DNA of 64,000 bases from assembly GCF_004379255.2 (NCBI RefSeq), contig NC_056033.1:23614209-23678208 (forward strand), given 5' to 3'. The translations under genes and the position numbers were made by a program. This DNA comes from Salvia splendens. Lineage: Eukaryota; Streptophyta; Magnoliopsida; Lamiales; Lamiaceae. Each line of letters begins with the position of its first letter. Positions within the stretch are counted from its first letter, which is position 1. Below are positions 1 through 64,000 of the stretch, one piece after another. The notes under the pieces were generated by a model, which had not been told where the DNA came from, searched no databases, and was given only the letters and a program-made list of their open reading frames with translations.

Positions 1-584
1 TAAGTTTTGGAGTACACTATTAAAGCTAATTACCTACCTCGGTTTAAATTTGAGTGTACCATATGATCTAATAAATCTTTTGACCATCACATTCCACAAA
101 TATGCAAGCCGAGATGTTTAAAATGACAATACTACTATTTTCATCGGATACCACAAATATGCAAACCTGAGACATTGTTTGCAGTTTGATCGATAAATAT
201 ATAAATGGATTCAATTGATATGAAATAGGTTGTTTATGGTTAAATTCGTTTATTTTTATAATAATATTAAATCTATTTAAAAATTAAAATTTTTAAAATT
301 TAATGTAAAATTAATAAAATAAAAAATAGAAAAAAAGTGTATTAGTAGAAAAGGGTCATTGGAGAAAGAAGATTACTAAAGTAATGTTTCAGTTTTTAAA
401 ATACAGACAAAAATGAAAAAAAAATCCATTTAAAGAAATGGAGGAAGTATTTACTAAAACGAAAATAATTTGAAATTTAATCAGATTATTCATCAAATAC
501 TGGTGAAATGTAAATTTAAAACATATATCCTATTTCTTTAATTCATTTCCTTTTCCGATATTCAACCAAACGGCACCTTCGATC
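1..584. other. Upstream intergenic, AT-rich
   Basis: I see no gene here. A short phrase (CACAAATATGCAA) occurs twice, near 96 and 151. The last ~60 bases lead directly into the first ATG of the GIY-YIG gene and must hold its promoter and 5' UTR; no convincing TATA box at a fixed distance could be picked out. Confidence 0.5.
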
Positions 585-3274
585 ATGGCGACGCCATTGT
601 CGAGAACATTCAGATCAGTGAAACCCCATTCAAATACTGTTCTTCCCTTTGCCAAAACACCCATTTCATCTGAATTCCCACCAATTATTTTGCCCCAAGT
701 CAAATCTCCGGAGAAACCCTCATCACCCGCTACAACATCTCCACCTAAGAATCCTTGGACTGTTTATCTAATCCTCTCCACCAATCCGCCCATCAAGACT
801 TATGTCGGTGTCACCAATAATTTCTCTCGCCGGTATTACATTCTCCTCTCCACCTTCACTTTGGTATAATCTACAATTTATGATAAAAATTTTGAATTTA
901 TTTCTTGTTTTAATCTATAATTTGATTGGAATTTTTTCGATTTTCACCATGTGATTGTTTAGTCTGTATAAGATAATAGATGTGTATATAAACATCTCTG
1001 TTATATATCCTTCTTACCATTAATTGGTGTATTTTTAGTGTCTGTCGTCAGTGAATTTTGTGTAATTTTAGGCAAATTCATTGTGTTTTTGTGTTGATTG
1101 AAGTTTTGAAAAAAAACCTAGCTCAATTAGAATAATTGGGACTTTTATTAGCCTGATAATAGATGTGCATATAAACATCACTGTTGTATATCCTTCTTCT
1201 TGCCATTAGTTGGTGCATAATTAAGTGTCTGTCATCAGTGAATTTTTTGTTAATTTAATCTCTATCTCCTGAAAGGTATCTTGTGATTTGTAAGTGTTGA
1301 TTGAAGTTTTGAGAAAACCCTAGCTCAATTAGCACAAATGGGAATTTTATTAGCCTGATAAATGCCAGTGTGTTAGTTCTTTAGGATATGTGTCTAGTGC
1401 TAAGATGTTCCTTTCGCTGAGTTTTTCTCTTTTCTAGCTTGAAACAGCACAACGGAGAGTTAATAGGTGGCGCAAAAGCCTCGACTGCTGGAAGGCCGTG
1501 GACTTGTGCATGTCTTATACAGGGATTTGCGGATAAATGTAAAGGTAACTAAGCCATTTAAGAGTCATTGAAAGATCACTCGGAAATATCTGCAATGTTG
1601 GTGCTGCAACTTTGTTATCCTTTTACAGTGAAATTCATTCTATTCTAACAAAAATCCGCAGTGGTATTCACATATTCGTTTTACTAGTGCAATGGATTTT
1701 CTACACTCTTCTAGAATCTAGACAATAAAGCTTCATCTATCGTGACCGTTTAATTTAGTGAAAATATGTACTTGAGGAATGTAGTGCAAGTGCTCTATTA
1801 TCTTCCTGACGGTCTTCCGTTTCTGCCTGAGTTTACTGTACTCATAAGTGATAACAATATATGTCATTCAGACCATATTAAATCATATGAACGATGTTCC
1901 TCCAGAAAAAAAAAGAAAGCTTTTTTATATTCAAACTCAGTGATTAGCATTTCAATCTTATTTGGATGTTGAAGTTTTAGTTACAAAACCCGTTGGATGT
2001 TTAAGTTCAACAATAGGGCATTGTAGTTTTTTATACTATAGGAAGTCTATTTGTTTGCACTTTGTAGTGCACGTATATCCTCAACCATGGTAGTTTAAAC
2101 TTATAGCTAGCCCACATAACAGTTTGACCTGGAGAAGGATGCATAAAGGTTAAACATGGAGCTATGTTTTCTTTACGCAACAATTTTTCTATGTCAATCT
2201 CTTCAGGCAGACCTTTTGCTCCCATCTTATATCTTGTAGTTCTGTCTTATTGTTGAGATTGTGTGTGCTTCTGCTTGCCGTTGTGGTTGTGTTCCTTTTA
2301 TAAGTAATGAGCTACCACTTTCAATTTTCAAATAAATTATAAGCTCATTGTTCCTTTTCTATTCAATCCATAAACTTTCCTTATATAGGTTTAGAAATAA
2401 CAAGCATATCAAGATATGATATGTGCGTTTACAAACCAAATAACAAAAACGAATATTTTACTTTCATGAGAAAAGTATGAGGAATTATAATACTCCTATA
2501 TCATAAGCGATCACTTGCACAGTCGACACTATGTACTGCTTTACCAGCTTTAGTGCAGAGTGTGTTTTACTTGCTATCTTTTTTTGTTTGTGGGAATTAT
2601 TCTTATGTCTAATGTATAACTCAGACAAGATGGGTGATGCAGTCTCCTGACTTATCACAAAGCAATGTCTAAATTTCTCCAGTTATGACACACTTATGTC
2701 TAAAACTGATGGGAATGTGGTATGAGGAAAAGTCATATATAAAGATGGCGCAACAAATACTACTACTTGCTAACACATAGCGACTAGATATACTTTAAAC
2801 TGCTAAAATGGTCTTTTAGAGCGTGGAACATGCATACCCTTTTAAGAGGACTTTAGTTCTTTGTAGGTACTTCTCAAAGTTGAGAGTCGAGTATTTTAGA
2901 GTTTTAATAGGACACATTACGAATTAGGTTTCCCTAGAATAATCCCTTGAACTATGTAACATACAGATGCTTTTAACTCTATCTTTGCCATCTCTATCAC
3001 TATACTTTTATTCGACGCATGTGTATATGCATCCTATCATGTATTGACTAGTAACACGGTCATTTCCACACATGTTGATGTAGCTTATCAATTTGAAGCA
3101 AAGTGGAAAAGCATCTCAAAAAAATTGCCGCGGAAAAGAAGTGGCAAGAATCAGGAGCAAGCAGAGAATTCGCAGCACTTGCTATTACAACATAGATATG
3201 CAGCTCTAAATCAACTCAGGGATTTCATTTATTGCAGTGATTTGGATATCAACTGGCACTTGGATCCGACATAA
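585..3274 (+). CDS. Small GIY-YIG domain nuclease (SLX1-like fold), three exons
   Basis: Exons read as 585-832, 1438-1544 and 3084-3274, all with GT-AG borders and matching phases, giving about 181 residues. Exon 1 codes a basic, Ser-rich leader (about 50 residues, a possible organelle transit peptide) and then the GIY-YIG core start: WTVYLILS...KTYVGVTNNFSRR. Exon 2 continues LKQHNGEL and GRPWTCACLIQGF, the usual second half of the catalytic domain. Exon 3 codes FEAKWK, LPRKR and LLQHRYAAL, the conserved C-terminus of this plant family. GIY-YIG proteins cut DNA in a metal-dependent way; SLX1-type members resolve branched DNA. The short length, with no zinc finger after the nuclease domain, fits the small plant members (At5g43210-like) better than true SLX1 subunits. 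The splice joins are my reading and need a transcript. No disrupting mutation was seen. An overlapping ORF at 2031-2225 on the other strand lies in intron 2 and is not supported. Confidence 0.82.
972..1363. repeat. Tandem duplication inside intron 1 of the GIY-YIG gene
   Basis: Two direct copies of a ~185-205 bp unit, one starting near 972 and the other near 1155. Both begin GATAATAGATGTG and share a CTAGCTCAATTAG phrase before the end. The copies differ by scattered substitutions and small indels, so the duplication is not recent. Confidence 0.8.
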
Positions 3275-3739
3275 TTCGTTAACTATAACAAACTTCAAGT
3301 TGAGTTCGTTGGTCAGATACACCACAGCTCTAAGCGGAATAATACTCTGGATTAAACAGATTTAGTTGAACTATAACTTATGATTAACTCTCAGGAACAT
3401 TATTTTATCTCTTACTTTATTCTCACTACTTCATTCAGTTTTCTACTTTATTCTCTCTACTTCTCTATCTCTCTATCATTTTATCTACTTTATTACCTAC
3501 ACATTTAATACACTAAACAAGTTCATGCCATAAAGAAATGTCTCTACTTTACCACAACATTTGACGTTTACCGGGAATTTCCATTAGCAAGACGATTAGA
3601 TGTAAGAGAGGTTGCATAAAAAGATGGCAAACATGATTTTGTACCAGAGGCATCCCAATCTAACATCTAAGACATACTAGGAGACACAACCAGCACATCT
3701 ACAAAGGTATATGCAACAGGAGTAAATGAAGAAGTTGGT
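3275..3739. other. Downstream of the GIY-YIG gene; no gene seen
   Basis: Contains the 3' UTR of the upstream gene and a pyrimidine-rich stretch (about 3400-3490, repeated TTATTCTCTCTACTT-like phrases) that resembles the interior of Stowaway-type MITEs, but I could not define element ends. Confidence 0.4.
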
Positions 3740-4146
3740 GTGGTAAACGTTGTGTTGTTAATTAAATTTGGTCAGCCAAACTTCTTCCAATTTTTATGGA
3801 CTCATGGTTTGAACAACCACAATGATTACATAGCCGGTCATGAAGCCCACGACCTTGACCACAGCCATGGCCACACCCACCATACGAACCTCGACTGCGA
3901 GCACACATAGTTGAATTTATCAAAAAAGTTGTATTTGGTACGACTAGTAGACACGAAGAATTCGAACATGACTTAGAAGGGCTAGCAGAAACATAAGACC
4001 AAAGCATATAGCTGGACACATTGAACTTAATGGTGGTTCCTATAGACGATCTAGAATTAGACATGATAACAAAGAGTACATGCAAATGCTAAGCACGTAA
4101 CCAAAAGTCGTAGAATGGCTAGCAGCTGTAGCTGGAGAGTTGTAGC
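3740..4146 (-). pseudogene. Copia-type gag remnant (N-terminus joined to zinc knuckle)
   Basis: On the minus strand, a frame from about 4085 down to 3762 starts with a Copia Gag-like opening (MSNSRSSIGTTIKFNVSSYM) and, after far too short a middle, runs into a Gly/Arg-rich stretch and CNHCGCSNHESIK. That resembles a CCHC knuckle with the last Cys lost. Family knowledge: Copia Gag is about 200-300 residues before the knuckle, so a large internal deletion is implied. Upstream on this strand the relic continues across the gypsy insertion into 9345-9560. Too decayed to function; the class assignment is moderate. Confidence 0.5.
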
Positions 4147-4336
4147 TGTGACATCCGTGACCCAAATCATACATTATATTGCATAATTACATATTTTATT
4201 ATATATATATATTAGTTATGTAAATGTGTATGTGTGCTTAATACTAAGAGTCTTGTGCATGGAAAATGTGTGCATGAGATTTAAAGTAATATGTAGTGAG
4301 AATATAGAAAGAAAAGAAAGTAACTCCTTGTATTAA

Positions 4337-4434
4337 TTTAGCTTATGAGGCAAGCTTCGTACTTAGCTTACGAGGTAAGCTTCGTATTTAGCTTACGAGG
4401 TAAGCTTCGTACTTAGCTTATGAAGTAAGCTTCG
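4337..4434. repeat. Four-copy ~24-bp tandem repeat in the LTR (second set at 8168-8264)
   Basis: Unit approximately TTAGCTTACGAGGTAAGC followed by TTCGTA, four copies in a row in each LTR. Each unit contains two AGCTT/AAGCT half-sites in inverted order, so single units can fold back. It sits just upstream of the presumed TATA box, the normal place of LTR enhancer repeats. Confidence 0.85.
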
Positions 4435-4885
4435 GTAAATATATATAAAGGAGTTGAAAGAGGTTAAAAAAAGGAGGGGGGAAGAGAGAAATCCTACACT
4501 TATGAATTTTTGAGAAGATCAAGGAACGTAGATCAAGAAACAGGGACAAGGGCACGGCTTGATTATCTGTCCTAATCAGGTGTGTATAAATCACACTTTT
4601 AGTTTTACATGTGTTATGTGCTTGATTGTTATATGTTGAATTGGAATAAATTATGTGATAATATGGTTGAAATTGATATGATTATGAATTATTTGATTTT
4701 GATGGTCGAATATGATATGAATATTTGATTGTTGAAATGGACATGTTTGTTTAGATATATTGGATAATTTTATGGAATATGATATGGATATGTTATTGGT
4801 GCAAAGGATATGTTTATGATACCGATTATGTGAATCATTAGATTAAAGAGGATCTGTGACAGCCTTGTACTGGATCTGAAATTTT

Positions 4886-4980
4886 AGAGGGACCTATGAG
4901 TCCAAATACAGAGGGACCTTCGGGTCAAATACAGAGGGACCTATGAGTCCAATTACAGAGAGACCTTCGGGTCATAGAGG
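4886..4980. repeat. Alternating GAGGGACC repeats in the LTR (second set at 8718-8811)
   Basis: Four units of ~24 bp, each AGAGGGACC or AGAGAGACC followed alternately by TATGAGTCC and TTCGGGTC. They lie in the transcribed half of the LTR and are conserved between the two LTRs. The role is unknown. Confidence 0.8.
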
Positions 4981-5451
4981 AATCCCGGGCAGATACCAGA
5001 CTTGACTGTTACAGAATAATAAACTGAATAGAGTGGCATATGCATATGAATATGAAATGGTTTGTTTTTAAAGTATGTTATATATTGTTTCTGATTATAT
5101 GTATTGATAAAAGAATATGTTTGATGTTTGTATCATGTAAGATAACAGTAAAGTTTTGACTGACGTGGGTCATAGGAACTCCACATGTTATCAGGTTCGG
5201 CGGTTGACGCATATTAGCAACCTTCTCTTTCTCATCATTTTTGCATGTAGAAAAATGTGTAGTATATAGAGTGGTGAGAGGGTTCCACTACTTTACAAGA
5301 TATTTTGAAATATGTATCGGATAAGTGTTGGTTTGAACTTATATTATATGGGTGTTCTATGAATTATACACGTGTATTGATTGTTTTTATGATAATGGAT
5401 TTATTTATTAAAAGAGTATACGTCAGAGGGGTTGAGGTATGACAGTTTAGG

Positions 5452-5464
5452 TGGTATCAGAGCA
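5452..5464 (+). other. Primer-binding site (initiator Met tRNA)
   Basis: TGGTATCAGAGCA, seven bases inside the 5' LTR, is the standard plant PBS complementary to the 3' end of tRNA-iMet. It primes minus-strand cDNA synthesis. Confidence 0.92.
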
Positions 5465-7962
5465 GGGATAAGGATCCCGCTGGGACATTGCATCCATGCA
5501 TTGCATATGATACGTATTGGTTATAAGTGTCATTTGCATTTGTATTGTCATGAACATGTCTCACTGAGGAGAGAAGGGTCAGCCGCCCTGCATCGTCAAT
5601 TAATTATAGAAACATCTCATATACATATTGCATCATATGGTGACTTCCAGTAAATACATGGACCAATGATGAGTCAAAGAGGTAGAAACATTAAACAGCA
5701 CCGAAAAGTGGAATTGTTGACTTGATGATACTACTGATACGCTCGAGGCTGAGATATGGTTGAAAAGGTTAGAACATGTGTTCAATCAGATGAGTAGGAT
5801 GTCATAGTAGCATTACACAGTGTCTCTTCCTTGAAGCAATACTTACTATTGGTGAGAAACAGTCCCACAATCTATGATACAACCTCTGGTACTCAGTTCA
5901 GACGATTTTCCTAGAGAATTTAATGATAAATATATGCAAGAAGTGTATTGTGATGATGAAGTAAAGAGAGATTCTGTCTTTAAACAAGAACTATGTTTAT
6001 TGTTGATTACGAGCTGACATTGTTTCAGTATACACGGTTTATCTAGACTACGTGGTGCGAGTTAATTCAGTTGAGCTGCCAGCGAATATTGATTCTCTTG
6101 TTCATACACAAATTTGATATTATCACGGGTATAAATTGGTTGTCACTTCATCGAACTAAGACAGCTTGCCATGTTAAAGAAATGGTAATATAATCATCGA
6201 GAGGAGATCGAGTGATATTTAATGGTATCGACCAATTGCAACTTGTCTTATATTAGCTACATCAACTTTTCAATTTATTCGAAGTGGAAATCTCTATGGA
6301 TTATCACTTGATCAAGAGACAAACTTCACTATTGAGTTACTACCAGGTACTGCATTTATTTATATTCACCATTATCAAATGTCTTCATTAGAATTTCAGG
6401 AGTTTAAGAAACAGTTACTTGTCAGACAAGAGATATGTATGACTCCATGTTTTACCTAGAGATTACTAATATTAATTTTGAAGAAGAAAGACGACACACT
6501 GCGACATTATATACACTATTGGAAGTCGAATCAAGTGACTGTGAAGAATAAATATCTATTACCGAGAATAGAAGACTTATTTGATCAATTTCAAGGTATG
6601 CAACTGTTTTCGAGTATTGATTTTCGATCAAGATACCATCAGTTGAAGATAGCTAAAGAGAATATTGCAGAGACATCATTTTAAACTCAGTATGACCATT
6701 ATGAGTTTTGGTTATGCCTTTCAAATTAACTATTGCACCTATAATTATTTATGGCATTGATGAACAAAGTCTCTCAACCATTCCTATATCACTTAGTGAT
6801 TATTTTTATTGACTTACTATTATATTTCACGAAGTACAGATGGGCATGTTAATCTCTTGCAGTCAGTGTTACAAGTTTTGCGAGATAAACATCTTATTGC
6901 AAGGTTGGGTAAGTGTGAGTCTAGCTAAATCATATGGTATTATTGGGACACATGGTATCAAGTTGAAGAATAGAAATGGATATACAGAATATTGAAGTAT
7001 TTGTCAACTGAAAATGATTTTCGATTATGGTTGAATTGATGAAGAAGTTATTACGGAAAAGTTCTCCTCTTATATGGAGTGAAGCATGTCAAAACCGTTT
7101 TGATGAGTGGAAGCATTGATTGACTATGTCTATATTGGTTATTTCCACAGGTACATGATATTATGTTATTTACAGTAATGCACTGCAACATGGATTTGAT
7201 TTTCTTCTATTAAAAAAAATGGAAAGTTTATTGCTTATGCGTCAAGGACAATCACGAGTACATGAAGCTTCTTATTCTATTTCTGATCTAGATTTAGCAG
7301 TGTGGTTTTCCTTCGAAGATTTGGCATTATTATTTGTATGGAGGACTACGTCGAATTCTGGTTGATCACGAGAGTTTGAAATATTTGAAGAGTAAGAAGG
7401 AGTTGAATATGAGACTAAGACATTGGATGGAGTTTCTTAAAGAATATGATTGCACCATCGAATACCATCTTAAGAGGTGAATGTTGTTACAGATACTTTG
7501 AGTTACAAGTCCAGCAGAGTGAGCACACCTATGCAAATAACATCATTATTAAAGTATTATTAGTGGTCGAAGATGAAGAAGAGAGTCGTAGAGTTTGTTT
7601 CAAGGTGTTGATATATCAACAGGTTAAAGCAGAACAGTGTGTACCTACAGGTTTGTTGAAGCCTTTACCTATTCTAGTCTCAAAATGAGAACACATAACC
7701 ATAAATTTTGGTACAGAGTCACCGATAGTACATTTCTCACCTATAAGATGGCGTTGTTCGTTATATCACTTAGCTGAAAGGTATGCGAAAGATGCAGCAC
7801 AATTATATGGTATTCTATCTTTTATGTCTAGAGTTCCGCAATTCACTATCTATGGAGACATGATTACATTTTAGTAATATTTTTTTTCACCAACAGAAAG
7901 ATGGTAAGACAGAGAGAATTATACAGATGTTAGAAAGAAATGAATTTTGCGGACAAAATTCT
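5465..7962 (+). pseudogene. Decayed gypsy gag-pol
   Basis: Fragments in the usual gypsy order can be read in shifting frames. They are a Gag piece (IWLKRLEHVFNQM-like, ~5750), a protease-RT linker (INWLSLHRTKTACHV-like, ~6125), reverse transcriptase (RIEDLFDQFQG...FSSIDFRSRYHQLKI, 6478-6684), RNase H (DHESLKYL...RHWMEFLKEYDC, ~7360-7460), and integrase pieces (QQVKAEQ...TGLLKPLPI at ~7617-7680, then AKDAAQLYGI and KTERIIQMLE near 7780-7930). The YxDD active site of RT falls in a corrupted stretch near 6800 and the integrase core is mostly deleted. This order (RT-RNase H-integrase) is what separates gypsy from Copia. Many stops and deletions; not functional. Confidence 0.85.
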
Positions 7963-7978
7963 TAAAGAGGGGAAGATT
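7963..7978 (+). other. Polypurine tract
   Basis: AAAGAGGGGAAGATT lies directly before the 3' LTR, the expected primer for plus-strand DNA synthesis. Confidence 0.85.
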
Positions 7979-9344
7979 TGTGACATCCGTGACCCAAATC
8001 ATACATTATATTGCATAATTACATATTTTATTATATATATATTAGTTATGTAAATGTGTATGTGTGCTTAATACTAAGTGTCTTGTGCATGGAAAATGTG
8101 TGCATGAGATTTAAAGTAATATGTAGTGAGAATAGGGAAAGAAAAGAAAGTAACTCCTTGTATTAATTTAGCTTATGAGGTAAGCTTCGTATTTAGCTTA
8201 CGAGGTAAGCTTCGTATTTAGCTTACGAGGTAAGCTTCGTACTTAGCTTATGAAGTAAGCTTCGGTAAATATATATATAAAGGAGTTGAAAGAGGTTAAA
8301 AAAAGAAGGGGGGAAGAGAGGAATCCTACACTTATGAATTTTTTAGAAGAACAAGGAACGTAGATCAAGAAACAGGGACAAGGGCACGGCTTGATTATCT
8401 GTCCTAATCAGGTGTGTATAAATCACACTTTTAGTTTTACATGTGTTATGTGCTTGATTGTTATATGTTGAATTGGAATAAATTATGTGATTATATGGTT
8501 GAAATTGATATGATTATGATTTATTTGATTTTGATGGTCGAATATGATATGAATATTTGATTGTTGAAATGGACATGCTTGTTTAGATATATTGGATAAT
8601 TTTATGGAATATGATATGGATATGTTATTGGTGCAAAGGATATGTTTATGATACCGATTATGTGAATCATTGGATTAAAGAGGATCTGTGACAGCCTTGT
8701 ACTGGATCTGAAATTTTAGAGGGACCTATGAGTCCAAATACAGAGGGACCTTCGGGTCAAATACAGAGGGACCTATGAGTCCAATTACAGAGAGACCTTC
8801 GGGTCATAGAGGAATCCCGGGCAGATACCAGACTTGACTGTTACAGAATAATAAACTGAATAGAGTGGCATATGCATATGAATATGAAATGGTTTGTTTT
8901 TAAAGTATGTTATATATTGTTTCTGATTATATGTATTGATAAAAGAATATGTTTGATGTTTGTATCATGTGAGATTGAAGGTGAAAATTTATATATACTG
9001 AGTTGTGGCTCATATAAACCACTAAATTTTTCAGGATTAAGATAACAGTAAAGTTTTGACTGACGTGGGTCATAGGAACTCCACATGTTATCAGGTTCGG
9101 CGGTTGACGCATATTGGCAACCTTCTCTTCCTCATCATTTTTGCATGTAGAAAAATGTGTAGTATATAGAGTGGTGAGAGGGTTCCACTACTTTACAAGA
9201 TATTTTGAAATATGTATCGGATAAGTGTTGGTTTGAACTTATATTATATGGGTGTTGTATGAATTAGACACGTGTATTGATTGTTTTTATGATAAGGGAT
9301 TTATTTATTAAAAGAGTATACGTCAGAGGGGTTGAGGTGTGACA
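7979..9344 (+). repeat. 3' LTR of the gypsy element
   Basis: 1366 bp, TG...CA, followed at once by the GTAGC target duplication. It keeps the ~68-bp segment that the 5' LTR has lost. Differences from the 5' LTR are otherwise few, which suggests a fairly recent insertion despite the ruined interior. Confidence 0.93.
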
Positions 9345-9545
9345 GTAGCAGCGAGTGGCAGAGAAAATAACCTTTATTTTTAATCAGCACAGCATAACAG
9401 AGAAGCAACAGAAGAAAAGAACAATTGTAGCAATAACAACTAAAACTAGCAACTGTAGCTAGAGAGTTGTAGCAGCGAGTGGCAGAGAAAATAACCTTTA
9501 TTTTTAATCAACACAACATAACAGAGAAGTAGCATAGTAGAAGAG
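9345..9545. repeat. Old ~124-bp tandem duplication (insertion site of the gypsy element)
   Basis: GTAGCAGCGAGTGGCAGAG plus AAAATAACCTTTATTTTTAATCA occurs at 9345 and again at 9469. The sequence in front of the second copy (CTGTAGCTAGAGAGTTGTAGC) matches the sequence in front of the gypsy insertion (4125-4146). The gypsy element therefore split the first unit. On the minus strand this looks like the leader or LTR of the Copia relic at 3740-4146. Confidence 0.75.
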
Positions 9546-10200
9546 AAGAAACCCTAATGTTTTTTTATTATTTTCAAGACTAAACTAGCGACGGATTCAA
9601 ATCTACTCTAGTACCATATTAATTTTATTGAATCATAGTAATATTTATAATTTAAAAAATATAAATTATATTTTAGTCCATATTTCAAATTTATTGAAAC
9701 ATAGTAATTTTTATATTTAAAAATACCATAAAAATAGGAACTTTTTGCATCTACTATTACCGAAATGATTCATTTTAATTGTTGGGGTTTATCAGCCGTA
9801 AAAGGCATGCATGTTCCACACTCTAAAGGAACTACACGAAATGATTCATCTTCAACCCATCTCCAATTTCCAGTTGTCAGCATTTTATCATCCAACCTAT
9901 CCTTAGCATGTCTTAATTTCCACATCATTATCTCTATAATTCATTTTAATTGTTGATGTTTATCAAATATAAAATAACATCAAAATAAGTTTGAAGAAAA
10001 CAATATAGAAAAAACCATAATACATTAAAATAAAAAAAATCTACAATTTTAAAAAAATGTACAAGCCTGTTCCATTACTTGTGGGCAACATCCCTATTAT
10101 ACCCAGCATCCCCACCAGCGTCAGGCTTCCCTATCATTCCCATTGGCCCAAGCAAGCGTCGACCCAACAATTCGCAATAGCAAGTGACTGAGGTAGAGTG
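9546..10200. other. AT-rich intergenic; no gene seen
   Basis: A short phrase (AATGATTCATTTTAATTGTTG-like) recurs at 9763 and 9938. The stretch 10085-10200 on the minus strand reads as a degenerate continuation of the PIF ORF1 remnant next door. Confidence 0.4.
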
Positions 10201-10204
10201 TAGT

Positions 10205-10354
10205 TCATCCTATTGGACCGACCCTCGGGTTGAGCTGTCTGCCGACATCGACATAACTGCCTTGGAAAAATGGTGAGCTGCCGCCCTGGAACGGAGAGTA
10301 GCCGCCGGGGAATGTTGATTCGCCGGTGTTTGAGAAGTCGTTATCAAGATTCAT
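10205..10354 (-). pseudogene. PIF/Harbinger ORF1 (MYB/SANT-like partner) N-terminal remnant
   Basis: A minus-strand frame starting at 10354 reads MNLDNDFSNTGESTFPGGYSPF and then further Gly/Phe/Pro-rich residues before a stop. Plant PIF/Harbinger elements carry a second gene for a MYB/SANT-like protein that helps the transposase bind DNA, and many of these start with a similar Asn/Gly/Phe/Pro-rich segment. The SANT-like part is missing here; a fragment of that domain from another copy lies at 18236-18456. Assignment by resemblance only. Confidence 0.4.
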
Positions 10355-10545
10355 TCTTTTGTAAGAGAGAAAATTGAGAGAGAGGTGTGAAGATGCATAT
10401 AGGGGTGGGAAAAAAATGAAAAAGAAATGGAAAATCAAGATCGGTGGCCAAGATGCCCACTTTCCATATTTGGAAATAAATTCCTTTCTCATCTCTCCTC
10501 ATAAATGGATATGAACTTTTTTATGGAACGGACAAAAAAAGAAAA

Positions 10546-10724
10546 TATACTCCCTTCGTTCCAAGGAAGACAACCCCTTCTTTGGGCGGTACGTGATTTT
10601 ATGCAACTTTATTTTGTGTGTTAAGTGGAGAGAATAAAGTAAGAGGAAGAGAATAAAGTAGAGATAAAGTGAGTCATCTTTAATGAGAGGTGAAGTAGTA
10701 TATTTAGGAGGGACGAGGAATATA
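10546..10724. mobile_element. Stowaway-like MITE
   Basis: Starts TACTCCCTTCGTTCC and ends near GGAGGGACGAGGAATA, the familiar Stowaway (Tc1/mariner) termini with TA target duplication. The interior has the GAATAAAGTA purine-rich phrases typical of such elements. The exact right end is uncertain. A partial terminus of another copy (TATGGAACGGACAAAAA) abuts it on the left. Confidence 0.7.
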
Positions 10725-10786
10725 AGTTTGTCTGTAATGAGGAGTATTAGTTAGTAGTTTGTTTTTTTCCTAAACTTATATTTTTG

Positions 10787-11092
10787 TTTATTGACTAGTA
10801 AAAATGACTGAAACCGAAGACCAAGCAAGTATTCATTACGCGTTGAAAATGAATACTAGTCCTCATTTAAGCAAAATGCAGTTACTTTGAATCAACAAAC
10901 ATAGTTGGACATTGCAGGTTTTGATCCCTTCAAATCGAAGCAATTAATTGTAGTACCACATAATAATCTAATCTTGTTTAGATTGATGACGTGCGAGTGT
11001 TTTCTACTTCATTTAATTTCATAATCCAAATCATTTAGTCTTGGATCTCCTTATCCATTCAGTCAACTCCCAAATCGATCCATTTAAAAAAT
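10787..11092 (+). promoter_or_regulatory. Orphan duplicate of the kinase-gene 5' region
   Basis: Matches the 5' flank/leader of the kinase gene (18765-19041) along its length. Shared blocks in the same order and orientation include CCTCATTTAAG, GCAGTTACTTTG, ATCAACAAACATAGTTGGAC, TTTTGATCCCTTCAAAT and CATTCAGTCAACTCCCAAAT. Homology stops before the kinase start codon and no kinase sequence follows. It is either a leftover of a tandem gene duplication whose coding part was lost, or a promoter piece copied by another mechanism. Confidence 0.8.
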
Positions 11093-11099
11093 TGATGTG

Positions 11100-11251
11100 T
11101 TAGAATTAGAGGGGGAATAAAGTAAGAATGAGGAAGAAAGTAAAGTATATTTGAGAAAATAAAGTTTTTGTCATAAAAAAGAAATGACTCAGCTACCATA
11201 GGACAATCAAAAAAAGAATATGACCAAACTATTCTGGGACGGAGGGAGTAC
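11100..11251. mobile_element. Stowaway-like MITE, right portion
   Basis: Ends TTCTGGGACGGAGGGAGTA at 11233-11251 and has MITE-like interior (GAATAAAGTAAGAATGAGGAAG), but no matching left terminus was found. It may have been truncated when it joined the promoter duplicate. Confidence 0.6.
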
Positions 11252-11537
11252 TATGTATATGGAAATTAATTTTTATAATTTAGAAAATATAAATTGTATT
11301 TTAGTCCATATTTCAATTTTATTGAAAGGCAGTAAAAATTTTATATTTAAAAAATGTTTTTTTCCCAAAAAAAATAGAAATCAATCACTTATGATAGAAC
11401 AACCTAAAATATAAAGTTGATCAATTATAGTGGGGCGGAGGAAGCTTTGTTCATTGTTCAGTTCAAAATGATGTTACTTCTTTCAAAAATGTTGATGTAA
11501 TTATTTTAAAATGATGTCATGTTAGTTTATTGAGGTT

Positions 11538-11856
11538 ATTATATACACGTATAAAATAAAATTATACTTCTCATTCCTTAAAAATATACTCCTAAATTTG
11601 TCATTTTGAGATGTCCAAATTATATACACCTATAAAATAAAATTATACTTCTCATTCCTTAAAAATATACTAAATTTGTCATTTTGAGATGTCCCTTAAA
11701 AATAGACTGATTCAATTTAAGGAATTTTTCTCTCTCCCCATTCTCTGCTAACAATACTCAAATCACTTTTTCTATCTTTCTCTTACTTCACTAATTATGC
11801 ATTAAAACTTGTACAGTTATAAAATTGTCTATTTTTTAAGGACGGAGTGAGTACAC
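11538..11856. mobile_element. MITE with an internal ~78-bp tandem duplication
   Basis: The phrase ACTTCTCATTCCTTAAAAAT at ~11566 and ATTTTTTAAGGACGGAGTGAGTA at ~11832 form Stowaway-like ends. The left part is present twice in tandem (11538-11618 and 11620-11695), so the terminal block was duplicated. Confidence 0.6.
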
Positions 11857-12212
11857 GTATCAAATCACACTACATAATATTGAAGTATCACAATATATTT
11901 ACGACGGAGTAAGCTATACAATTTTGTACTTCTAAACTATGAAATTGTCATATAAATGATAGAATGATATATTTTTTGTACCTAAACTTTGAAATAGTAT
12001 CAATTGCGGTATTCAAACTTTAAAAATATTTCCACTTGTTCCTAGATTTTAATGTAATATCGCTGGAGATTTTTTGGACTTTTTTCTGGTTCAAAATACT
12101 CCCCAGCCTTTAAAGGGGATTTTAGTCTATTTGTGATGAAATAGAAATGACAATTTTCTAAAACACTCCAAATTTTTATACAAATTTTCTTATTCTATTT
12201 TCATAGATTTAT

Positions 12213-12425
12213 TATACTTCATTTGTCCCATAAAAATAAGTTATTTGGGGTTGATATGAGTTTTAATGCGTAATTGATAAAATAAGAGAGAAGGAGAAAA
12301 AGTGGGTGAACTTGTGTAGTCGATGGTGAGACTCATAAATAATAAATAAAAGACAAGAAGAAAAAGGTTTCGATAAATAAATATGGACTATTTATATGGA
12401 ACGGACGAAAAAAAATATAATCTAT
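12213..12425. mobile_element. Stowaway-like MITE, split by a solo LTR
   Basis: Left end TACTTCATTTGTCCCATAAA and right end near TTTATATGGAACGGACGAAA resemble each other inverted. The solo LTR is inserted at or just beyond its right side; sequence after the LTR (TTCTATGGAATGGAAAAAGTA, 13496 on) again looks like a MITE terminus. Confidence 0.55.
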
Positions 12426-12806
12426 TGTTGGATTCTGGGGATTACAAGAGATAAAAGCCGGGCGTAATACAACCCAAAAGAAGGAATACAAAAGAGGAAA
12501 CTGAACTAGAATGAGATTACAAATGCAAAAATGAAACAGTAACCGTGAATAATGTATAAGCCGAGTCGAGGAGGCCTCTTCCCGCAAGACGAGATACGCC
12601 CCGGTAGTGCTCTTCGGTTTGACGTGTCGTCCCCAAAGGTAAAACGGCTACGTCTCTATTGATGCAGCACCGCAATCAGCAGAGCTCCGGCGAACTGGAT
12701 GGAGGAGAGGGCAAAGCTTCGACAGAAAGACAATGCAGAGAGGGAGAGAGCTTATGCTGTAATGCTTGTGAATGATGTAGTGGCTAATGCAGTGGAATGA
12801 CTAGCC

Positions 12807-12818
12807 TATTTATAGGCC
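12807..12818 (-). promoter_or_regulatory. TATA box of the solo LTR
   Basis: CCTATAAATAGG, nearly palindromic, in the middle of the LTR. Downstream on the minus strand comes a C/T-rich leader (CTCTCTCCCTCTCTGC), a normal pattern for a plant LTR promoter. Confidence 0.6.
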
Positions 12819-12974
12819 GAGCCACCATGCAGGGTCAACCAAGCCATGAAGGCTCATCATGGCAGATCCGTAACCGCCGACGGTTACGAGCGTGTGGCAG
12901 GAATGTGCCATCCGTGTGTGGAGCGTGCGGATTTCTCACGTGGCAGCCGTGACTGTGCCTCACTTGACGACGTG

Positions 12975-13112
12975 TCAAGCCAAAGACCAAGTCCAAGTCC
13001 AAGTCCAAGACCAATTGCCAATTGCCAAGACCAAGTCCAAGATCGAGATCGAGATCCAGATCGAGATCGGGCTCGGGCCCGGGCCCGGGCCCGGGCCCGC
13101 GACCACGAGCAC
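12975..13112. repeat. Compound GC-rich microsatellite
   Basis: Grades from (CCAAGT)n through (GATCGA)n to (GGGCCC)n. Because the units are six bases long, all frames stay open on both strands, producing spurious Gly-Pro, Asp-Leu and Arg-Asp/Arg-Ala repeat reading frames in 12835-13253. None of these resembles a protein. Confidence 0.9.
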
Positions 13113-13824
13113 GGGCTCGGGCGGGCGGCGGCGGCGCGCGTTTGTGGGCTCTTTCACCCATCTTGGTCTACTATAATTATTAAGTAACATAAAGTCACTT
13201 AATTTATACACATTAAAAGATGTGTTAATCCTCCAATGTGGGATAATTAACACTAGTTAATTATTCCCTAAGCTCCAACTCCAAGCTTTAATTAAAAGCT
13301 AATTATGCCCAACTTTAATCCACTATTTCTCACTCACCGGAAATCGGATTTGAGAAAGTGAATATACTACATTTATCTACGTAAAATGTAGATCGACGAT
13401 ATGTCATTTAATTTCACAAAATTAAATGTCTCGTCACATTTATTATTTGGTCAAAATCCATTGACCGGGCATATTTTAATCCATGATTTTTTACATCTAT
13501 TTCTATGGAATGGAAAAAGTACACAAATTTTATCTAATATAGTAGTAGTGGTGGATACATCTCTACAAATATAAAAAAGAAAATGATGACAAAGTCTCTC
13601 ATTTCAAATAGATTAAAATGTTCCTTAAGGACTGGAAGGAATTTTGTATAAAAAAAGTTTTTAAAAAAAGCGTAAAAGTCCCTTTAACGATATTACCTTA
13701 AATTCTAGGAACGTGTAGGGATAATGTTTAAATTTGGTTACTGCATTTTACAGAATTTTTAAATTTAGATATTAAAATATAATTCACGCTACGACACATA
13801 AGAGAAAGGTATAGTGCGAAGAGT

Positions 13825-14281
13825 GGGATAATTACACCATACGTACAAAATGTTTCACTAGTGTTTCAATTTAGTATAAAAAGTCTTATGTTAGTATATC
13901 ATACAAAAAAGTTTGATTAGTGTTTCAAATTTATACATTCCGTCTAAAATCACTACTACCATTACTTTTTATTTTTCATCCTATCCACTCCAAAATTATG
14001 CCTGGTGAAACATGATATTATTTCTGTAAATAATACTCCATGTATTTTCTTATAGGCATTTTATCAAATAATGAATCCACTGTAATTTTTGGCTAGTATT
14101 TATAGCTAATTTTGGAATTGATAGGATCAGAAAATAAGAAAAATAACGGTGTTAGTGATTTTAGACGAAATGTATAAATTTGAAATACTAATAAACTTTT
14201 TATATGATGTATGCTAACTTAAAACTTTTTGTACTAAATTGAAGCATTGGTGAAACATTTTGTACATACGGTAGTTATCCC
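13825..14281. mobile_element. Long-TIR MITE, probably Mutator-like
   Basis: Left arm GGGATAATTACACCATACG and right arm (reversed) GGGATAACTACCGTATG are arms of an inverted repeat of about 140 bp. Flanks are GCGAAGAGT (13816-13824) and GCGAAGAGA (14282-14290), i.e. an 8-of-9 target duplication; nine bases is the Mutator-like hallmark. No coding capacity. The centre (about 13970-14110) is unique. Confidence 0.8.
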
Positions 14282-14290
14282 GCGAAGAGA

Positions 14291-15076
14291 GGAAGGGAGA
14301 GAGGTTTTTAGCCCTTTTTAAGTTTATGGATAAAAATAAAAGTTAAGAACCTCAATTTCATTTTTTTCAAATTCAACAATAATTTAAGAACTGAAAGATT
14401 AAAAAGTAAATTCATAGAACGAAATCTACAAAAATTTAAGCTGAAGTTTATTCTTCTATCATATTCAGCAGTTCGTTTTCCAAAGATTACAATAAAAGTT
14501 TGATTTTATTTAAGTTAATACTACTTCTTCCATTCCATAAAAATATACTCAATTTCCTATATTTATCCATCCCAGAGAAATAGTCTGCATTTATTTATTA
14601 AAATCTTTTCTCCTTTTTTTGTTACATTGTCATTTCTAAATGGTCTCAATCTATTATTTTGGGACTGTCTTAATTCAAAGTTCCATTTATTTATTTTTTA
14701 TTTTAAGTAGTGGACCATACACTCACTAAATTTATATATTCTCTATATTCAATTAACTTTTGCCTTTATTTTTCTTTATCTATATCTATACATATATAAA
14801 ATTATATCTATATATAAAATGGGAGTTTTGAAGATATCTATAAAATTATCATTTTAATTTAAAAATTACAATCTAATTTGAAATTATTCTTTTTTAATGA
14901 ATATAAGGGAGTTAATGAATACAAATAAATATGGTAGTATATTAAATATCGCGTTTATTGAGAGAGAGAGTTTTTCCGTTTCAAAAACTCCATGAATTCC
15001 AGCCTTTTCTTCTTCCAACACGTTCATGAAGAAGAAAGCCATGGGATATATTTCATGTTTTAGCAAGAGTGTGAAT
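14291..15076. other. AT-rich intergenic with MITE debris
   Basis: A degenerate Stowaway-like start (ACTTCTTCCATTCCATAAAA, ~14523) and an interior phrase (TTGGGACTGTCTT, ~14659) are visible. No gene was seen; the minus-strand reading frame at 14884-15066 matches nothing I know. Confidence 0.4.
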
Positions 15077-15444
15077 TGTTACTGTTTCATTGAATGAATC
15101 CAAAAGAACTTATTGAAAGTATGAACAAAATAGATCAACCAAAAACAAGATTTGAAGAGAAAGAGATGAGCTATAGCTTCAACCAGAAACGGGTTTCATT
15201 CAATGGAGTTCTCAAAGTGTTTACAACTTGAAAAAGACTTACATTAAGCAACTAACTTTCTACTACTTATACTCAAATATTAAGTTAACGAGAGCTTCAT
15301 AAAATTTGTTACAACTAAGTGTGGAAACTGCCATTAACGGCTAGTTTCTCAACCAACTTTTGAATCCCTTCTTGATCCATTGCAGCTACTCCATCCTATG
15401 ATTTCATGCGCCTTCGGTGCTATGCTCAGCCTTACATCTAAACA
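15077..15444 (-). repeat. 3' LTR of a minus-strand Copia element (ends approximate)
   Basis: On the minus strand the purine-rich tract CAAGGTGGAGAT is followed by TGTTTAGATG, the usual Copia PPT-LTR junction (15444). The far end is placed at a TG (15077) by its CA on the minus strand. No second LTR is in the window, so the end cannot be confirmed. Confidence 0.6.
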
Positions 15445-17760
15445 ATCTCCACCTTGGTTGATATAGTAACACTCGAAGTCTATTGCATACAAACTCACAA
15501 GCCTGCAGCAGTATTCAAACTTTTCCTTGCTCGAGCGCTTGGTAAGCATATATGTGGGGTTATGTGTAGTATCTATTCTGATCACTTTAACCCTGCCACT
15601 TTACACCTCATCCCTGATAAAATGCAGCCTTACATCAATGTGTTTGCTGCGCTCATGGAACATTTGATGCCTCGCCAAGCATATTGCCCCATTGTTATCA
15701 CAGTGTACTGCTACACTCTGTTGATCTACTCCAAACTCAGATATCAGGCCAGGTAGCCACTTACTCTCCTTCACTGCTGAAGTAAGAGCAATATATTCTG
15801 CCTCCGTAATTGATAGTGCAACTACATTCTGCAAGCTAGACTTCCAACATATAGCAGATCCAAACACTGTGAAGATGTATTGTGTTTGTGATCTTCTTGT
15901 GTCAAGATTAGCCGCGTAATCAGAGTCACAAAAACCAACCAGAGGCTCATCATTTGCTCCTCCCTTGTCTGTAAACAAAATAACTAGTTTATCAGCTCCT
16001 TTTAGATATCTCAAAGTCCACTTTAAAGCACTCCAGTGCTGTCTGCCAAAGTCAGCCATGTATCTGCTCATTGTGCTTATAGCATGGGCTATATCTAGCC
16101 TTGTACATATCATCATGTACATCAGACTGCCAACTATATTAGAATAAGGAATCAACTCCATTTCCTTCATTTCTTCTTCACTTTCAGCCTTCTGCTTCTT
16201 TGTCAACTTGAAATGCACTGCTAATGGAGTTGTTGTGCTCTTCATATTCTCTACATTGAATTTCCTCAGAGCTGTCTGAAATAACCACAACTTCCCTTTA
16301 CTTCTATCCCTGACTATATCCATTCCAAGGATTCTTTTAGCAACTCCAAGATCCTTCATTTCAAAGTTTGCTTTTAACTGAGCTTTTACCTTTCTGATTT
16401 CATTGGCATCCGGTCCAGATATCAACATATCATCTATATACAGTAGAAGATATATAGGATCTTTGTTCTCCTGCTTCTTTACAAACACACAACTATCATA
16501 GAGTGATCTACAGAATCCCAACCTTGCTAGACTTTCACCAAATTTTAAGTACCATTGCTTGCTGCTTTGCTTAAGGCTATAGATGTTTTTCTTGAGCATA
16601 CATACATTCTGTTCTAAGCCAGGGACCTCAAAGCCTTGTGGTTGTGCCATATAGTTTGTCTCTTCTAAATCACCATTTAGAAAGGCTATCTTCACATCCA
16701 ACTGCTCTAGTTCCCAATTCCTCTTGGTTGCAATTGCCAGTAAAACTCAAATGGAATTATGCTTGACAACAGGAGAGTATACCTCATTAAAGTCTGTTCC
16801 TTCTTCTTGGTTAAATCCCTTTGATTTTCTGAGATTGTGTTGATTCTATTTTCTTTTTGAACACCCATTTGCATCCAATAATTTTTCTGAATTCAGCTTT
16901 CTCCACCAGAATCCAGGTTTTGTTGTTGATCAGAGATTTAATTTCCTCCTTCGTGGCTTGAATCCATTCCTTCCTCTCTGACCCATTTACAGTTTCTGTA
17001 TAGGAGTTAGGCTCAACAAGCTCAATTTGCTCAGCAATATGAAGTGCATAAAACATCATTTCATAGTCACTAAACCTTGTAGGAGGCTTCACATTAGTTC
17101 TCCTTGGTCTATCTCTAGCTAGCTGATGATCTTGCGGTGGAGGCTGACCTTGGTGAGTCTCATTCCATTCTTCATGGTCTTTCATGGCTCCATCTACATC
17201 CTCAATTTCTTTCTGACTTTCACTAGAGAAAAGATCTGACTCCACCTCAAGATGAGCATCAGCTGCAGTGCCAGCTTTGTCTGCAAATTCTTTTTATCAT
17301 AAAAGGCATTTTTTCTTCAATGGAGACAACATCTCTACTTACTAGTATTCTTTGATTCCCAGGCTCAATAGACCACAACCTATAACGCTTCACACCTTTC
17401 TCATAACCAAGCATAATACACTAAACTGCTCTAGCATTGAGCTTCCCTTATTTCTAGTGTGCAAATGCTTTGCAACCAAACGACTTCAATCTAGAATAAT
17501 CTGACTTTGCCCCGTACCACATCTCATCAGGTATTGAACCTCTATTCTAGAAGATGAACACTTATTATTCAGATAGGATGCAATAGACACTACTTCTGCC
17601 CGAAAATGCTTACCAACACCAGAAGACAACAAGCATCTCACTCTCTCTAGCAGTGTTCTGTTCATTCTTTCTGCTACCCAGTTTTACTGAGGGTTAACAG
17701 GAACGGTCTTGTGCCTTCTTATGCCCTTCTCTTGACAAAAACCATCAAACTCTCTTCACA
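15445..17760 (-). pseudogene. 5'-truncated Copia pol (integrase end, RT, RNase H)
   Basis: Reading downward on the minus strand: integrase C-terminal part (NRTLLERVRCLL, ~17660, then the KSFGCKAFAH-like block, ~17460), the linker, RT start (ERKEWIQATKEEIKSL...NNKTW, 16811-17245), then a long frame 15601-16701. The long frame has RT motifs LDVKIAFLNG and the active site YIDDMLISG, followed by RNase H (FCDSDYAANLDTRRS, SITEAEYIAL, HCDNNGAI). Integrase ahead of RT is the Copia order. Defects: a frameshift near 16815, an in-frame TGA near 16750 (an Arg codon in the family), and loss of Gag, protease and most of integrase beyond 17760. RT/RNase H is open for 366 residues, yet the element has no promoter LTR and cannot be mobile by itself. 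Confidence 0.9.
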
Positions 17761-17764
17761 TATA

Positions 17765-18060
17765 TTGTATATTAATTATATAAAGTTATATAATTTAGCT
17801 CTTGTTTATCATTGCATCATTAAATTAATGGAAATTATATAGGTTAGCTCTTATTTTATTTTTATCATTAAAAATCATTAATTAAATGAAAATTATACTT
17901 TGCACATCATTATTATTATTAATTAAATGAAAATTATATAGGTTAGCCCTTATTTCATTTATGTCATTGCACATCATTTGATAAATGAATACTTATATAG
18001 TTTAGCTCTTGTTTTATTTTTATTATTGTACATCATTAATTAAATAAATTATTTATATTA
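17765..18060. repeat. Degenerate AT-rich tandem repeat (~80 bp unit)
   Basis: Phrases ATATAGGTTAGCTCTTATTT, TTATTTTTATCATT and CACATCATTAATTAAATGAA recur three to four times. This block marks the truncation point of the Copia element. Confidence 0.65.
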
Positions 18061-18235
18061 TAATTATTCCAAATTAGTGTAGCACCTATGCGTCATATGT
18101 AAGTAATAATTATATATGGATGTATCAATATTATATACCCATTCTCCATTAATTCATATTCCATCCATTTCCAATCTCAATTTCAATTTTATTATTTCTC
18201 TTCACAATGATATAAACTTCAGCAACAAGGTGCCC

Positions 18236-18456
18236 GACATGAAGGGGAAGAAGAAGGAGATAGTCAGGGAGGCGTCTAAAGCTGGGCGGACGATGAGTAC
18301 CTACTCCATAGAGGAGTCGATTGCTCTTGCTCATTGTTGGACAGAGATCTCTGAGGACCCGGTTGTAGCCAACTATTGCGAGGGCGGTTTCTGGGGGCGT
18401 ATCACGAAAATATAGGAACAAGTAAAGCTCGCAGGGGTCCCGACACACTAGCTCGA
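18236..18456 (+). pseudogene. PIF/Harbinger ORF1 (MYB/SANT-like) fragment
   Basis: Frame 18239-18415 reads MKGKKKEIVREASKAGRTMS then YSIEESIALAHCWTEISEDP and GGFWGRITKI, followed by a stop where the family has a Trp/Tyr codon; EQVKLAGVPT continues after it. This is the opening of the SANT/MYB-like domain of plant PIF/Harbinger ORF1 proteins (often annotated as glutathione S-transferase T3-like or NAM-associated). Everything after ~18456 is missing. The transposase partner is not here; one lies at 22980-26946. Confidence 0.7.
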
Positions 18457-18764
18457 CGATTTGGGGGTGTATGTTGTTTTATTTTGTTTTTAATGAATTT
18501 GTTTTTTGTCGTATATTACGTTGTCTTTAATTTACACGATAATTATAAGTGAAATAGATAAAACAATGATGATGTGAAAATGAGATTAGGCTCTGAAATG
18601 AGCTCTCATCGCAGGGAGATAGACTCTGAGATGACATGACAGTAAAAAATTAGAGATAGACTCTAAAATGAGCTCCGGAAATGGATCTCACCATTGCTAA
18701 TGCTTTAATTTAAAGTGGGACTATAACTCATGAATGGAGGAGTATTTTTTTTCCCCCAAAATTT
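18457..18764. other. Intergenic; short GAGATAGACTCTGAGATGA-type repeats
   Basis: AGACTCTGAGATGA and variants occur three to four times between 18590 and 18680. Possibly the decayed end of the PIF-like element. No gene. Confidence 0.4.
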
Positions 18765-19136
18765 ATTGACTAGTTCAAGGACTGAGGCTGACAACCGAAG
18801 CACCATTCATTACTGTGGTGAAGAATAGAGTCCTCATTTAAGCGGTGAAAACTTATTGTAAACAGTAATTCCTTTGAAACGCAGTTACTTTGGTAATGGT
18901 TGAATCAACAAACATAGTTGGACATCGCAAGTTTTGATCCCTTCAAATTGAAGCGCAATATAGTACTTAATAATCTTATCTTGTTTTCTTCTTCATTGAA
19001 TTTCATATCCATTCAGTCAACTCCCAAATCGATCAATTTACAATCTACAGCTCCCCACCACCAACCATCTCTTCCTCTCAATTTACATGCTCCAATTCAA
19101 CATCACTCGCTCGCAACAGTAGTTGAAGGAATCGCG
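18765..19136 (+). promoter_or_regulatory. 5' region and leader of the kinase gene
   Basis: Upstream flank of the kinase start codon. A near copy of 18765-19041 lies at 10787-11092. The coding frame is open upstream of the chosen ATG back to 18918, but these extra residues are AT-rich, unlike the family, and fall within the duplicated non-coding block. Confidence 0.6.
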
Positions 19137-20447
19137 ATGGGTTATCTCTCCTGTAAAGCAGAATCCTCCATCTCCATCACCGATTCCCACCTCGCCTCAA
19201 CCCCCAATCCCATCAAACTCCAAGAATTCAACTACAAAGATCTCGAATTGGCCACCGACAACTTCTCCGCCGCCACTCTCCTCGGCCGGGGCAGCCACGG
19301 CCTCGTCTACAAAGGCGTCCTCCGCGGCGGCCGCCTCGTCGCCGTCAAAAAACCCTCCAGAGCCCCTCACAGACTGCCCGAGAATTCCACCGAATTCGAG
19401 AACGAATTCGACATCTTGTCCAAGCTGCAGAGCCCTAGATTGGTCAATCTCGTCGGATTCACCAAGAATCCCTCCCAAGATCGCCTTTTGGTGGTCGAAT
19501 TCATGAGCAACGGTACACTTTTTGATGTTTTGCATTCCACCTCACGGCCCCCGAATTGGGGGAGGAGGATCAAATTGGCTTTGCAGATTGCTAAAGCTGT
19601 CGATGTGTTGCATTCTTTGAATCCCCCTGTGATTCATAGAGACATTAAATCTGCTAATGTTTTGATTGATAGAAATTTCAATGCCAGATTGGGGGATTTT
19701 GGCCTGGCTTTGAGGTGTGTGGATGATTCTAGGTTGAAATCAACTCCACCTGCAGGTACAATGGGGTATCTTGATCCTAGCTATGTTACCCCGGATAATC
19801 TTCGCACGAAAACTGATGTATTTAGTTTTGGGATATTGCTTCTTGAGATTATTAGTGGGAGGAAGGCGATTGATGTTGCGTATTCGCCTCCTTCCATTGT
19901 GGATTGGGCTATACCTTTGATTAGGAGGGGGAAATTGCTGTCTGTGTATGATCCGAGGGTTATGCCGCCTAAGGACGCTTCCACGTTGGCTGTGGTGGCT
20001 GCCAAGTGTGTGAGGTCTTGTAGGGAGAGGAGGCCGTCGATGAAGGAGGTGGTTCAGTGTTTGAGTGAGTTGAGTAGACTAGTCCCGCTTCATTCTTGGA
20101 ATGGTATTGCTAATCCTTGTTTGATGGTGGATACTGTTGGCAAGCCGGTGCAAACGCCACCAAGAAAGGCTATCAAGGGTGTTGGTGATGATGTTTCCAA
20201 AGCTGGAACACCATTGTCAACCCCACGGAGAGTGCACTCGGACTTGGGGGTCCGGAGCAATCTGATGGAGTTGATGTCTGGCCCTGATGGGGAGTCTAGG
20301 TTTCTCGTAGAGGAGGGTGGTGAATCTAAGTCCGGATCCAAGAAAAGGGTGTCAAGTTTGAGGTTCGAAAGTGGTAAGTTTGTAGGAAAGAATAGTATTC
20401 GCGCTATGGTACTTGGCAATGATAGAGATGCCTTGGCAAACAATTGA
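19137..20447 (+). CDS. Receptor-like cytoplasmic Ser/Thr protein kinase (At3g51990/At5g23170-like)
   Basis: Single exon, 436 residues. The start at 19137 is chosen because plant relatives begin MGYLSCKA; Gly2 and Cys6 suggest lipid anchoring at the plasma membrane. The kinase domain runs about residues 38-335: glycine loop GRGSHG (50-55), VAVKK with the ATP-binding Lys71, catalytic HRDIKSAN (167-174), DFG (187-189), and an activation segment ending GTMGYLDPSY. All catalytic residues are present, so it should be active. The last ~120 residues are a Ser/Arg-rich tail with no known fold. There is no signal peptide or membrane span, as usual for receptor-like cytoplasmic kinases, which relay signals from surface receptors. 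The first ~350 bases of the CDS are strikingly GC-rich compared with the rest, a common pattern in plant genes. No neighbour suggests a specific pathway. Confidence 0.93.
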   Translation: MGYLSCKAESSISITDSHLASTPNPIKLQEFNYKDLELATDNFSAATLLGRGSHGLVYKGVLRGGRLVAVKKPSRAPHRLPENSTEFENEFDILSKLQSPRLVNLVGFTKNPSQDRLLVVEFMSNGTLFDVLHSTSRPPNWGRRIKLALQIAKAVDVLHSLNPPVIHRDIKSANVLIDRNFNARLGDFGLALRCVDDSRLKSTPPAGTMGYLDPSYVTPDNLRTKTDVFSFGILLLEIISGRKAIDVAYSPPSIVDWAIPLIRRGKLLSVYDPRVMPPKDASTLAVVAAKCVRSCRERRPSMKEVVQCLSELSRLVPLHSWNGIANPCLMVDTVGKPVQTPPRKAIKGVGDDVSKAGTPLSTPRRVHSDLGVRSNLMELMSGPDGESRFLVEEGGESKSGSKKRVSSLRFESGKFVGKNSIRAMVLGNDRDALANN

Positions 20448-21189
20448 TAGAGCCTATTGAAAGCGAGCAAAGCTCGAATGTCTGATGTTTCTGTAGCTTC
20501 TCCACATTGTTGTAGATGGGATTCGATTGAATAGCTTTGTGTTTACAATTATCAAATCAAGTTTCTATCCTGGTGCATTAGCTGTGAGTGGTCTTCAATT
20601 TTTGATTGCTAACGACGAATAATTGTATGTGTTTTTGCGTTGCAACGAGCATTATCTTGTGTCCCGGTTTGAAGTTTGTATGGAATTCTTATATATCTGG
20701 ATTTATTGGATCACTATATATGAAAGAGTTGTACGTACCTACCATTGTAGCTTCTCTCATTTCTGCCTATACATCATTGAAGAGAAGATTTATATGAAGA
20801 AGGTAAGTTGTAAGCAAGGTGTCTAATTCTCCCTTTTACTGTTGCAAGGTCATTGTTGTACCTAACACACAAAGATGCTCACCATTTTCATTTCTATTTT
20901 CTCATCTTACTTTTGGTACTAACTGCTTTTGTATTGAATTTTTGCTCTCGTTTTCTGGAGCTATTGGTATATCGAATTTGAATTTGTGATTTTCTCCTTC
21001 ATATTAAAATGATTGTTTGTTTATCAATAAGTGAATTTTGTTTTTTCCATACAAACTCTATATATTGTATAAACTCCAAACGATGATCTGGATCGTTAGT
21101 TTTGACAATGTTGGTGTTCTGTTGACATTTTCTGTTGACGTCATTTGTCATTTGTTGATATCAAGTTTTGGAATCTAAAGGACTAGATC
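20448..21189. other. 3' UTR and downstream flank of the kinase gene
   Basis: No gene seen. Two short overlapping reading frames at 20606-20826 have no family resemblance and lie where a 3' UTR is expected. Confidence 0.5.
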
Positions 21190-21372
21190 ATAGTTTGAAA
21201 CATGGGCGGATCTATATGGAGGGTTGGTGGAGCATTTACCCCTCCTCAAAGTTTATACCAATGATATTTTTTTTTATCAAATTAAAAAAATTACTCCATA
21301 TTCTCTTTTGAATGCGCCTTCTCATTACTAAAAAATCTATTTATAAATATATTTTTCTCCTCCTTATATCAA

Positions 21373-21530
21373 ATTGTGGCTTCGCCCCTGATTTGGAATT
21401 TGTAGATAAGATACCGTTTGCATTTTATCATTACGCTACGGGTCCTTATATTAAATTGTGGCTTCGCCCCTAATTTAGAATTTGTAGATAAGATACCGTT
21501 TGCATTTTATCATTACGCTGCGGGAGCGCA
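21373..21530. repeat. Tandem duplication (~82 bp)
   Basis: The block from TTGTGGCTTCGCCCCT to CATTACGCTRCGGG occurs at 21373 and again at ~21455, about 95 percent alike by eye. Confidence 0.85.
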
Positions 21531-21887
21531 GGATAATGAAACATATTTATATATGGTTGACTGGTTGTCACTTTATTAGATAGATTTGTTAAGAGCCATC
21601 ATATCCAATTAAGCATTTAAGTACTCATATTTCGTCATAGGGAGTTGTCAATCTTTACATTATTTATACTGTATACTATGTTTGACTGGGATTCCAAAAA
21701 TAATTTTGTTTTGTAAATAATTTATATTCAGCTCTTTGCTGTCTTAAATATGTGATATAGAAGATTGTTTTGCAGACTTCATTGCTGTCACATATTTGTT
21801 TAATGTTTTCCCTACAATGGCAAATCATTAATCAATTTTGAAAGAGTCGGAATTATTAGAAGCAATGAAGGATCCAGATAACATTTA

Positions 21888-22378
21888 GAGTAAACTACTA
21901 TTTTAGTTATAAATATATGATCAAAATATGGAATTGGTCTACAACATTTACTTTTTGAAAATTGAGTCCTAAAAAAATATTATCGTCGGATTGGTTCTCT
22001 TTTTTATGATTATGTCAAAAACTAACGGTCAACGGAGGATTAGTGAAATTTTCACTAAATTGGAATATTAATTCATGATTAATTAAATTAAAATAAAATA
22101 GAAAATAAAAAATCACTTTTATCTCTCTTCTTCTCTCCCATCCCATCTCTCTCTAATTTTTTATTTTATATTTTATTTTATTTTAATTAATCATGGATTA
22201 ATAATTTAGTCAAAATTTAATAATCATCCATTAACCATTAGTTTTTGACCGAATCATAAAAAAAGGACCGATTCGACAATTTCATTTATTTAGGATTCGA
22301 TTTTCAGAAATTAAATATTATGGACCAACTTCGTATTTCAGTCATATGTTTTAAAAAAAATAGAACTTTTACTCCTCT
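21888..22378. mobile_element. Long-TIR MITE
   Basis: An inverted repeat of ~200 bp per arm. The left arm has TATGATCAAAATATGGAATTG; the right arm, reversed, has TATGACTGAAATACGAAGTTG. Further in, CAAAAACTAACGGTCAACGG pairs with its counterpart near 22230. The target duplication is unclear. A relative of its right end is at 63770-63935. Confidence 0.7.
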
Positions 22379-22979
22379 TTGGTAAAGTCTCATCACCATC
22401 TACATCCTCGTATTTCAACGTGAAACTCCATTTCCAGATTTAGATTCGTGGCCACTTCTTCACTAAGCTTTGTCAATCCTAATAATGATATAGAAAACTC
22501 AAATTTTATAAAATCCTCGTTATACTTCAGCTTTACAATCAAGTCGTCTACTCTTTCCGGCGTTTATTATTTGTCTCACATTCTCCAATGGTGAAGTCTG
22601 TTTGTTGATGGCAACACGTCTTGCTGTGGATCTGCAACACTTTTTTCTTCAAGAAGGGATGGATTTCTCTTGTGTTCAACTATTTACTGTTGATCTTCCA
22701 ACTATAAGAACAAGTTAATTCTCATTAATGTCAGTAGATAATATACATTTAGTTTTATAGAAGATTGAACCGTAGTTTATAGTTATACTCACCACTTTGC
22801 AACATCTATTAGCTTCTTCCCAAAATGTGATTTGAGAACCTCAACACTTCGATTCAGGGATTTTTTTCTCTTATCTCTTTCTCGTGTTTTGGAATATGAA
22901 GCATTAACAGTGCATAATTCTATGTTTTGTTCTTCTTTGATGTGATGGTATTCTTTTTAACTGTACACCACACTTTTAA
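22379..22979. other. Intergenic; no gene seen
   Basis: The minus strand reads a few exon-like phrases (for example near 22640-22720) but nothing long enough to name. Confidence 0.35.
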
Positions 22980-23197
22980 GAGTGTCCACACTAATAGAGC
23001 CGCGGCGCCAATTGCTGGGCGGGGGAGGGGCGGTCGCGGCGGCCTAGTGCACGCCGATGACTGCTGCGGCGGAGCCGGCGATTTTTTATATATTTTTATT
23101 TATTTTCTCAATTCATTTTTTTTCATTCCATTCCAATCTCCAATATCAAATTTTACTTAATTCCACTATCAGAAAATGGATAACGACAAGTATCAAC

Positions 23198-24594
23198 TGA
23201 TACGCTCGGATTTTGCACAGTTTTAAGGCCATCTTTTGGTCCGTTTTTAATGTCAAAGTTGCATTACAGGTCCATTATTTGCATATTTTATCTATTTTGG
23301 TATTTTGACATGTTTTGTGAGAAATGTGCATATTTGAGCCTAAAAAGAGAGTCAAAACGCGAAGTTGGAAATCCGGAGTTGTTCTGCATGTCCAGCGGTC
23401 CACTGCAACATTGCCGGCGACCGCTGGTGCCCAACGACCGCTAAGCCAGTAGTGGCCCGCTCCGGGAAAGTTGTGCATGAAGTCAAGACACGCCCAGCGA
23501 CCGCTGGAGAATGCATGACGACCGCTACCGAGAGTCCTGAGAGTTACGGGATGATGGATGGCGACCGCTGGCTAAGGTGCAGCTGCCCGCCAGGAAAAAG
23601 CGGCGAGCAGAATTTGCCATACTTTCTCTCCAAGATTTACCATATTCTGCAACTCTTTTCCTTATATGAGAAGGGGCGATTTCTTCCCTATAAATATCCC
23701 CCAAAGCTTCATCAAAAGGAGATCTTTTCTTTGTTAAATATTTCCAGAGTTCAAAAGTTAGAGTGCTTCATTGTGCAAGGAGTTGAAGAAGGATTCAAGA
23801 TCATCAAGGCTACAAGGATTCAACCTTTGAGTTTTATTGCTTTAGTTCTTATGCTTTCATTGGCTTCCATTCAATCTATGTTTTTAGCTTATTCTATCAT
23901 GTGTAACTAAACTCATAGGATTTTAGGGATGCGTTAGTAACTTTTATTGGTTTATACAATTACTATTTGTATTTAGCCTTCGTTTGTTCTTATTTTGTTT
24001 CTTCCTTAAGTTAATGGATAATGCTTCACGCTTGAGTGACACATTCAGTGATGATTTAATATAACTTGCTACATAATCGTGAGAGGAGGTTGACGAGTTA
24101 GATCCACTTAATAAACACTACAATTAGCTTCCTTTAAAACGACACTGTTAATTGAGAGTAAGGACTTTTCAAGGGTCTTAGGAGCTTTTGGAGTTACGTA
24201 TTTAGGATTGACAACTCTAATGTTTGTAATCAATGTTTGTATCTCATGAGCATAACCTAGGTGACTCGTTCTATCAAAGTAAGAACTGTGCTAGGGTGTT
24301 GTAGTTGGAATTTGTATAACCATAATTGTGAAAGCACATCCCTGGAATTCCATTATCTCTATACTTTTATCTCCTTGATTTATTTGCAATTAGTTGTTTC
24401 TTTGCTTTCAAAAGTTCTTTGTTTTTTAAAAATCTCCAAAACTTTCGGTTTTCCAAATAGTAATTGAGTTTTAGTAGAAGATAGACAGTCTGTGTTTGTT
24501 TTCCCCGTTATTGATATCCGGTACTAACCTTTAGCTATACTATTCCTACTCTGTATACTTGCAGGTATTTATAGTGCTAACAAAAAGTGCATCA
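23198..24594 (+). mobile_element. Solo LTR (Tat/Athila-like gypsy)
   Basis: TGATACGCTCGG...GTGCATCA, 1397 bp, with perfect target duplication TCAAC (23193-23197 and 24595-24599), inserted in the Harbinger coding region. The TGATACG start and long R region are typical of Tat/Athila LTRs. A TATA box (CTATAAATATCC) is at ~23689. A 181-residue frame (23365-23910) is LTR sequence, not a gene. The GCGACCGCTGG motif is repeated about five times in 23390-23575. Confidence 0.9.
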
Positions 24595-24870
24595 TCAACG
24601 CGCATGGGATGAGGTGTATGATGAGGTGGTTGGAGAGGTGGAGCGGGAAGTACATGAGGTTGTGGAGCGTGCGGCGGCGGTCCCTTGTCCGATCCATCGT
24701 CGGCAGACAATCCGACGTGACCATGCCGGGGCTAACTAACGGCTGATGGATGACTACTTTGGTGAAAACTCTCGTTTTACGCCAGAGCTTTTCTGTCGGT
24801 GTTTCAAAATGTCTCGACGGCTCTTCATCCATATATCGTCGTCATTGGCTTCGCGATACATGTGCTTCAC

Positions 24871-25693
24871 TGATAAGGATCCATGTAGATTACCCTTGAT
24901 GATGTTTGATCTAGCAATTTTTTTGTGAAATGATTTGTAATTTCCAAGGCAATCAAAGATAAAATAATAGATCCAACAAAAGCTATTGAATCTAAACTAA
25001 AAGAAGGAAGATCAACAAAAGATAATGTGGATTAAGATATGAATGTCATTGATGGAATAAGCTAAGGCATTTACATTATACTAACAAGCATCCATGGCTA
25101 AGTCTTCAAGGAAAACTACAATCCTCAAACCATACCTCTACTTGATTCATGCTTCACTAAGAATTGATGGATTCAAGCAACCTATAACTAAAAATTGGAT
25201 AAGAAACCGTATTCAAGATGAACAAATCTCTCAAGCATCTAATTTCATCAAAAACTAAGGAATAAAATGATAAAATGTGATATTTATAGTTTATGCCCAA
25301 AATTCAAGAAAAGGCCCACAAAATCTAGCTTATGCGTGAGCCACCCGCTCGGGTGGCCTAGCCGTCCAGGTGCCACCCGCCCGGGTGGACGTCGCTGCCT
25401 CAACTGTGCCTTCGAGTGGCCACCCGGCCGGGTGGCCTAGCCTTCCAATAGCCACCCACCCGGGTGGAATTCGCTGTCTCAAATGTGCCTTCGAGAGGCC
25501 ACCTGCCCGGGTGGAGCATTCTGCATTGCACGACTTCTGATTGGGGCGTGTAAGATACTCACGCGAAGCTCTCTCGAATGGAAAGACAATGGTGGCAGTT
25601 TCATAGCTTTTGGACGTCATCGAGATAGGTAGAATACTGATTGAAGCCAGCTGCAGGTACAAACTTTGATGCACGACTTCCATGATCGTATCA
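24871..25693 (-). mobile_element. Second solo LTR (Tat/Athila-like), minus orientation
   Basis: On the minus strand TGATACGATCATGG...ATCCTTATCA, 823 bp, with target duplication TTCAC (24866-24870 and 25694-25698). Removing it brings transposase blocks back together, which confirms the borders. It shares the TGATACG start with the other solo LTR but is a different family. A TATA-like ATAAATATCAC (minus) is near 25280. Confidence 0.9.
25334..25516. repeat. Palindromic CCACCCG...CGGGTGG repeats in the solo LTR
   Basis: Five copies of a 16-bp near-palindrome, CCACCCGCCCGGGTGG with small variations (around 25340, 25374, 25420, 25456 and 25499), spaced 34-46 bp apart and alternating with GCCTTCGAG and CTAGCC spacers. 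Each copy can form a small hairpin. Confidence 0.85.
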
Positions 25694-26949
25694 TTCACCC
25701 TCCGATATGATGCAAGTGGCAAGATCGAACTGTCTACGTTGCAGAAGTGCACCGCAGCTGGCCTATGCCAGACCGGCTGACATGTTCGACGAATACATAC
25801 ATATGGGTGAGATGACTAGCTTAGAGGTTTTGAGGAGGTTTTGTAGGGGCATCAGGGCCATCTTCGGTGGAGATTATCTACGAAACCAACCGCCACTGAC
25901 TGCCAGATACTACTAGATATGCACGGGAGGGTGCACGGTTTTCCAGGGACAATGGGCAGCATAGATTGCATGCACTGGGAATGGAGGAATTGCCTGGTGG
26001 CTTGGAAAGGACATTTCACTACCGGGTTGAATAGCAAACACCCGTCGATGATCCTGGAAGCCGTTGATGACTACCGGCTATGGATTTGGTATGCGTATTT
26101 TGATGTTGCAGGGTCTAACAACGACATCAACGTTTTGCAGTCGTCGCCTCTCTTCAATGAGCAGTGCCGGGGTGAGGGTCCGGAGATCAGCTTCGTGGCC
26201 AACGACACACAATACAATAGGGGCTACTATTTGGAAGATGGGATATACTCTCGTTGGCCCGTATTTGTGAAGACGATTCGGCATCCAGTTGGTCTGAAGA
26301 AATCTTGGTTTACCTAACGTTAAAGGGTGCGAGGAAGGATGTTGAGCGAGCATTTGGTGTGGTCCAAACATGATGGGGCATTATACGGTGCCCGTCACGA
26401 GTTTGGCACGAAGACGATGTCGCTGATATCATGTATGCATGTATCATATTGCATAACGTGATAATAGATGATGAAGGACCATCTGCGGAGCATTGGTCAT
26501 CAGACAATGATACTGGATCAAGTCACGGTGTTGCCACTGCCTCCTTGCAAATGGGAGTACCGCGTAGTGATGAATACTTGCTCCAAGCTTTCCGCGATAT
26601 GCGCATGGAAAGAGAACGTTTGAAGAGATATGAGAAAGGGGAGCGAGCACATCGTGATATGAGCGGTGTCGGTGTTTTTTAAGTGTTTTTAGACAATTTT
26701 CGTTGTATAATTTTTCAATATTTATAATACAACGAAGATTTGGTTTTATTTTTTTTAACATATTTTTTTTCTAATTAATTTTATTCTAGTCCAATTAAAA
26801 TATACTAACAATTGATAAAAAATAATGTGATTTGTGACTGTGGCGTGACTGTTATTGGACTGGACAAGTTTTTTGTGGCTGTGCTGACTAGGCAGAAGTG
26901 TTTTTGTGGTTGTGGCGTGGCTGTTCCGCCTCTATTGTGGACACTCACT

Positions 26950-27106
26950 TTTATAGATATGTCTCCAAGTATTCCTTGATCATTTCTTCCAAGAAGACGA
27001 TTTCTTCTAATTCTATGAACTTTTCTAGAATACTTTTTTCTTGAATATCAGTCAAAAAAATTTCGGATTGGCCGATATTCGCCCAATTAATAACCCAAGA
27101 TTCCAT
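26950..27106 (-). pseudogene. cemA: Chloroplast cemA fragment (nuclear plastid DNA)
   Basis: Minus strand from 27106 reads through [20 protein letters not shown] and LEKFIELEE...[12 protein letters not shown], the N-terminal quarter of the chloroplast envelope membrane protein CemA. It ends where the Harbinger element starts. Together with the ycf4 end behind it, in plastid order and spacing, this is clearly transferred chloroplast DNA. Not functional in the nucleus. Confidence 0.88.
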
Positions 27107-27200
27107 ACTTTAAGTATCACTTAGTTATAGAAAAAACAGGATTCTTGCGTTTTTTCCCTCCTGCTGAGAAAGCATTCGTTCTTCAGCCCAGTTCCTTTTC

Positions 27201-27340
27201 TCAAAATACTTCAATCGGTACGCGCAAGAAATTGGCCAATTCCGCGGCTTTTTGTTCAATTTCTCGTGGAGTCAAATTCTCATCAATACGAGTCAACAGA
27301 ACAGCCCCCGGCCTCTAATATCCATATAAAGGACGGGATA
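27201..27340 (-). pseudogene. ycf4: Chloroplast ycf4 3' end (nuclear plastid DNA)
   Basis: Minus strand ending with a TGA at 27201-27203: LYMDIRG..., then [20 protein letters not shown] and [10 protein letters not shown], the conserved C-terminus of the photosystem I assembly protein Ycf4. In plastomes ycf4 lies just ahead of cemA, as here. Confidence 0.9.
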
Positions 27341-27666
27341 AATTCCTCGTACTAACAAAAAGAAATGGTTAATGATACCTAACACAAAAGTTAGAATTCG
27401 TTAATTTAATTTGAATTACTTTTTAAAATCGAATAGAAAGGCTTTCGTTTTATATCGATCTATTACTAATCTATTTCCCTGTTTCATATTTGTTAGAATC
27501 GAATCAATTCAATTATTGTTCAGATTAAAACAAATCCAAATTGATAAGGAGTTGATTAATGATGCTCTAGCATATACTTGTTTTGAGTGCCTATTTATTT
27601 TCTGTTGGTATCTATGGATTGATCACAAGTCGAAATATGGTTAGAGCCCTTATGTGCCTTGAACTT
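27341..27666 (+). pseudogene. ndhE: Chloroplast psaC-ndhE spacer and ndhE 5' part (nuclear plastid DNA)
   Basis: A plastid-type spacer with an AAGGAG ribosome-binding site (27547-27552) leads to ATGATG at 27559. The frame then reads [20 protein letters not shown] and [11 protein letters not shown], the start of NdhE (NDH subunit 4L). The fourth codon, normally Glu (GAG), is TAG. The match stops at ~27666. ndhE is in the plastid small single-copy region, far from ycf4-cemA, so two unlinked plastid pieces were joined here. Confidence 0.9.
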
Positions 27667-27826
27667 CAATCAACTAAAGAATTACTGGATACATATTTGT
27701 ATTTGCAGGCTCTAGTTCAGAGGAATCAAGTTTGTTTGCATCAGAAAATTCAATAACTTCAACAACCAAATCCTTGGGATGAGATCCCCTAATGTGGAGG
27801 AAATCACAGCAATTGGTGTTGTGGTT
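27667..27826. other. Unidentified sequence, split by the Copia element (continues at 33057)
   Basis: From a CAG at ~27709 a frame reads [20 protein letters not shown], which looks exon-like (AG acceptor, Ser-rich). After removal of the Copia element, sequence from 33062 joins on. I do not recognise it; it may be an exon remnant of a host gene. Confidence 0.3.
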
Positions 27827-28052
27827 TGTTGGAAGGAAAGAATCTCACCACATTCTCGGCAGATCCTACACAATCAAGGCACACAAGATTAGTGATTGAT
27901 TAGTATCTTTTCTATACCTTGTATGAAATTAGGAATAGGAATTAATAGCTTACCATATTGAGGAGAATTGATGGCCTATATGAGGCGTGTAAAACCTTTG
28001 TAAATCAATCAACCAATAATGAAATTATTCCCTCAAAAACCTATATTCAACA
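27827..28052 (+). repeat. 5' LTR of the Copia element
   Basis: 226 bp, TGTTGGAAGG to TATTCAACA. Pairs with the 3' LTR with a handful of substitutions and two small indels. Confidence 0.95.
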
Positions 28053-28069
28053 TGACTTCAGAGCAGGTT
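28053..28069 (+). other. Primer-binding site, degenerate
   Basis: TGACTTCAGAGCAGGTT matches the tRNA-iMet site TGGTATCAGAGC except for three bases, directly after the LTR. Confidence 0.75.
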
Positions 28070-28165
28070 ATGAATTAGGGCTCAGAAAAATCTCATCACA
28101 GCCCCATACCAATCCCGACCAAAAAAAACCAAGAAGCAAGTGAGAAAACCAAATCCCAATCCAAA

Positions 28166-31100
28166 ATGGCCGACGATAAACCAACCACAGAATCATCAAG
28201 CAGCAAGATACGATCAAGCAAGAATGTAACTGTTGCATTCAAACTCAACGGAGGAAATTACCCGTTGTGGTCGCGACTGATGAAAGTCGCAATGGGGAGT
28301 AGGGGAGGCTACTCCCACATAACTGGAAAACCAGCCCCACCAGCGCCGGACAGCAAGGAGTACGAAGATTGGGAGGAGACCGATCTCATCGTCTTCTCCT
28401 GGATCGTGGACAACATCGAGAACAATATAATCGCGGATTTTGCCCACCACCAATCTGCCCAAGCACTCTGGGAGAGTCTAGCCACCACCTATGAAAGTGA
28501 GGCGGACCTCTACCTCGTGTACGACCTGGAGGACAAGGCGAACACGATTAAACAGGGAGATATGGACCTCGAGACTTAATATCGAAAAATCCATGGGATG
28601 TGGATCAATATCGATCGGTGCCAAAAGCAACCGATCGACTGCTGCGACAAAGGGGTAAGCCAATTCCGAGCATACTCAAAGACCAAGCGAGTGCTTCGAT
28701 TTCTCGCTGGACTGAATGAGGAATACGAGGGTGTTCGTCGCGACATCCTCAAAGTGGTGACACCACCTCCAATCGAAGCCGCGTACAGCTGGGTGAAGAA
28801 GGAGGCGGCTCGACGGAGAATCGGACCACCAATGTCCCTCAACAACACCACTGACAACAGCCATGGAGGAACCGATCTAGCATCTGGAGGAATTGGCCAC
28901 GGCCTTGCAGCACAAGGACGGAGACAACCTCATCTGGCTGGGAACTCACGACCAACGGCCACCACACACCGCCCGGGAAGCAAACCGGTGGACAAGTCCA
29001 AATTGTGGTGCTCTCACTGCGGAATGCAGAAGCACACGCGAGAAAATTGCTTCCAATTGGTGGGATATCCCGATTGGTGGGAAGAGAAGCAGACGGGAAG
29101 GGCCAAAATGGCCGTCGGCTTAACCGTCGGGAATGAGACGAGAAAGTCGAACTCTGAGAAATGGGAAGCACCACCAAATGGGCGAGGGAAGCAGAAGGAA
29201 GGGGGACCAGAAGCCTCCAACGGAGGCGGAGGCGGAGGCGTCGTCGGAGCCAGTAATTTCGCCGAGAGGCGGAACTGGAACGAGAGAGGGAACGACGCCT
29301 CGTCAAATGGAGGTAAAGGGTTGGGGATTCACAACCCTAACCCTAGTAATTTGTGTTTATTACAAAGTCCCCCCACCACTTTCCGAAAAATATACAATGA
29401 ACCCCCACACTTTGCACAAAACCCCCCAAATTTATGATGACCTGCATAGTGACCCACAACTTATAGAATTTTGTGAAAAGCCCCCTGACATTTCTGAAAA
29501 ATTCGAAATATGCCCTATTTACCTTAAAAACCGATTTGAACCTCTAAACCGAATTTCCGCTGCATATATCGTGAACTGTGGGATTGAGGGGGAGAAAAAG
29601 GGATGGATTTTTGATTGTGGGGCCACCGATACCATGACCCCAAATAAGAATAATTTTATCAGTTTTAGTGATATTACTAAGACATATATAAAGACTGCTA
29701 GTGGGGAATTAATCACTGTAGCCGGGGCGGGCACTATTGAAATATCCCCGACATTGAGACTTTCAAATTGCCTCTATGTTCCTACCTTGTCCCAGTGATT
29801 ACTGTTTATAAGTCATGTGACGAAGGAATTAAACTGCACGTTACTGATGCATCCCGACTTTTGTATCTTGCAGGATATTCGGACGAGGAGGATACTTGGG
29901 CGTGGCACTGAGAGCCAAGGACTCTACTACGTGGATGAGATAGCTCAACAAGGAAGTGCGTTGCTGGCTCACGGGTCCACGAAAAGGGAGGTTTGGCTTT
30001 GGCACCAACGACTGGGACACCCCTCTCCTGGTTATTTTAGTTTACTTTTTCCTAAGATTTCGATTCCAAAAGATTTTAGTTGTGAGACTTGTGTTTTGGC
30101 CAAAAGCCACAGACAATCATTTAAACCTACAAACACTCGTATGAATTCCATTTTCTCTCTTGTGCATGCTGATGTTTGGGGTCCTGCACCTGTTGTGGGG
30201 GGGGGAATGGTTTTAGATACTTTGTCATATTTGTTGATGATTGCACTAGGATGACATGGATATATTTTTTAAAACACAAATCCGAAGTGCCAGACAAATT
30301 CATTCTTTTCTTTAAACTCATTCAAACCCAATTCCATACCACTATCAAAACTCTTCGGTCTGACAATGGGAGAGAATTCGTTAACCAAAAAATGCTAGAT
30401 TTCTTTATCGAAAAGGGCCTCATCCACCAAACTTCTTGCCCCTACACCCCCGAGCAGAATGGGGTAGCCGAGCGAAAAAACCGAGTCATCCTTGAAACCA
30501 CCCGAGCCTTGATGATTGAGTCCAAAGTCCCTAAATCCTTTTGGCCAGAAGCAGTTGCCACCTCGATCTTTCTTATAAATCGACTCCCGACCAAGATTCT
30601 AAACAAAAAGACACCCCTTGATACTTTGACCAAACTCACCAAAATTCCCGAACAACTGAACCTTCAACCTAAAGTCTTTGGATGTACAGTGTATATCCAT
30701 ATCCTAAAACACGAGCGAACCAAATTGTCACCCTGTGCCACCAAATGCGTCTTTGTGGGTTACGAGGTTAATCAACGAGGGTACAGATGCTATGATCCAA
30801 ACACACGAAAAGTCGTAACCACAATGAACTGTAATTTTTTAGAAACCGAATTCTTCTACCACACCAACTTTAGTAGTCAGGGGGAGAGTGAGTCAGAAAA
30901 TACTTTTGACTACCTAAGTTGGTTTGTGCCTCGGTCAAACCACTCCAACGAGGACTCAACAGAGAAAGTTAGCACGGCCACCGAGCACGTCTCAAACACC
31001 GAGTCCTCTCAGCCACCACCTGATGATCCTCCTCAACCGATATCCGAGGTAACTTCTGATGATCCTCAAACAATTTCGATCCCTAACAAAATTGATACAG

Positions 31101-32821
31101 AGACTGTTCTGGATGAGAGTACTGGGAGGTACATCCTTCCGCCCCGGAGCACTCGGGGAGTTCCACCGAAAAGATACTCCCCGGAGAAGATAGGAAGGCG
31201 GAGTCATTATGCGGTTGCAAACTTCTCCCAAGCAAACCTAACCAAAATGGCGAGAGCCTTTGAGGCTGCACTCTATGAAGAGGAAGAAATCCCTTATACG
31301 GCAGGGGAAGCTTGGCAGAAGAAACAGTGGAGAGATGAAATGCTAGTAGAGATGGATGCACTAATGAAGAATAAAACTTGGGAAATTAGCAAACTTTCCA
31401 AAGGAGCAGCAACTGTGGGGTGTAGATGGGTGTTCACCATAAAAAGGAGGCCAGATGCGTCTATCAATCGATACAAGGCAAGGCTAGTAGCAAAATGGTA
31501 CACTCAGACTTACGGTGTGGACTATGCCGAAACATTCTCACCAGTAGCCAAAATCAACACAGTAAGAGTACTATTTTCAATCGCAGCCAATAGAGACTGG
31601 CCTCTTCACCAATTTGATGTGACGAATGCCTTCCTACACGGTGTACTGACCAAGCCAGTCTACATGGAACCTCCTCCAGGCTTCGAAGGAGATTTTTTGG
31701 ATGGAGATGTTTGCAAACTCAAGAAGATCTTGTATGGTTTGAAGCAATCCCCGAGAGCTTGGTTTAGCAGGTTCACTGAAGTAATGAAAAAGTATGAATA
31801 CCAACAAAGCAACTCGGACCATACATTGTTCCTTAAGAAGAGAAAGGGTAAGCTCACTTGCCTTATTATTTATGTCGATGATATGATTATCACCGGGGAT
31901 GATGAAGAAGAGATAAGTTAGCTGAAGAAGAATTTATTCAAAGAGTTCGAGATGAAGGACCTTGGTGCCTTGAAATACTTCTTAGGCATCGAGGTGAAAA
32001 GGTCGAAACAAGGTATATTCATCAATCAATGAAAATATGTACTTGATATCCTTGCAGAAACAGGAATGGTCGACTGTAAGCCATCAGACACTCCTATGGT
32101 TCAGAATCATGGATTACAAATCCGTGAAGGAGCTAAACGGGCTGATCGGGGAAAATATCAGAGACTAGTGGGAAAGCTCATTTATGTATCCCATACTCGG
32201 CCGGATTTGGCCTATGCTGTTGGAGTAGTAAGCCAGTTCATGCATGCACCCCAGGAAGAACATTGGGAGGCCGTCCTAAGAATAGTACGGTACTTGAAGG
32301 GCACGCCAGGACATGGAGTATTATTCAAGAAGCACAATCACTTAGAGATACATGGATATACAGATGCAGATTGGGCAGGAAACCCAAATGATCGAAAGTC
32401 AACAGCCGGGTACTTCACCTTTCTAGGAGGGAATCTCGTCACATGGAGAAGCAAGAAGCAGAAAGTAGTAGCTCTGTTGAGTGCTGAAGCAGAGTTCCGA
32501 GGAATCAAGAGTGGATTAGCCGAAGTGCTATGGCTTAGGAGACTTATGACTGAGTTGGGACTCAAATCGGAACAAGCATGTCGATTATTGTGTGATAATA
32601 AGGCTGCTATTAGTATCTCCGAGAATCCGGTTCAACATGATCGAACCAAGCATGTGGAGGTGGATAGACACTTTATAAAAGACACAATTGATGCAAAGAT
32701 CGTGGAATTACCATATGTCAGGTCGGAAGATCAACTGGCCGATATCTTGACCAAGGCTGTGAACTCTCAATCTTTTCATGGAGTATTGGACAAGTTAAGC
32801 ATCGGTAATCCCGTCACTTAA
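28166..32821 (+). pseudogene. Copia gag-pol polyprotein, disrupted
   Basis: Gag starts at 28166 (MADDKPTTESSSSK; KLNGGNYPLWSRLM). A CCHC knuckle CSHCGMQKHTRENC is at ~29010-29052. Protease active site DCGATDTM at ~29611; integrase with HLGHP-like and CETCVLAKSHR zinc residues (~30000-30120), HADVWGP, LRSDNGREF (~30353) and EQNGVAERKN; RT with YVDDMIITG (~31873); RNase H with DADWAGNPNDRKSTAG, SAEAEF and CDNKAAIS up to the stop at 32819-32821. Defects: TAA at 28577 (from a Gln codon by position), a frameshift between ~29330 and 29400, TGA at 29796, a frameshift at a run of nine G (30198-30206), TAG at 31919 and TGA at 32030. All catalytic motifs remain readable. The polyprotein would normally build virus-like particles and copy the element. 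Confidence 0.94.
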
Positions 32822-33056
32822 CTTGAGGGGGAGTGTTGGAAGGAAAGAATCTCACCACATTCTCGGCAGATTACACAATCAAGGCACACAAGATTAGTGA
32901 TTGATTAATATCTTTTCTATACCTTGTATGAAATTAGGAGTAGGAATTAATAGCTTATCATATTGAGGAGAATTGATGGCCTATATGAGGCATGTAAAAC
33001 CTTTGTAAATCAATCAACCAATAATGAAATTATTCCCTAAAAACCTATATTCAACA
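32819..33056 (+). repeat. Polypurine tract and 3' LTR of the Copia element
   Basis: Purine tract GAGGGGGAG (32825-32833) directly precedes the LTR, 32834-33056 (223 bp). Confidence 0.93.
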
Positions 33057-33061
33057 TGGTT

Positions 33062-33850
33062 GAAACGCACAACTTTCTGAATGAAACACAAATAACTATG
33101 TCCTTTTTTTCTTCTTTTTTTTATGATATGTTTATCAAACCTTTAATGAATCCTGCTTTTTAATTTCTCTATATATAAGCATAGGTTTGCTTTCTGACGT
33201 ATTCTTCAATTATATTTTTATTTAATATATTATCACATTCGATATTAAGTATAATTACAAATGCATAATATATCAAATGCAAACTCCATATACTATATAA
33301 ACTATATTAATGAGTTAACAAGTTAGTAATTTAAGAAAAGTTAGCATTATGATGCACCCATTATATTATAGATATAATAGTATATGATTATTAAAATTGG
33401 TAAAGCATTTTAATTTATAGATCTAACTTGATTTTTAAGTATTTTGAATTTTGAAATAAAAAATATTACAGTAAACTTGTAACACTCCAAAAATAGGCAT
33501 AGACGGAATTCACTCATCAATATTAAAAATACTACTCCATCGTCATTCATTCGGTTAATTAATTATTTCAAAATAATTTCATTGCTTCCACTTCCCACTC
33601 ACTTTTCAACTCTCGAATTCTTCTCCCACTCCGCAGCGGCGCTATTCCATTCGTCTTGTCTTTTTTATCCCTACTTATCAAATTAATTTGTGGCGGGCCA
33701 AACTTAACCGTATTTATTGTCTTGAATTTTGGTTATAGAGGAGCGGAATTTGCGTTCCAGATCTGCATCCGATGGTGTTGAGTTTAGTGCATATGTTAAT
33801 TTAGTTCAACTTCATGTTTTTTAAATTCTCCTTCTTCAAATTAGTTCACT
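33062..33850. other. AT-rich intergenic; no gene seen
   Basis: Some exon-like pyrimidine-rich text around 33585-33680 (CACTCCGCAGCGGCGC) could be an old leader, but no frame supports it. Confidence 0.35.
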
Positions 33851-33852
33851 TT

Positions 33853-34170
33853 ATTTTTTCATTCATTCATTATGAAACTTACGAGATAAAGAAAAAAATT
33901 TCGTTCAACTTAGTGGTGGTATTCATTGGATGAAGTTTGGACTGACGTAACTAAACTTATAAAATTATAAGATGAAGTATTTTTTTTTCTGATTTATTTG
34001 TGTTGTAATTGGATTTATGTGTGATGCATGTAATTGGATTTATGTGTGTGATATATATAACTGGAACTTATGAGATAAGGAAAGTTCATTCATTCAAATT
34101 ATTGGTGATATTTATTGGATGGACGCAACTGAAATTATAAAATTATAAGATGAAGCTGTTCAACATCAAC
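33853..34170. repeat. Tandem duplication beside the (TA)n insertion site
   Basis: The block CATTCATTMATTATG...GATAAGGAAAG...TTGGATG...AAATTATAAGATGAAG occurs at 33860-33980 and 34065-34160. Between them, GGATTTATGTGTG is repeated; similar phrases border the far end of the element chain at 62.5-62.85 kb. Confidence 0.65.
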
Positions 34171-34174
34171 TGAA

Positions 34175-34175
<1 letters not shown>

Positions 34176-34241
<66 letters not shown>
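34176..34241. repeat. (TA)n tract at the left edge of the element chain
   Basis: About 33 uninterrupted TA units, followed immediately by the terminus AGGGTCCTGTTAGG of E1. Equivalent tracts are at every junction of the chain. Confidence 0.97.
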
Positions 34242-34245
<4 letters not shown>

Positions 34246-34466
34246 CCTGTTAGGTTGAGATTATTTACCTAAATTGAGAAATGAGATGCAATATCGGCCA
34301 TTAATCCACAAGATTAACTAAATGTCAACAGCTATCACATTATGTCAACACAGGGGTATAACTGTCATTTCATTAATCGAATGGTGGAAAAAATAAAATT
34401 ATATTTCAAATCATTTTCCAAACTCTCTAAAACACTCGGTGAAATATTTTCTGTGCAAACACAAAT

Positions 34467-37400
34467 TTGCTGAACTTCCTTCAAACATACATTTCTACAA
34501 CGACGAATGAAGACGAAATTCGAAGAAAATTGGTTGAAGCGCCGATTGTAGCTGAATCGGTTGAAGCGACAATCGAAGAAAATCGGCGTTCCACATCAGC
34601 GCTGGTTCTGCCTTCTTCAGCGGTGATTCCAACTTCTTCCGCGGTGGTTCCGACTTCTTCAGGTTCAGCAATTGATTCAAATTTGAAATATATTGCTTCG
34701 ATTTTAGTTTATTAAATTAAATCTGGATTTGTTTTTTTATGAATTTGATTTGTGCTGATTTTTTTTGTTGATTAGCCATGGTAAAATCGAAATTGGAAGC
34801 ATCACCTACCAGTTAAGGATTTGGTTAAATTCTTAAGATTATTGACATTTCATACAATAGCTACTGACATAGCTATGATAACAGTATATGCTTGTTTGAA
34901 TAGCTGTTAGGATGACTGTAGATTGAACCAGAAAGAGTTATTGATACAGATTTATTTTATTTCATTTCATACAATAGCTATTGACATAGCTATAAAACAG
35001 AGTATCTGCTTATTTGAACAGAGTATATGATTTGTTTAACATGGCTATTGACATAGGTATTGACATAGATTTATTAACAGAGTATACTTAATGCTTTAAC
35101 TTATTATTGATATAGATTAATTGTGATTCATTTTAAACCAGAAAATAGAAAAATATCAAAGCGAAAAAGGAGTACCTCGGTATCACAGGAAGAGTTAATG
35201 AATGTTGAGAAAAAACAAAAGAAAAGTATAGAGAATGAAAAAATTGAGTCAGAATGCTGAAAATGTATCTCAAAGGCTTCTAGTGAAAAGGAAGTCTTTG
35301 TTTTTTGTTGATGCAATAAGCCAATTGAAATGAGGCACAGATTAATTCTGTGGAGGAGATTGGTTTTGAGAGTGTCTTGCATTACATAATAGAATACATT
35401 CCTAGTAGATTAGCATTTTCTTTGTTGAAGAGCTTTGATGAAGAAAAGTGTAAGATAAAGCTTTATAATGGGAAAAAAAATTCATATCACGGAAGAGGAT
35501 GTGGAGCTTGTGTATGGATTTCCAAGAGGTAACATTACTTACTGTAGAGAGAAGTGGAAAAGTAATGAACCTTTCATGAGGGAGTTAGCAGAACAATGTG
35601 ATACGAAACCAGGAAATGTGAACCATAAAGCTGTTGAACAGCTTATGTTAAAAGATAAGGAAGGAGGACCACAGTTCAAGAGATTGTTCTTGGTCCTATT
35701 AGAATCCGCATTGATTGAGCCTTCAACACGTGGAATGATAAAAACTAAGATTGGAGAGATAATTGATGACTTGGATAACGTAAGAAATATCAATTGGTGT
35801 TCGTATACAATCTCTGTGCTCAAGTTTGCTATGGGAAATTGGTCGAAGACAGAGGAGAACGCCTTTGCAGAACCACTTCCCTTCCTCATGGTATGTTTTA
35901 CATTTTGCATTACATTACTTATTGAAATGACTTGTATGTGTAGTTGATATAGCTTGTACTATAGTTGACATTAGTTATATAAGGGGCTTGTGTATGCAGT
36001 TGACACTACACACCAGTAATTGACATGAATTTTTTAACATATGCAGCTCTACTACTTAGACAGAGTTACACAAGACACGCGTCTTGTTCCTCGCACATTT
36101 CCATTAATGAAAGGATGGAAAAGTGAGCATCTACAGGCTAGAGAAGATAGAGAGACAAGTGAAGGAGTTTTTGGTTTAGGACGTATAAAGAAGAGGTATG
36201 TTCGTACTCTGGAGCAGCATGAGGAAGAGAAGCAGGAGGCTGAGGTGGAGGAGCAGATGCATCAACAACAGATTCCCGATGACTGTGCGGTTGGGTCTTC
36301 CCAGAACCTACTCCCAAAAAATTTCTTACAGGAGGAGCAACAGCAAGGGAATGATGAAAAAAGTGTTGATGTAAATGAAAGTGGAGTTGGATCTTCTTCT
36401 CAGAACATACTCCCATCACATATGGTGGCCAATGTAGTAAAATACATCAAGCAGATAAATGATGGCAGGACCAACTAGGGCTGGGAAAATATACCGAAAT
36501 ACCGAAATACCGCACTTACCGTACCGGAAATATACCGAAAATACTGAATTTTCGGTATACCGTACTTTTCGGTACGGTATCATACCGTACCGACAGTTTT
36601 AGGTACGATAAAGGTATGCATTTTGTATATACCGCGGTATACCGCATTATACCGCATCATACTGCAATTGCGGTATATACCGCAAATTTATGGTATATAC
36701 CGCAAATTTACGGTATATACCGCAAATAACACGGTATACTGCAAATACGGTATATACCGCAGTTGCGGTATATACCGGAAATCACGGTATACCGCGGTAT
36801 ACCGCAATATGCGGTATACCGACAAAAGTGGTACGGTAACGATATCTAAATTTGGTATACCGACTTTTCGGTATACCGCAATTGCGGTATATCGACAAAA
36901 GCGGTACGGTAAAGGTATGGCTTTTGGTCATACCGCACGGTACGGTATGCGATATGGCCATTTCGGCGCGGTATACCGTGCCGTTCCAACCCTAGGACCA
37001 ACCTTCTGAGAGTCCTCAAAGAAGCTTCATCACAGATCGAGAATAATGATTTATTTGGACTTGTTTGTGATATAGCTAGAAGTGCAATTAGAAGCAAAAA
37101 GTCTCCAGTTGCCTCTGTGAGTGACATTTTTCTCCACTTGTCACAGTCATATAATATAGACAACGATGTTGCTATTGATAACTGGAAAGCTTTGTTTGAT
37201 TCAATACGGAATGCTGAAAAAGCAAGCGAAACAATTGAAGACTTGAATGAATTTCCAACTTTCAGATTGGATTATTTCTTTGATAAAGTAAGTACATAAA
37301 CAACCTATAATGATATTAATACATCATTTTGTTGATATATGTTTCTCTTAGTTGACATTGAATTATTCTTATGGTTTAGAAAGTAACATTGTTGAACTAA

Positions 37401-39810
37401 TTTTTGAACAGGCTGTAGAATAAAGAAACAAAGATAACTTACCTACCTCACCAGTTGGTGATCCTGAAGAGGTCAGACCGTCTGTTGAAGAAGACGAACA
37501 AAGAAAGGAGACCGTGATTTGTGATGACCATAACGAATCAAACTCTCCTATCTCGACAGCCATACTAGGAACTCCACGGACAGCATCCCCATCTCTCCGG
37601 CAACAAGAAGTCAATGCTTCAGAGCATGACAACACACTGGCATCACTAATAGGATCTGAGAACAGGGGAAGTGAGTTAGAAATTCAAGAAGATGTTGAAG
37701 CTGATAGAGAGTTAAGAACACAAGATGCCTTGCACATATTATCAAAAGTATGTGGTGACTATGAAATCGGCAACAATGAAGAAGCAATCAAGGCCACAAA
37801 CACCATTGTTGATATCATAAATGAACGGGTACAATTTACAATGATTATCTTAAACTCCTGAAGCTTTGTATATAAATTTTATAGATTTTATATAAGTTAT
37901 TGACATTGTGGATATCGTATTTGACATTGATAAATACATAATTAACATGATATAGCATGGAGTTTCAGTAGTAAATATAAATTGTATATATGGAGTTTCA
38001 GGAAGACAGGGAGGATGTAGCTGCATGCTCAATTGTTGAGTATATGATGCAAGAGGGTCTTGAAACAATAGATGACACACCTCCTGAATGGAACGTGCAA
38101 AAACAAGGATATAAATGGATAGAGAAGATGCATGAGGAAAAAGAAAAAACTCCTGAAAACGCAGAGAGAAGAATGACTGTCTACCAAGTAAAATAAGTAA
38201 AATTAACCTTATTATTTTTAAAAAAATGACTGAATTGTTGTTGACATTGCTTGTAATAGTTGTTAAAATGACTTGTATGTATAGTTGACATAACTTGTAT
38301 GTTCAGTTGACACGATATGTATTCTAGTTGACATAATTATATTAGTTATTGATATGGTCAGTATAATATAGTTGACATGATTTGTAATTGTAAGTAACAT
38401 TAAATTCACTGACAACAGAACCCTGTTCCAATCTGTGAGATTCCACTGGCTGAAGCTAGAGAGAGACGGACTCATGCTGAAATGCGTTCTAGCCCAGTGC
38501 TACGCTCACCATTTGAAATACGAGCTGTGCATATGAAACCAACCCTGAACCTGGATGAAAGAGATATCTACTACTACATAGTAGAAACTGAAGGAACAAA
38601 TGAGTATTCATAATTTAATTCTTTGAATCACTTTTAAATTTCTATGCAGTTGACATAATTTATGAATGATGTTTAAATTTTGTCTGCACACTTTCATTTA
38701 AGTGATACATGTGCTTACACTAATGACTTTGTTTGGGCAAGCAAATGAGTGCTTTCATCTTTGAAACCCCATATAGAAATCAGTATAGGTGTAATTGATG
38801 TATGGGCAACATACCTAAACTTCAGAGAAACAGAAAGGGCAGAAACGTCACCTCCACGCCTGTTTCTAACAACATCCCCATGCGTGAGTAATTTAAATTT
38901 ATATAAAAATTATTTGAATGACATATTTCACTCACAAAAAAATGTTGAATGCAATATTTGAATATAACAAATCGGGAGCCTCATTGGAATCCATTACAAT
39001 CCAAGAACAACTTTATGTCACGAATTGATCAAGAGACTAGTAGAATACAATATTTTGATTGGAGAAAAATTGATTTGGTAACAAATTTATTTTTGTACAG
39101 AGATCTCACAATGTCAACAACATAAATTTGGACAGGTGTTGTCAAATTCCTTTCTCTAATATTTTCTCTCATGTTATACAGGTCTTCTTCCCAGTTTTTA
39201 CAATTGGCTATTACTACCTTGTTGTATTTTGGATGAAGATCAACAAAATTGAGATAATAGATAGTGTCAAACCACCTAAAGCCAAGGATCCATTGGAAAA
39301 GTATAGAATTGATGTTGGAATACTGGTATGCTTTTTTCAATAAAATTGACATTATGTTTACATTTTGTTGACATAATTTATGCATCTTGTCAAAATGCTT
39401 TGTATAAATAGTTTAGTTTAGTTTTGTTTATATATTTGCAGAAAGATATGTTTGAGACATACTTCAAAGAGAAGAACATATCAGGGCTATCAGAAAATAT
39501 AAAGAAGTCTCCATACAAAGTTGTTCCTTTAGATTGGGCCACAAGCACCCATAAAGAAGATAGTGGCATATATTTGATGAGACACATGGAAACTTACTTT
39601 GGCAGAAAGGGAAGGGAATGGAATATTGGTTTTTCTCCACGTGGCACAAAGATTTTACAGATACTCAGAGGAAGATATTGCGAAGCGATGCTTACATCAA
39701 GGAGCAATAAGAAGTGTATGGATATGGTACGCGTCCTTGATGACTGGATGACAGCAAACAAGCACAGATTACCTGAGTTACAGAACAAGTTCAAGGCTGT
39801 AGAAGTTTGA
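34467..39810 (+). pseudogene. ULP1-like cysteine protease gene, copy 1 (E1)
   Basis: About eleven exons can be traced: 34467-34662, a short one near 34776, 35142-35890, 36047-37287 (interrupted by a hAT MITE), 37412-37828, 38002-38187, 38419-~38605, 38703-38883, ~38950-39077, 39182-39325 and 39442-39810. The N-terminal half has the plant domain that precedes transposon-borne ULPs (GFESVLHYIIEYIPSRLAF, IHITEEDVELVYGFPRG). The C-terminal half is the Ulp1/C48 protease, which would remove SUMO or a similar tag. The catalytic His position is Tyr (TAT, 39209-39211) and the catalytic Cys is Ser (AGT, 39562-39564, in EDSGIYL), while the Asp of EIIDS remains. Also broken: a frameshift at an A-run (~35471), TAA at ~37421, TGA at ~38746, and the acceptor before ~38950 changed from AG to AT. 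It would be inactive even if translated. Confidence 0.82.
36476..36994. mobile_element. hAT-type MITE full of CGGTATACCG repeats
   Basis: Ends TAGGGCTGGGAA...TTCCAACCCTA, with a perfect 8-bp duplication GGACCAAC (36468-36475 and 36995-37002), the hAT signature. The 519-bp body is almost entirely short units built on GGTATACCGC and ACCGCAAAT, many self-complementary. It interrupts an exon of ULP copy 1, where the two exon halves align with the uninterrupted copy 2. A 128-residue frame (36623-37009) is only the repeat read through. Confidence 0.93.
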
Positions 39811-39857
39811 TTTATAAGCCGTTTTTATCTCCTGCCTAAAAAATAATTTCTAAAACA

Positions 39858-42800
39858 ATGACAGGGGAATCGATTGACATTCAGGAACCGATTGAGCAGT
39901 CGACCGTTGCTGGAAAAATGACGTCCAATTTGAAGGTCAACACCAAATCGACTGAACCGACTCTTTCAGGTTAAAGATTACATTCGTTTTTTAATTGTAT
40001 GGCCTTAATTTTAGTTTTTTAAAACAAAGTTTGAGTATTCAAAAATTTTATGGTTTGGTTTTCATAATTTAGTTATTTGATGAGTTCGAATTCTGCTTTT
40101 TTTGGGGGGTTGATTAGCTATGGAAATTGACGAAGGGTCGGAAGCGGGAAATAAAGAAACAGAGGAAAAATCTTCTTCGAGTTAAGTACTCCTGCTATAT
40201 ATTTAAATTACAATAATTATTGACATTAAAGGATGTCTGTTGACATAGTGGTGTTGACATTTTGAAGTAGTATCTCAATAGCTATTGACATAGTGTAGAA
40301 AACAAGGTATGCTTGCCCTTGTTATATATATGGCTGTTACGATGGCTGACTTATATGTGTACTTGCCATTGTTATATAATTGTTATATATATGGTTGTTA
40401 TTAACATAGGTAAGGATAATTTCATACAATACCTATCGTCATAGCTATAGACATAGCTATAATAACCAGTTAAGGATTTGTTTGAATAGCTGTATATTGA
40501 ACCAAAAAGAGTTATTGATATAGATTTATTGTGTTTCATTTTGGATTTATTAACAGAGTATACTTAATGGCCAAACTTATTATTGATATAGATTTATTGT
40601 GTTTCATTTTAAACCAGAAAACAGGAAAATATCAAAGCAAAAAAGGAGTACCTCGGTATCTCAGAAAGAGTTAATGAATGTTGAGAAAAAACAAAAGAAA
40701 AGTATAGAGGATGAAAAACAGAGTCAGAATGCTGAAAAGGTATCTCAAAGGCTTATAGTGAAAAGGAATCCTTTGTTTTTTGTTGATGCAATAAGCCAAT
40801 TGAATGAGGCACAAATTAATTATGTGAAGGAGATGGGTTTTGAGAGTGTCTTGCATTACAGAATTGAATACATTCCTAGTAGATTAGCATTTTCTTTGTT
40901 GAAGAGCTTTGATGAAGAAAAGTGTAAGATAAAGCTTTGTAATGGCAAAAAAATTCACATCACGGAAGAGAATGTGGAGCTTTTGTATTGATTTCCAAGA
41001 GGTGACATTACTTACTGCAGGGAGTAATGTACCTTTAATGAGGGAGTTAGCAGAGCAATGTGATACGAAACCAGCAAACGTGAACCATAAAGCTGTTGAA
41101 CAGCTTATGTTAGCCGATCAGGAAGGAGGACCACAATTCAAGAGATTGTTCTTGGTCCTATTAGAATCCGCATTGATTGAGCCTTCAACATGTGGAATAA
41201 TAAAATCTAAGATTGGAGAGATAGTTGATGATTTGGATAATGTTAGAAATATCAACTGGTGTTCATATACAATCTTTGTGCTCAAGTTTGCTATGGAAAA
41301 TTGGTCGAAGACAGAAAAAATGCCTTTGCAGGACCACTTCCCTTCCTCATGGTATGTTTTACATTTTGCATTACATTACTTATTGAAATGACTTGTATGT
41401 GTAGTTGATATAGCTTGTAATTAGCTGACATAAGTTGTATTAGTTATTTAAGTGGCTTCTATATTGAGTTGACACTACACACTAGTAATTGACATGCATT
41501 TTTTAACATGTGCAGCTTTGCTAGTTAGATAGAGTTATACAAGACAAGCGTCCTATTCCTTGCTCACTTCCGTTAATGAAAGGATGGAAAAGTGAACATC
41601 TTCAGGCTAGAGAAGATAAAGAGATCAGAGAAAGAGTTTTTGGTTTAGGACGTATAAAGAAGAGATATATTTTGGACAAGGAGGAGCAGCATGGGGAGGG
41701 GTAGGAGAAAAAGGAGGAGAAGGAGCACGAGCAGGAGGAACACGAGGAGGAGGAGGAGGAGGAGGAGGAGGAGGAACATGTACCTCAACCACAGATGACT
41801 CCTGACAGTGGGTTGGGTCTTCCCATAATCTACAAATACCAAAAAAATTCATAAAGAATGTAGTAACAAACATTCTTGACATGAATCAAGGGAAAGTCAA
41901 TCTTGTCAAGACCCTTAAAGAAGCTCCTCTACACATCAAAACTAATTATTTATTCAGAATATTGTGTGATATGGCTAGATCTTCAGTTGGAAGCCAAACA
42001 ACGACAATTGAGGTTGTGAATGAGAAGTGTCAACTATTGTCCAAGATGTTTGAGGAAGACAAGCCTGAAACTTTTGATCGTTGGAAAACAATCTCAGAAT
42101 CAATACTTCTTGCTCAAAAAGAAAAGGAAGCACTTGAAGATTTGGCTGAATTTCCAACTTTCAAAACGCCACGTTTCTTAGATAAAGTAAGTACATCATT
42201 TTCTTTACATATGTTTCTCTGAGTTCATATTAGATTACTCCTGTAGTTTAGATACTAACATTGTAGAACTAATTTACAAGCAGTATGCAGAGCAAGGAAA
42301 CAGAGAAAATATCCCTACTTCGCCAGTTTCTGATCCTAAAGGGGTGAGCCAAATCCTATCTTTTGTTATTTAGAATCAATTGAAATTAAATTGATATTAA
42401 TTATAAATTACTAATTGAATAGGCTGCTGAAGAAGGAGAAGGAGAAGGAGAAGGAGAAGGAGAAGGAACAAAAGAGGACACAGTGGTTGATGACAGTAAT
42501 GAATCAGCCTCTCCTTCTTACCACCAGCTGCAGGCCCAACGGATGACGCATATGTTGAAACGAACAAAGAAAATCAACTGGACAAAGGGAAAGAGAAAGA
42601 AGATAATATTGTTAAAGTAAAATAACTAAACTATGATTAAAATGACTGAATTGTTTTTTATATGGCTTGATAGTGAAGTTGACATTTGGTTTTAATTGTT
42701 GTTGACATGTTTTTTGTGTAGTTGACATGACTTGAAAGTGAAGTTGGCATTTGGTTTTAATTGTTGTTGACATGTTTTTTGTGTAGTTGACATGACTTGA

Positions 42801-44563
42801 AAGTGAAGTTGGCATTTGGTTTTAACTGTTATTGTCATGGCTTCTGTGTGTAGTTGACATGACTTCTGTGTGTAGTTGACATGACTTATGATTGTTGTTG
42901 ACATGGCTTATGATTGTTTTTAACATGACTTATAATTGTAGTTGACATCGTTCTATGTGTAGTTGACATAGTATGTAACATAGTTGACATGACTTGTACA
43001 TGTAGTTGACACGATATGTGCTGAAGTTGACATGACTTGTATGTGATGTTGACACGAGATGCACCATAGTTGACATAATTATATTACTTGCTGACATGGC
43101 TAGTATATATATTTGACATAATTTTAATTGTAACTAACATGAATTCTATTGCACTGATAACAGAATGTTGTTCCATTCTGGGAGATTCCAGTGCCAAAAG
43201 TCAGAGTGAAAAAGTCTCATGCTGAAACGCATTCTGACCCATTCATAGGCTCTCCATTTGACATAAGAGCTGTACATACAAAAACATACCTGGAAGCTAA
43301 TGAAAGAGATGTCTACTACTACATACTAGAAACAGAAGGAATAGACAAGTATGCATCATTTAATTATTTCATTGATCTAAAAAATATTTTTTAGTTTTCT
43401 GTGCAGTTAACATGATTGAAGAATGTTGTTCTTGTGTCGTTTGTATAACTTCATTTCAGAGATGCATGCGTTTATGAGGATGATTTTGCTTGGGCGACCA
43501 AGGAATTGTTTTCGTCACTGAAGCCCCATGAAGGATTTAATGCGGGTGTAATTAGTGCATGGGCTTCACACCTTAACAACAGAGAAAAAGAAAGGCCCAC
43601 AACATCACTTTCACGCTTTTTCCTGACTACATCTCCATGTGTAAGTAATCTTAAATTATAGGTGAACTGTTTGAATCAGACGTCTCCTTAACCAAACTTG
43701 TTAAATGCAGAATTTAAATGTAACAAATCGGCCGGATAATTGGGATGGTTCGACAGCAAAAAAGAATTTCATTTCTCAGATAGATAATGAGATTCAAAGA
43801 AGACCAGATTTCAACTGGAGATAAATTGATTTGGTAATGACATCTCACAATGACATTTACGTAAGAATATGAAATGTGTTCTTTCTATATAATTTTATCT
43901 TTAATGTCATTTTATCTTTCATGTCATACAGGTTTTCTTCCCAGTTTGTGCAAATTTTCATTACTATCTTGTAGTATATTAGATGAAGAAAAACACCATT
44001 GGGATAATAGATAACAACAAGCCACATAAAGCTATGGATCCGTTCGAGAAGTATGACATTGATATTGGTTTAATGGTATGCTTTTATCTATGTTATTGAC
44101 ATATTCTATACATTTAGTTTACATAATTTCTACATCATGTTCAAATGCTTTGTTTGTGTAGTTTGATTTAGTTATTTATATATTTTGCAGAAAGATATGT
44201 TTGAAGCATACTTCATAGAGAAGAAAATGTTAGATATTTCAGAGAATGTAAACAAGTCTTCAATCAACTTTCTGCCTTTAGAGTGGGCCACAAGCACGAT
44301 CAACAAGGACTGTGGTATCGATTTGATGAGGCACATGGAGACCTATGTTGGCAAAAAGGGCAGTGAATGAGATATTGGCCTCTCTGGACGTAGTAAAGAT
44401 TCCCCAGATACTCAGGGGAAGGTATTGCTACACGATGATTTCATCGATTTACAATAACCAAAGGTCGCCAATGTTACAACAGGCTCATGATTGGATGGAA
44501 GCAAACATGGAGAAATTGCTTGAGCTAAACAACAAGTACAAGGAGTTGTTTAGTTGTAAGTAA
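39858..44563 (+). pseudogene. ULP1-like cysteine protease gene, copy 2 (E1)
   Basis: Tandem duplicate of copy 1 with the same exon pattern and 48 bp behind it. Exon 1 starts MTGESIDIQEPIEQ (39858, donor at ~39969); later exons are at ~40120, 40615-41350, 41516-42187, 42284-42342, 42424-42616, 43165-43350, 43460-43639, 43710-43824, 43933-44077 and 44191-44563. Unlike copy 1, the catalytic residues are kept: His CAT at 43959-43961 (FHYYLVVY), Asp in GIIDN, Cys TGT at 44311-44313 (KDCGIDL). Yet it is broken: TGA at 40989-40991, a deletion/frameshift at ~41020, another near 41318, a stop at ~41524, TAG at ~43980 and TGA at ~44368. Acidic linkers come from (GAG)n at 41695-41780 and (GAAGGA)n at 42428-42468. 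Most closely resembles the fragment in E2. Confidence 0.82.
42612..43160 (+). repeat. GTTGACAT motif array in an intron of ULP copy 2
   Basis: About a dozen GTTGACAT octamers by eye, plus GTTGACAC and GTTGGCAT variants, every ~20-30 bp, all on the + strand and none seen reversed. A typical unit is GTAGTTGACATGACTTGTAT. Similar, thinner arrays fill other introns and spacers of E1 and E2, always reading in the direction of transcription of the surrounding gene. Confidence 0.88.
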
Positions 44564-45034
44564 ACAAAAAGTGATATTAATGTTAAATGTTGACATGGTT
44601 GTAGGTGCAGTTGACATGGTTGTATGTGCAGTTGACATGGCTTGTGCGTGTAGTTGACATGGCTTGTAACACAGTTGACGTCGCTTGTACGTGTAGTCAT
44701 ATAATACATTTCAATAGACAGCAAATTAAATGTTAAAAACAAATATGAAAATGTCATCAACTTAAAATCAAATCTTATAATTAAAAAAAACAAATATTTT
44801 CCCCCTATTTGGCACATGTACATGAATTATGGTCATATAATACATGTCAATAGACACCAAATCAAATGTTAAAAACATATAAAAATGTCAATAAACTGTA
44901 TAAAATGTCAACAACTAAATAATTCTCATATCAATAGCCAAAATATCAAATATCAACTACTAATAAGAAAATGTCAATAACTTGTAGCATATGTTAAAAA
45001 CTCAAAAACAACTCTGTTTGTTAAAAAAGAACAA
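44564..45034. other. Convergent intergenic spacer between ULP copy 2 and the transposase
   Basis: The GTTGACAT motif is on the + strand up to ~44700 (after the + gene) and on the - strand (ATGTCAAC) from ~44830 on (behind the - gene). The switch lies near the midpoint of the spacer. Confidence 0.7.
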
Positions 45035-48000
45035 TTATGTATACTTTCTGCCACAACTCCTGGCATAATGATCAGTCACTTTATGACACTTTCCACAACG
45101 CTTATGAAGTTTACTTGCTTTTTCAATTGCTTTCTCTATGCCCGACTTAATCCTGCTTTTCTTGTCACTTGCACCTCCCTTTGTACTAACCACATCTGGA
45201 GCACGTGCAATTACTTCTTCAGGTACAACAATACCATATATATTCTTGATGGAATCATTTTTATCAACTGATGAAGATCCAGTAGTGTCATCAGTCAAAA
45301 TTTGAGGAGCCATACCCGCAAGCAAATTATCCAATGCAATCAGATGATTTTTGTTCTTAAAAGCGCATTGATATAGACCAAAGTAACGTCCATGACACCT
45401 GTTACCAATCTATAGCTTGTCATCTTCGTTAGAACCTGCAAACATATAACATGTCAATATCCTATATAAATTATATGAACACTAAATCGGTAACATGTCA
45501 ACAGCCTATACAGTTTATGTCAACACAAAATTGAAATATACTAAACATGAGTGTTTTTGTTAGATACAGAGAATGTTGGCGTCTTGTTTAAGCAACATAT
45601 GACAAATCAACTGAAATATCTATAAGAAACAGTTCATATACCTTTGCCAGATGCACTCTCGTCACTCGTGAGACCATGAACTGCCTTCAATAATTCACTT
45701 TTCAGCCACCGGTTACCAACATACTTCTCTAGAATATTGTTGACATCTTTGTTTCTGAGGACGAAGAAAAGGTGGCTGCATAGATAACCACACCTTTCAA
45801 AGAGTTTACACTCACAATCAAATGACTCAGTCTCTTTCTAATGTGTAACTGTGAAGGTCTTCTTTCTAGCATCAGAAACTTTAAAGACCTCGATGTTCTC
45901 CAAAGTGGACATGCTAATCATCCGACAACTCTTATCAGCCTCATAAATCAATTCTTGTACCACTCTAAACATCCTATCCGTGTATACAGATGTCAATTGC
46001 TTCTCAAATGCTAAATCAGTGGCATATTTTGGTGAGATTACAGAATCATAATAGTCGAGCCTTTCAGTTTGATTCCTTTGAGCATCAATGCCATTGTTAT
46101 GCTGAAGAGTGAAGTCAGCAAAATTAAACAACGGTTTCGAGTACCTCTTAAAAAAATTGTTTTCAGATTCTGAAAAAGATGTTGTTCTCATTAAAGAACC
46201 CATAGGAACATCTCTAAAGTAGGCTGGGATCCACATATGTCTAACAGCACACATGTCCTTAAACCATTTATGATCTTTCACACCATATTTTTCAACAATA
46301 CCAGTCCATAATATGTCAAACTCATCTGGATCTAACAATTCTGACCAAACACAAGCCTTAAACTCCTTACTAAACTTTTCTCTATCAGAAATAGATTTAG
46401 GTATTTTCTCAAACAACTTGCTCATAATATGCCACATGCACAAACGATGCCTTGTACCAGATAATACCTTCTCAATTGCAAGCCTCATTCCCCAATCTTG
46501 GTCTGTGATTATGATCCTTGGAGCAACACCCATGCATTCAACAAACAAAGTAAAAGGCCATGAGAATGCATCACAATTCTCACTGGATACGAAACCAGCT
46601 CCAAATGCAATAGGACCCCCGTGATTGTCTTTCCCGGTAAATGGACGAAACACCATATGATACATATTGAACAAATAGATCAACACAAAACATCAACAAA
46701 TTTTTCATAATAACCAATGTCAACTACAAATATATCCTATGTTGACTACTAAGTCAACTAACTACTATGTATGTCAATTACCAAGTATAATAAATAAACT
46801 ACCTGTTTGTCGAATATGTTGTATCAAATGCTACAACATCTCCAAACATATGGTAATGTTTCTGAAACTCTACATCAGACCAAAATAAGCTCACTAACTT
46901 ATTATCATCAGTTGAAAATTGATATTTGTGAAAAAACCCTTCACAAATTCTCTTCTTCTCTTGCATCTGATTTAGGATCATTTGAACATCCACTTCTTTC
47001 AGTTTCTCTTTAATATCACGAGAACAATTCCTAACATCATTCAACGTACACCCAACAACATCATAACCACCAAAAATTCCTTTAATAAGTTGAAAGTTGA
47101 AGTAGGACCGATGTTGCTTTGGTGCAATCTTCAACAAACTTGTGATGAACATCATTCATACTGCGATTTCCTTTCATAAATCGCTTATGATCTTTGTCAA
47201 CCATAGTATGATTGTGTTCCTCAATGAATTGATGCACAAGATAATATTTAACACCACAATCAGAAAAAAACTTGAAACTGATCCTTGCTCCACATCAACA
47301 CTTTTTTGTGCCACGTCTGCGTTTCTTCTTTGAAGTTACTTCTTCGTCATCTGACACGTTCACATCGTCAGATATAATTACATCGACATCCAACGGATCA
47401 ACTGTAAGAAAACCTTGTCTGTTGCAGACAACATACTGAAAAGTAATAACACCACCACTACACCTATTTCCAAATCTTCGAAAATCAAAACAAGCCTCTT
47501 GAGCATACTTTTCATAAAAGGAAATTCCCTCCTCAAGTGAAGAAAATTTTTGACCTTCATAAGGCGTGCCTTGCAAATTGGAATAACAGGTCCTACTACA
47601 TAATGGGAAAATATGTCAACAACCTAAAACAGATAATGTGAACTAGCATATCATAACTGACCAACACCTGAATCCAGAATAAAAATCTCAAAATAAAGCA
47701 GCACCAACATATCAGTCATCCTATCATGGACTATCAACCATAGCCATAACCCCTTCCTCCAACAACAAACACCACAACAGGGGTTCTTCAGACAGGGGAG
47801 GGTGCATTTTGCATACAATTATTTTGTATGTCAAAAAAATGTTAACAAAGAGTACAGCTAAATAGAATATTTAACAGGTAACATAAATCATGTCAACATA
47901 TTTGCATTTATATCAACAGAACATCAATTCAAATCAGAATATAATGTCAACTATCATATCTTAAATGACCCACACCAGAATCAAAATCTTAAAATATGCA

Positions 48001-48376
48001 GCACCAACACACCAACACCAACACCAACATCTTAGACATCCTATCATGAACCATCAACCCTACCCATAACACCTTCCTCCACCAACAAACACCACAGCAG
48101 GAGCTCTTCAGCTAGGGGAGAGTGCATTTTGCATAAAACTATTTTGCATGTTAACAAAGAGTATATCTACATACAATATTTAACATGTAACTTACATCAT
48201 ATCAACAGATTTGCATTTATGTCAACAGAAAATCAATTCAAATATCAATAACTGTGGATTTATGCCAACAGAGTATAATTCACCAACAAAGTACAAAAAA
48301 GGCATGTTAATGAAAACCAATCCAAATTACCTTCACCATTAGTCGACGTCGACTCGGAATAAGATGAAGAATCCAT
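45035..48376 (-). pseudogene. FAR1/MULE-type transposase gene (E1), nearly complete
   Basis: Exon 1 (48376-48331) codes MDSSSYSESTSTNGE; the next exons run 47590 down to 46799, 46686 to ~45650 and ~45440 to 45035. Domains in order: FAR1-type DNA-binding region (YEGQKFSSLEEGISFYEKYA, ~47560), a Lys/Arg cluster, MULE transposase with the first Asp in DVVAFDTTY (~46820), second Asp in ITDQDWGMRLA (~46510), CMWHIMSKLF, and a Glu-bearing SESENNFFKRY (~46160). A SWIM zinc finger CECKLFERCGYLCSH follows (~45800) and a CCHC-type knuckle CGKCHKVTDHYARSC at the end. The protein would cut and paste MULE ends. Breaks: TGA at ~47285 (C*CGARIS), a 1-base loss near 47112, TAG at 45838-45840 and a TAG near 45412. 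Catalytic residues look intact. Host FAR1/FHY3 factors share these domains but would not lie between transposon ends. Confidence 0.85.
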
Positions 48377-48802
48377 CAGATAACACCTTAGCTTTTGATT
48401 ACGAATTGAACTCGAAGCTACAGATGAAAAGGCAAAAAAAACCTATTAGGAACAAATTCAACAGGGCATTAACAAATAAAGCATAAAAATTGATATGCTG
48501 AGGAATCGTCGAAGCAGAGATTGTTGAAATCATTGAAAGCGTCTGTGTTCTAATTTTCGACTCAATTGAATTAGAAAGCGTTCGAATCAATGGTCTCAGA
48601 GAAATCGCCAATCGCCAATCTCACAGAAGGCTGAAGAACCCTAAACTAAACCACAAAATGACCATTATACCCTTTCATCATAAATTAATTTAAAAGTATT
48701 TTTTGTGTGGCAAAATCTGGACCACTCATTTAATTAAAATGAATGGCTGATGTTGCATCTCATTTCTCATTTAGCCAAAAAAATCTCAATTGATCATGGA
48801 CC

Positions 48803-48830
<28 letters not shown>
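48803..48830. repeat. (TA)n junction between E1 and E5
   Basis: About 14 TA units between GGTCC of E1 (reversed) and GGGTTGTGATC of E5. Confidence 0.95.
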
Positions 48831-48834
<4 letters not shown>

Positions 48835-49587
48835 TGTGATCAATGTCGAACCAATTTTAAAGACCGAACTAGAGACCAAATCTGGGCCATTAGATATAGT
48901 TTTTTTGATGAGATGTGCTGCTGTGTAAATTTTTTGGTCTTCATTACAAGCCTATTTTACTTCATTATATAGATTTATTACTTCATTTCGTACGTAATAC
49001 CTTGAAACTACAACATGTTTTTACTTTCTTCCTGTAGGTTTTGAAAGGATTCAACATATGTTTCATTTGAATTCATTGACCTGAGTTTTTACTTTATTTA
49101 TATTAAAAAATGCAATATATTCAAGTGCGTTTATCACTTCATTCAGAAACGTTATTACTTCATTGGATAAGGTTTTTACTTCATTCCAGTAGGACTTCAC
49201 ATACTTCATTCCAATAATTTATTGCATCATTCCATGTGTTTATTACATCATATCAGCGTTGTGGCGGTGGTGATAGATATTGTAGAGAGAGAGAACGACA
49301 CGCGACGGCGAAACCACATTTACGTACTGCAATGAAGTAATAATCCTACTGGAATGAAGTAAAAACCTACTGGAATGAAGTAAAAACCTACTGGAATGAA
49401 TTTAAATCTTTGTAACATGTTTGTATGACTTATTTACCTTCGGATGAATTAAAATAGGCTCGTGATGAAGGTGAAAATAAATTATAAATTTGTGCCTCTC
49501 ATCCATAAAAAACTAGATCAAAAAACCCTAATTTGGTATGGTTCGGTGGTTCGGTCTTTAAGAGTGGATTTGTGAATAATGGGACTC
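48831..49587. mobile_element. E5: 0.76-kb non-coding TIR element
   Basis: Left end AGGGTTGTGATCAATG; the right end (reversed) starts AGAGTCCCATTATTC. Both share TTAAAGACCGAAC about 30 bp in. Left half: repeated TTACTTCATT (48957-49260). Right half: the same motif reversed, AATGAAGTAA, in a 21-bp tandem repeat CTACTGGAATGAAGTAAAAA (49342-49400). No coding capacity. Confidence 0.7.
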
Positions 49588-49774
49588 TATATATATATAT
49601 ATATATGGTAGTGATCAAGATATAACTAATCTTAAGTGTATAACTAGAGGACAAATCTCAACCACACATCTTAATGGAACAAATATTATGTATTTTAATA
49701 ATGTAAAATAGGCAAGGGTATTTTTGGAAATCATTTTAAATTCATAAGAGGCTATTCTGCTGGAGAACTCGCTT

Positions 49775-50133
49775 CTGCATGGCCGGCCTCTCCGCCGCCG
49801 CAGCACACGCCGGTTCTTCCCCTGAAGGCGTCCTCCGTCGGGCTGTTCGTGGAGATGACGGTGGTGGTGAACAAGCTCCAACCCTCGCAGCTCGCTGAAG
49901 AGCAGCGCAACGCCACCAGATTGTTCAAGCAACTACACGAAGAGATCCAAACGGCGCTGATCATAACCGATCTCATTACCGAAACCGACGTGCCATGCGC
50001 GATGGAGAGAGTTCTAGCTTTCAACAGAGCGTAACTTCTCCCCCTGATCGGAGCGATGCTGGAGAAGTTCCCTGCAGAGCTAGAGGCGGCCGTGTGGTGG
50101 CCGCCGCTGAAAAAGTCCGAGAACGGAGGGTTG
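49775..50133 (+). pseudogene. Captured fragment of an At4g22030-like F-box-type gene
   Basis: Frame with VEMTVVVNKLQPSQLAEEQR and NATRLFKQLHEEIQTAL, then, past an in-frame TAA (50032-50034), LLPLIGAMLEKFPAELEAA and VWWP. This resembles the C-terminal part of plant proteins annotated 'probable F-box protein At4g22030'. Only that part is present, GC-rich against AT-rich element sequence, as usual for gene pieces captured by MULEs. No start or promoter of its own. Confidence 0.6.
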
Positions 50134-50446
50134 GTCAATTTTCGTTCCTCAATACACAGAACCAAGCACCAGCAACACACAGTCACACACTAATTGTGCG
50201 TTTGCATGCTACCTGTGTTCTTATAATGATTCAATCTAATTCCCAATTGAATACGAATCTGATTTACTACTATCTTCTATGATTTTACTAATTATGTCAT
50301 AAATTAATTTTCTATTATAAATTTAGAAAATCAGATTTTATAAATATATAATGCCGAGTGTGTAAAACCCACCATGCATTTTGAACTGCTGTATATTAAA
50401 AATGAGAAATAATATTATTATGCGGTTTAAAATTTAAAAATATAGT

Positions 50447-51400
50447 ACTATCACAAAACACATCACTCTTATTATGATTTTACTTCACTCTTGTTCACAA
50501 AACACGTCACTCTTATTATGATTTTGCTTCACTCTTGTTCACAAAACACGTCACTCTTATTATGATTTTTACTTCACTCTTGTTCACAAAACACGTCACT
50601 CTTATTATGATTTTACTTCACTCTTGTTTACAAAACACATCACTCTTATTCTGATTTTACTTCACTCTTGTTTACAAAACACATCACTCTTATTCTGAAT
50701 TTACTTCACTCTTGTTAACAAAACACATCACTCTTATTCTGATTTTACTTCACTCTTGCTTACAAAACACATCACTCTTATTCTGATTTTACTTCACTCT
50801 TGTTTACAATTCACATCACTCTTATTATGATTTTTACTTCACTCTTGTTCACAAAACACGTCACTCTTATTATGATTTTACTTCACTCTTGTTTACAAAA
50901 CACATCACTCTTATTTTGATTTTACTTCACTCTTGTTTACAAAACACATCACTCTTATTCTGATTTTACTTCACTCTTGTTAACAAAACACATCACTCTT
51001 ATTCTGATTTTACTTCACTCTTGCTTACAAAACACATCACTCTTATTCTGATTTTACTTCACTCTTGTTTACAATTCACATCACTCTTATTATGATTTTA
51101 CTTCACTCTTGTTTACAAAACACATCACTCTTATTCTGATTTTACTTCACTCTTGTTCACAAAACACATCACTCTTCTTCTTCTGATTTTACTTCACTCT
51201 TATTCACAAAACACATCACTCTTACTGTGATTTTACTTCACTCTTGTTCACAGAACACATCACTCTTATTCTGATTTTACTTCTCTTATTCACAGAACAA
51301 ATCACTCTTACTTTGATTTTACTTCACTATTGTTCACAAAACAATCACTTTTATTCTGATTTTACTTCACTCTTGTTTACAAAACACATCACTCTTAGCA
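50447..51400. repeat. 44-bp minisatellite in E3
   Basis: About twenty copies of a 44-bp unit, CACATCACTCTTATTCTGAT plus TTTACTTCACTCTTGTTYAC plus AAAA. Copies differ by a few bases and some blocks of several units are repeated as a whole (higher-order pattern). The same unit in reverse orientation makes the array of E4. Confidence 0.95.
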
Positions 51401-51539
51401 TGATTTACAAGATAAAATGGAGTACACAACACATCATTAACTATAGTAGTAAGACTTACAAGAAAATAAAATAAAATTAAGTGGAATATTTATTTAATCA
51501 GAATGTAAGAGTTATAAACTATACTAAAAAATACAACAA

Positions 51540-51957
51540 AATCTGTTTCTACTGCCATACACGTTCAAACTGGCAATCTCAGCAAAATCCTTTGCCCCCC
51601 AAATCTCCATAGACAGTGTTGAAGAAACTGAGTATCTGCCATCTCCGAATCTAACGCTCAGCGGCAGCATCCTCCTCGATGAGTCTCCGGCGAATCCAAA
51701 GCATGAATTCAGCGGCTGAGAGCAATCCGAAAGCGGCGTAGACGAAGGAGGAGGCGGAATCCTGGAGGAAAACCGACAACAGCGGCAGCATCCTCCTCGA
51801 TGAGTCTCCGGCGAATCCAAAGCATGAATTCAGCGGCTGAGAGCAATCCGAAAGCGGCGTAGACGAAGGAGGAGGCGGAATCCTGGAGGAAAACCGACAA
51901 CAGCGGCGTAGACGAAGGAGAATAATGTTTCTTTTTCAAATGAATTGAATTTGCCAA
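51540..51957 (-). pseudogene. Captured GC-rich fragment with a 121-bp duplication, gene unknown
   Basis: On the minus strand, frames read LQDSASSFVYAAFGLLSAAE and FMLWIRRRLIEEDAA (one membrane-spanning-like segment), then SVRFGDGRYSVSSTLS and MEIWGAKDFAEIASL. A 121-bp block is repeated exactly or nearly so (51660-51780 and 51781-51901); since 121 is not a multiple of three it breaks the frame. Probably a captured exon; I do not recognise the source. Confidence 0.5.
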
Positions 51958-52145
51958 TGACGTAACCTAATTTTGTATGTGCAAAGACCATAATACCCCT
52001 GCCTTGTTATTATTGAGTAAATTTGTGATTGAGGGAGCTAAGATCTCATTAAATTCAAAAATTAATACTAGCCATTGATTTTTTTGATCTTGTGGCTATG
52101 ATTTGTTCTCTAGTTAATTGGTTAAGAGGTGTTTGCCATAGATCA

Positions 52146-52151
<6 letters not shown>

Positions 52152-52187
<36 letters not shown>
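52152..52187. repeat. (TA)n junction between E3 and E2
   Basis: About 18 TA units between the terminus of E3 (ACTACCC) and that of E2 (GGTCCATGATC). Confidence 0.95.
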
Positions 52188-52189
<2 letters not shown>

Positions 52190-52501
52190 TCCATGATCAA
52201 TTGAGATTTTTTAAGCTAATTGAGAAATGAGATGCAATCTCAGCCACACATTTTTATTAAATGAGTGGTCCAGATTTTGCCACACAAAAAATATTTTTAA
52301 ATTAATTTATTCTGAAAGGGGTATAATGGTAATTTAAGTTAGAAACAAATGAAACACGTGTGGTTTCCAGCACTCCAATTCCATTCCCAATTTTCCTCCA
52401 ATTCCATTCCCAAATTTCCTCCATTAAAGCAACGCCTGTACCAAATCTTCAACCAATTAGCCAATGGAAGGCGTTTCCGCCACCGTCTACCGAGGAAGCT
52501 C

Positions 52502-52653
52502 ATGAGAAGATTATCCAAAGTAGGCGACTCGTCGCAGTAGTGGCTGCTCAGATCGGAGTCGCTGCGGAAGCGCTCCTCCTCCGGCGGCGTTCCAGAGGGG
52601 CACCTGCCGGTGTATGTCAGGGACGAGATGGAGCGATTCGTGGTGAGCGCGGA
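52502..52653 (+). pseudogene. Captured SAUR gene fragment
   Basis: Reads MRRLSKVGDSS, a TAG stop (52538-52540), then WLLRSESLRKRSSSGG and VPEGHLPVYVRDEMERFVVSAE. VPEGHLPVYVG-EMERFVVSAE is the core signature of SAUR (small auxin up RNA) proteins. It lies at the position where E1 has only element sequence, so it was acquired by the E2 lineage. Continuation LLNHPVF... is missing; element sequence follows directly. Confidence 0.82.
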
Positions 52654-52936
52654 GCGATTCCAATGCTTTCTGATTCAATTGATTCGAAAATTAGAACACA
52701 GATGATTTCAACGATCTCGGATTCGACGATTCCTCAGCATATCAATTTTTGAAAAAATGACTAATTCGACGGAGTTTGGTTGAATCTGAAGTTTTTAGGT
52801 TGATTTTATCGACTTTGATTCTGTTTTTATGCTTTATTTGTTGATTCGCAGTCGAATTTGTTCCTAATCAGTTTTTTTTGCCTTTTCATCTTTAGCTTCG
52901 AGTTCAATTCATAATCAATACCTAAGGTGTTATCTG

Positions 52937-55005
52937 ATGGATTCTTCATCTTATTCTGAGTCAACGTTGACGAATGGTGAAGGTAATTTGGATTGGTTTT
53001 CATTAACATGACTTTTTTGTACTTTGTTGGTGAATTATACTACGTTGACATAAATGTACAGTTGTTGATATTTGAATTGATGTTCTGTTGACATAAATGC
53101 AAATCTGTTGACATGATGTATGTTACATGTTAAATATTCTATATAGTTATACTCTTTGTTGACATTTTGTTGACATACAAAATAGTTGTATGCAAAATGC
53201 ACTCTCCCCTGGCTGAAGAGCCCCTGCTGTGGTGTTTGTTGGTGGAGGAAGGTGTTATGGGTAGGGTTGACAGTCCATGATAGGATGTCTAAGATGTTGG
53301 TGTTGGTGTGTTGGTGCTGCGTATTTTGAGATTTTGATTCTGGTGTGGGTCAGTTAAGATATGCTAGTTGACATTATGTTCTGGTTTGAATTGATGTTCT
53401 GTTGACATAAATGCAAATATGTTGACATGATGTATGTTACCTGTTAAATATTCTATGTAGCTATACTAACATTTTGTTGACATACAAAATAGTTGTATGC
53501 AAAATGCACCCTCCCCTGGCTGAAGAACCCCTGCTGTGGTGTTTGTTGGTGGAGTAAGGGGTTATGGGTAGGGTTGAGAGTCCATGATAGGATGTCTGAT
53601 ATGTTGGTGCTGTTTATTTTGAGATTTTGATTCTGGAATCTGGTGTGGGTCAGTTAAGATGTGCTAGTTGACATTATCTGTTTTAGGTTGTTGACATATT
53701 TTCCTATTATGTTGTAGGATATGTTATTCCAATTTGCAACGCTGAGTTGAGGCCCTATGAAGGTCAAAAATTTTCTTCACTTGAGGAGGGAATTTCCTTT
53801 TATGAAAAGTATGCTCAAGAGGCTTGTTTTGATTGTCAAAGATTTGGAAATAGGTCTAGTGGTGGTGTTATTACTTTTTCAGTATGTTGTTTGCAACAGA
53901 CAAGGTTTTCATACAGTTGATCCGTTGGATGTTGATGTAAGTATATCTGAGGATGTGAACGTGTCAGATGATGATGAAGTAACTTCAAAGAAGAAACGCA
54001 GACGTGGCACAAAAAGGTGTGCATGTGGAGCATGGATCAGTTTTAAGTTTTTTTCCTGATTGTGGTGTTAAATATTATCTTGTGCATCAATTCATTAAGG
54101 AACACAATCATGCTATGGTTGACAAAGATCATAACCGATTTATGAAAGGAAGTCGCAGTATGAATGATGTTCATCACAAGTTTGTTGAAGATTGCACCAA
54201 AGCTAACATCGGTCCTACTTCAACTTTCAACTTATTAAAGGAGTTTTTTGGTGGTTATGATGTTGTTGGGTGTACGTTGAATGATGTTAGGAATTGTTCT
54301 CGTGATATTAAAGAGAAACTGAAAGAAGTAGATGTTCAAATGATCCTAAATCAGATGCAAGAAAAGAAGAAAATTTGTGAAGGCTTTTTTCACAAATATC
54401 AAAGGTATGTGAACTGTTTCCTATAGATATTTCAGTTTATTTGTCATATGTTGCTCAAACAGGACGACGACATTCTCTGTATCTAACAAAAACACTCATG
54501 TTTAGTATATTTCAATTTTGTGTTTACATAAACTACATAGGCTGTTGACATGTTACAGATTTAGTGTTCATATAATTTATATAGGATATTGACATGTTAT
54601 ATGTTTGTAGGTTCTAACGAAGATGGCAAGCTACAGATTGGTAACAGGTGTCATGGACGTTACTTTGGTCTATATCAACGCGCTTTTAAGAATAAAAATC
54701 ATCTGATTGCATTGGATAATTTGCTTGCGGGTATTGGTCCTCAAATTTTTACTGATGACACTACTGGATCTTCATCGGTTGATGAAAATGATTCCATCAA
54801 GAACATATATAGTATTGTTGTACCTGAAGAAATAACTGCACATGCTCCAGATGTGGTTAGTACAAAGGGAGGTGCAAGTGACAAGAAAAGCAGGATTAAG
54901 TCAAGCATAGAGAAAGCAATTGAAAAAGCAAGCAACCTTTATAGGCGTTGTGGAAAGTGTTATAAAGTGACTGATCATAATGCCAGGAGTTGTGGCAGAA
55001 AGTAG
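52937..55005 (+). pseudogene. FAR1/MULE-type transposase gene of E2, catalytic core deleted
   Basis: Exon 1 is 52937-52982 (MDSSSYSESTLTNGE), with GT donor. The second exon from ~53719 has YEGQKFSSLEEGISFYEKYA, a frameshift near 53875, then CACGAWISFKFFPDCGVKYY and the block up to CEGFFHKYQ (54400). There the sequence jumps to the intron that in E1 follows the SWIM finger (GTATGTGAACTGTTTCC), so the three acidic catalytic residues and the SWIM finger are gone. The last exon (54609-55005) codes GNRCHGRYFGLYQ and the zinc knuckle CGKCYKVTDHNARSC. Where both exist it is less damaged than the E1 copy: CACGA in place of C*CGA, and no 1-base loss near the equivalent of 47112. Confidence 0.85.
53078..53690. 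repeat. ~300-bp tandem duplication in transposase intron 1 (also in E1 at 47640-48240)
   Basis: Two copies starting TGATGTTCTGTTGACATAAA (53078 and 53390), each with the phrase GTTGTATGCAAAATGCACYC and CCCCTGGCTGAAGA. The same pair, reversed, is in E1, so the duplication predates the split of E1 and E2. Confidence 0.85.
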
Positions 55006-55030
55006 ACATAATTGTTCTTTTTTAAATAGC

Positions 55031-56280
55031 AGAGTTGTTTTTTAGTTTTAACATATGCTACAAGTTATTGACATTTTCTTATTAGTTGTTGATATTTGAT
55101 TTTGCTCTCTATTGAGATTCTATTGTATGATTTTGTTTTTTAATTTTAAGATTTGTTTTCTGAGTTGTACACACTTTATTCAAGCTGTTGACATTTGTGT
55201 ATAAGTTGTTGACATTTCAATACAAGTTGGAGTCAGGCTTGCCTCTGTGCTCCTCGCTGATGAGGGCATCCAGGCTGCCCCAGTCCTGCCTGGAGGGGTA
55301 ATTACAATTACAATTCATGTTTTTAAGGTTAATTACAATTAAAAATTATGTCAACTATGTATACTAGCCATGTCAACAACTAATATAACTATGTCAACTA
55401 TGGTGCATATCGTGTCAACGGCACATACATGTAATGTCAACTACGGTACATATCGTGTCAACTACACGTACAAGCCATGTCAACTGTGTTACAAGACATG
55501 TCATCTACACGTACAAGCCATGTCAGCAACAATCAGAGTTGTTTTTTAGTTGTTAACATATGCTACAAGTTATTGACATTTTCTTATTAGTTGTTGATAT
55601 TTAATTTTGCTCTCTATTGACATTCTTTTGTATGATTTTGTTTTTTTAATTTTAAGATTTGTTTTTTGAGTTGTACACACTTTATTCAAGCTGTTGACAT
55701 TTGTGTATAAGTTGTTGACATTTCAATACAAGTTGGAGGCAGGCTTGCCTCTGTGCTCCTCGCTGATAAGGGCGTTCAGGCTACCCCAGTCCTGCCTGGA
55801 GGGGTAATTACAATTACAATTCATGTTTTTAAGGTTAATTACAATTAAAAATTATGACAACTATATATACTAGCCATGTCAGCAACTAATATAACTATGT
55901 CAACTATGGTGCATATCGTGTCAACGGCACATACATGTCATGCTAACTACGATACATATCGTGTCAACTACACGTACAAGCCATGTCAACTACACGTACA
56001 ACCATGTCAACTGCACATAGAAACTATGTCAACAATTATAAGTCATGTCAATTAGACATACAAGCCATGTCAACAACTATCAGAGTTGTTTTTTAGTGGT
56101 TAACATATACTACAAGTTATTGACATTTTCTTATTAGTTGTTGATATTTGATTTTGCTCTCTATTGACATTCTATTGTATGATTTTGTTTTTTTAATTTT
56201 AAGATTTGTTTTCTGAGTTGTACACACTTTATTCAAGCTGTTGACATTTGTGTATAAGTTGTTGACATTTCAATCAAGTT
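55031..56280. repeat. Spacer tandem repeat (2.5 units of ~505-547 bp) in E2
   Basis: Units start at AGAGTTGTTTTTTAG: 55031, 55535 and (partial) 56082. Each full unit has GTTGACAT motifs on + in its first part, a GC-rich islet (55229-55299 and 55735-55804), an inverted ATTACAATTACAATTCATG pair, and ATGTCAAC (motif on -) in its last part. Confidence 0.9.
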
Positions 56281-56385
56281 GTTGAACTGATTAACATTTG
56301 TTATAACTGCTAAGTTCAAAAGTCTGAATCCACAATAGCAGTTTTAAAACCCATCCAAAAAATAAGTTAACATCAAACATTAATA

Positions 56386-57720
56386 TCACTTTTTGTTTAC
56401 TTCTTTTTTACTAAACAACTCTGTGTACTTGTTGTTTAGCTCAAGCAATTTTTCCATGTTTGCTTCTATCCAATCATGAGCCAGTTGTAACATCGGCGAC
56501 CTTTGGTTATTGTAAATTGATGAAATCATCGTGTAGCAATACCTTCCCCTGAGTATGTGGGGAATCTTTACACCACGCGCAGAGAAGCCAATATCCCATT
56601 CACTGCCCTTTTTGCCAACATAGGTCTCTATGTGCCTTATCAAATAGACACCACAGTCCTTTTTTGTTCGTGCTTGTGGCTCACTCTAAAGGCAGAAAGT
56701 TGATTGAAGACTTGTTTATATTTTCTGAAATATCTAACATTTTCTTCTCTATGAAGTATGCTTCAAACATATCTTTCTGCAAAATATATAAATAACTAAA
56801 TCAAACTACACAAACAAAGCATTTTAACATGATGTAGAAATTATGACAACCAAATGTAGAGAATATGTCAATAACATAGATAAAATCATAACATTAAACC
56901 AATATCAATGTCATACTTCTCGAACGGATCCATATTTTTATGTGGCTTGTTGTTATCTATTATCTCAATAGTGTTTTTCTTCATCCAATATACTACAAGA
57001 TAGTAATGGAAATTTGCACAAACTGGGAAGAAGACCTGTTTGACATGAAAGATAAAATGACATTAAAGATAAAATTATATCCAAAGAACACTTGCTCATA
57101 TTCTTACGTAAATGTCATTGTGAGATCTTATTACCAAATCAATTTTTCTCCAGTTGAAATCTGGTCTTCTTTGAATCTCATTATCTATTTGAGAAATGAA
57201 ATTCTTCTTTGCTGTCGAAGCATCCCAATTATAGCTATGTCAATAGCCATGTCAAACAAATCATATACTCTGTTTTATAGCTATGTCAATAGCTATGGTA
57301 TGAAATGAAACACAATAAATCTATATCAATAACTCTTTCTGGTTCAACCTACAGTCATCCTAACAACTATTCAAACAAGCATATACTGTTATTATAGCTA
57401 TGTCAATAGCTATTGTATGAAATGTCAATAATCTTAAAAATTTAAACAAATCCTTAACTGGAAGGTGATGCTTCCAATTGCGATTCTACCATGGCTAATC
57501 AACAAAAAAATTCAGTAGAAATTGAATTCATAAGAAAACAAATCCAGATTTATTTTAATACACTAAAATCGAAGCAATATACTTAAAATTTGAATCAATT
57601 GTTGAACCTGAAGAAGTCAGAACCATCGCTGAAGAAGTCGGAACCACCGCTGATGTGGAATGCCGATTCTCTTTGATCGGCGCTTCAACCGATTCAGCTA
57701 CAATCGGTGCTTCAACCGGA
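56386..57720 (-). pseudogene. ULP1-like protease gene of E2, only ends left
   Basis: On the minus strand: last exon ~56780-56386 with catalytic Cys (TGT, complement of 56653-56655, in KDCGVYLIRHIETY), the preceding exon ~57036-56894 with the catalytic His (FHYYLVVYWMKKNTIEIIDN), part of the one before (~57240-57130), then a jump to introns and exons 2 and 1 of the gene (57240-57720). Everything between was deleted. The triad His-Asp-Cys is kept in what remains. The reading frame near 56680 (RTKKDC) is shifted. Exon 1 is joined upstream to a captured DUF948-like exon, out of frame. Confidence 0.82.
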
Positions 57721-57726
57721 ACCATT

Positions 57727-57903
57727 GTCACTGAGTTCCATTATCAAGTCTCTGATCTCCATCCCAGATAATCGAAAGACAGCCATGGTGTCCGGCAGCT
57801 CTTCCCTCGTGGCATCCATTAGCTTTTCCAGTGATTCCGCAACTCTCTTGAAGGCATTCAATGCAGAAAAACAGTGGATAGTATAGCATGTCACCACATC
57901 CAA
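57727..57903 (-). pseudogene. Captured DUF948-like (plastid-type) gene fragment
   Basis: Minus strand: FKRVAESLEKLMDATREELP then DTMAVFRLSGMEIRDLIMEL. It resembles uncharacterised plant proteins with a DUF948-like region (family text around ELPDTMAAIRLSGMEISDLT, from memory). Just downstream it fuses with ULP exon 1 at GGTTGAAGC, out of frame, ending in a stop. Sequence 57910-58370 may hold the intron and upstream part. Confidence 0.5.
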
Positions 57904-58470
57904 TCAAAGGAACAAAATCATTGCATTTTACAACCATTGCCTAAAAATCAATATAATTTCATAATTGCATTATCCTTGAAATTGAGTTCTTCATTAGCAT
58001 TGACTTGAATTAGAGTTTCCCTAGAATAGCTACAGGAACTGAAAAACCACTAACTAGTAGGGCTGGAATTGCAGCGCAGAAAAGCCAGGTTGCAGAAACT
58101 GTTGTCAGCAAATCAACACCAAATTAGTGCTAAGATCCCTAAATTTGTAAAACCGACGAAAATACACATTAAACAACTGAAGCTAAGAACCCTAATTTTT
58201 CAAAATGTGGAGATATTCATCACTCAGTTCAATTAGTTTAGCTGAACAACGCAGCGAGCAATCTCCAATCAATATGAAATGAATTAATCATAAGCTGAGT
58301 AGATCTTCCCCAATTATATCAAATTCAGGTAGAGAGAAAGAGATAGAGAGTACGGCGCGGACGGTGAGACTGAGAAATTGAATGTGGCATTCTCGACGGA
58401 GAAAAGAGTGAAAGAAGCGAAGTGGCGGGGAGCGGGCAGCCGGAGACTCAGCCTGCTAGGAGGGGAAACA

Positions 58471-58596
58471 ATGCCGCCATTTCCGCCGCTGGAGGTTCAC
58501 AGAGTCTGCCCGCCGCCACCCAAAACCACCTCTCAGAAGCTCTGCCTCCGCCTCTCCAAGATATTCTTCCCCGACGACCCGCTCCACAAGTTCCAA
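58471..58596 (+). pseudogene. Captured sulfate transporter (SULTR3-like) N-terminal fragment
   Basis: From ATG 58471: LEVHRVCPPPPKTTSQKL, then LSKIFFPDDPLHKF. Plant SULTR proteins have a cytosolic N-terminus with ...VHRVxxPPxx...FFPDDPLxxFxNQ just before the first membrane span. Homology stops after HKF and none of the membrane domain is present. It is in opposite orientation to the DUF948-like piece, so the two were acquired separately. Confidence 0.75.
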
Positions 58597-58784
58597 GGAT
58601 CAGTCGTGGTTTTGGAAACTGATTTTGGGGCTGCAGTTCTTCTTCTCCATTAAAACACGAAATGACACTTATACCCCCGTGTTGACATAATGTGATAGTT
58701 ATTGACATTTAGTTAATCTTGTGGATTAGTGGCTGATATTGCATCTCATTTCTCAATTTAGGTAAATAATCTCAACCTAACAGG

Positions 58785-58788
<4 letters not shown>

Positions 58789-58818
<30 letters not shown>
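58789..58818. repeat. (TA)n junction between E2 and E6
   Basis: About 15 TA units between CAGGACCC of E2 and GGGATGTATTC of E6. Confidence 0.95.
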
Positions 58819-58821
<3 letters not shown>

Positions 58822-60350
58822 ATGTATTCATTTCCTTTTCCTATATTTCCTCCTTTTTCCTTCTTAATATCAGCCATTAGATTAGAGAAATGGACGGTCA
58901 AGATCAACATTGGGTAATTAATCCCGTGTTGCATTATTTGTCCTATTTTGTGCATTATGAGGTTACAATAGTAATCTAATATAGGCTGGAAACAACTACG
59001 AATAATGCACCACATGGTCACGAGTAATGCATATAATTGCCTATATAATGCACAATATGTGAACTGCAATGCATACGAACAAGATGTGATGTGTTATGAT
59101 GTTTGACACACGTTTCTTGTTTCCCCTAAGGGTTTAATAAGCTTAGGGGCTAGGGTATAGTACGTAGACATGTATGTAATCTTCACATGGTAACGAGTAA
59201 TGCATATAATTGACTATATAATGCACAATTTGTGAACTGCAATGCATACGAACAAGATGTGCTGTGTTATGATGTTTGACACACGTTTCTTGTTTCCCCT
59301 AAGGGTTTAATAAGCTTAAGGGCTAGGGTATAGTACGTACGCATTAATAACAAATTATAAAACGATACGAATAATTCACCAAATTGTCACGAGTAATGGA
59401 TGTTATTAACTATATAATGCACAATATGTGAACTGCAATGCATACGAATAAGATGTACCATGTTATGATGTTTGACACACGTTTCTTGTTTCCCCTAAGG
59501 GTTTAATAAGCTTAGGGGCTAGGGTATAGTACGTAGACAATTAACAGCTACATAATGCACTACCTAAACCAAATAATGCACATACGTATATTCCAATAAC
59601 AACAATTTGTTAGTAATGTCTACGTACTATACCCTAGCCCCTAAGCTTATTAAACCCTTAGGGAAACAAGAAACGTGTGTCAAACATCATAACATGGTAC
59701 ATCTTATTCGTATGCATTGCAGTTCACATATTGTGCATTATATAGTTAATAACATCCATTACTCGTGACAATTTGGTGAATTATTCGTATCGTTTTATAA
59801 TTTGTTATTAATGCGTACGTACTATACCCTAGCCCCTAAGCTTATTAAACCCTTAGGGGAAACAAGAAACGTGTGTCAAACATCATAACACATCACATCT
59901 TGTTCGTATGCATTGCAGTTCACAAATTGTGCATTATATAGTCAATTATATCCATTACTCGTTACCATGTGAAGATTACATACGTGTCTACGTACTATAC
60001 CCTAGCCCCTAAGCTTATTAAACCCTTAGGGGAAACAAGAAACGTGTGTCCAAACATCGTAACATGGTACAACTTATTCGTATGCATTGCAGTTCACATA
60101 TTGTGCATTATATAGTCAATTATATGCATTACTCGTGACCATGTGGTGCATTATTCGCAGATACCAAAATGTGGCAGTTACTTTTCCGTCAAATGTCAAT
60201 AATAACCCTGTAATGCATACAACCACCTTCTATAATGCAACACGGAACCAGTTTTATAGAATCAATCTGATCCGTTGATGCCTTAGATCTAACGCGTAAT
60301 ATTAAGAATGAAAAAGGATCTAAGATGTGAAAAGGAGAATAACGCTCCCC
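58819..60350. mobile_element. E6: palindromic element with three + three modules
   Basis: Left end AGGGATGTATTCATTTCC and right end (reversed) AGGGGAGCGTTATTCTCC are related, and TTTTTCMTTCTTAATATYA follows in both. A ~130-bp module is repeated at about 59041-59170, 59211-59345 and 59406-59540, then inverted at 59617-59748, 59811-59944 and 59982-60126. The arms pair outermost with outermost: each right-hand copy shares the variant bases of its left-hand partner. No coding capacity. TAATGCA heptamers are on + in the left half and reversed in the right half. Confidence 0.88.
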
Positions 60351-60354
60351 TATA

Positions 60355-60408
<54 letters not shown>
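60351..60408. repeat. (TA)n junction between E6 and E4
   Basis: About 29 TA units with one TACA interruption (~60372). Confidence 0.95.
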
Positions 60409-60412
<4 letters not shown>

Positions 60413-60792
60413 CATGATCTATGGCAAACACCTCTTAACCATATAACTAGAGAACAAATAATAGCCACAAGATCAAAAAAATCAAGGGCTAGTATTAATT
60501 TTTGAATTTAATGAGATATTAGTTCCCTCAATCACAAATTTACTCCACAATAATAAGGCGGGGGTATAATGGTCATTGCACATCCAAAATTAGATTACAT
60601 CATTGGCATTTGAAAAAGAAACCGCATTCTTCTCTTCTCCTCCTCTTCCTTCTTCTGCAAAATAGTTCTCAGCTCTCCTACTGCCGATTCGTCCGATTGA
60701 AGAGGAATTCGATTGGAAATTATCAATATTTTCGCGATTCAAGTGACTCTCTTTCCCCGACGAAGGAATCTGCATCGGTGTCTCCAATCATC

Positions 60793-60948
60793 ACTCTTCC
60801 AGCGGCCAACAACACCGCCACCGTCAACAAGGCGGCGGCGGCGCTCCGGAAGGAGCTCATCGCGGTGATCAAGGAGAAGAAGGAGGCGATGGCCAAGGGC
60901 GGGCCGCTCTACGACATCTTGTCGCACATGATCGTGGCATCTGACCCC
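60793..60948 (+). pseudogene. Captured cytochrome P450 fragment (CYP716-like)
   Basis: Reads VNKAAAALRKELIAVIKEKK, then EAMAKGGPLYDILSHMIVAS and DP. This is the F-G helix region of plant CYP716-type P450s (triterpene oxidases), where LHDLLSHMIVASDP is conserved. The haem-binding Cys loop and the rest are absent. The 62 codons before it in the same frame do not match P450. Confidence 0.72.
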
Positions 60949-61204
60949 GAGCGGGAACACACAGATCTATGATATAATTTAGCCTGCATTTCCCAATTTA
61001 TCTTCTGTTTTTCTTAGTTTTGATTTCCTTTAATTAGGGAATTAACATTAGGTGATAAGCTATCGTTGCAATTTTTATGATGGGATGTAGTGTAGTATTT
61101 GAATTTTGTGAGATTTTAGCTATGCATTTCAGATGTAGCCCCTTTCTGTTTCTTCTTGCGCTGATCTAATTATAATATCAATGTTGAATTGTCCCAAAAA
61201 TAAT

Positions 61205-62000
61205 CATGCTAAGAGTGAAGAGTGAAGTAAAATCATGCTAAGAGTGATGTGTTTTGTAAACAAGAGTGAAGTAAAATCAGAACAAGAGTGATGTGTTTTG
61301 TGAACAAGAGTGAAGTAAAATCAGAACAAGAGTGAAGTGAAATCAGAACAAGAGTGATGTGTTTTGTGAACAAGAGTGAAGTGAAATCAGAACAAGAGTG
61401 ATGTGGTTTGTGAACAAGAGTGAAGTAAAATCAGAACAAGAGTGATGTTTTGTAAACAAGAGTGAAGTAAAATCACAATAAGAGTGATGTGTTTTGTGAA
61501 CAAGAGTGAAGTAAAATCATAATAAGAGTGATGTGTTTTGTGAACAAGAGTGAAGTAAAATCAGAACAAGAGTGATGTGTTTTGTGAACAAGAGTGAAGT
61601 AAAATCAGAACAAGAGTGATGTTTTGTAAACAAGAGTGAAGTAAAATCAGAACAAGAGTGATGTGTTTTGTGAACAAGAGTGAAGTAAAATCAGAACAAG
61701 AGTGAAGTGAAATCAGAACAAGAGTGATGTGTTTTGTGAACAAGAGTGAAGTGAAATCAGAACAAGAGTGATGTGTTTTGTGAACAAGAGTGAAGTAAAA
61801 TCAGAACAAGAGTGAAGTGAAATCAGAACAAGAGTGATGTGTTTTGTGAACAAGAGTGAAGTGAAATCAGAACAAGAGTGATGTGTTTTGTGAACAAGAG
61901 TGAAGTGAAATCAGAACAAGAGTGATGTGTTTTGTGAACAAGAGTGAAGTAAAATCAGAACAAGAGTGATGTTTTGTAAACAAAAGTGAAGTAAAATCAC
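61205..62000. repeat. 44-bp minisatellite in E4
   Basis: About eighteen copies of the E3 unit in reverse complement (AACAAGAGTGAAGTAAAATC then AGAACAAGAGTGATGTGTTT and TGTG). Some units are shortened (AGTGATGTTTTGTAAACAAG), and blocks of 2-4 units are themselves repeated. Confidence 0.95.
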
Positions 62001-62223
62001 AAGATACATCAGTAACATTAAACGTAGACGGAAACTAACTATATCGAAGACGAATCTTAGAGCCTACAGCCACCGCGCCCCGCTCTTGTTCCGAAACTCC
62101 GCTTCTCTTCTACGGCAGCTCATCGTTGCGTCTCCTTACCCGCCGACGCTGATTCCGGTGAGTCCGACGTAGAGGTAGGTTTTGATTTGGGGTTTTTTCA
62201 GCATTGGCGCGACGATTGAATCC

Positions 62224-62305
62224 GCCAACAGCCCCTCCGCCCCGATCGCCTTTGCCAGCTCCCCCACCGCCGCCAGTATCCTCTCCGGCGCCACCCCCAG
62301 CTCAG
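62224..62305 (-). pseudogene. Captured GGPP-synthase-like fragment
   Basis: Minus strand: ELGVAPERILAAVGELAKAI, GAEGLLADS. GGPP synthases have (V)PPxRVLRAIGELARAIGxEGLVAGQ at the corresponding place. After GL the match is lost and an unrelated frame (KKPQIKTYLYVGLTGISV) follows, which may be from another source. Short, so only moderately sure. Confidence 0.5.
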
Positions 62306-62512
62306 AATTACGATTTGGAAGAAGAAAGGATTGCAGATTTGGAAGATTTCGCGTAATTTGATCGCATGTTTTAATTCAGAAAGTAATTTCCAAAAATACC
62401 CTCAGCATATTTTATTTTATTAAAATTAATAATATTTGTTCCATTAAGATGTGTGGCTGAGATTTGTTCTCTAGTTATACCCTTAAAAATAGTTATATCT
62501 TGATCACTACCC

Positions 62513-62598
62513 TATATATATATATATATTCTGATTTATGTGTGTTGTAAATTTGTAATTAGATTTATGTGCAATGTATCACACTAGATTTATATGTG

Positions 62599-62650
<52 letters not shown>

Positions 62651-62717
62651 TGATTTATGTGTGTTGTAAATTTGTAATTAGATTTATGTGCAATGTATCA
62701 CACTAGATTTATATGTG

Positions 62718-62763
<46 letters not shown>

Positions 62764-62850
62764 TGATTTATGTGTGTTGTAAATTTGTAATTAGATTTAT
62801 GTGCAATGTATCACACTATATTTATATATGTGGTGTATGTTTGTGATAGG
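62513..62850. repeat. (TA)n-linked tandem repeat at the right edge of the chain
   Basis: A ~75-bp block, TTCTGATTTATGTGTGTTGT...ATTTATATGTGGTG, occurs three times (62530, 62649 and 62761), with (TA)n between copies and ahead of the first. Its phrases are related to 33990-34100 on the left side of the chain, so this is likely the original target DNA. Confidence 0.88.
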
Positions 62851-63046
62851 TAAACAATTCATAAAGTAGAAGATTAACAGTAAATATGTGTGCTGTATGT
62901 GTGTGATAGATAAACACTTCATAAACAACTCATGAACAGTTCATATACAATTAGCGTTTCTACATTATTCTGATGTGTTGTTCTGTTGTAACAGAATTAT
63001 GTGTGTGGTGATGTAACTGGATTTGTTGTTATGGTGATTTGATATA

Positions 63047-63286
63047 CTCCCTCGGTCCTATAATAAGAGTCACATATTGTCATTTCAGTCCGTCCCACAA
63101 TAAGAGTCACGTTTCACTTTTTACCATAAATAGTTAATATGTCTCACGTTCCACATTCACATTTTATTATAAAACAAATATAAAAAAGTGGGCCCCATAA
63201 TCCACTAACTTTTTTTAACCCACTATTCTTTACATTTAAAACTCGTGCCCACAACAAGAGTGACTCCTATTGTGGGACGGAGAGAG
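63047..63286. mobile_element. Stowaway MITE
   Basis: Ends CTCCCTCGGTCCTATAATAA and (reversed) CTCTCTCCGTCCCACAATAG, flanked by TA on both sides. 240 bp; complete. Confidence 0.88.
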
Positions 63287-63299
63287 TATATGCTTACTT

Positions 63300-63640
63300 T
63301 AAAGAATGAAGGGGTGCATTATAAGATGAAGAAATGTGATTGTATGATGACGTGACTAGGGTTCATCTTCTGCCGGAGTTTAGGGTCTCTAACTTCTGGA
63401 AATCAGAGACGGATGGACTTCCGCATTGGAACTAGGGCTCCTCGACGGACCTTGTTTGGCTCTATTTTTAGGCGGATGGTGGCTGGGGTGGGTGGACTTC
63501 CTCTTCCTTGCATATGTGGCTTTCACGTCGACGAGACCGTCGATGGAACGAAAGTATGGGTTCGACTATTACCAACTCATGGCAACCAACACCGTAATCG
63601 GTCGGAATCGGGCTAGTTCTTGGTAGGAATTAGGGTTTCT
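63300..63640 (+). other. Unidentified coding-like stretch
   Basis: Frame 63426-63626 reads LGGWWLGWVDFLFLAYVAFT (hydrophobic, membrane-like) and then ERKYGFDYYQLMATNTVIG. It might be an exon remnant of a membrane protein. I do not recognise it, and no start or splice sites support a gene. Confidence 0.25.
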
Positions 63641-63769
63641 TGGGAGAGTGATGAGAGATACGTTTGGTTTTTTTGATCAAATGAAAGTGAAGAGTCGATC
63701 TAAAGTGAAGAGATTTTAATGTTTGTTGGAGGATTTTTTATTCACATTCAAATATTAAAAATTGAGTTA

Positions 63770-63935
63770 TTTAATAAAATAAATAGAAAATAATTAAGTG
63801 ACTAATAATCTCAAATTAAGGGTAATCGGGTAAAATTTTTATATGCTAGGGAGTCGATTTTCAAAAAGTGAATTTTCTAGACCAACGTCGTATTTGAGCC
63901 ATATATTTAAGATCAAAATAGTGTTATTAATTTTT
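63770..63935. mobile_element. Right end of a long-TIR MITE (relative of 21888-22378)
   Basis: GAGTCGATTTTCAAAAAGTG and GACCAACGTCGTATTTGAGCC match the right arm of the MITE at 21.9-22.4 kb in order and spacing. The left arm is not seen. Confidence 0.55.
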
Positions 63936-64000
63936 TCAACCCATTTTTTATTACATTTCTTAGAACCCGTGCCGGACCAAAGTGTGTCAACTAACGGCGG
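63936..64000. mobile_element. Stowaway MITE, cut by the window end
   Basis: CAACCCATTTTTTATTACAT and AACCCGTGCCGGACCAAAGT parallel the right part of the MITE at 63047-63286 (AACCCACTATTCTTTACATT, CTCGTGCCCACAACAAGAGT). The terminus lies beyond 64000. Confidence 0.55.

What the first reader, a model, noticed from the sequence alone, without database searches (positions are those of the whole stretch)
34176..62529. Six TIR elements in a row, every junction a (TA)n tract: a microsatellite-targeting Mutator-like family
Seen: elements E1 (34242-48802), E5 (48831-49587), E3 (49607-52151), E2 (52188-58788), E6 (58819-60350) and E4 (60409-62512) are separated only by (TA)n. Ten termini can be read. 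Most start AGGG or AGG, and six have TGATC at bases 7-12 (E1 right, E5 left, E3 both, E4 both). Known: rice Micron elements are found in (TA)n. Inference: one family uses (TA)n as its target, and each insertion brings or leaves more TA for the next, so elements pile up. That would be a self-reinforcing landing pad. Alternative: larger composite units, since the A-type ends at 34242 and 58788 and the B-type ends at 48802 and 52188 also mirror each other around E5-E3.
Basis: partly seen in the sequence, partly recalled or inferred. Interest (0 to 1): 0.88.

Follow-up and report, generated by a model that had tools for sequence, protein, structure and literature searches.

The report
Stack of TA-seeking plant jumping genes
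In scarlet sage, six jumping genes of four families lie end to end, joined only by runs of TA, probably because elements of this kind tend to insert into TA runs; such stacks are already known from other plants, but here three of the six also carry pieces that match ordinary plant genes.

Summary
Six TIR elements (34242-62512) abut only through TA tracts; no TA run over 9 nt lies inside them. They form four TIR families, not one: E1/E2, E3/E4, E5, E6. The genome is Salvia splendens. In best-scoring samples, TA tracts flank 35 of 41 E5-family copies on both sides (tolerant rule; 29 strictly), 29 of 29 non-self E4-type ends and 17 of 20 E1-type ends. 20 of 41 E5 copies meet a terminus of this array's families across the tract. 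Three E5 copies outside (TA)n have 10-bp duplications. This is 'SaTar' stacking, published for guayule, rice, sorghum and citrus; pineapple has similar clusters. Less expected: E1 carries a FAR1-type MULE transposase (broken here) and two PMD/Ulp1-like genes; E2, E3 and E4 carry host-gene fragments; a public gene model crosses the E2-(TA)18-E3 junction. Ten paralogous landing sites lack array and (TA)n, consistent with TA growing at insertion but not proof, since allelic empty sites could not be searched. A known kind, with gene-fragment cargo as the new variant.

The parts
34176..34241 (.). (TA)33 tract, left edge of the stack
34242..48802 (+). E1, family I, 14.6 kb, carries transposase and accessory genes
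   Evidence: TIRs; homology to E2; domains
35576..39807 (+). E1 accessory gene copy 1: plant mobile domain (PMD)-like and Ulp1-like parts; equals annotated S. splendens SASPL_105191 (P0127)
   Evidence: PF10536 E 4e-7 but 30.0 bits against a cut-off of 34.9; P0127 exons identical apart from exon edges
40587..44560 (+). E1 accessory gene copy 2, tandem diverged duplicate of copy 1; reads DCG (44305-44346) where copy 1 reads DSG (39556-39597)
   Evidence: self-alignment 67-89%; translations; positions; similar pair in P0122
45038..47615 (-). E1 FAR1-type MULE transposase, broken by an in-frame stop and a frameshift
   Evidence: PF10551 E 2e-21, PF03101 E 5e-9 on joined pieces, PF10551 E 6e-18 on one uninterrupted ORF; reading frames; relative P0001, 92% over the query
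48803..48830 (.). (TA)14 junction E1-E5
48831..49587 (+). E5, family III, 757 bp, no ORF of 90 aa or more listed
   Evidence: 41 near-full-length genomic copies at 94-98%
49588..49606 (.). TA tract (19 nt) junction E5-E3; its last T stands where E3's first G would be expected
49607..52151 (+). E3, family II
49795..50031 (+). host-gene fragment in E3: PF14476 (petal formation-expressed)
   Evidence: E 8e-22
51712..51930 (-). last exon of annotated model SASPL_105193 (P0138), in E3
52152..52187 (.). (TA)18 junction E3-E2, inside an intron of the SASPL_105193 gene model
52188..58788 (-). E2, family I, inverted relative to E1, lacks the transposase catalytic core
   Evidence: E1 positions 11406-12677 have no counterpart
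52356..57819 (-). four exons of SASPL_105193 in E2: 57819-57733, 56625-56542, 52668-52489, 52433-52356
52541..52669 (+). host-gene fragment in E2: SAUR (PF02519)
   Evidence: E 6.9e-7, 29.9 bits, cut-off 26.3; position
58483..58599 (+). host-gene fragment in E2: SULTR-like transporter, N-terminal part
   Evidence: E 9.2e-6 to 9u9f
58789..58818 (.). (TA)15 junction E2-E6
58819..60350 (+). E6, family IV, with large internal repeats
60351..60408 (.). TA tract (58 nt, one C inside) junction E6-E4
60409..62512 (-). E4, family II, inverted relative to E3
60826..60948 (+). host-gene fragment in E4: cytochrome P450, beta-amyrin 28-monooxygenase-like (P0132, 97.6% over 41 aa; a CYP716C12 entry, P0136, is also matched)
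62211..62294 (-). host-gene fragment in E4: geranylgeranyl pyrophosphate synthase
   Evidence: E 9e-5 over 28 residues
62513..62529 (.). (TA)8T tract, right edge of the stack
33872..34175 (.). host repeat left of the stack, including an upstream unit that is a local empty site
62530..62838 (.). continuation of that host repeat to the right: tandem units with bare TA tracts of 47 and 41 nt

Best explanation
This 28-kb block in Salvia splendens is a stack of six TIR elements of four families, not nested in one another, one of which encodes a Mutator-like (FAR1-type) transposase, joined only by TA tracts, and it was likely built by successive cut-and-paste insertions, each predicted to land inside a (TA)n tract and duplicate 10 bp of it. 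Shown: the tracts, TIRs and families; the transposase domain; that the sampled copies of families I, II and III are mostly TA-flanked; that sampled E5 copies often stack with these families in differing combinations; 10-bp duplications at three non-TA sites. Inferred: that one or a few related transposases move all four families in trans; that the elements do not nest simply because they hold no TA run over 9 nt while the tracts between them do; that tracts lengthen at or after insertion, so each insertion leaves a bigger target.
For: Junctions and absence of long TA runs inside elements. Family pairs and TIRs. Transposase and relatives. E5 family: TA tract of 8 nt or more on both sides in 35 of 41 copies by a tolerant rule; perfect 8-nt runs on both sides in 29 of 41; background 18 of 32,992 positions. 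E4-type ends: 30 of 30 loci read, the window's own included (41 places were listed). E1-type ends: 17 of 20 read, of 39 non-self places listed. Neighbour matching a terminus of this array across the tract: 20 of 41 E5 copies, 6 of them with E5-type neighbours only; 10 of 30 E4-type ends; some of these matches are only 30-50 nt long. TA phase even (8- or 10-bp duplication) in 27 and odd in 2 of 29 E5 copies; non-TA copies L059 (10 of 10), L043 and L057 (9 of 10) show 10-bp duplications; even phase had been noted from the window before the genome could be searched. Empty sites: joined flanks align to the upstream unit with score 124, best of 200 shuffles 36; 10 of 10 paralogous sites lack the array.
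Against: Even phase does not separate cut-and-paste from recombination between TA tracts. The E1 transposase is broken and E2 lacks the core, so no active source was shown. Only family I is tied to the transposase by its TIRs. E6 flanks were not tabulated genome-wide. Only the best 40 candidates per search were scored, from first-look lists of 1921, 1385 and 1083, so the samples favour young, intact copies, and not all are independent (L027/L028 and L031/L040 share flanks; L041 holds three E5). The tolerant rule counts L059, a non-TA site, as TA-flanked. TA growth is untested at allelic sites; bare TA tracts of 47 and 41 nt stand beside the array without elements, though they could be tandem copies of its right edge. 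Some flanks hold GA, CT or TG repeats (L028, L047, L155).
Confidence: 0.8

Rival explanations
1. Elements enter by homologous recombination: excised circles carrying microsatellite filler between their ends recombine with an existing genomic microsatellite (the model offered for guayule SaTars).
For: Tracts are far longer than a 10-bp duplication and some flanks hold non-TA microsatellites; the model is stated in PMC5907723.
Against: The same family makes 10-bp duplications at non-TA sites, so ordinary transposition works for it; circles were not looked for.
Confidence: 0.15
2. Plain target preference for long (TA)n tracts that already existed; the elements add no TA. (A rival only to the last inferred step of the best explanation.)
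For: TA tracts of 47 and 41 nt stand empty next to the array.
Against: 10 of 10 paralogous landing sites carry a TATTTTTTT-like stretch instead of (TA)n; published MuTAnT empty sites average 9 repeats against about 12-15 per flank when occupied (PMC4486113), and maize TAFTA empty sites are reported as 6-8 bp (PMC5907723).
Confidence: 0.35
3. The block is one larger composite unit or a mirrored duplication (A-B ... B-A) rather than separate insertions.
For: E1/E2 and E3/E4 are inverted pairs.
Against: E5 copies elsewhere have different neighbours (E2-, E3-, E4-, E5- and E6-type ends, or none recognised), and the E4 family occurs at many other places.
Confidence: 0.03
4. Assembly joins across TA repeats made the stack.
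For: TA tracts are classic weak points; no reads were examined.
Against: The two outer flanks continue one host repeat; a published assembly of this species used PacBio reads averaging 7.4 kb at 82x (PMC8408255, passages; not checked to be this one), far longer than the tracts; the same stacking recurs at other loci.
Confidence: 0.04

Closest known systems
SaTar arrays (guayule, rice, sorghum, citrus; Valdes Franco et al. 2018, PMC5907723)
   Same: Different MULE families in non-nested arrays linked by microsatellites, mostly (TA)n; a minority flanked by 10-bp duplications; autonomous-type elements present in the stacks.
   Different: The non-autonomous SaTars described are about 0.2-1.9 kb and the one autonomous element sized in the parts read is 5.3 kb; three of five rice families are called non-Pack-MULEs. 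Here members reach 14.6 kb, three carry host-gene fragments, and one carries PMD/Ulp1-like genes. The words captured, Ulp1 and FAR1 do not occur in that paper's main text.
Ac-mMITE clusters of pineapple (PMC8449440, passages)
   Same: 46.1% of 21,994 full-length elements in non-nested clusters joined by nearly pure (TA)n; 9/10-bp duplications outside TA.
   Different: MITEs only; no autonomous element was found there.
MuTAnT / AutoMuTAnT (Medicago, PMC4486113)
   Same: TA-microsatellite-targeting MULE with G-rich termini that vary in G number and a Jittery-like transposase.
   Different: One family, 9-bp duplications reported, a single transposase ORF, no stacks mentioned in the parts I read.
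Micron (rice) and TAFT/TAFTA (maize)
   Same: Insertion in (TA)n; TAFTA empty sites reported as short and expanded after insertion (as quoted in PMC5907723).
   Different: Original papers not read; no sequence comparison made.
Pack-MULEs and Ulp1-bearing MULEs (Kaonashi/KIU; as reviewed in PMC13317346, passages)
   Same: Host-gene fragments inside a MULE; accessory Ulp1-like gene beside a transposase.
   Different: Neither is described as TA-stacked in the passages read; here the accessory gene also has a PMD-like part and is duplicated in tandem.

Membership tests
SaTar-type microsatellite-targeted MULE array | TIR elements of different families linked by microsatellite without nesting in one another | tested here: met
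SaTar-type microsatellite-targeted MULE array | minority of copies with 8-11 bp target duplications outside microsatellites | tested here: met
   3 of 41 E5 copies, 10 bp; not tested for the other families
SaTar-type microsatellite-targeted MULE array | TIR similarity to a transposase-coding MULE | tested here: inconclusive
   met for E2, which shares E1's TIRs; E3/E4 and E5 share only a short terminal motif and E6 none
Mutator-like (MULE) superfamily | MULE transposase domain | tested here: met
   PF10551 in E1 and in relative P0001
MuTAnT family | 9-bp duplication | tested here: not met
   10-bp duplications and mostly even TA phase in the E5 family
MuTAnT family | TIR start like GGGGTTTGCTAGAACA | tested here: not met
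   termini read otherwise, compared by eye with the mask printed; no alignment run
Pack-MULE | host-gene fragment between MULE TIRs | tested here: met
   E2, E3, E4; short fragments, by similarity only
Pack-MULE | fragment amplified with the element | tested here: met
   P450 fragment in 8 of 8 E4-type copies sampled
Ulp1-bearing MULE (KIU type) | Ulp1/C48 protease domain | tested here: inconclusive
   PF02902 below cut-off in P0122 (E 0.01) and P0130 (E 0.014), not listed at E 1 in P0121, P0123 and P0131; names of 7 of the 11 hits speak of a ubiquitin-like protease family profile; structure model unusable, mean pLDDT 37
Micron / TAFT | sequence relatedness | not tested
   no sequences at hand

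The most novel reading that the evidence does not exclude
TA stacking of fragment-carrying MULEs works as an exon concatenator: pieces of unrelated host genes (SAUR, SULTR, PF14476, cytochrome P450, GGPPS) are delivered by separate insertions to one TA address, where introns can span the (TA)n linkers and yield new chimeric genes, as the annotated model SASPL_105193 across E2-(TA)18-E3 would suggest; each insertion also enlarges the TA target for the next.
Probability: 0.12. Interest if true: 0.75.

Novelty: new variant of a known kind. Interest (0 to 1): 0.42.

Why it matters
It extends microsatellite-driven MULE stacking to a Lamiaceae genome, with large, recently amplified, gene-fragment-bearing members. 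It also gives a simple test that survives TA slippage (slippage moves in steps of two): the phase of the tract reveals whether the hidden duplication is even or odd, and here it pointed to 8 or 10 bp before 10-bp duplications were found at non-TA sites. S. splendens is tetraploid with homoeologous chromosomes, so whether insertions create or merely use TA tracts is directly testable.

Tried and rejected
Structure prediction of a PMD/Ulp1-like homologue (P0131 in a 9-row alignment) gave mean pLDDT 36.9 and was not searched further. A short-pattern scan of viral contigs gave 15 hits, taken as chance and not examined; a plasmid search with E5 gave nothing. A first reading that E4 copies differ in cargo (alignments ending near position 1587) was wrong, an effect of tandem-repeat length and of the edge of the stretches held; fetching the left-hand parts showed the P450 piece in 8 of 8, 7 of 8 matching to the terminus (L139 stops 43 bp short). 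E4's P450 fragment was missed by Pfam and by PDB sequences and found only in the large protein set. Reading E3 left as an odd-phase exception was dropped because the base in place of the first G reads T, as in 7 of 41 left and 4 of 41 right E5 ends. The right-flank genome search mostly hit an unrelated dispersed repeat.
Full report
OBSERVATION. The six elements and their TA joints are real. Tracts of 66, 28, 19, 36, 30, 58 and 17 nt sit at the two edges and five inner joints. Inside the elements the longest TA run is 9 nt, and 20 Markov simulations of the window never exceed 11. BLAST among the elements shows that E1 and E2 are one family in opposite orientation and E3 and E4 another, with homology reaching the first or second terminal base. 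All six have TIR likeness above 200 shuffles, weakest in E3.

ORIGIN. The window is Salvia splendens. Annotated protein SASPL_105191 (P0127) is identical, apart from exon edges, to exons in E1, and the contig length 43,663,975 given for P0127 and P0138 is that of the contig holding the window. A published chromosome-scale assembly of the species is long-read based (PMC8408255, passages); whether it is the same assembly was not checked.

WHAT E1 AND E2 ENCODE. E1's minus strand carries a FAR1-type MULE transposase (PF10551, PF03101), broken by an in-frame stop and a frameshift. E2 lacks the stretch with the catalytic domain. A relative without these breaks exists: P0001, 759 aa, 92% identical, a cluster of 29 member sequences (domains). 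E1's plus strand carries two tandem copies of a gene with a plant-mobile-domain-like and an Ulp1-like part; such a pair also occurs as one annotated protein, P0122. The first copy reads serine (asparagine in P0121) where the second reads cysteine in a DCG motif. Both domain calls are weak: PMD scores lie below Pfam's cut-off in the E1 ORF and in the relatives rescanned, though the precomputed tables list it; the protease assignment rests on names and sub-threshold scores. PMD in MULEs and Ulp1 in MULEs are separately known (PMC5418596, passages; PMC13317346, passages).

HOST-GENE FRAGMENTS. E2 carries SAUR and SULTR-like pieces, E3 a PF14476 piece, E4 a cytochrome P450 piece 97.6% identical over 41 aa to a S. 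splendens beta-amyrin 28-monooxygenase-like protein and a GGPPS piece. Each lies within about 190-420 bp of an element end (positions). E4 is a recent burst: 14 exact genomic copies of its 131-bp right end including the window's own, and the left-hand 600-890 bp compared in 8 sampled copies match 98.9-99.8% with the P450 piece in 8 of 8.

GENOME-WIDE TEST. For the E5 family 41 near-full-length non-self copies were read. TA tracts flank both sides in 35, one side in 4, neither in 2 by a tolerant rule; that rule also counts L059, a non-TA site with a clean 10-bp duplication. With perfect 8-nt runs on both sides the count is 29. At E4-type ends TA follows in 30 of 30 loci read, the window's own included; 41 places were listed. 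At E1-type ends it follows in 17 of 20, the first 20 of 39 non-self places listed. Background: 18 of 32,992 positions. Across the tract, 20 of 41 E5 copies meet a terminus of this array's four families, 14 of them a non-E5 type, as do 10 of 30 E4-type ends. Some of these matches are short. The partners differ from copy to copy, but L027/L028 and L031/L040 share flanks and are not independent, and L041 holds three E5 head to tail. Only the best 40 candidates per search are scored, so old copies are under-sampled. E6 was not tabulated: its search did not complete.

TARGET DUPLICATION. Slippage changes a TA tract by two bases at a time, so tract phase keeps the parity of the hidden duplication. 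I noted even phase from the window before the genome could be searched; E3's left end fits if the T in place of its first G is read as a substitution. 27 of 29 E5 copies have even phase, 2 odd. The three non-TA copies show 10-bp duplications: L059 exact, L043 and L057 with one mismatch. MuTAnT is reported with 9 bp, guayule SaTars with 10 bp.

EMPTY SITES. The stack sits in a dispersed host repeat. Joining its flanks reproduces the upstream unit. In 10 of 10 paralogous places that run on into right-flank-like sequence (two in L064, one upstream in the window, one each in L065-L071) there is no element and no (TA)n at the joint, only TATTTTTTT-like sequence (read by eye). The other loci fetched by that search (L072-L082) gave hits that do not continue into the right flank, or none, and were not counted; 40 of 78 candidates had been scored. 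This is consistent with TA growing at insertion but is not proof, since the paralogs are distant and bare TA tracts of 47 and 41 nt stand just right of the array.

LITERATURE. Modular, non-nested, microsatellite-linked MULE arrays were described in 2018 (PMC5907723: outline, the Results, part 1 of 2 of the Discussion, one more subsection and passages seen). TA-linked MITE clusters in pineapple: PMC8449440 (passages). MuTAnT: PMC4486113 (first two of four parts, up to the start of the references). Micron and TAFT/TAFTA are cited here only as these papers quote them. Searches combining these terms with Pack-MULE, Salvia, Ulp1 or SaTar listed no title or abstract start that reports fragment-carrying TA stacks (open-licence papers only, listings only).

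GENE MODEL ACROSS A JUNCTION. SASPL_105193 (P0138, 217 aa, a computed model) takes exons from E2 (57819-57733, 56625-56542, 52668-52489, 52433-52356) and then from E3 (51930-51712), all on the minus strand, so one intron spans the (TA)18 tract. No expression evidence was available.

VERDICT. A good observation of a published phenomenon, in a new plant lineage as far as my searches show, with gene-fragment cargo and larger members as the new variant. The self-reinforcing part stays open and testable.

Noticed in passing
L036, L046, L120, L143, L146, L147; and L034, L041, L044, L140, L141: Probably two further families not in the window stand across the same kind of TA tracts, with ends like GGGGTGCATTATAATG (in varying form) and GGGTTTTGATCTATGC.
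   Followed up: no
window 36480-36990: A palindrome-rich TATACCG repeat, probably an insertion of another kind, lies in an intron of accessory gene copy 1 in E1 and is not TA-flanked.
   Followed up: no
window 59011-60145 (E6): Large internal tandem repeats and, by eye, inverted repeats make E6 look foldback-like.
   Followed up: no
window 50451-51406 and 61259-61999: E3 and E4 share a 44-bp tandem repeat array of differing copy number at their centre.
   Followed up: partly
window 15601-16746 (-) and 30173-31921 (+): Ty1-copia-type retrotransposon coding remnants (RVT_2; integrase core in the second); neighbouring ORFs at 28580-29437 and 32033-32821 gave no Pfam hit.
   Followed up: partly
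window 18918-20447 (+): Protein kinase ORF of 509 aa, probably a host kinase gene.
   Followed up: partly
window 63045-63289: A dispersed repeat, mostly 80-87% identical in the listed copies; the search with the surrounding 939 bp had 4506 first-look candidates.
   Followed up: no
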